Made by a program: the position numbers and the translations under genes
IMG/VR virus record: IMGVR_UViG_3300042564_003233
Coordinates: 1-28,370 of that record
Strand: one strand, 5' to 3'
DNA length: 28,370 nt
Source of the DNA: a virus
Notes under the pieces: model-generated
The model's input: only the letters and a program-made list of their open reading frames with translations
Told to the model about the DNA's origin: nothing
Database searches by the model: none
Part shown: one piece after another, positions 1-28,370 of the stretch
How positions within the stretch are numbered: position 1 is the first letter of the stretch
Layout of the letters: the number at the start of each line of letters is the position of its first letter

Positions 1-2
1 TA

Positions 3-212
3 ATGTTAGTCAAGACTGAAACTGATGGATTCATGAAAGATACTTCTACTGGAGCTTTCATAAATACAGACGATGCATCTTATGCAAAGTTTGTAGCAGA
101 GAGATCGAAAGCGAAGAATAGCAAAGAGCTATCGAATAGAATCAGTGCAGTCGAAGACGATCTCAAAGAAATTAAAACTCTACTCTTACAAGTAGTGAAT
201 GGAAGAAATTAA
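3..212 (+). CDS. Small phage protein with C-terminal coiled coil
   Basis: A 69-residue protein whose ATG overlaps a TAA at bases 1-3, probably the stop of the preceding gene cut off by the window. The first half is polar with a turn-rich segment (DGFMKDTSTGAF). Residues about 45-65 look like a short amphipathic or coiled-coil helix (ISAVEDDLKEIKTLLLQVV). Its stop overlaps the next ATG by one base (TAATG), so it is probably translationally coupled to the fibre gene that follows. Small proteins of this style sit upstream of fibre genes in T4-like marine phages. I do not recognise a function; a role in fibre trimerisation or attachment is only a guess. Confidence 0.7.
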   Translation: MLVKTETDGFMKDTSTGAFINTDDASYAKFVAERSKAKNSKELSNRISAVEDDLKEIKTLLLQVVNGRN

Positions 213-2266
213 TGTCAAGACCAGTAGCTAATGTTGATGTAATTACCGACTCGTTCGAGGTTTGGCTCCTCGAGACCAATGAACTTCTTCACGCGCTTTC
301 GACAGAAATCATCACTGCAAATAGCACGTATGCAAACACGGGTAACACTGCGTTTCCAAGAACAGCTCAGCTATACGGAACATTCGGGGCTAATAATCTC
401 GTCGTAACAAACTGGATGAAAGGCGGAAACGTCAACGGTTCGTTTGCGAATCTCATGATCAGTACGAACACTGTTCTGAGCAACGTGACATCGACCGAAA
501 TTCGTCTGGAAGTTGCCAATGGTTCTTCGAACACATTCATGTGGCAGTACGGTCTACATGCTGGTTTGACTGGTGCAAACCTTGTCGCTAACACAACGAA
601 GCTGACGATTCAGTCGAACTCGACCACGAATACAACAGCAACTGCATTCGCAGTTGTTGCCGCGAATAGCACTAACACTGCTACGATGAATCCAATTAGC
701 TTTAGCACTGGATTGTTTGTAGCGAACACGATTCAGATTACATTAGGTGCCAATGTCACTGCTAATGCCACGAATGGTGGTACGATCCAAGTCACAGGAT
801 CCGGAGCAGTAGGTAACAGTGTATCAAATAGCAGCGGCCTATATGTAGGCAATACTGTTACGAACAGTCAGATGACGAGTGTTCGATTCTTTGCCGCAGA
901 AGGTAGCAATACCGTACTCGCAAACAATCAGATCATTAGCATTGCCAATACAACATCATCTGCAAATATTGATCCTATCAGTTTCAAGACAGGCATCTTT
1001 ACAGCTAACACCATTCAAGTTTCACTTGGTGCCAATGTCACTGCGAATGCTACCAACGGCGGCACGATCCAAGTAACAGGAACTGGTACGGTCGGCAATA
1101 CGGTTGCAAATAGTAGTGGCCTGCATGTAGGTAATACTTTAAACTCTTCACAAGTCACATCAGTTCGTTTCCTTGCATCTGAAGGTTCAAACACCACTCT
1201 TGCAAATACTCGAATCATTAGCATCGCTAACTCGAGTGCCACTGCAAACATCGAACCGAACGCATTTAAAACTGGCATCTTTACTGCCAATACTATTCAG
1301 ATCTCGCTCGGCGCAAACGTCACGGCAAATGCTACCAATGGTGGTACAGTGCAAATCACTGGAACAGGTGCGATTGGTAACGTTGTAGCAAATAGTAGCG
1401 GAGTATTTGTAGGTAATACGCTTAACGCTTCTGAGTTAACATCGCTTCGATTCTTCACCGCAGAAGGTAGTAATACCGTTTTAGCGAATACTCGAATTGT
1501 TAGCATTGTCAACTCAACGTCGACATCTAACGTTACACCGACAGGATTCTTTGCAGGTATTGTTACTGCTAACCAAACAGTTGTTGCAGTCGGAGCGAAT
1601 GTCGTTGCAAATGCTACTACGGTTCTTGTTGGGAATGCAACGTTTAATACGGCGATTGGTAATGGATCGATCACTGCATCTGCGAATCTTACCATTACGC
1701 CGACAAGCCATCTTGTTGTTGTAGGTGCTGCGACAGTCAGTTCGAACGTTGCTCTTGCAAATACGCTGACGGTTACAGGAAATACGAATCTTTCGAATAC
1801 GCTCACTGTAACTGGAGCTACAACGCTTTCGAGTACTCTTGGAGTAACAGGAGCAACTGCTCTAGCGAATACGCTCGCAGTGACTGGTCCTGCTACACAT
1901 GCAAACATCGTGACTTTCAAGACTGAGCACGTAGTTGATATCTTTGCAAACGGAAATCTTGGAGCTACGACTGGTTCAGATCTTCTTGTCTTCGAATATC
2001 CAAAGGCAGACTATAGCACTGCTAAACTTCTCATTCAATTGAAAAATGCTGGTAATACACAGATCTCTGAAGTACTACTTGCTCATGATAATTCGACTGC
2101 GCAGCTTACAACATATGGTACGGTTTCTTCACCTGTTGCAGCTAATTCCGGAGTCAGCTTACTTGGTACTTTCTCTGCGAACGTGGCTACTGCAAACGTA
2201 AGAGTATATGTCAATCAAACAAGATCTAGCACGGCTGCAAAAGTTGTTGCTCAATTCATTAAGTAA
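212..2266 (+). CDS. Repeat-rich phage tail fibre / structural protein
   Basis: A 684-residue protein rich in Asn, Thr, Ser, Ala and Val, typical of beta-rich phage fibre shafts. The N-terminus (VDVITDSFEVWLLETNELL) looks like a helical attachment head common in marine T4-like fibre genes. From about residue 170 the shaft contains three units of 94 residues plus a degenerate fourth. Each unit has a LGANVTANATNGGT core, a GNTV/L segment and an RFFAAEGSNTVLANTRI segment. Later come shorter repeats of the type LTVTGNTNLSNTLTVTGATTL. The last roughly 120 residues are non-repetitive and may form the distal tip. GGAAG lies six bases upstream of the ATG. Fibre assignment is from composition and context; no receptor can be inferred. 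Confidence 0.8.
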   Translation: MSRPVANVDVITDSFEVWLLETNELLHALSTEIITANSTYANTGNTAFPRTAQLYGTFGANNLVVTNWMKGGNVNGSFANLMISTNTVLSNVTSTEIRLEVANGSSNTFMWQYGLHAGLTGANLVANTTKLTIQSNSTTNTTATAFAVVAANSTNTATMNPISFSTGLFVANTIQITLGANVTANATNGGTIQVTGSGAVGNSVSNSSGLYVGNTVTNSQMTSVRFFAAEGSNTVLANNQIISIANTTSSANIDPISFKTGIFTANTIQVSLGANVTANATNGGTIQVTGTGTVGNTVANSSGLHVGNTLNSSQVTSVRFLASEGSNTTLANTRIISIANSSATANIEPNAFKTGIFTANTIQISLGANVTANATNGGTVQITGTGAIGNVVANSSGVFVGNTLNASELTSLRFFTAEGSNTVLANTRIVSIVNSTSTSNVTPTGFFAGIVTANQTVVAVGANVVANATTVLVGNATFNTAIGNGSITASANLTITPTSHLVVVGAATVSSNVALANTLTVTGNTNLSNTLTVTGATTLSSTLGVTGATALANTLAVTGPATHANIVTFKTEHVVDIFANGNLGATTGSDLLVFEYPKADYSTAKLLIQLKNAGNTQISEVLLAHDNSTAQLTTYGTVSSPVAANSGVSLLGTFSANVATANVRVYVNQTRSSTAAKVVAQFIK
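731..1576 (+). repeat. Three 282-bp (94-residue) tandem repeats in fibre gene
   Basis: The ATTCA(G/A) marker of the NTIQ(I/V) motif occurs at 731, 1013 and 1295, exactly 282 bp apart. A degenerate fourth unit begins near 1577. The copies have drifted at DNA level but keep the protein pattern, so this is an old shaft duplication under protein selection rather than a recent slippage array. Confidence 0.8.
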
Positions 2267-2274
2267 GGTAATAT

Positions 2275-3999
2275 ATGTCAGGCGCAAATAATAGATTTAA
2301 GGTTGATAACGGTCTAGTTGCTTCTGGCAACGCGATCTTCTATGATCGTGTCGACGTAGAAGCCAACGCGCACTTTAAAAACGACTTGTTTGTTGTATCT
2401 GGTAACCTTGTAGTAAATGGTTCTCTTGTATACGCCAACGTTACCATCGGTCAAGGCGGGGTTCTTCTGATTGCAGATCAGCAGCCACTCGGTAATACTT
2501 CAAACCGTTTCAATGCTTTCGTATTTAATACGACATCTTATGGAACACTACGACCAGATGCAAACGGTGGTGCACTTGGTACTACGACTGCTCGCTTTGA
2601 TGTCTTTGCAAACAATATCACCGTTACAAATACGGTGAATTTCCCGAGTGGAGCAGGCGTTAACTCGTCGCTCTATACTGGTACAGCAAGCAATGCTAAC
2701 ACCGTATACAATATCTCGGCGAATGGTATCGTAGTCAGAACTGGTACAGGAACAGGTACTACGGTATCGATTGCTTCTACGAACGGCATTAGCGTAACAA
2801 ACGGCAACGGCGTTTCTGGAAATCCTACGATTAGTTTTGTAGCGAATGCTGGTTTAACAGTAAACGCGGCAGGCGTATTTGTTGATGCATCTGCTATTAC
2901 TGTCGGTACACTTCCTACATCTCGGGGCGGTACAGGCGGATCGATCAATAACCTTCTACCTACACAATCTGCTGGAACAACAGGTTTCGTCCTTGCATCA
3001 AGTGGAGCGACAGCTAACTTGGTGTGGACGCAACTTGCTGGACCTCAAGGTGCGCAAGGTGCAACTGGTGCTCAAGGTGCACAAGGATCTACCGGTTCTC
3101 AAGGACCAACTGGTGCTCAAGGCGCAGCTTCGACAGTTCCTGGTCCACAAGGCGCGCAAGGAATAACTGGTTCCCAGGGTCCACAGGGAACAACTGGTTC
3201 TCAAGGACCACAAGGACCTTCGGTTCAAGGACCGACGGGACCACAAGGTGCACAAGGAATTATCGGACCTCAGGGACCGCAAGGAACAACTGGTGCTCAA
3301 GGTGCTGCTTCAACCGTTGCCGGTCCTCAAGGCGCCCAAGGTTTGCAAGGTATCCAAGGACCACAGGGACCGCAAGGCCTTACAGGTGCACAAGGTGCAG
3401 CATCTTCAGTTGCTGGTCCTCAAGGTGCTCAAGGATTACAAGGCGCTCAAGGTGCAACTGGTCCTCAAGGATCTCCTGGAATAAACGGAGCACAAGGTGC
3501 AACTGGTGCTCAAGGCGCGGCAGGTTCAAGTATAACAGGTGCTCAAGGTGCAACCGGACCACAAGGTGCCCAAGGAAGTGCATCTGGTGCTGTCGCGCCT
3601 ATTCTAAGACACGTCACCGCAGGATTTACAAGTGGCGGCCAAGTTTTTGTAACAGCGACTCAACCTACTGCTTCAGCGGCTGGTGATATCTGGATTGACA
3701 CTGCAGGAACTACAGGATATACACAAAGTCTCTCGTCAAATGGATGGACTAAGTTGCCAAACGGAGCAATTATTCAGTGGGGAACAGTAACTGTTACTCC
3801 AAATACTACAGGATCTGGATCATTTCCAACATCGTTCACCGCGGTTGCCCGAGCTGTGATGAATGGCGTAGGAGATACAGGCGTATTTGGACAGGCTTCT
3901 AAAGGTGCAACCATTTTTAGTGTATCAACAACTGGTTTCAGTTGGTTTAACGGAGATGAAAGTTCTCATACCGGTTACTGGTTAGCAATGGGATATTAA
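2275..3999 (+). CDS. Collagen-like tail fibre with gp53-type receptor-binding tip
   Basis: A 574-residue fibre in three parts. Residues 1 to about 255 are a beta-rich head and shaft ([16 protein letters not shown], then [15 protein letters not shown]). Residues about 256-440 are collagen-like Gly-X-Y triplets, mainly GPQ, GAQ and GAT, with proline in the X position. The last about 130 residues contain [33 protein letters not shown] and the ending YWLAMGY. That pattern matches the gp53-like C-terminal tail-fibre domain (LPNGxIIQWG...YWxAxGY), so this is the likely receptor-binding tip. The next gene encodes a tail-fibre assembly chaperone, which fits a fibre that needs help to trimerise. AAGTAAGG precedes the ATG. 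Confidence 0.88.
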
Positions 4000-4003
4000 T
4001 AAA

Positions 4004-4375
4004 ATGACAATTTACTACAGCCCAACAACAAAAGGTTTTTACGATACTGATTTTGGGTATCCGTCATTGCCGCAAGATATTGTTGAAATTACCGCAGAGC
4101 AACACCAGCAGTTTCTCCATGGTATGAATATGCAAAATAAAGAATTGGTTTTATCACAAGGAAATCTTGTTTTGCAAGATCGAGTCGTGGTAATTACTTG
4201 GGAACAAATTAGATCGAAAAGAAATAATCTTCTAGCTTTATCTGACTATACTCAAATGGCAGATTGGCCTGGAGATAAAACTGCTTGGGCTACATATCGT
4301 CAAACTTTAAGAGATCTTCCTCAGACTTATACAAATGCAGCAGACGTTGTTTGGCCATCTAAGCCAGGAGAATAA
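4004..4375 (+). CDS. Tail fibre assembly chaperone (Phage_tail_APC-like)
   Basis: A 123-residue protein. The C-terminal half carries the pattern of the phage tail assembly chaperone family (PF16778-like): WEQIRSKRNNLLALSDYTQ, DWPGDKTAWATYRQTLRDLP and a final VVWPSKP. The N-terminal half (YYSPTTKGFYD, then VEITAEQHQQFLHGM) fits tail fibre assembly proteins, which help fold or attach the fibre encoded just upstream. It starts four bases after the fibre stop and is followed three bases later by the next gene. It is not expected to remain in the virion. Confidence 0.82.
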   Translation: MTIYYSPTTKGFYDTDFGYPSLPQDIVEITAEQHQQFLHGMNMQNKELVLSQGNLVLQDRVVVITWEQIRSKRNNLLALSDYTQMADWPGDKTAWATYRQTLRDLPQTYTNAADVVWPSKPGE

Positions 4376-4378
4376 TAA

Positions 4379-4822
4379 GTGCCGCTAACGTTCCTATCTG
4401 CTAAACCTGTTAAATATTGGAACGGCTCGTCGTGGGTCGGGAGCCAAGATTTTGCCGCCGTTAAAATGTGGAATGGATCTACGTGGCAATATGTAGGAAT
4501 ACGTCCGTATGCAGATGTAGCCTTAGTTACTTTTAGTCCCGTGGGCGGCACAATATCATCTCCGACTTTTGACACTGCCGAAGCGTATGGTTCCCAAGCA
4601 GGTTATACTATCACAGCTTCTTCAAGCGTAGTTTGGACTTATACTGGAGGAGATGGATTTAGTGGATACGCCAGTGTTGCAAGTGGAGGAAGTGCTTCAT
4701 CAATTGAACTTGTAGCAGCTTATACAGGTGGTTTCAATGAACAAACGTTTAACGTATCAGCATCAAATGGTGCAGAAACTAAATATTGGGTGATAACTGT
4801 AACATCTTATAGTTTTGAATAA
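4379..4822 (+). CDS. Small Ig-like virion or fibre accessory protein (GTG start)
   Basis: A 147-residue protein starting with GTG at 4379, chosen because AGGAG at 4366-4370 sits at ideal spacing. Residues about 12-40 hold two copies of a WNG-S-x-W hairpin (YWNGSSWV and MWNGSTWQ), a motif often seen in phage fibre and tip proteins. Residues about 45-147 form a beta-rich, cysteine-free domain (VTFSPVGGTISSPTF, then FNVSASNGAETKYWVITV) that looks Ig-like. Its place between the chaperone and other fibre parts suggests a fibre-tip or head-decoration role. I do not recognise a named family. Confidence 0.75.
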   Translation: MPLTFLSAKPVKYWNGSSWVGSQDFAAVKMWNGSTWQYVGIRPYADVALVTFSPVGGTISSPTFDTAEAYGSQAGYTITASSSVVWTYTGGDGFSGYASVASGGSASSIELVAAYTGGFNEQTFNVSASNGAETKYWVITVTSYSFE

Positions 4823-4840
4823 ACATAGCGGAAGAATTAA

Positions 4841-5170
4841 ATGGCACTGAAAGCAAATATCATTATCGATCAAGGCACTTCATTTGCTACGTCTATTGAT
4901 GTGACTGATGAAAATGGTAACATCGTAAATCTTACAGGATTTACAGGTGCCGCTCAGATGCGTAAGCATTATACTTCGACCGCTCAAACCGCATTTACAG
5001 TTTCGATTACTGCTGTGACTGGCGTCGTCGCTCTTTCGATGTCGGCAAATACCACAAATGGCCTTACAGCCGGAAGATACGTATATGACTGTGAGTTGAC
5101 TGATGGCAGCGGAACAGTTTCTCGTCTTGTTGAAGGTATCGTCACAGTTACACCAGGAGTTACAAGATAA
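4841..5170 (+). CDS. Small Ig-fold structural protein (BppU-N-like)
   Basis: A 109-residue protein with the pattern of short phage baseplate or fibre Ig-like modules: N-terminal IIIDQGTSFATSIDVTDENG, a LTGFTGAAQMRKHY segment, a central VALSMSANTT, and C-terminal AGRYVYDCELTDG. This resembles BppU N-terminal-type domains that connect receptor-binding proteins to the tail. The resemblance is by pattern only. GGAAG precedes the ATG and the stop overlaps the next start (TAATG), so the pair is translationally coupled. Confidence 0.75.
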   Translation: MALKANIIIDQGTSFATSIDVTDENGNIVNLTGFTGAAQMRKHYTSTAQTAFTVSITAVTGVVALSMSANTTNGLTAGRYVYDCELTDGSGTVSRLVEGIVTVTPGVTR

Positions 5171-5415
5171 TGGCAGGTGCATCTCGTTTAGTCGCTACAA
5201 TTACAAATAACAACGGCAGATTATCATCTGCTGGTCCTATTACTCTGAAAAATCAAATTCAAGAAATACGAAGTATTGAAAACATACTCGACGTCAGCGT
5301 CGTTGAAGCCGCCAATGGCGCTACATTAATCTACAATTCTCAAAATGATAAATATGAGGTGAGACAACTGTCATTCGCGGATCTAGCAGTAGATCTCGAC
5401 GGCGGATCATTTTAA
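5170..5415 (+). CDS. Small fibre-associated protein with DLDGGSF ending
   Basis: An 81-residue protein. The C-terminal stretch NGATLIYNSQNDKYEVR followed by DLDGGSF matches a recurrent ending of small structural proteins in marine T4-like phages. The large fibre downstream ends in the closely similar LDGGTF, which suggests a shared terminal motif. It overlaps the preceding stop by one base. Function unknown; by position and motif it is probably a virion or fibre connector. Confidence 0.72.
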   Translation: MAGASRLVATITNNNGRLSSAGPITLKNQIQEIRSIENILDVSVVEAANGATLIYNSQNDKYEVRQLSFADLAVDLDGGSF

Positions 5416-5433
5416 CCTAAAAGGAATAGCCAA

Positions 5434-7383
5434 ATGGCAGACAATTTAATTCAAATTAAAAGGTCGTTAACGACAGCTGATGCGCCAACATTAGCTAACG
5501 GTGAATTAGCGTTTACAGCAAATGGCGATCACTTATTTATTGGTTCGAATGGTGCTTCGATCACCATTGCCGGTAAATTTAATCCTGGTATACTGACCGC
5601 CAACCAAGCACTCGTTGCGAATGGTACCTCTGGTATCGACAAGATTATTGTTGCTAACGCTGTTGTGACAACAGTTACAGCCAATGGTTCGACGGGTACC
5701 AACGGACAAGTACTGAGTTCAAATGGAACAGCCGCTTATTGGGAAACTCCTACTTCTGGCGTATCTGGTTCAAATACACAAGTTCAATTTAATAATTCTG
5801 GCGCATTAGCCGGAGACGCAGACTTTACGTTTGATAATACCAATAATAAACTGTCTGTTGCCGGCGGCGTTCTTGCTGGCTCTGGCGGTAACTTCGTCGT
5901 TGGTTCTAATTCTTTTGTTGCGAATGCCACCGGTGTATTCTCTACAGGCACCGTGAACGCAGCGATTGTGAGTGTTGGTACGGCGTTCGTAGCAAATGCC
6001 ACACAGATCAATATTGGAACTAACGTTGCTCTTAATGCAAATGGCACAAATGGTACTGCAGGACAAGTTCTTGCATCGAACGGAACAGCTGTATACTGGG
6101 TAACACCTCAAGATGGTGATATTACATCAGTCGTAGCCGGTTCTGGTCTTACTGGTGGCGGTACATCTGGCGAGGTAACTCTTGATGTTGGTGCTGGTAA
6201 CGGTATCAGCGTCTCTGCAGACGCGATTGCTGTAGTTGCAAATAGCGGTCTTGCTTCAAATACCTCAGGCGTACACGTTATTGCAAATAACGGTCTATCT
6301 GCAAACGCAACAGGCGTTTTTGTTGTTGCCGGAGCTGGTATTGCTTCGAACGCAACAGGTGTGCATGTCGTATCTGGTAACGGTACGATTGTTTCGAATA
6401 CCTCGGGCGTTTATGTCAATGCTGCTGCACTTTCAATTGCCACATCGCAACTTTCAGGCGACGTTGCTCTTGGTTCGGGTACATCAGGCGACTATGTTGC
6501 TACTATCACAGCTGGTAACGGTATTTCTGGATCCTCATCTGGTGAAGGTGGTGCAGCCACGATTGCTGTTGTAGCAAACAACGGTATTGTATCGAATACT
6601 TCAGGCGTCTTTGCCAAAGCTGCTAACGGTATTTCTGTTGATGGCGCTGGTATCAACGTTGTTGGCGGTGATGGTCTTACAGCTAACGCGACTGGAGTTC
6701 ATGTTGGTGCTGCTAACGGTATTAATGTCACTGCAGATGCAGTTGGCCTTACCACTGGTTCAACACTCACGGTCAACTCTGCTGGACTCCATGTTAATAC
6801 TGCACTCTCGATTACAGATCTTTCTCTTTCCGGAAATCTGACTGTTCTCGGTACGCTTTCGACAATCGATACTACCAACCTGACAGTCCAAGATTCGCTG
6901 ATCGAGCTTGCAAACGGAAACGCAACAACCGACATTCTTGATATCGGTCTTTATGGTCAATACGGTGCCACTGGAGCTAAATATACCGGTCTTTTCCGTG
7001 ATGCTACAGATGGCGTTTATAAGCTCTTTGCTGGTTCTCAAACAGAACCTACAACAACTGTAGACACTGCAGCAGCCGGTTATACTACTGCTACATTACA
7101 AGCATTCCTAAACTCTGGTGGTTTGGTTTCGAACGCGACTAACGTTACTCTTACTGCGAACTCGACACTCGCGGTTGGTATCACAGCGAATACATTGAGT
7201 CTTTCGACTGCACTGCCTGGAACAAGCGGTGGTACTGGACTCGCGACTGTTACTGCAGAAGACATTTTAGTTGCTAACTCTTCGAACGGTTTTAGAAAAT
7301 TAGCTGTTGGCTCTACTGGATTCGTGCTTCAGTCTAACGGTACAGCAGTTGTATACGCAACCCTCGACGGCGGGACATTCTAA
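5434..7383 (+). CDS. Large tail fibre, GELAF-type N-terminus, LDGGTF end
   Basis: A 649-residue fibre. The N-terminus (IQIKRSLTTADAPTLANGELAFT, then DHLFIGSNG) has the 'L-x-x-GE-A-x...LYIG' pattern of phage tail fibre and tropism-determinant N-terminal domains. The middle is a long run of short repeats around NNGLSANATGVFVV and GNGISVSADAIAVVA, spaced about 17 residues, which look like a beta-helical shaft. Residues about 455-500 carry SLSGNLTVLGTLSTIDTTNLTV, a motif shared with the fibres at 7632 and 24456. It ends in LDGGTF. AAGGAA precedes the start. Confidence 0.82.
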   Translation: MADNLIQIKRSLTTADAPTLANGELAFTANGDHLFIGSNGASITIAGKFNPGILTANQALVANGTSGIDKIIVANAVVTTVTANGSTGTNGQVLSSNGTAAYWETPTSGVSGSNTQVQFNNSGALAGDADFTFDNTNNKLSVAGGVLAGSGGNFVVGSNSFVANATGVFSTGTVNAAIVSVGTAFVANATQINIGTNVALNANGTNGTAGQVLASNGTAVYWVTPQDGDITSVVAGSGLTGGGTSGEVTLDVGAGNGISVSADAIAVVANSGLASNTSGVHVIANNGLSANATGVFVVAGAGIASNATGVHVVSGNGTIVSNTSGVYVNAAALSIATSQLSGDVALGSGTSGDYVATITAGNGISGSSSGEGGAATIAVVANNGIVSNTSGVFAKAANGISVDGAGINVVGGDGLTANATGVHVGAANGINVTADAVGLTTGSTLTVNSAGLHVNTALSITDLSLSGNLTVLGTLSTIDTTNLTVQDSLIELANGNATTDILDIGLYGQYGATGAKYTGLFRDATDGVYKLFAGSQTEPTTTVDTAAAGYTTATLQAFLNSGGLVSNATNVTLTANSTLAVGITANTLSLSTALPGTSGGTGLATVTAEDILVANSSNGFRKLAVGSTGFVLQSNGTAVVYATLDGGTF

Positions 7384-7386
7384 TTT

Positions 7387-7578
7387 ATGGAAGCTGAATT
7401 TGTAAATGAGTACATCAATCGATTACTCGCGAGTGTACATGATCTTACAAGTAAGAACATCATGCTAGAAACAAGACTGGTCATGGCCGATAAAACCATG
7501 ACCAGTCTTCAAGCAAAAATTGTTGATCTTGAAAAGCTTGGAAATAAAAATAAAAAAGCTGAAGATACTTCTGTATAA
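7387..7578 (+). CDS. Small coiled-coil protein
   Basis: A 63-residue, highly charged helical protein with heptad-like hydrophobics (INRLLASVHDLTSKNIMLETRL, then MTSLQAKIVDLEKL) and a Lys-rich tail. It starts three bases after the fibre stop, so it is co-transcribed and probably coupled. It could be a trimerisation or attachment partner of the fibre, similar in style to the coiled-coil protein at 3-212. The gene contains a perfect 14-bp inverted repeat, and its stop codon lies inside a T4-type late promoter box. Confidence 0.7.
   Translation: MEAEFVNEYINRLLASVHDLTSKNIMLETRLVMADKTMTSLQAKIVDLEKLGNKNKKAEDTSV
7473..7509 (+). other. Perfect 14-bp stem-loop inside coding sequence
   Basis: The left arm 7473-7486 (AAGACTGGTCATGG) and the right arm 7496-7509 are exact reverse complements around a 9-base loop. 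The stem codes for residues in the coiled-coil protein. No T-run follows, so a classical intrinsic terminator is unlikely; an mRNA-processing or stability element, or a protein-binding site, is possible. Confidence 0.8.
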
Positions 7579-7581
7579 ATA
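7574..7581 (+). promoter_or_regulatory. T4-type late promoter (TATAAATA)
   Basis: An exact TATAAATA followed by G, in the 53-bp gap before the fibre gene at 7632 and overlapping the upstream stop codon. In T4 this box is read by the gp55 late sigma factor with initiation a few bases downstream, predicting a start near 7587 and a 45-base leader. Position and orientation fit a late operon of fibre and modification genes. Confidence 0.7.
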
Positions 7582-7631
7582 GAATATTAGGGGTTACATA
7601 ACCGCTTCGTTGCTCTATATAGAGGTTGAGA

Positions 7632-9377
7632 ATGGCAAATAAATTTCAATTTAAGCGCACGACAATTTCTGGTCGTACAGCTAATACTACTGACGTAGCA
7701 AATTCCGGCTTTATTGATAACGGTGAATTTGCAGTCAACCTAACTGACCGTAAAGTCTTCTCTTCAGATGCTGCGAATGCCATCTTTGAAGTTGGTTCAA
7801 ATCTCTCTTCTCTCGCTGTCACTACGATCGTAGCCAACGGATCTTCTGGATCCAACGGCCAAGTTCTTTCATCGAATGGAACAGGAGTTTATTGGGGCTC
7901 AGGCGGTACGGCAAATGCTGCTACCATGAATACCTATACGTTTACTGTCACATCGAATACCACGGTGTTTACAGGATTAGACGACACATCAAACACATTC
8001 GTATATACTTTAGGGCTTGAAAGCGTCTTCATTAATGGTTCGCGTCAGATTGCGGCCGTTGACTATAACACGACAAATACCACGGTCTTAACGCTTACAT
8101 CGAATGCGATTGCTGGTGATATTGTTCAAGTTACAACTTTAAATGGTGCTTCACTTACTCTCGGATCTCAAGGCGCTCAAGGTGCTCAAGGTGCAACCGG
8201 TGCACAAGGTGCTCAAGGCACAACGGGTGCTCAAGGCGCTCAAGGTGTTGCTGGCGCTCAAGGTGTTCAAGGCGCAACTGGCGCAACTGGTGCTCAAGGC
8301 ACAACGGGTGATCAAGGTGCTCAAGGTGTTGCTGGCGCTCAAGGTGTTCAAGGCGCAACTGGCGCAACTGGTGCTCAAGGTGTTGCCGGCGCTCAAGGTG
8401 TTCAAGGCGCAACTGGCGCAACTGGTGCTCAAGGTGTTGCTGGACCTCAAGGTGTTACTGGTGCTCAAGGCGCTCAAGGTGCTCAAGGTGCCACCGGTGG
8501 AGGTGTAACCTCAGTCGCCACGGCTAATGGACTTTCTGGTGGAACGATTACAACTAGTGGTACAATTGGAGTAACTGCTGGGCCAACACTTACGGTCAAT
8601 ACGACTGGTATTCATGTGAATTCCACATTATCAATCGCCGATCTTACACTCTCGGGTAACCTGACAGTTTCCGGTACAAGAACTTACGTGAACACCACAA
8701 CACTCGACGTTGGTGATAATATTGTTACGCTGAATGCAGATCTTGGAGCTAATCCTCCTACTGAGAATGCTGGCTTCGAGATCATGCGCGGGACGTCTGC
8801 CAACGTTCAGTTCGTCTGGGATGAAACAAATGATCGCTGGTCTACAAACAGTCAACCACTTGCTGTTTCGTCTCTTGTAGCCGCAGGTGCTGCATCTGGA
8901 ATTACCACCCTTGCTGCCGGTAATACTACGATCACTGGTTTTGCCAACGTAACCTCGACGCTACAAGTAGCTGGTATTACTACTCTTAATGCCAACGTTG
9001 CAATGGCAAATAATGTGTTAAGTAATCCTAAGCTTGCTTCATACAAAGAAGCAGTTGTTGCCAATACTATAACAACAACTACTCACACTGTAGATTTATC
9101 ACTATCCAACGTATTCGATTTGACATTGGCCAACGCGTCTATTACAATTACATTTTCAAATCCTCCTGCATCGGGCAATGCATACAGTTTCACACTTCAT
9201 TGTAAACAAGACGCCACGGGATCGAGAATAATCACGTGGCCGGCTTCTGTTAAATATCCGAATGCTTCGACACCGACGATGTCAACTGGTGCAAATAAAA
9301 TCGATGTCTTCAGTTTCTTTACCCTCGACGGAGGTACAACATATCTCGGTGCCTTATCTCTTGCAAATACAGGTTAA
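7632..9377 (+). CDS. Collagen-like tail fibre A (late operon first gene)
   Basis: A 581-residue fibre. I chose the ATG at 7632 over an in-frame TTG two codons upstream because AGAGG at 7621-7625 gives good spacing. The N-terminus ([12 protein letters not shown], then [17 protein letters not shown]) is a GELA-type fibre head. Residues about 178-290 are collagen-like Gly-X-Y (GAQ, GAT, GVA and GVQ triplets) with very little proline. Next come [21 protein letters not shown] and [15 protein letters not shown], then a C-terminal domain of about 110 residues ([14 protein letters not shown], ending near [11 protein letters not shown]). That C-terminal domain recurs in the opposite-strand fibre at 24456-26324. 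Confidence 0.85.
8253..8434 (+). repeat. Three identical 47-bp repeats in collagen-like region
   Basis: The same 47-bp block (GGCGCTCAAGGTGTTCAAGG and its continuation) occurs at 8253-8299, 8334-8380 and 8388-8434. Identity at DNA level, including third codon positions, points to recent duplication by slippage or recombination. All intervals keep the reading frame and the Gly-X-Y register. Confidence 0.85.
8901..8938 (+). repeat. Inverted-repeat partner of 25108-25145
   Basis: Bases 8901-8938 match the reverse complement of 25108-25145 at 34 of 38 positions, with the last 23 bases (8916-8938) identical. Both encode the same peptide ([13 protein letters not shown]) in two fibre genes on opposite strands. 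A third, more diverged copy lies near 25921-25958. Confidence 0.75.
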
Positions 9378-9392
9378 TAAGAAGGTTATACG

Positions 9393-12300
9393 ATGCCATT
9401 AAATGTATTTAGAGCTTCAGGTAAGGCTGCTCCAGCCACACAAGTATTCAATGCCCCCGCAACATTCGTCGTTCCTGCAGGCGTATATTCTATAGATATA
9501 TCTGGTCGTGGCGGCAATGGAAACGCTGGTAATGCAGGCAATCCTGGTACTGCTGGCAATGCTGGTAATCCTGGAAATAATGGGGCCGCAGGAACTGGTG
9601 GTGCTGGTGGTACAGCTGGGACATCTGGCAATCCTGGCGCATCAGGAAATGCTGGCACAAACGGGGCCGGCGGAGCTGGCGGTGCTGGTGGTACAGCTGG
9701 AACATCTGGAAATCCCGGCGCATCAGGAAATGCTGGCACAAACGGTGCTGGCGGCCCAGGAGGAGCCGGAGGTGCTGCAGGGAATGCTGGGAATCCAGGT
9801 GCCACTGGCAATGCAGGTACGAATGGTGCTGGCGGAGCTGGCGGTGCTGGTGGTACTGCTGGAAATGCTGGAGCGACAGGAAACTCCGGCAATCCCGGTA
9901 CTAATGGTGCCGGTGGTGCAGGCGGTGCTGCTGGTAATGCTGGGAATCCAGGTGCCACTGGCAATGCTGGTAACCCAGGAACAAATGGCGCCGGCGGTGC
10001 TGGCGGTGCTGCTGGTAATGCTGGGAATCCAGGTGCCACAGGAAACTCTGGTAATCCTGGTACCAATGGTGCCGGCGGTGCTGGCGGTGCAAGAGGAAAT
10101 GCTGGGAATCCAGGTGCCACAGGAAACTCTGGAAATCCAGGAAATAATGGTGCCGGCGGTGCTGGTGGCACTGGCGGTAGCGCAGGTACGGGAGGAGGCG
10201 GCGGACAAGGTTCAGCCCGACCTTGCGGTGGCGGAGCCGGTAGCGGTGGTAGTCCGGGCGGTGGCTGCGGTTGTTTTGGCACCCCATTTGCGCCTTGTTC
10301 TGCCCCCGGCGGCGCCGGAGGCTCTCCTGGCGGAGGAAATGGTGGCTTTGGTGGAAGCGCAAATCTTGGGGGGTGCGTTTGCGGCGGCGGCGGTGGCGGC
10401 GGCGGAGGCGGCGGTAGCGGAGTGACTGGTAATTCAGGGAGTGCAGGTGGTGCGGGTGCCAATGGAAGTGCTGGAAATACTGGAGCCGCAGGATCAGGGG
10501 CAACTGCTGGAGCAGCAGGAAGTCCCGGTGGAGCTGGGGCCAATGGAAATGCTGGAAATACTGGAGCAGCAGGAACTGGAGCAAACGCTGGAGCAGCAGG
10601 AAGTCCTGGTGGAGCTGGTGCCAATGGTAATGCCGGCACAACAGGGGCGGCTGGAACTGGAGCAAACGCCGGAGCAGCAGGAAGTCCTGGCGGTGCCGGT
10701 GCTAATGGTAATGCCGGCACAACAGGGGCCGCAGGTACAGGGGCAACTGCTGGAGCAGCAGGAAATCCAGGTAATGCAGGCGCAGCAGGAAATACTGGAG
10801 CAAATGGTAATGCAGGAACAGGGGCAACCGCTGGATCTACTGGCAATCCAGGTAATGCCGGCGCAGCAGGAAATCCAGGTGCAAATGGTAATGCCGGCAC
10901 TGGAGCTAATCCAGGGGCAGCAGGGAGCCCTGGAAATGCCGGAGCAGCAGGAAATACTGGAGCAAATGGTAATGCTGGCACTGGAGCTAATCCAGGAGCA
11001 GCAGGAAATCCAGGCGGTGCCGGAGCTGCTGGTAATGCTGGGACTGGCGCAGCAAACGGAAATCCGGGATCAAGTGGAAACCCAGGCAACGTTTCAACGT
11101 TTGGTTCCTTAGCTAATTTTCCAGGTGGAACCGGTGGTACTGGTGGGGCTGGAGGAAATGCTACAAACGGAGCAGCTGGCTCGGCCGGAACTTCTGGAAA
11201 TCCAGGTGGATCAGGCAATCCCGGAAATAATGGGGCTGCAGGAACTGGCGGTGCTGGTGGTACAGCTGGGACATCTGGTGGTATTGGAGGAACAGGCAAT
11301 CCCGGTAACAATGGAGCTGCTGGTACAGGCGGCGCCGGAGGATCGGCCGGTACTTCCGGAGGTATTGGAGGAACAGGCAATCCCGGTAATAATGGAGCTG
11401 CAGGAACTGGTGGTGCTGGTGGTACAGCTGGGACATCTGGTGGTATTGGAGGAACAGGCAATCCTGGCACCAATGGGGCTGGTGGTGCAGGAGGAGCTGG
11501 TGGTAATGCTGGTAATCCAGGAGCCACTGGTAATGCCGGCAATCCAGGAAATAACGGTGCTGGTGGTGCAGGCGGTGCTGCTGGTAATGCTGGTAATCCA
11601 GGAGCCACTGGCAATGCTGGTAATCCAGGAAATAACGGTGCTGGTGGTGCAGGCGGTGCAAGAGGAAATGCTGGGAATCCAGGAGCCACTGGCAATGCTG
11701 GTAACCCAGGAACAAATGGCGCCGGTGGTGCAGGAGGAGCTGGTGGTACGGCGGGTAACTCCGGATCTCCTGGCAACGCTGGTGTAGGCGGAGGCGGCGG
11801 AGGCGGCGGAGGCGGAGGCGGAGCATCGGGTTGGACTTTAAAGCAAGGTGGTAGCGGCGCCGGCAATGCTGGTACCGCGGGTAATTCAGGCAACATAAGT
11901 GGTGCTACTAACGGCAACGGCGGCGCAGGCGGCAATGGAGGACTTCTTTCGGGCGCTGCCGGTGGTTCAGGTAATGCAGGAACACCAGGCAGCGCAGGAA
12001 ATACAGGAGCCGCAGGAACTGGAGCAAACGCTGGAGCAGCAGGAAGTCCTGGTAATGCAGGCGCCAATGGAAGTGCTGGAAATACTGGGGCCGCAGGAAC
12101 TGGAGCAAACGCTGGAGCAGCAGGAAGTCCTGGTAATGCCGGCGCTGCAGGAAGCGCTGGTACAACAGGAGCGGCAGGAACTGGAGCAAATCCAGGAGCA
12201 GCAGGAAGTCCAGGCGGTGCAGGAGCCAACGGAAATGCTGGTACAACAGGAGCGGCAGGAACTGGAGCAAATCCAGGAGCAGCAGGAAGTCCTGGTAATG

Positions 12301-12755
12301 CCGGCGCTGCAGGAAATGCCGGAGCGACTGGCAATGCAGGAACTGGAGCTACAAATGGTGCAGCTGGAAATCCAGGAGGTGCAGGAGCAGCAGGAAATGC
12401 TGGAGCGACTGGCAATGCAGGAACTGGAGCTACAAATGGTGCGGCTGGAAACCCAGGCGGTGCCGGAGCTGCTGGTAATGCTGGCACAACAGGAGCAGCT
12501 GGAACTGGAGCTACAAATGGTGCGGCTGGAAATCCAGGAGGCGCAGGAGCAGCAGGAAATACTGGCACAGCAGGTAGTGCTGGAACTGGAGCGACCGCCG
12601 GAACAGCCGGCACATCAAATCCTGGAGCATCAGGAAACGCTGGTAATATTGGTACTACGACAAATTCAGTATCAGTAAAAGTATACCCATATCAAATAGT
12701 TTCTATAAATATTGGAACAGGCAGCGCTAATGGTACGATGAGTGTAACATTTTAG
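9393..12755 (+). CDS. Giant Gly-X-Y low-complexity adhesin
   Basis: A 1120-residue protein. Residues 1 to about 40 are a non-repetitive cap (FRASG, then TFVVPAGVYSIDISGRGG). From about 40 to 1085 nearly everything follows Gly-X-Y triplets such as GNA, GNP, GAT, GTG, GAA and GSP. Proline sits in the Y position, giving many Asn-Pro-Gly and Ser-Pro-Gly sites. A cysteine island (C278, C292, C294, C302, C328, C330) leads into a poly-Gly run, and a second poly-Gly run (about residues 802-814) precedes a short unique SGWTLKQGG. The end is a beta-strand cap (SVSVKVYPYQIVSINIG, then GTMSVTF). The gene is visibly GC-richer than its neighbours. Poly-glycine adhesins such as gp38 of T4-like phage S16 are a structural precedent for a fibre-tip receptor binder; collagen-like trimerisation is an alternative. 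Confidence 0.8.
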   Translation: MPLNVFRASGKAAPATQVFNAPATFVVPAGVYSIDISGRGGNGNAGNAGNPGTAGNAGNPGNNGAAGTGGAGGTAGTSGNPGASGNAGTNGAGGAGGAGGTAGTSGNPGASGNAGTNGAGGPGGAGGAAGNAGNPGATGNAGTNGAGGAGGAGGTAGNAGATGNSGNPGTNGAGGAGGAAGNAGNPGATGNAGNPGTNGAGGAGGAAGNAGNPGATGNSGNPGTNGAGGAGGARGNAGNPGATGNSGNPGNNGAGGAGGTGGSAGTGGGGGQGSARPCGGGAGSGGSPGGGCGCFGTPFAPCSAPGGAGGSPGGGNGGFGGSANLGGCVCGGGGGGGGGGGSGVTGNSGSAGGAGANGSAGNTGAAGSGATAGAAGSPGGAGANGNAGNTGAAGTGANAGAAGSPGGAGANGNAGTTGAAGTGANAGAAGSPGGAGANGNAGTTGAAGTGATAGAAGNPGNAGAAGNTGANGNAGTGATAGSTGNPGNAGAAGNPGANGNAGTGANPGAAGSPGNAGAAGNTGANGNAGTGANPGAAGNPGGAGAAGNAGTGAANGNPGSSGNPGNVSTFGSLANFPGGTGGTGGAGGNATNGAAGSAGTSGNPGGSGNPGNNGAAGTGGAGGTAGTSGGIGGTGNPGNNGAAGTGGAGGSAGTSGGIGGTGNPGNNGAAGTGGAGGTAGTSGGIGGTGNPGTNGAGGAGGAGGNAGNPGATGNAGNPGNNGAGGAGGAAGNAGNPGATGNAGNPGNNGAGGAGGARGNAGNPGATGNAGNPGTNGAGGAGGAGGTAGNSGSPGNAGVGGGGGGGGGGGGASGWTLKQGGSGAGNAGTAGNSGNISGATNGNGGAGGNGGLLSGAAGGSGNAGTPGSAGNTGAAGTGANAGAAGSPGNAGANGSAGNTGAAGTGANAGAAGSPGNAGAAGSAGTTGAAGTGANPGAAGSPGGAGANGNAGTTGAAGTGANPGAAGSPGNAGAAGNAGATGNAGTGATNGAAGNPGGAGAAGNAGATGNAGTGATNGAAGNPGGAGAAGNAGTTGAAGTGATNGAAGNPGGAGAAGNTGTAGSAGTGATAGTAGTSNPGASGNAGNIGTTTNSVSVKVYPYQIVSINIGTGSANGTMSVTF
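12714..12721 (+). promoter_or_regulatory. Candidate late promoter inside 3' end of adhesin gene
   Basis: An exact TATAAATA, 41 bp before the adhesin stop codon region and about 60 bp before the gene at 12782. It encodes part of SINIG, so it could be chance, but position and orientation suit separate late expression of the downstream modification genes. Confidence 0.4.
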
Positions 12756-12781
12756 CACAAATAACAAAAAGGAAACAATAC

Positions 12782-13087
12782 ATGCTAGTAGGAATTAAAG
12801 ACGTTTATCTTTATACTGGTTTGACTACGACAGGTGGCAACGACTCTGCTGCAGCCTATCAGTGGCTACAGGATAATAACATTGAGTTTACTCATTTATC
12901 ATACAACGATAGTAGTCAATACGAATCTGTATTCAATGCTCTAAATACATGGGATATTGGAGAATTTACTGATTTTCCATTTGTCATCTACGATGAAAAA
13001 CATGACGATTTTACCGCAGTCAAACAAGCATTGATTGGCTTAGATGCCATCACAGAGAGCAACTTAGTCGAACTAGCAGCCCTGTAA
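12782..13087 (+). CDS. Glutaredoxin/thioredoxin-fold-like protein lacking CxxC
   Basis: A 101-residue protein preceded by AGGAAA. It shows the order of a glutaredoxin fold: a first strand DVYLYTG (residues 7-13), a helix SAAAYQWLQDNN (22-33), a second strand IEFTHLSY (34-41), a helix SVFNALNTW, then FTDFPFVIYDE where Pro66 would be the cis-proline before a strand. The usual Cys-x-x-Cys position is occupied by TTTGGN (residues 15-20), and the protein has no cysteine, so thiol redox activity is not expected. It may be a binding or scaffold version of the fold. Assignment is by pattern only. Confidence 0.5.
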   Translation: MLVGIKDVYLYTGLTTTGGNDSAAAYQWLQDNNIEFTHLSYNDSSQYESVFNALNTWDIGEFTDFPFVIYDEKHDDFTAVKQALIGLDAITESNLVELAAL

Positions 13088-13115
13088 TTTACATATATAT
13101 AATAGAGTCATTCAT

Positions 13116-13322
13116 TTGGAACATGTTAACATACAAAGAATGGCATTGGTAATGCGTTGCTATGACAAACTTCCACCACATCTCAGAATATGGATCTCAA
13201 GCTTACATTTTAGTTTGCATGATGATCATATTCTGAGAGGTGCGAGCGACGTCGAGCAATGTAAAAAATTTATTGAATCTGGTGGAATACACTATGAAAA
13301 ACCTGGAAATGGACAAAATTGA
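13116..13322 (+). CDS. Small hypothetical protein (TTG or internal ATG start)
   Basis: A 68-residue protein if it begins at the TTG at 13116, which has a weak AGAG upstream; an in-frame ATG at 13140 gives 60 residues but has poor ribosome-binding context. The sequence has an aromatic and basic centre (YDKLPPHLRIWISSLHFSLHDD) and then DVEQCKKFIESGG. Its stop overlaps the ATG of the next gene (TGATG), so it appears to be a genuine member of the operon. No family is recognised. Confidence 0.55.
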   Translation: MEHVNIQRMALVMRCYDKLPPHLRIWISSLHFSLHDDHILRGASDVEQCKKFIESGGIHYEKPGNGQN

Positions 13323-14035
13323 TGTTTTCGTTTTTTGAAAAGAATGAGCCTAAACTAGAATTTCTTTGCTATGATGATGATTTAGGAAATATACCAGAAC
13401 CTTATCCTGCCCGCAAACTGATACCAGAATGGTATAAAGCTTTGCCAATGAAGAAGGATGTAGGCTTTGATCAATCTACTCTCAAAAGATGCCCACCTTT
13501 TCTTGATGCGATGATCACGGGTTGGATTATTCCACTCGTTGCTGATGTTGAAATCACTTCGAATGAAGATTGTTCGTTCATTGAATACAACAGCAAATAT
13601 CCGAGAGCAATGATCGAGAATCATTTACAGTGGCAAGTAACATCTGACAAATGCCCCGCTCCACATTTACCAAAACCTCCAATTAAATTCATGAACTGGT
13701 GGGCAATCAACTGCCCGAAAGGATACTCACTGTTGTTTGTTCCACCATTAAATAGACCTGATCCAAGATTTACTTGTTTTTCGGGTATGGTAGACTGCGA
13801 TGGTTATTTTGAGTTTATTAACTTTCCATTTGTTTGGAACGAACCCAATTTTAAAGGTATTCTACCTGCTGGTACACCGTTAATGCAGGTTATTCCAATT
13901 AAAAGAGATACTTTGTTTTCGAAAAATGTATGTAGAGCATTCAATGAAACTGAACTGAAAGCACTCAAAGGTACACGTAGAAAGCTTCAAAGTCATGAAT
14001 CCCATTATCGAGATAATATTTGGGAGCGTAAATAA
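13322..14035 (+). CDS. DUF6065-like protein, copy 1
   Basis: A 237-residue protein. I use the ATG at 13322, which overlaps the previous stop, rather than the TTG one codon earlier. Motifs: IPEWYKALP (residues 34-42), KRCPPFLDAMITGWIIPL (55-72), a central GYSLLFVPPLNRPDPRFT, GMVDCDGYFEFINFP, and AGTPLMQVIPIKRD near residues 184-198. The same motifs in the same order occur in the protein at 21415 and, more diverged, at 20678. The pattern 'GY-x-L...P-N...G-x-V-x-x-D...G-x-P...P-x-x-R' resembles DUF6065 as I remember it; no activity is known. Its stop overlaps the next start (TAATG), the start of a 2OG oxygenase, so the two are tightly coupled. Confidence 0.75.
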   Translation: MFSFFEKNEPKLEFLCYDDDLGNIPEPYPARKLIPEWYKALPMKKDVGFDQSTLKRCPPFLDAMITGWIIPLVADVEITSNEDCSFIEYNSKYPRAMIENHLQWQVTSDKCPAPHLPKPPIKFMNWWAINCPKGYSLLFVPPLNRPDPRFTCFSGMVDCDGYFEFINFPFVWNEPNFKGILPAGTPLMQVIPIKRDTLFSKNVCRAFNETELKALKGTRRKLQSHESHYRDNIWERK

Positions 14036-14631
14036 TGGCAGTATATCAAATAGCTCCTTCTCCATCGTTAGGTATACCAGAAATTTCTTTTGCATCATGG
14101 CGTGATGGTTTTACTGAAGAAGAGATCGATAAAATAGTTAGTATTGGTGATAGTCTCACGATCAAATCTGCTAGTGTTGGACCTGATAGTAAAGTTGAAG
14201 AAGCAGTTAGATCATCTAAAATAGGTTGGATAAATCTTACGCCCGAGACTAATTTTATATATGATAGAATTGCTTTCATAGCAAGACAACTGAACGGTGA
14301 ATTCTTCAATCTAGATATATGGGGATTTGTAGAGGACTTTCAGTATACTATATACGATGGAAAAGACGATCATTATACGTGGCATCTTGACAGAGGTGGA
14401 AATGCAACGAATGCGCCTCGCAAATTATCTCTTGTAATACAATTATCTGATCCTTCTGAATACGAGGGGGGAGATCTTGAGATATTTGATGCACCCGTGC
14501 CGACTCAAGTCACAAAACAAAAAGGTTTAGTAGTTGCATTCCCGTCCTTTATTTTACACAGAGTAACTCCTGTGACAAAAGGCATTCGTAAAACTCTAGT
14601 AGTATGGTTAGCTGGTCCTCAATTTAAGTGA
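14035..14631 (+). CDS. 2OG-Fe(II) oxygenase, prolyl-4-hydroxylase/PKHD type
   Basis: A 198-residue protein with the complete jelly-roll iron site: H117-x-D119 in YTWHLDRGG, H175 in FILHRVTPV, and R185 in GIRKTLVVW for binding the 2-oxoglutarate carboxylate. LSDPSEYEGGDLEI (residues 137-150) is typical of P4Hc/PKHD-type hydroxylases. The family uses Fe(II), O2 and 2-oxoglutarate to hydroxylate protein side chains (proline in P4H) or small molecules. It shares layout and exact motifs with the protein at 22146. It lies directly after a DUF6065-like gene and two to three genes below the Gly-X-Pro-rich adhesin, a plausible substrate. Substrate is inferred. Confidence 0.88.
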   Translation: MAVYQIAPSPSLGIPEISFASWRDGFTEEEIDKIVSIGDSLTIKSASVGPDSKVEEAVRSSKIGWINLTPETNFIYDRIAFIARQLNGEFFNLDIWGFVEDFQYTIYDGKDDHYTWHLDRGGNATNAPRKLSLVIQLSDPSEYEGGDLEIFDAPVPTQVTKQKGLVVAFPSFILHRVTPVTKGIRKTLVVWLAGPQFK

Positions 14632-14637
14632 GATAAT

Positions 14638-15096
14638 ATGACAAGAGAATGTGGAAGTTGCACGAAGTGCTGCGGTTGGTTAACTGGAGAAGCTCTTGGC
14701 CATCAATTTTGGCCAGGAAGGAAATGTCATTTTGTAACTACAAAAGGATGTTCGATACATGAACAACGACCTGAGAATCCGTGCAAATCGTTTAGCTGTG
14801 TATGGTTAGGAAATGAAAAGTTTCCACTCGGTCTTGATACTATTCCGATGTGGATGAAACCAGACGAATCAAACGTAATTATGGTTTGGAGACAACACGA
14901 AAATCCTGATCTTAGCTTTTTACAACTGCTTGAAGCAGGCGCTCCGCTAACAGCCGAAATACTTAGTTGGGCTATTCAGTATGGTTTGAACAACGGTTTA
15001 AATATATTTTATCAAGTCAACAGTGGTTGGAATAAGATTGGAAACCGACTGTTTTTAGATACAGTGATAGAGGCTGATCTTTCCCAATATACATAA
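14638..15096 (+). CDS. YkgJ-like Cys-cluster (CxxCxxCC) metal-binding protein
   Basis: A 152-residue protein. The N-terminus has C5-x2-C8-x2-C11-C12, followed by C30, C38 in GCSIHEQRP, C49 and C54 in NPCKSFSCVW. That spacing and the 'C-x-x-(H/Y)-x-x-RP-x-x-C-x-x-F' pattern are those of the YkgJ/PF03692 putative zinc- or iron-chelating family. The family also contains the flagellin lysine methylase FliB, so roles in metal handling or protein modification are both known. It starts seven bases after the oxygenase stop and is followed by more oxygenases. Supplying iron to them or acting on fibres itself are hypotheses. Confidence 0.8.
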   Translation: MTRECGSCTKCCGWLTGEALGHQFWPGRKCHFVTTKGCSIHEQRPENPCKSFSCVWLGNEKFPLGLDTIPMWMKPDESNVIMVWRQHENPDLSFLQLLEAGAPLTAEILSWAIQYGLNNGLNIFYQVNSGWNKIGNRLFLDTVIEADLSQYT

Positions 15097-15111
15097 CATA
15101 AGGATTTTATT

Positions 15112-15750
15112 ATGACAGACATACTTGATCAGTGGCAGTATTTTAGCTCACCTATCTATAGTATTATGAAGCCAGAACTTCTTGATTTCTCAAGAGCAGC
15201 ATCAAATGCGGCGTTAAGGGCCGCGCGCAAAATAACAAAAATAAACGATGTATATCCAGTCGTGCAAGCAGATGTGTCTAACGAAGAAGATCTTCTTCCA
15301 CTGATACAGTACACATTAAACACAGCATGGAATCTTTTGAGCGATCAAGGATACAACATGAATGGACTTTCGACTTATCTTACCGAATGTTGGAGTCAAG
15401 AACACCATAAGTATTCATCAATGGAGTATCATAATCACAGCGACTGTCAGTTAGTTGCTTTTTATTTTTTAGAGTGCCCGAAAGATCCTCCGCGAATGGT
15501 GATTCATGATCCGCGACCAATGAAACTTATGTTACCACTATACGAACATAATTCTTCTAACATTACCACAGCAACATCGTCTATTAATTTTACGCCAGTT
15601 CCTGGTCAACTAATGTTTGCAAATTCCTGGCTACCGCATAGCTTTACTCGTAACACATCAACCAAACCTTTCAAATTTATTCACATGAACATTGGTACAC
15701 GTCCGTACATTGAACCTATAGTATATGATGCAACAGCAGAAATAATCTAA
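15112..15750 (+). CDS. 2OG-Fe(II) oxygenase-like protein (TIGR02466/PF13759 style)
   Basis: A 212-residue protein with the pattern of the small phage and bacterial 2OG-FeII_Oxy_5 group. It has MEYHNHSDCQLVAFYFLECP (H107/H109 as metal-ligand candidates), VIHDPR (130-135), and PGQLMFANSWLPHSFTRN with H176 as the distal ligand. A clear Arg for 2-oxoglutarate in the final strand is missing (KFIHMNIG), so co-substrate binding may differ. AAGGAT precedes the start. Known members oxidise unidentified substrates; here the neighbours point to virion-protein or cell-surface modification. Confidence 0.72.
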   Translation: MTDILDQWQYFSSPIYSIMKPELLDFSRAASNAALRAARKITKINDVYPVVQADVSNEEDLLPLIQYTLNTAWNLLSDQGYNMNGLSTYLTECWSQEHHKYSSMEYHNHSDCQLVAFYFLECPKDPPRMVIHDPRPMKLMLPLYEHNSSNITTATSSINFTPVPGQLMFANSWLPHSFTRNTSTKPFKFIHMNIGTRPYIEPIVYDATAEII

Positions 15751-15751
15751 T

Positions 15752-15973
15752 ATGTCTGAGTTTATGATAAGATTCAATCAATCAAGAGGACAACCTAATC
15801 GCGGGACAGAAGATCATGTCTGGCGCGTTTTCGAAGATGGTAAAGAATATCTATGTAAAAATGTTATCATTAATGTTCCAAGCCGTGGGGCAAAGACAGG
15901 TCAAGATTGGAATATCTGTTGCGAAGGTACTATGAGCATATGTAAAGACACCTCTACAATTACTATTAACTAA
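15752..15973 (+). CDS. Small conserved phage protein
   Basis: A 73-residue protein starting two bases after the upstream stop. It is compact and likely beta-rich: RFNQSRGQPNRGTEDHVWRV, FEDGKEYLCKNVIINVP, GQDWNICCEGTM. I have the impression of similar small proteins in marine phages, but no function. Adjacent Cys residues (C55, C56) and other Cys are notable in an oxygenase neighbourhood, but no metal motif is clear. Confidence 0.65.
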   Translation: MSEFMIRFNQSRGQPNRGTEDHVWRVFEDGKEYLCKNVIINVPSRGAKTGQDWNICCEGTMSICKDTSTITIN

Positions 15974-15991
15974 ATTATTATCGGTGAAATT

Positions 15992-16600
15992 ATGAACTTA
16001 GAATTTTCAGAAATAAAACTTTATAACCCAGGAGTTCTTAAAACAAGAATTCCAGTTTCTATTTTTGCTGAGTTGACTTGTGACTTGCAAAAGCAAGTTG
16101 ATAATAATCCGGAAAAATACAATACTAATTTAGCTGGGCAATTAGAAACAGAATTTCAGTATGTTATTAACGGGCAGTTTAGAGAATGCATAGAGCAAAC
16201 GTTTCTTGAATATAGAAGAAAATTTAATTTTTATGAAAATCATAATTATGTCATTGATAATGATGCTTGGGTAAATTTTCAGAAGAAACACGAATATAAT
16301 CCAATACATTTTCACCACAAAGCTATTTCATGGGTGATATGGATTGCAATTCCTTATGATTTAGAAGAGGAATTAAATATGCCAAATGTAAGAGAATCAA
16401 ACTATAAAGTTGCATCAAAGTTTGAATTCATTTATAACTCATTAGACGGTGGAATTAGTACGACTCAATTAGATATTGATAAGACATGGGAAGGTTCTCT
16501 TATTATGTTTCCAAATTATCTTAAGCATCAGGTATATCCGTTTCAAACTTCAGACGAACATCGTATTTCTATTTCTGGTAATATAGACATTAGAAATTAA
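15992..16600 (+). CDS. 2OG-Fe(II) oxygenase (TIGR02466/PF13759 style)
   Basis: A 202-residue protein with NPIHFHHKAISWVIWIAIP (H106 and H108/H109 metal-ligand candidates), EGSLIMFPNYLKHQVYPF with H179 as the distal ligand, and EHRISISGNIDI with R191 for 2-oxoglutarate. This is the full pattern of the small 2OG-FeII_Oxy_5 group and is more canonical than the neighbour at 15112. It is the last gene of the rightward late operon; its stop overlaps the stop of the leftward operon. Base composition is visibly AT-richer than the fibre genes. Confidence 0.8.
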   Translation: MNLEFSEIKLYNPGVLKTRIPVSIFAELTCDLQKQVDNNPEKYNTNLAGQLETEFQYVINGQFRECIEQTFLEYRRKFNFYENHNYVIDNDAWVNFQKKHEYNPIHFHHKAISWVIWIAIPYDLEEELNMPNVRESNYKVASKFEFIYNSLDGGISTTQLDIDKTWEGSLIMFPNYLKHQVYPFQTSDEHRISISGNIDIRN

Positions 16601-17220
16601 TTGGGCGAAGTGGAGTTAAGACTACAATTGTCCCAGAAATTGATGAGTATGCTCTTGCGAGAGCCGCTTTTGATTTCATTGACCCAATGGTAGTATCGAC
16701 TGCCTTCGAAGTATAAGACCGCACCTTCGGTAGGTTGAAAAGACTCGTGTGTATATTTTAACAATTCTTCTTTTAAAACTTCCGGAGGGCTCAGTTCTTT
16801 TTCATAGTCTAACCAACTTCTTTCAGAAATACAAAATTCTCCGCCTTCAAGATCGATTGCTTCTAAGTAACACGATATGGTAATTGGAGACATTAATTCT
16901 TCTGGTTTCAACTTTTCTCCAGCCTCAATTCTGTGCCGAAGCTTTTCATTAAAATCTACATGAGGCCACAAATCTCCAGAAGATTTATACGCCTGATACC
17001 AATATTCAATATGAGTTTTGTTACAATTAAACTGTTCTCTGTCGAGAAATTCAAGCACAGCTTCATCTGTTTTATTTGTAGGCGCATTACGATCAAAGTA
17101 ATGCATGTTCGTATGCCTATTTAAACCTTCAAGAAAAGTTAAGCGAATATCTTCATCGAGAGTAGATCTACGAATAATCCTCGAGTTTCCATGGTACATT
17201 TTCAAATCTTTCAAAAACAT
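16597..17220 (-). CDS. 2OG-Fe(II) oxygenase, HxD type
   Basis: A 207-residue protein with H87-x-D89 in WPHVDF, YLEAIDLEGGEFCI before the second half, H178 in YFEGSRYYHWVNEI, and R188 in GSRKSILINFW. These are the metal and 2-oxoglutarate ligands of the P4Hc-type superfamily. The start overlaps the sulfotransferase gene by 53 bases; a second Met at residue 8 would reduce this to 32. It is the last gene of the leftward operon. Substrate unknown; proximity to a sulfotransferase suggests sequential tailoring of one target. Confidence 0.8.
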   Translation of the reverse strand: MFLKDLKMYHGNSRIIRRSTLDEDIRLTFLEGLNRHTNMHYFDRNAPTNKTDEAVLEFLDREQFNCNKTHIEYWYQAYKSSGDLWPHVDFNEKLRHRIEAGEKLKPEELMSPITISCYLEAIDLEGGEFCISERSWLDYEKELSPPEVLKEELLKYTHESFQPTEGAVLYFEGSRYYHWVNEIKSGSRKSILINFWDNCSLNSTSPN

Positions 17221-17872
17221 ATTTAGCAGCCTCTTTATTCTTTAAAGATTTACCAAAAGCCTTGACGAAACTGTTTGGCATTTTCTTATAGGAAGAAGCT
17301 CCTGCTTTATTATCACATTCTGCTGGATGTCGAGAAATTTCTAACTCGTCACATATCTGATTGATATTGGTTTGAGTAAAAAAATCCTCATAAAAGAAGT
17401 AGAGCGGATTTGCGAACACACTGTCCAAAGCTTCGATAGTTTCTTTATATTTACATGATATGAAATTGCTCATGACAAATCGTGAAGCTAACGACCGATT
17501 TGGAATTTTACCTCCTCCAATCATATTCCAAGAAGACCAACTCCTCTGAATAGGATCTCTCATAATATAAACTGGTACTACTTCGATATCGTATTTTAGT
17601 AAACCGTTTTTAATAAGTCGAAAGATGTTCTCACTCGAGCCTTCATAATGTGTGAAGTCGCCTGTGACTTGATTTATATTTGAAACAGCCCGAAAAAAAG
17701 ACTCTATGTCTTTTCTATATTCGCTTACATCTTCTAAGACAGGAACTAAATCGTCTCTCTGAATAATATTCAGTTCTTTTCCCATATCATAGAAATCTGG
17801 GTGTTCTTTAAAATACTCATATAACCAAGTAGTGCCAGATTTCTCGGCTCCTACATTCAATAAAAACTTCAT
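17168..17872 (-). CDS. PAPS-dependent sulfotransferase
   Basis: A 234-residue protein. The 5'-phosphosulfate loop is at residues 7-17 (VGAEKSGTTWL, with K11), and the 3'-phosphate site is IMRDPIQRSWSSW at residues 103-115 (R105 and S113, spaced by eight as in the family). Length fits compact Sulfotransfer-type enzymes, which move sulfate from PAPS to a hydroxyl or amine on a glycan, tyrosine or small molecule. Its ATG overlaps the upstream stop (ATGA). Possible acceptors are hydroxylated or glycosylated fibre residues, or host surface polysaccharide. Confidence 0.88.
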   Translation of the reverse strand: MKFLLNVGAEKSGTTWLYEYFKEHPDFYDMGKELNIIQRDDLVPVLEDVSEYRKDIESFFRAVSNINQVTGDFTHYEGSSENIFRLIKNGLLKYDIEVVPVYIMRDPIQRSWSSWNMIGGGKIPNRSLASRFVMSNFISCKYKETIEALDSVFANPLYFFYEDFFTQTNINQICDELEISRHPAECDNKAGASSYKKMPNSFVKAFGKSLKNKEAAKYVFERFENVPWKLEDYS

Positions 17873-18423
17873 AGATTTAATTGTATTAATATATTTCTAA
17901 AATTTGGCCCGTGCGTTGGAGAATCTACGTCTTCTAAAAGTTCATAGTTTGCTGCGTTTGCTCGCATACGCAAAGTTCTATGAAAGATTGAATTTGCAGG
18001 AATATTTCTATACAAATGTTTAGTTATACCAATTTCAATATTAAAATTATTTTTGGCTGTTACATTTTCTTGATTAAAAACGTAATTTCTAGAACCGTTT
18101 TCATCCGGAGCAGTGAGTGAATGTCTGCCATCTAATGTTCCATTTTCAAGGATAAACCCGCTTACAAATCCCATATCTTTTCCAGCTACAGTATCAAAAG
18201 CTCTTATCATAATATAAGTATCATTTGCGCCATGAGGATTTAATCCTGGCCACTCATTATTAATTCCGCTTTCAATTAATGTGCGCATGTTGGTTTTTCG
18301 TTCGGCGTCAGTTAATGTAGAATTTTCCGGCCAATTCGCATCAATAGCATCCTTTGATCTTTCATACAAGTCATCAAAATCTATTTCTGACAAATCATTT
18401 ATAACAGTATAAACAATATTCAT
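17869..18423 (-). CDS. Unknown protein, possible GNAT-like fold
   Basis: A 184-residue protein with alternating strand and helix: YIMIRAFDTV, KDMGFVSGFILENGTL, FNIEIGITKHLYRNIP, then a helical TLRMRANAANYELLEDV. The central strand-turn-strand arrangement recalls an acetyltransferase fold, but the acetyl-CoA loop (Q/R-x-x-G-x-G/A) is not evident, so the call is weak. It is coupled by 4-base ATGA overlaps to the desaturase upstream and the sulfotransferase downstream. GATAAATA, one mismatch from a late promoter, sits at 18461-18468 on the same strand. Confidence 0.6.
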   Translation of the reverse strand: MNIVYTVINDLSEIDFDDLYERSKDAIDANWPENSTLTDAERKTNMRTLIESGINNEWPGLNPHGANDTYIMIRAFDTVAGKDMGFVSGFILENGTLDGRHSLTAPDENGSRNYVFNQENVTAKNNFNIEIGITKHLYRNIPANSIFHRTLRMRANAANYELLEDVDSPTHGPNFRNILIQLNL

Positions 18424-19145
18424 ATCTTAACTCTCTTTGTAGCTATTATGTCTGCGATGGTATTTATCCAACCTTCTTTGCTTGTATCAAATGGTTGTTC
18501 GTGGTGTTGTTTATGCATATGTTCTCCACCACTGATAATTCCGTACCAAAATCCCATATCTTTTGGACCGTTTTTATCATGATTTAGAGATGCGATTCCT
18601 GTGGACCATATCGACAATGTAGCAGGAACAATGTAAATAAACAAGTATGCTGGTAACGATATGAATAACAATAGAAACGGTAAGAATAACAAAATCCAGT
18701 ATTTTTCATAGAAGAAATTGGTAATCTTATTACGAATCAGTCTGACTGTTGTTTTCAAATTTATTTGATTCGTGTCATTATTCCAAAGAATTGGAAAAAG
18801 TATTTTCCAACCTTGCAAATGGTAAGGATGCGGATCCTTCTGAGTGTCATGATACTTGTGATGATTGTCGTGCGATACACAGAATTCAAGCGGCGAAGCA
18901 AATGAACCATAGAATCCGAATGCCGTGCATATGAATTCTACGATAGGATTCATTGTATGCGTACGATGATTGTGGATTCGATGATACGTAATCGATCCAC
19001 CTATTACTCTCATCAAAAAGAACGCTGTGAGTGAAACAATTATCCATGGAAAAGTTGCATATTGAATCAGAGCCCAGATTGTAATAAATGGGCCTGCTAA
19101 TTGCGCGAATGTAAGCACATATCTTTTATGAACTTTTAGATTCAT
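18420..19145 (-). CDS. Membrane fatty acid desaturase (acyl-CoA delta-9 type)
   Basis: A 241-residue protein starting at ATG 19145; an in-frame TTG at 19157 is less likely. Three histidine boxes bind the di-iron centre: HRIHNHRTH (residues 55-63), HDNHH (92-96) and HKQHH (211-215). Hydrophobic spans lie near residues 11-48 and 150-180, with two likely hairpins. The order and spacing are those of stearoyl-CoA/delta-9 acyl desaturases. Phages of marine cyanobacteria are known to carry desaturases. It could alter host membrane lipid during infection. Its place between sulfotransferase-type genes also leaves open a surface-lipid role. Confidence 0.9.
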   Translation of the reverse strand: MNLKVHKRYVLTFAQLAGPFITIWALIQYATFPWIIVSLTAFFLMRVIGGSITYHRIHNHRTHTMNPIVEFICTAFGFYGSFASPLEFCVSHDNHHKYHDTQKDPHPYHLQGWKILFPILWNNDTNQINLKTTVRLIRNKITNFFYEKYWILLFLPFLLLFISLPAYLFIYIVPATLSIWSTGIASLNHDKNGPKDMGFWYGIISGGEHMHKQHHEQPFDTSKEGWINTIADIIATKRVKI

Positions 19146-19662
19146 AATACGAATCAATCTCTTTTATAATAGACTCTTTGCCAGGATACGAATCAAGTAA
19201 AGGCATATGTGTGTCTTCGATACCATAATAATCTTCGTACCAAACAACTTCTTTTTGGTATTTATTTAAATACGCGACGAGTGCACGATAATCATTATAC
19301 ATCAAACCAATATTAAAACGAATGGCATTGGGTTTTAATTCGGGATATACTTTTAGCAAATAATTTGCCATACTTAAAGCAGCGTTTCTCATATTTTTAC
19401 GAAGTATAAAGAAACTTGCCTGATTGGCTAAAAGATACGAGTGTTGATTTACAAGTACGATGTGTTCACTATGATCTTGTAACAAGTCGGCAAACGAATC
19501 TTGCGTAAAATTTGTTTGATGCTTAGTTTCGTGAGTAAGTTGTTTTCTATTACTTTGAATGTGAACAGGATGTAACTCTCCCACAAATGGTAAACTTGTT
19601 TTCTCTTGGAGATCCAAGCAAAAACGAGTAGCACCACATCGTGGAAGAGAACAAACGATCAT
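19126..19662 (-). CDS. Sulfotransferase-like P-loop protein
   Basis: A 178-residue protein. The N-terminal IVCSLPRCGATRFCLDLQ (residues 2-19) resembles the 5'-phosphosulfate loop 'S-x-P-R-(S/C)-G-(S/A)-T' of sulfotransferases. FILRKNMRNAALSMANYLL (residues 85-103; R88, S97) resembles the 3'-phosphate site, with spacing one residue longer than usual. It is shorter than typical enzymes, so it may be a minimal or non-catalytic member. Its start overlaps the glycosyltransferase stop by four bases, and its end overlaps the desaturase start by 20. Similar proteins occur in T4-like marine phages as far as I recall. Confidence 0.55.
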   Translation of the reverse strand: MIVCSLPRCGATRFCLDLQEKTSLPFVGELHPVHIQSNRKQLTHETKHQTNFTQDSFADLLQDHSEHIVLVNQHSYLLANQASFFILRKNMRNAALSMANYLLKVYPELKPNAIRFNIGLMYNDYRALVAYLNKYQKEVVWYEDYYGIEDTHMPLLDSYPGKESIIKEIDSYYESKSS

Positions 19663-20681
19663 TCTTCATCTTCACTCATAAAAAGAGTTTTCGGCAATTT
19701 CACTTTCTTCTTCGGTTTCTTCGAAATAGCAAGAAGATCAATTTTACCTGGAACAACGTCAAGACTATAAGTTCGAGCACGATCTTCAATATCAAGATTA
19801 ATAAAGTCTACACCAAATTCTTTGTGGAATTCAGAAAGAAGATCTTCTCTGCATGCCTCAAGATATTTTTTCCATTGCCAACGACCGATCTCTGAAAGTA
19901 TTTTTCTTCTTCGCGCAGCTTTCGCATCTTCTGGCGGAGTTTTCGTATGCCAATTACTCGTGTCTTCTAAGTGATATGAAACCATCTTACTGTGATGGAA
20001 CATTTTATATCCAGCAGCGTATGACATCATCGTCATCATGACTTCTTCTCCTACAAAGAAGACTTTTGGATCTAATCCGACATTGTCAATCCAATCGACA
20101 TGCGTAAAGAAGTTTCCTGCCATAATATGAAACGCCGGTCTTGGCATATCAGTCGATGGAATCGCGTCTCCATGTACATCTGGAATCAAAGTATCCGGAT
20201 CAATAGTATAATACTTGACTTGACAAGCATCATTTTCTTCTTGACAAAGATAAGTTTTAATCTCTCCGTCTTTTTCTTCAATTATAAATGATTTACATGA
20301 TCCAGTAATGATGACTTTATTGGTTTCACACATATCCATCGCTCTCTTATAATCTTCAATCAGAGCTCGATCCCAATTCATATCATGTAACATATGTGAG
20401 TCGACTTGATAAATGAAGTCATACTCGTTTGTGATATTTAACATATTAATATATCTTGCCCAAACACAACCATCAGAGTATTCGGGATCGATTCTTTTAT
20501 AGATGACATCATCTCGACTTACAAGCACAGGTTCTGTGCACGCCAACGAATCTTCATAACGAGTTTGCTCGAAGATCGAATAGACTACATTATTCCGATT
20601 GGATTTGGTTTGCATCATACTCTTGATGGTATGAGGAAGTAAAGGATCTTGATACGAGCATACTGAAACAAAAATGTTCAT
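19659..20681 (-). CDS. Skp1-type GlcNAc-transferase-like (GT60, PF11397)
   Basis: A 340-residue GT-A enzyme. Motifs in order: IFVSVCSYQDPLLPHTIKSM (residues 3-22), SIFEQ (35-39), DGCVWARYINM (70-80, with the G-x-x-W-A-R core), YQVDSHMLH (91-99, the D-x-H metal motif), IMAGNFFTHVDW (186-197), and LDPKVFFVGEEVMM (203-216). This is the pattern of the PF11397 'GlcNAc' family, founded on the Dictyostelium enzyme that adds GlcNAc to hydroxyproline of Skp1. A basic tail (KKPKKKVKLPK) ends the protein. It sits four genes below a repeat adhesin and three below a P4H-type oxygenase. Donor and acceptor are inferred from the family. Confidence 0.82.
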   Translation of the reverse strand: MNIFVSVCSYQDPLLPHTIKSMMQTKSNRNNVVYSIFEQTRYEDSLACTEPVLVSRDDVIYKRIDPEYSDGCVWARYINMLNITNEYDFIYQVDSHMLHDMNWDRALIEDYKRAMDMCETNKVIITGSCKSFIIEEKDGEIKTYLCQEENDACQVKYYTIDPDTLIPDVHGDAIPSTDMPRPAFHIMAGNFFTHVDWIDNVGLDPKVFFVGEEVMMTMMSYAAGYKMFHHSKMVSYHLEDTSNWHTKTPPEDAKAARRRKILSEIGRWQWKKYLEACREDLLSEFHKEFGVDFINLDIEDRARTYSLDVVPGKIDLLAISKKPKKKVKLPKTLFMSEDEE

Positions 20682-21418
20682 TGTTTATTCTCTTCTTTTT
20701 GCATATTAAATTTCTTTTTTATTCCCATATACTTTCGATAGTATTGCTTATCATCTCCGGGAATTAGATTCATAGTTTTATCTATCATCTCATCTGAAGC
20801 TGGGCCAACAGAAGCAGTAATATCTTTATTGAGGAAAGGAATGACGTGCAACAAAGGTTCTCCCGCTTTAATGTGAACGTTACATTCTCTTTTCGGCATG
20901 CAAATGAAGTTTGTAATATGGAAACTCTTATAGTCTACCAAACCAGGAGTTATGTATAGATCTTCAAGAAAAGTAGAATGATAAAATGCAGGCATTAACA
21001 ATGCGCTAATGTTTTTTTGAGTAAAAATTTTCCAAGGAGATGGAAATAAGATTGCTGTAGGATCAATTCCAATTGGAGTAAATGCGCCTTCTACAAATTT
21101 TTCATCCATCTTTACGCCATTGTCAAATCCGCGATCTCCTCTCGGTCCTCTGTCTCCAAGATACCAAGAAGTACCAGCTTTATTTGCCATAATATGAATG
21201 TCTACCCACGCCGGAATGATATAGCCAAATTGAGCATAGTCTAAAATTCCCGGACAGTATGGCATCAGATGCTTGCCATACTTGTCTTGTTGAACCTTGC
21301 GAGTATTTGTTGGAACATCAATCGCTCGTTCAACAGAAAAGTTATGATAAGATAACTTCTTAGTATCTACGAATTCAATATCTTTCTTTGGTTTTAATAA
21401 AGAAAACAAGTTTTTCAT
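20678..21418 (-). CDS. DUF6065-like protein, diverged copy 3
   Basis: A 246-residue protein. It keeps the family order: CPGILDYAQFGYIIPAWVDI (residues 55-74), PWKIFTQKNISALLMPAF, TPGLVDYKSFHITNF, and IKAGEPLLHVIPF. It has lost the PEWYK motif of the other two. Residues 88-97 (GDRGPRGDRG) form a short Gly-X-Y-like insert with an RGD tripeptide, absent from the paralogues. ATGA overlaps join it to genes on both sides. Function unknown; repeated coupling of this family with 2OG oxygenases suggests a partner or substrate-presenting role. Confidence 0.65.
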   Translation of the reverse strand: MKNLFSLLKPKKDIEFVDTKKLSYHNFSVERAIDVPTNTRKVQQDKYGKHLMPYCPGILDYAQFGYIIPAWVDIHIMANKAGTSWYLGDRGPRGDRGFDNGVKMDEKFVEGAFTPIGIDPTAILFPSPWKIFTQKNISALLMPAFYHSTFLEDLYITPGLVDYKSFHITNFICMPKRECNVHIKAGEPLLHVIPFLNKDITASVGPASDEMIDKTMNLIPGDDKQYYRKYMGIKKKFNMQKEENKQ

Positions 21419-22152
21419 TTTCTTGGTACTCTCAATTCTTTTGTATATACGCTTCTTCGAGTGTTTTGCATCTTTGATATGATATTAATTAAGTGATGTT
21501 CATCTTCTTTCATGTTTCGAATATTGGGCTTTGATGGAACAGCATCACGCTTAATTGGAATGGCAATGACTAAAGGTGTACCAGCAAGTAAAAGCACGTC
21601 GGCATTTGGAGTGTGCCAGATTGCAGGAAAATTGACTTCTTTTGGATATGTATCTGTATCAACTAATCCTGACAGACATGTAAAATGGCTTTCAAAGTTA
21701 TTAATCGGAGCTATGAAAAGAGTCGACCAACCCGGAGCAGTCTTTACAATCCATGGATTGACAAACTTCAAAGGAGGTGCAGGAAATCCAGGAGCAGATC
21801 TTTCTCCAAGTTGTCGAATGTCATGAAACTCACATACGTTGATCTGTGGAGAAGACGTGACTTCAATTGTACTGCAGTCGTGATTTGATCTGACTGTCAA
21901 GTCGCCGATAAGAGGAATGACATATCCTAATGACATTGCGTCGATCATCGGCATGCATTTTTTTGCAGTAAAGCTATGAGATCCTGACCAATCACGATCA
22001 TCTCTTCCATCTGTAATCAGTGGAGGAATTCTTTTATACCATTCTGGCATATATTTTGCCGCAGGCTTTGGCTGAGGTAATGCCTCAACATCATCGCGAT
22101 GGCAATAAAACTCAATAATAGGTTTCTTTTTAAAAGGATTCCAACTCAACAT
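21415..22152 (-). CDS. DUF6065-like protein, copy 2
   Basis: A 245-residue protein and clear paralogue of the + strand copy at 13322. Shared blocks are MPEWYKRIP (residues 35-43), KKCMPMIDAMSLGYVIPL (64-81), SNHDCSTIEV, GWSTLFIAPINNFESHFTC, GLVDTDTYPKEVNFPAIW, and AGTPLVIAIPIKRD. It overlaps the P4H-type oxygenase gene upstream by seven bases and gene 20678 downstream by four. The conserved Asp, Cys and Pro-rich blocks could form a binding site, but no known catalytic triad or metal motif is visible. Confidence 0.75.
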   Translation of the reverse strand: MLSWNPFKKKPIIEFYCHRDDVEALPQPKPAAKYMPEWYKRIPPLITDGRDDRDWSGSHSFTAKKCMPMIDAMSLGYVIPLIGDLTVRSNHDCSTIEVTSSPQINVCEFHDIRQLGERSAPGFPAPPLKFVNPWIVKTAPGWSTLFIAPINNFESHFTCLSGLVDTDTYPKEVNFPAIWHTPNADVLLLAGTPLVIAIPIKRDAVPSKPNIRNMKEDEHHLINIISKMQNTRRSVYTKELRVPRK

Positions 22153-22739
22153 TCTCTCTCACCCATTACCCATGCTACAAGACTCTTACGAAAACCAGAA
22201 GTGATTGGCTTCACTCGATGTGGCATCCATGAAGCGAAGAATACGATATCACCTTTATTCGGTTTAAACGAAACTTTGTCTTCAAAGTTTCCGTTGTTTA
22301 CGATCTCTAACTCTCCACCTTCATATTCACTCGGATCTGAAAGAAGCAGAGATGCTGAGATCTTTCTTATATATTTCTGCCAGCCAAATTCAACATCCCA
22401 ATGCCATGTATAATGTTGATTTGGTCCGTACTTTGTATATTGAAAAGCTTCGACGCCTTCGATATCATACATAAAGTTGTCGTAGTTCACGACAGAAACG
22501 ATTCCTGACATTCTCTGAAATAGCCAATCACTGTGTTGATCATGATGTATCCACGAGATATCAGAATCTCGCGTTTCAGCCGGAGCTGCGGCATTCTTCT
22601 CTAGCCCAACTTTTCCTTTTTCAAACTCTTGGAGTTTTTCGAGATCGATAATTTTATCGACTTCTTCAGGAGTAAATCCTCCCGACCATACTGCAAAGCA
22701 ATTCAATTGTTTCCCATATTTAGGAATAATATATGGCAT
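22146..22739 (-). CDS. 2OG-Fe(II) oxygenase, prolyl-4-hydroxylase/PKHD type
   Basis: A 197-residue protein with H113-x-D115 in YTWHWDVEF, LSDPSEYEGGELEIV (133-147), H174 in SWMPHRVKPI, and R184 in GFRKSLVAWVMG. All iron and 2-oxoglutarate ligands are present. It is a close paralogue of the + strand enzyme at 14035, sharing exact blocks around YTWH and SDPSEYEGG. GAGGAT precedes the ATG. It follows the FN-repeat adhesin gene by 21 bases and is coupled to a DUF6065-like gene, the same partnership as on the + strand. Hydroxylation of proline (or Asn/Lys) in the adhesin is the leading hypothesis. Confidence 0.88.
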   Translation of the reverse strand: MPYIIPKYGKQLNCFAVWSGGFTPEEVDKIIDLEKLQEFEKGKVGLEKNAAAPAETRDSDISWIHHDQHSDWLFQRMSGIVSVVNYDNFMYDIEGVEAFQYTKYGPNQHYTWHWDVEFGWQKYIRKISASLLLSDPSEYEGGELEIVNNGNFEDKVSFKPNKGDIVFFASWMPHRVKPITSGFRKSLVAWVMGEREC

Positions 22740-22760
22740 AGTAAATCCTCGTCAAGTCAC

Positions 22761-24452
22761 TTATTCAATAGTAATATCTATATATCCTCCGGGCGCTACA
22801 GTTACCGAATGTGATTGGCCATCCGGAAAAGAATAGTAGCTTGCCGTCTGATTATTTATCACCGGCGCAGGCGTACCACCGGCATTTGATCCGGGGAAAG
22901 TAATACCGAGCGCATTTGCTGCATTTCCTGGAACCGCCGGAGTTGGAGCATTAAAATTCTGCGGACCATTGGTAGCAGGATTAAAGTTTTGTGGACCATT
23001 CGAAGGTGCATTGAAGTTTTGTGGGCCATTTGAAGGCGCATTGAAGTTTTGAGGCCCGGTCGTTGGCGCATTAAAGTTTTGAGGCCCGGTCGTTGGCGCA
23101 TTAAAGTTCTGAGGACCATTTGTAGGCGCATTGAAGTTCTGAGGCCCGTTAGTTGCAGGATTAAAGTTTTGAGGCCCGTTCGTTGGCGCATTAAAGTTCT
23201 GAGGACCATTCGCGACATTGAAGTTCTGAGGACCATTCGCGACATTAAAGTTTTGAGGCCCGTTCGTTGGCGCATTAAAGTTTTGTGGGCCATTCGTTGG
23301 AGCATTAAAATTCTGTGGGCCATTCGTTGGAGCATTGAAGTTTTGTGGCCCATTTGTAGGTGCATTAAAATTCTGTGGGCCATTCGTTGGAGCATTGAAG
23401 TTTTGTGGCCCATTTGTAGGTGCATTGAAGTTTTGAGGGCCGTTTGAAGGCGCATTGAAGTTTTGAGGGCCGTTTGAAGGCGCATTGAAGTTTTGTGGGC
23501 CATTTGAAGGCGCATTGAAGTTTTGTGGACCATTTGAAGGCGCATTGAAGTTTTGAGGACCATTACTTATAGCGTTAAATGCATTCACAAATCCTGGGCC
23601 ATATTTAATACTAGGAGCATTATAAGAGACTGCATTTCCACCGCTAGTATTATAACTACCAGTTCCAGTTCCTGCAACAACGTTAAAGCCAGCTCCAGTT
23701 CCCGCAACAACGTTAAAGCCAGCTCCAGTTCCCGCAACAACGTTAAAGCCAGCTCCAGTTCCCGCAACAACGTTAAAGCCAGCTCCAGTTCCTGCAACTT
23801 TATTGAATGTACCTGTGCCAGTTCCTGCAACTTTATTGAATGTACCGGTTCCAGTTCCTGCAACAATGTTAAAGTTAGCTCCAGGCCCAGGAATTACGTT
23901 GAATGTGCTTCCAGTTCCAGGAACTTTATTAAATGTGCCTGTTCCAGTTCCTGCAACAATGTTAAATGTGCCTGTTCCCGGAAAGAGAATATTAAATGTG
24001 CCTGTTTGTGGAAAGATGATATTAAAGTTAGCTCCGGTCCCAGGAACTTTGTTAAATGTACCGGTTGCATTTCCTGGTACAATATTAAAGTTAGCTCCAG
24101 GTCCAGGAATAATATTAAATGTGCTTCCGGTCCCGGGAATAATATTAAATGTACCGGTTGCATTTCCTGGTACAATATTAAAGTTAGCTCCAGGTCCAGG
24201 AATTACGTTGAATGTGCTTCCGGTCCCGGGAATAATATTAAATGTACCGGTTGCATTTCCGGCGACAATATTAAAGTTAGCTCCAGGCCCAGGAATTAAA
24301 GCAGTTCCAGATCCACCTTGTCCTGAAACAAGAATACTATTCCTACCATAAGGAATTGCGATATTTCCTGGGCTATTAAACTTCGTCGTACCGACACCGC
24401 TTGCTCGCCAGGTTTTTTCGAGTGTAAATTTAGAACCGCCACCAATACCCAT
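22761..24452 (-). CDS. Decapeptide FN-repeat adhesin
   Basis: A 563-residue protein. Residues 1 to about 50 are a cap (WRASGVGTTKFNSPGNIAIP, then ILVSGQGGSG) resembling the cap of the Gly-X-Y adhesin at 9393. About residues 55-260 hold 10-11 residue repeats such as IPGTGSTFNV, VPGNATGTFN and GTGAGFNVVA. About residues 295-505 hold some 21 copies of NGPQNFNAP(S/T). Both arrays share a ten-residue period with Phe-Asn at the same phase. The end (FPDGQSHSVTVAPGGYIDIT) is a beta cap. Many Ile/Val-Pro-Gly sites are present. It starts three bases after the fibre stop, so it is translationally coupled to it, and it probably forms or decorates the fibre tip. Confidence 0.78.
   Translation of the reverse strand: MGIGGGSKFTLEKTWRASGVGTTKFNSPGNIAIPYGRNSILVSGQGGSGTALIPGPGANFNIVAGNATGTFNIIPGTGSTFNVIPGPGANFNIVPGNATGTFNIIPGTGSTFNIIPGPGANFNIVPGNATGTFNKVPGTGANFNIIFPQTGTFNILFPGTGTFNIVAGTGTGTFNKVPGTGSTFNVIPGPGANFNIVAGTGTGTFNKVAGTGTGTFNKVAGTGAGFNVVAGTGAGFNVVAGTGAGFNVVAGTGAGFNVVAGTGTGSYNTSGGNAVSYNAPSIKYGPGFVNAFNAISNGPQNFNAPSNGPQNFNAPSNGPQNFNAPSNGPQNFNAPSNGPQNFNAPTNGPQNFNAPTNGPQNFNAPTNGPQNFNAPTNGPQNFNAPTNGPQNFNAPTNGPQNFNVANGPQNFNVANGPQNFNAPTNGPQNFNPATNGPQNFNAPTNGPQNFNAPTTGPQNFNAPTTGPQNFNAPSNGPQNFNAPSNGPQNFNPATNGPQNFNAPTPAVPGNAANALGITFPGSNAGGTPAPVINNQTASYYSFPDGQSHSVTVAPGGYIDITIE
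22947..23562 (-). repeat. About 21 tandem 30-bp repeats (NGPQNFNAPT units)
   Basis: Tandem units of 30 bp, two of them 27 bp (VA instead of APT), encode GPQNFN plus a three- or four-residue linker. Copies differ by silent changes (AAGTTTTG or AAGTTCTG; GGACC, GGCCC or GGGCC). Neighbouring copies resemble each other most, a sign of ongoing slippage or unequal recombination. Confidence 0.85.
23671..23790 (-). repeat. Four near-identical 30-bp tandem repeats (GTGAGFNVVA)
   Basis: Units at 23701-23730, 23731-23760 and 23761-23790 are identical, and 23671-23700 differs at one base. They are the most recently expanded part of the first decapeptide array, which continues in diverged form to about 24297. 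Confidence 0.9.
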
Positions 24453-24455
24453 AAG

Positions 24456-26324
24456 TTATGCCGCCGCTTTCACTGACAATGAAACAATATAAGTCGTGCC
24501 TCCGTCGTACGTCATAATCGACCAGATATCGAGCGCGTTTGCAGTCGTTGTCGCAGGAGGCACAACTCCTCCTGCATATTTAGTACCTGCCGGCCATGTG
24601 ATCGTACGACCTCCTGTTGCATCTTGTTTGGCTGCAATAGAACCAGACCATACGCGAGTCGCCGGAGGTATATTGGTCGGAGCGATTGTAATATTTCCAG
24701 TGAGAGTCAAATCGAAGAAGTTAGCAGCACCGCAATCAAGGCTATATGATCCAGTCGCAGCAGTATTAGCCACTTCGTGTTCTGTATAACCTGTTAAGAT
24801 TGGGCGAGTAATGTTGTTATTGGCCATCACAAGGTTCGCTGACAGCGTAGTTAGACCACCAGTAACACTAAATGCTCCGTTCCATGTAAGAGCACCAGTT
24901 CCAGTTCTACCAAGTTTTACACTATTATCAGCATTACCAAAGATAATGTGTCCGTTATTGGCACTTTGTTGTCCCATAATACGAACAGTGTCAGCGATGT
25001 TAACATCTCCGAACCACGCATCATCACCGATGCCAATATTTGTTCCACTGCCATTATTAGCAGTAGTCACTCGATCAAAACTTCCAACGCTTGTAACGCT
25101 AATATTTCCAGTGATCGTAGTATTACCGGCTGCAAGAGTCGTGATACCTGATACCGGTCCACCAAAAGTTACTGCACTAGTTGTTTTATTAAATGTAAAG
25201 TTAGCAGAACCATTCGCTACGTTACTATCATTAAATATGACTTGTGTATTGGATCCGCCTATAGGACCAGCAACACCTTGTGCGCCAGTAGCACCTTGAG
25301 CACCGGTTGCACCAGTAGCACCTTGAGCACCAGTTGCACCAGTAGCACCTTGAGCGCCTTGAAGTCCTTGAGCACCTTGCGCGCCAGCAACACCTTGTGC
25401 GCCAGTAGCACCTTGAGCACCGGTTGCACCAGTAGCACCTTGAGCACCAGTTGCACCAGTTGCGCCTTGAGCACCTTGAGGACCGACTGCTGTTACCCAA
25501 TATGGAGAACCAGTCGCTCCATTCGATGCTAATACCTGACCGGCAGTTCCTACTCCACCATTCGCAGATAAAGCTCCGCCGAGTGTAAGAGAACTTAAAG
25601 TGCCTACAGAGGTAAGAGACGATGCAAGAATTCCAGTACCTAAAGCCGTAGAGTTAGCAATAGTAGTACCATTGATCCTATAGGTTTTACCAGTTGCAAT
25701 ATCTAAATGTTCGGAAGATGTCCAACTATCAGTTGCATCAACCCAGTTAAATGTCTTATCGGTACCACCTTTCAGAGTAATACCACCGCCATCGGCAGTG
25801 ACATCACTTGGAGTAGTCACATCACCAAGTATAATATTTTTATCTTCTACAAGAAGATTTGTAGAATTTATATTCGTTGTGGTACCATTGATAGTGAGGT
25901 TACCAGAAACTGTGATATCGCCAGTGATCGTTGTGTTACCAGCAGCAAGAGTTGTAATGCCACTGACTGCTTGCGCGGCACTCGTCGACTGAATCGTCGT
26001 TGTTCCAACAAACAATGAAGGCAATCGAGCAAATGCCACTGTACCAGAAGTCAGATTGCTAGCATTCGCAGCAATTGTAATGGCATTCGTATAAGCTGCA
26101 CCGGCATTGGCTACCATTGCTGTGTTGGCAGTTCCAATCTTTGTATCGGTATAAGTGACTGCATTGGAATATGCGTTATTGGCCCCGTCACTCAGTGAGG
26201 TAGCGTTAATCGCAGTCGCACCAATAACGAGTTGACCGCTCGTAATTACGACGTTGCCTGCCGATATTGTTACGCCATTCGCTACGGTTAACCCGTTTTT
26301 AACGCGAAAGTTATTTGGTGTCAT
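24456..26324 (-). CDS. Collagen-like tail fibre B (late operon first gene)
   Basis: A 622-residue fibre. The N-terminal [20 protein letters not shown] is a fibre head also hinted at in the gene at 2275. Residues about 130-215 carry [40 protein letters not shown] and [11 protein letters not shown], widespread in marine phage fibres. Residues about 278-354 are collagen-like ([13 protein letters not shown]) with one or two prolines. A second [15 protein letters not shown] precedes an island naming a possible tip ([18 protein letters not shown]). The last 110 residues ([41 protein letters not shown]) match the C-terminus of the + strand fibre at 7632. AGGGA precedes the ATG. Confidence 0.85.
25108..25145 (-). 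repeat. Inverted-repeat partner of 8901-8938
   Basis: The reverse complement of 25108-25145 matches 8901-8938 at 34 of 38 bases; 25108-25130 is the 23-base identical core. It encodes the same fibre peptide. The copies lie in inverted orientation 16.2 kb apart, flanking both adhesins and all the modification genes between them. Confidence 0.75.
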
Positions 26325-26355
26325 CTGGTTCCCTATCCCACAGATTATTTACTTA

Positions 26356-26363
26356 TATTTATA
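26356..26363 (-). promoter_or_regulatory. T4-type late promoter, leftward
   Basis: TATTTATA on the + strand, reading TATAAATA leftward, lies in the 71-bp gap upstream of the fibre gene starting at 26324. It predicts a start near 26350 and a leader of about 25 bases. It would drive the leftward fibre, adhesin and modification operon. The rest of the gap (26325-26395) is AT-rich with no clear terminator. Confidence 0.7.
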
Positions 26364-26395
26364 ATAATTATGACGCCAGTATAATTCAATTTTGA

Positions 26396-27148
26396 TTAAA
26401 CCCACTTCGTTCCGTGCTTTGAGCTATATTTCGTTTCAGGATCATATGACGCGAAATCTTCATAACGAGGATCTCCTGGTTCTGCCCTCTTACCGATGCT
26501 ATATTCGCCGATATGATTTACGATGTTATGGCCTTCTTCGGTCTTGAGCTTACAAGTTTGCATGCCAAGTTGCTGCAATGATTTCGCTACAACATACTCG
26601 CTTAAGTTTTTCTCACCTACTGATTCGGCATGTGGAAGATCTACTATCGCGCGAGGAAAAATACTCGCCAAACTCCAAAAATATGCCTCAGAAAGTTCGC
26701 CGCGATATTTTCCGAATGTAATGTCTGTTTCATAAGCCTGTGTTTCCTCTTCAAAATCATACCATTTTTGCCTTGTTAAACATACCTGAGAAACTTTTTG
26801 ATAGTCGTGAAGAATCTGAGTCATGTCGAGCATTCGAATCGGACAGTTGAACGTCACATCATCTTCAGATAGATAAACGTAATCATAATCTCGTTCTCTC
26901 AACAATTCGAAGGTTCGATTCCATACGTATGGTAAACCCATATTCTGCTGATGTAGGAAGATCTCAGTAAAGCCAAAATTCTTGGCTAGCTCGAACATCG
27001 TACCATCATGGCGACCTTTTGGCATATCATCAATAAAGATGCCTTCGACTTCACATCCTTCAAAGTTTAGCATATCACGCTGTGATTTTAGAGTAGGAAT
27101 CAAATATTCGAGTCGATTCGTCGACCATATTACCTTACATATCTTCAT
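26396..27148 (-). CDS. GT-A fold glycosyltransferase (GT2-like)
   Basis: A 250-residue protein. The N-terminal strand KICKVIWSTNRLEYLIPTLKS is a typical nucleotide-sugar entry motif. FIDDMPKGR (residues 38-46) is followed by QNMGLPYVWNRTFELL (67-82) and YVYLSEDDVTF (89-99), where E94-D95-D96 takes the place of the DxD metal motif. Family 2-type enzymes move sugars from nucleotide donors to glycans or proteins. It overlaps the DUF6445-like oxygenase gene by four bases, repeating the oxygenase plus glycosyltransferase partnership. Donor and acceptor are unknown. Confidence 0.78.
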   Translation of the reverse strand: MKICKVIWSTNRLEYLIPTLKSQRDMLNFEGCEVEGIFIDDMPKGRHDGTMFELAKNFGFTEIFLHQQNMGLPYVWNRTFELLRERDYDYVYLSEDDVTFNCPIRMLDMTQILHDYQKVSQVCLTRQKWYDFEEETQAYETDITFGKYRGELSEAYFWSLASIFPRAIVDLPHAESVGEKNLSEYVVAKSLQQLGMQTCKLKTEEGHNIVNHIGEYSIGKRAEPGDPRYEDFASYDPETKYSSKHGTKWV

Positions 27149-27696
27149 GAGAATCTCTCCGTATCAAAGAAGAATGTCTGGAACAATCTCCCGTCATATA
27201 AGTTTTTGCCGAAGTAGTCGAGGCTAGCATGGAAGAGATCTCCACGATAAAGAATAAGCCGATTATACTTGTTGCCTATCGAATCTACTTTATCCCATTT
27301 GGTGTAGTCGTATCCTTCGTAAAGGTTTTCATGCGATCGCCATTCTCCTGATTCCTTGTGCCGATACATAGCAGTACCACTCGATAGCGGTGCATCAGGA
27401 GTCAAGTAACATACTCCTGCCCACATGCTCGTATGATCACAATGAATCCAGGTACGATCTTGGGCTGTGGCATACTGAAAAGCTCCGGTATAACCAGAGT
27501 CTTCGTACCAGTTGGTAATGTTACCAGCAAAATTCATCCAGTACTGAATGCATGCTTTAACATCGTCTGTCAGAAAAGATTGAGTTCGTTTGCCAGGATA
27601 GTTGCCAGTTACATCAAACTCTTGGGTCAAAGCATAGGCTCTAACAGCATCGGGATTTGTATAGAAATTATCAATAATCATCAAGTCTAAATTCAT
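27145..27696 (-). CDS. 2OG-Fe(II) oxygenase-like protein, DUF6445 style
   Basis: A 183-residue protein. IIDNFYTNPDAVRAYAL (residues 7-23) and GNYPGKRT (31-38) are the entry motifs I associate with DUF6445. Iron ligands are H85-x-D87 in WIHCDHTSMWAGVCYL and H156 in YRGDLFHASLDYFG; R170 in DGRLFQTFFF would bind 2-oxoglutarate. GTAMYRH (107-113) is also typical. GAGGA precedes the ATG on the reverse strand. It is the first gene after the leftward late promoter at 27728-27735 and is coupled to a glycosyltransferase. Substrate unknown. Confidence 0.8.
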   Translation of the reverse strand: MNLDLMIIDNFYTNPDAVRAYALTQEFDVTGNYPGKRTQSFLTDDVKACIQYWMNFAGNITNWYEDSGYTGAFQYATAQDRTWIHCDHTSMWAGVCYLTPDAPLSSGTAMYRHKESGEWRSHENLYEGYDYTKWDKVDSIGNKYNRLILYRGDLFHASLDYFGKNLYDGRLFQTFFFDTERFS

Positions 27697-27727
27697 AATA
27701 TTTCAAGTCCTCATGTTGTACTTGTTG

Positions 27728-27735
27728 TATTTATA
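27728..27735 (-). promoter_or_regulatory. T4-type late promoter, leftward arm of divergent pair
   Basis: TATTTATA on the + strand reads TATAAATA leftward, 32 bp from the ATG at 27696. It faces away from the rightward box at 27741-27748, with five bases between them. Confidence 0.7.
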
Positions 27736-27740
27736 CGGCT

Positions 27741-27748
27741 TATAAATA
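27741..27748 (+). promoter_or_regulatory. T4-type late promoter for gp13
   Basis: An exact TATAAATA followed by G, 33 bp upstream of the gp13-like ATG at 27782, with a predicted start near 27754. Together with 27728-27735 it forms a compact divergent late promoter in an 85-bp gap that otherwise holds only the ribosome-binding sites. Confidence 0.75.
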
Positions 27749-27781
27749 GCCAGACACATAAATATAATAAAGAGGTATTCG

Positions 27782-28370
27782 ATGGCCATTCCTACCACCA
27801 AAGCAACATTTAAAGAGTATTGCCTTCGGAAGCTCGGCAAACCAGTCATTGAGATTAACGTCGACGATGATCAAGTCGATGATCGCGTCGACGAAGCGCT
27901 TCGTTACTGGTATGACTATCACTTTGATGGTTCAGAAAGAGTATACTATAAACATGCTATCACGGAAACTGATGTGGCTAATAAGTATATCACTCTTCCA
28001 GAGAATATCATCGGTGCTGTCAGCATCTTCTCGATGGGTGATCCTTCGATTCGCTCTGACGACCTCTTTAATATTCGATATCAGATCGCTCTCAACGACC
28101 TCTACACTCTGACTAACGTGTCGCTTGTTCCATACTACATGGTGATGGAACACCTTGCTTTGATGAATGAGCTCCTTGTCGGTAAACAACCTATTCGTTA
28201 TTCTCGTCATAAAGATCGACTGCACGTTGATATGGATTGGAACACAGTTGCTGTCGGCGAATTCTTACTCGTCGAAGCTTACGAAGTCATTGATCCAGAA
28301 ACATGGACAGATGCTTATAACGATCGTTGGCTTCAGAACTACGCAACGACTCTGATTAAAGAACAATGGG
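27782..28370 (+). CDS. gp13: T4 gp13-like head completion neck protein (5' part)
   Basis: An open frame runs from the ATG at 27782 (AGAGG upstream) to the right edge, giving 196 residues of a protein that is about 300 in T4. The sequence follows gp13-like neck proteins of marine T4-like phages: FKEYCLRKLGKPVIEINVDD at residues 10-29, then DEALRYWYDYHFDG, LPENIIGAVSIF, FNIRYQIALNDLY, LLVGKQPIRYSRH, VGEFLLVEAYEVIDP and LQNYATTLIKEQWG. gp13 joins gp14 at the portal to complete the head before tail attachment. It marks the window as the T4 structural module and fixes the genome orientation. Confidence 0.93.
   Translation, partial: MAIPTTKATFKEYCLRKLGKPVIEINVDDDQVDDRVDEALRYWYDYHFDGSERVYYKHAITETDVANKYITLPENIIGAVSIFSMGDPSIRSDDLFNIRYQIALNDLYTLTNVSLVPYYMVMEHLALMNELLVGKQPIRYSRHKDRLHVDMDWNTVAVGEFLLVEAYEVIDPETWTDAYNDRWLQNYATTLIKEQW

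What the first reader, a model, noticed from the sequence alone, without database searches (positions are those of the whole stretch)
9393..22739. Possible phage pathway that hydroxylates and GlcNAc-modifies its own fibre proteins
Seen: two prolyl-4-hydroxylase/PKHD-type 2OG oxygenases (14035 and 22146) lie near two adhesins full of X-Pro-Gly sites (NPG and SPG in 9393; IPG and VPG in 22761). A PF11397/GT60-like enzyme (19659) is in the same operon as one oxygenase and its adhesin. Known: animal collagen P4H acts on proline in X-Pro-Gly, and the founding GT60 enzyme puts GlcNAc on hydroxyproline of Skp1 after a P4H acts. Inference: the phage may build hydroxyproline-GlcNAc, possibly sulfated, on its receptor-binding adhesins, a eukaryote-style modification in a virion.
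Basis: partly seen in the sequence, partly recalled or inferred. Interest (0 to 1): 0.9.

Follow-up and report, generated by a model that had tools for sequence, protein, structure and literature searches.

The report
Phage module that modifies its adhesins
This uncultured phage, like many of its relatives, keeps a protein-hydroxylating enzyme and a protein-type sugar-transferring enzyme in a fixed gene order right behind a long repetitive receptor-binding adhesin, which suggests that it chemically decorates its own fibres in a way so far known mainly from eukaryotes.

Summary
The genes named are real: PF13640 oxygenases at 14035 and 22146, a PF11397 (GT60-type) glycosyltransferase at 19659, repetitive adhesins at 9393 and 22761. 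Of 34 GT60 clusters (95% identity), 31 have enough upstream DNA, and all 31 carry the oxygenase within 1.6 kb upstream; 27 show oxygenase–DUF6065–DUF6065–GT60. The oxygenase tree splits (support 100/99) by neighbouring adhesin: one clade goes with Gly-X-Y adhesins and no GT60, the other with [Tyr/Phe]-Asn repeat adhesins and GT60.

Corrections: the two oxygenases are separate lineages, so GT60 is tied only to 22146/22761. X-Pro-Gly is not the constant signature of GT60-linked adhesins: Tyr/Phe-Asn is enriched in 33–35 of 36, Pro-Gly in 20–21. The window's sulfotransferases look accessory (5–6 of 34 loci). In the Gly-X-Y branch Pro sits before Gly, the collagen-P4H position, unlike other collagen-like fibres of these phages.

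The GT60 model best matches polypeptide GalNAc-transferases (Z 22). Hydroxylation and then sugar addition on adhesin repeats is the best explanation; acceptor, sugar and chemistry are unproven. In 50,697 phage records GT60 searches found only three distant relatives (25–28% identity).

The parts
22761..24452 (-). Adhesin of the GT60-linked module: N-cap, [Tyr/Phe]-Asn repeats (FNAPTNGPQN, FNIIPG...), C-cap; presumed substrate
   Evidence: sequence; [YF]N 45 vs 10 expected; in relatives the [YF]N adhesin gene ends within 70 bases of the oxygenase gene in 30 of 36 non-redundant cases
22146..22739 (-). 2OG-Fe(II) oxygenase, P4H/PKHD-like, clade paired with [YF]N adhesins
   Evidence: PF13640 64.6 bits; HxD and Arg invariant in 53 of 53; tree
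21415..22152 (-). DUF6065 protein a, predicted dUTPase-like fold, role unknown
   Evidence: PF19541 47.7 bits; AF2 pLDDT 77.5; Foldseek/VIA dUTPases
20678..21418 (-). DUF6065-like protein b, homologue of a
   Evidence: hhalign 96% to a; phrog_7084 1e-19; no Pfam match
19659..20681 (-). PF11397 (GT60-type) glycosyltransferase with D-S-H motif
   Evidence: PF11397 86.8 bits; D-x-H and a later H invariant in 31 of 31; GalNAc-T fold
9393..12755 (+). Gly-X-Y repeat adhesin, Pro almost only in the Y position; presumed substrate of 14035
   Evidence: Y 40, X 1 in the tracts of a near-identical copy (L262); 52 Pro-Gly
14035..14631 (+). 2OG-Fe(II) oxygenase of the Gly-X-Y clade
   Evidence: PF13640 56.4 bits; tree
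13319..14035 (+). DUF6065-like protein c, beside the second oxygenase
   Evidence: phrog_7084 1e-59; profile hit in near-identical L182
19126..19662 (-). Possible sulfotransferase-like accessory gene
   Evidence: no family match; P-loop-like start by inspection; homologue in 6 of 34 GT60 loci
18420..19157 (-). Desaturase-like accessory gene
   Evidence: weak DesA-family match below cut-off; 7 of 34 loci
17168..17872 (-). Sulfotransferase, accessory
   Evidence: PF00685 27.7 bits vs cut-off 22; 5 of 34 loci
16597..17220 (-). Further 2OG oxygenase, accessory
   Evidence: PF13640 27.7 bits, just over its cut-off of 27; 5 of 34 loci

Best explanation
The window carries two phage adhesin-modification modules. 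In module 1 (24452 to 19659, minus strand) the phage makes a long fibre/adhesin of [Tyr/Phe]-Asn, Pro-rich repeats. The P4H/PKHD-like oxygenase made from the next gene hydroxylates residues in those repeats, most likely Pro, possibly Asn. The GT60-type enzyme, which has the predicted fold of polypeptide GalNAc-transferases, then adds a HexNAc or other sugar to the repeats, probably to the new hydroxyl. The two DUF6065 proteins (dUTPase-like fold) assist in an unknown way. In module 2 (9393 to 14631, plus strand) a related adhesin with Gly-X-Y repeats is hydroxylated on Y-position Pro by its own oxygenase and is not glycosylated by GT60. Shown: the genes, the fixed order, conserved catalytic residues, the clade-by-adhesin split and the Pro positions. 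Inferred: substrate, order of reactions, sugar, and a benefit such as fibre stability, masking or receptor choice.
For: P4H within 1.6 kb upstream of GT60, same strand, in 31 of 31 judgeable clusters, 27 with P4H-DUFa-DUFb-GT60 and 4 with P4H-GT60. The four-enzyme core is also on a Chitinophagaceae MAG contig. P4H tree of 74: one clade 34 [YF]N + 1 unassigned, the other 31 Gly-X-Y + 8 unassigned, support 100/99; for the [YF]N label 0 of 500 shuffles needed as few changes. Y- versus X-position Pro: 365 Y/101 X in 11 proteins with a P4H just downstream, 79 Y/2010 X in 20 others. Cap search without oxygenase sequence finds a P4H in 23 of 28 loci. Catalytic HxD and Arg 53 of 53, GT60 D-x-H 31 of 31. 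GT60 model on pp-GalNAc-T2: Z 22.4, rmsd 3.5, 273 aligned. Nearest solved oxygenases by sequence are PKHD PiuC and, weakly, P4H 5c5t.
Against: No protein chemistry. X-Pro-Gly is not conserved in GT60-linked adhesins, and two of them (L161, L176) are Pro-poor and stand 1.4 kb from the oxygenase with other genes between. Genetic linkage could also serve another target. In the lineage L165/L166/L168/L171 the oxygenase next to GT60 has lost the distal metal His, although a second copy with it is present. Of 7 loci with a related oxygenase from phage records, 4 lack any such repeat protein. Adjacent and non-adjacent Gly-X-Y proteins are also different protein types, and no good set of cap-bearing adhesins without an oxygenase was found as a control.
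Confidence: 0.6

Rival explanations
1. The GT60-type enzyme works like a mucin-type GalNAc-transferase on Ser/Thr of the repeats, independent of hydroxylation; the oxygenase only hydroxylates for stability.
For: Best structural matches are polypeptide GalNAc-transferases. Ser/Thr lies near 63-100% of the [YF]N units, by adhesin, in all 36 adhesins.
Against: In 31 of 31 judgeable clusters GT60 has the oxygenase beside it, and no row of the Gly-X-Y oxygenase clade (0 of 39) has GT60 within 2.5 kb downstream, so the two steps look coupled. The founding GT60 enzyme acts on hydroxyproline (GT60 label recalled; pathway passages in PMC11570480).
Confidence: 0.2
2. The repeats are modified at Asn (beta-hydroxy-Asn) or at the aromatic residue of the conserved [Tyr/Phe]-Asn, with the sugar on that residue.
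For: [YF]N is by far the most constant dipeptide: z>3 in 35 of 36 adhesins, or 33 of 36 if the upstream ORF is chosen without regard to [YF]N, against 16 of 36 for the next one, PG. It stays strong in the Pro-poor adhesins (44 and 32 copies with 3 and 1 PG).
Against: [YF]N may be purely structural. The sister clade pairs with Y-position Pro. No Asn-specific family was matched.
Confidence: 0.15
3. Nucleotide or DNA modification: 2OG hydroxylation, a glycosyltransferase and dUTPase-like proteins build a hypermodified base, and the adhesin is only a neighbour.
For: DUF6065 has a predicted dUTPase fold. In HF1 a DUF6065 gene lies near a ribonucleotide reductase gene. Hydroxylate-then-glycosylate is also the logic of base J and T4 DNA (recalled).
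Against: Oxygenase clades follow adhesin type, and Pro position in the adhesin follows the oxygenase. The GT fold is polypeptide-type. The module sits among tail fibre and neck genes.
Confidence: 0.08
4. Moron cassette for host surface or small-molecule chemistry, inserted at a fibre-gene hotspot and co-inherited by linkage.
For: Accessory sulfotransferase, desaturase, GT and 2OG genes vary between relatives. Cyanophages carry 2OG and halogenase clusters behind fibre genes.
Against: The four-enzyme core keeps its order while accessory genes and adhesin sequence change, and the adhesin repeats track the oxygenase clade.
Confidence: 0.12

Closest known systems
Skp1 prolyl hydroxylation/glycosylation pathway (PHYa + Gnt1, Toxoplasma; PhyA in Dictyostelium)
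   Same: A P4H-like oxygenase followed by a glycosyltransferase on its product (passages of PMC11570480); Gnt1 as a GT60/PF11397 enzyme is recalled
   Different: Phage operon; presumed target is a multi-repeat adhesin, not one Pro of Skp1; PKHD-like rather than PHD-like oxygenase by nearest sequence; two DUF6065 partners; no search was made for the later Skp1 transferases
Viral collagen-type P4H (5c5t; its origin from chlorovirus PBCV-1 is recalled) and the printed link between virus-borne P4H and collagen in tail fibres (PMC9301287, passages)
   Same: Virus-encoded P4H-like oxygenase; Gly-X-Pro-Gly proteins in the 14035 branch
   Different: Direct gene pairing with a receptor-binding-type adhesin, a glycosyltransferase partner in the other branch, and a non-collagen [YF]N substrate there
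Bacillus P4H and glycosylated BclA collagen (passages of PMC8968730)
   Same: Prokaryotic hydroxylation of collagen-like sequence; Y-position Pro favoured
   Different: Bacterial spore protein; nothing on a GT60/DUF6065 operon in the passages seen
Polypeptide GalNAc-transferases (GT27)
   Same: Closest solved folds, Z about 22; D-x-H metal motif (motif in GT27 recalled)
   Different: 10-15% identity; PF11397 by sequence; the 340-residue protein has no room for the lectin domain of that family (recalled)
dUTPase superfamily
   Same: Predicted fold of DUF6065a (Z 10.5)
   Different: 6-16% identity; motif II and the C-terminal motif V not recognisable by inspection (motifs recalled)

Membership tests
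PF11397 / GT60 glycosyltransferase | Profile match over curated cut-off | tested here: met
   86.8 vs 21 bits; 14 of 14 aligned members match at E 0.001
PF11397 / GT60 glycosyltransferase | GT-A fold with acidic metal motif | tested here: met
   predicted model only: AF2 pLDDT 82.6; GT-A matches; D-x-H invariant 31 of 31
PF11397 / GT60 glycosyltransferase | Transfers GlcNAc to hydroxyproline | not testable with these tools
   needs enzyme assay
2OG-Fe(II) oxygenase, P4H/PKHD group | PF13640 match and HxD...H...R | tested here: met
   distal His pattern in 300 of 305 ORFs of the family
PKHD-type hydroxylase YbiX/PiuC (NCBIfam equivalogs) | Score over equivalog cut-off | tested here: not met
   22146: 64.7 vs 143 and 38.8 vs 399 bits; 14035: 62.8 vs 143 and 39.8 vs 399
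Collagen-type P4H system | Target protein with Pro in the Y position of Gly-X-Y (14035 branch) | tested here: met
   365 Y/101 X in proteins with a P4H just downstream vs 79 Y/2010 X elsewhere
Collagen-type P4H system | X-Pro-Gly conserved in the target of the GT60-linked oxygenase | tested here: not met
   PG enriched z>3 in 21 of 36 (20 of 36 with neutral choice of ORF), fewer than 10 PG in 13 of 36
Skp1-type hydroxylation/glycosylation pathway | P4H-like and GT60-type enzymes coupled | tested here: met
   31 of 31 judgeable clusters
Skp1-type hydroxylation/glycosylation pathway | Hydroxyproline is the sugar acceptor | not testable with these tools
   needs mass spectrometry
DUF6065 (PF19541) | Profile match over cut-off for 21415 | tested here: met
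   47.7 vs 26.6 bits
DUF6065 (PF19541) | Profile match over cut-off for 20678 and 13319 | tested here: not met
   no Pfam match at E 0.1; both hit phrog_7084; 20678 is homologous to 21415 by hhalign
dUTPase | dUTPase fold | tested here: met
   predicted model of 21415 only
dUTPase | dUTP hydrolysis | not testable with these tools
   needs assay; motifs II and V not seen by inspection (recalled motifs)

The most novel reading that the evidence does not exclude
A dedicated phage pathway co-evolves an oxygenase and a polypeptide-type glycosyltransferase with a hypervariable repeat adhesin. The oxygenase hydroxylates the [Tyr/Phe]-Asn/Pro repeats and GT60 puts a sugar on the new hydroxyl, so the fibre is a densely glycosylated, mucin- or extensin-like rod whose chemistry is oxygen-dependent. 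A sister oxygenase clade makes hydroxyproline-stabilised Gly-X-Y fibres.
Probability: 0.4. Interest if true: 0.88.

Novelty: new variant of a known kind. Interest (0 to 1): 0.74.

Why it matters
Receptor-binding fibres decide phage host range, and they are normally taken to be bare protein. A phage-encoded hydroxylation-plus-glycosylation operon tied to adhesin repeats would be a eukaryote-style modification system in bacterial viruses. It would make adhesin function depend on oxygen and 2-oxoglutarate in the host, and give compact enzyme-substrate pairs (hydroxylase alone, or hydroxylase with glycosyltransferase) for making modified repeat proteins in E. coli. It also proposes a role for phage P4H-like genes, whose use a Baltic Sea virome paper says 'remains cryptic' (PMC9301287, passages), and a context for DUF6065, a term found in no paper of the library searched.

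Tried and rejected
Rejected: one shared pathway for both oxygenases (tree). Rejected: X-Pro-Gly as the general substrate signature of the GT60-linked adhesins. Rejected: sulfation as a core step (homologues of the window's two genes in 5 and 6 of 34 loci; these loci reach at most 10 kb from the match and several are cut short, so the counts are lower bounds). Unrelated sulfotransferase-family genes do sit in or near two other module lineages (L176, PF03567; L080, PF00685), so an accessory role stays open.

Led nowhere: no PDB relative of GT60 by sequence (one match at E 0.33 to an unrelated protein); no GT60 of this subfamily in 50,697 phage records (three records at 25-28% identity each time); the [YF]N cap alignment was too variable to scan; no control set of cap-bearing adhesins without an oxygenase large enough to compare Pro content (5 of 28 lacked one; of these L281 ends right after the adhesin, L285 is only 4.1 kb long and L303 lacks the cap). 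Both AF2 jobs went to DUF6065a and GT60, so the adhesin fold is untested.

Row choices and biases: I dropped 1 of 35 clusters (XacN1, 62 bits) and could not judge 3 with under 1.1 kb upstream. One search kept 80 of 111 GT60 relatives, and one search kept 80 of at least 573, so the rest were not examined. In one search the adhesin was taken as the upstream ORF with most [YF]N, which favours [YF]N; one search repeats it with the longest ORF ending within 100 bases of the oxygenase: 33 of 36 instead of 35 of 36 (the three others are L148, z 2.6, and L161 and L176, where another gene lies between; 9 of 165 oxygenase genes had no such ORF). In one search the Gly-X-Y label itself required more Y than X Pro, so the Pro-position claim rests and not on the tree; 9 of 74 rows had no label. 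In one search L235 counts as non-adjacent (P4H 1.9 kb away) and L245 as adjacent (plain GPQ fibre with an ORF between); both work against the trend and were kept. In one search I looked at 20 of 80 loci: 15 have a Gly-rich ORF with 9 or more Pro-Gly near the oxygenase, 5 do not (L245, L247, L248, L250, L254; some are cut short). L106's Gly-X-Y label rests on 2 Y against 1 X Pro. The caps in A5 came from loci that had been fetched with an oxygenase.

Full report
Observation. The window is a virus record of 28,370 bases from a T4-like phage: its neck protein is nearest to that of Stenotrophomonas phage DLP_6 at 65% identity. Oxygenases matching PF13640 lie at 14035-14631 (+) and 22146-22739 (-). 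A PF11397 glycosyltransferase lies at 19659-20681 (-). Two large repetitive proteins lie at 9393-12755 (+) and 22761-24452 (-). The four enzyme genes 22146, 21415, 20678 and 19659 overlap by 4-7 bases and follow the adhesin gene 22761 after 21 bases.

A conserved module. Relatives were fetched from 2.9 million viral contigs with the GT60 protein, with both oxygenases and with a GT60 alignment (two searches returned capped lists). ORFs were then scored with profiles of the four enzymes. The 191 GT60 ORFs collapse to 35 clusters at 95% identity. One (XacN1, 62 bits) is a distant outlier, and three have too little upstream sequence. In all 31 others an oxygenase of this family lies within 1.6 kb upstream of GT60 on the same strand (29 seen; L165 and L166, where the GT60 frame as listed begins inside the oxygenase gene). 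In 27 the order is oxygenase-DUF6065a-DUF6065b-GT60. In four (L165, L166, L168, L171) it is oxygenase-GT60, with a second adhesin-oxygenase-DUF6065a-DUF6065b set next to it. In the eight representative loci printed the flanking genes and the adhesin differ greatly, so linkage within a recently copied segment is an unlikely cause. The four-enzyme core is also on one 4.4-kb MAG contig labelled Chitinophagaceae, possibly phage DNA in the bin. Among 50,697 phage records only three distant GT60-like genes at 25-28% identity were found.

Adhesins. They keep an N-terminal cap and a C-terminal cap around hypervariable repeats. Of 36 non-redundant adhesins upstream of oxygenases of the GT60-type module, 35 are enriched (z>3) for Tyr/Phe-Asn and 21 for Pro-Gly, and 13 have fewer than ten Pro-Gly. 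That choice of ORF favours [YF]N; with the longest ORF ending within 100 bases of the oxygenase, whatever its content, it is 33 of 36 and 20 of 36. In a scan of all dipeptides (Phe merged with Tyr) Tyr-Asn is first (median z 7.3-8.0) and Pro-Gly second (2.8-2.9). Pro nevertheless follows within six residues in 38-100% of the [YF]N units, depending on the adhesin.

The second branch. Of 20 loci looked at around relatives of 14035, 15 hold a Gly-rich ORF with nine or more Pro-Gly near the oxygenase. In Gly-X-Y tracts of 31 non-redundant proteins, the 11 with an oxygenase within 1.5 kb downstream carry Pro mainly in the Y position (365 Y, 101 X; 61 of the X from one protein, L245). The other 20, mostly plain collagen-like fibres of the phages in hand, carry it in the X position (2010 X, 79 Y; 65 of the Y from L235, whose oxygenase is 1.9 kb away). 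Pro in X is also the common case in bacterial collagens, and Y is where human collagen carries hydroxyproline (passages of PMC8968730). Caveat: the two groups are also different protein types. A search with the 9393-type cap and no oxygenase sequence gave 45 loci; of the 28 examined, 23 hold an oxygenase of this family, but the caps in the query came from oxygenase-bearing loci.

Two oxygenase clades. A maximum-likelihood tree of 74 non-redundant oxygenases splits with support 100/99 into 35 rows (34 with a [YF]N adhesin, 1 unassigned; 29 with GT60) and 39 rows (31 Gly-X-Y, 8 unassigned; none with GT60 within 2.5 kb downstream). For the [YF]N label, 0 of 500 shuffles needed as few changes. Hence 14035/9393 and 22146/22761 are separate enzyme-adhesin pairs, and GT60 belongs to the second. 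HxD and the presumed 2OG-binding Arg are invariant in 53 of 53 non-redundant oxygenases. The distal His is present in 300 of 305 ORFs; the five exceptions are oxygenases directly followed by GT60 in the tandem lineage, where it is Ser or Ala. Against a strict link: of 7 loci with a related oxygenase from phage records, 4 hold no Gly-rich or [YF]N repeat protein and 3 hold a Gly-rich protein that is not clearly of this type.

Enzymes. The nearest solved relatives of 22146 are PKHD-type PiuC (E 2e-6) and, weakly, the P4H 5c5t (E 0.014). NCBIfam PKHD equivalog cut-offs are not reached. The GT60 model (pLDDT 82.6) best matches human polypeptide GalNAc-transferase 2, VIA Z 22.4, rmsd 3.5 over 273 residues, and D-x-H plus several other residues are invariant in 31 of 31. 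Fold does not show donor or acceptor. DUF6065a (pLDDT 77.5) has a dUTPase-like fold (Foldseek E 5.5e-4; VIA Z 10.5, rmsd 3.2 over 120 residues). DUF6065b is its homologue. 13319 and both others hit phrog_7084, function unknown. Relatives lie in haloarchaeal tailed viruses and in cyanophage Syn9 directly after tryptophan halogenases. Their role here is open; a trimeric chaperone or a nucleotide-related function are guesses.

Mechanism. I judge hydroxylation of the adhesin repeats by the neighbouring oxygenase likely, and sugar addition by GT60 to the same repeats likely. Sugar on the newly made hydroxyl, as in the Skp1 pathway (passages of PMC11570480), is less certain. The acceptor may be Pro, Asn, Tyr or Ser/Thr. 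Sulfation is at most an accessory step.

Prior art. Searches covered a library of open-access papers. A Baltic Sea virome paper mentions P4H, collagen in tail fibres, and that the use of P4H by viruses remains cryptic (PMC9301287, passages). I saw no paper on a P4H-GT60-adhesin module in phages in those listings; subscription papers are mostly not held. Verdict: a real, widely conserved adhesin-linked module, a new variant of known hydroxylate-and-glycosylate systems, with untested chemistry.

Noticed in passing
window 14035-14631, 15112-15750, 15992-16600, 16597-17220, 22146-22739, 27145-27696: The window holds at least five 2OG oxygenase genes with Pfam matches over cut-off (14035, 15112, 15992, 16597, 22146), plus a DUF6445 gene at 27145.
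   Followed up: partly
L165, L166, L168, L169, L171 (oxygenase directly before GT60): In these tandem-module phages the oxygenase next to GT60 has Ser/Ala in place of the distal iron-binding His, while a second copy keeps it; a possible non-catalytic partner or a changed chemistry.
   Followed up: partly
L176 1860-2549: A Sulfotransfer_2 family gene sits between the [YF]N adhesin and the oxygenase; the L161 gene in the same place has no Pfam match.
   Followed up: partly
L105 (Synechococcus phage syn9) 5747-10488: A DUF6065 relative (gp43) lies directly after two tryptophan halogenase genes, with one small gene between it and a 2OG oxygenase, behind tail fibre assembly genes: perhaps another fibre-modification island.
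   Followed up: no
L106 (P-RSM4) 4190-7546, L308 (S-CAM8) 4184-7543: In cultured cyanophages a Gly_rich_2 protein with 12 Pro-Gly lies next to a carbamoyltransferase gene and a related 2OG oxygenase gene.
   Followed up: partly
window 14638-15096: Cys-rich protein with a CxxCxxCC start, no Pfam or NCBIfam match; homologues in 6 of 34 GT60 loci.
   Followed up: no
window 9386-12613, minus strand: A 1075-aa open frame antisense to the Gly-X-Y adhesin, probably a shadow of the repeat.
   Followed up: no
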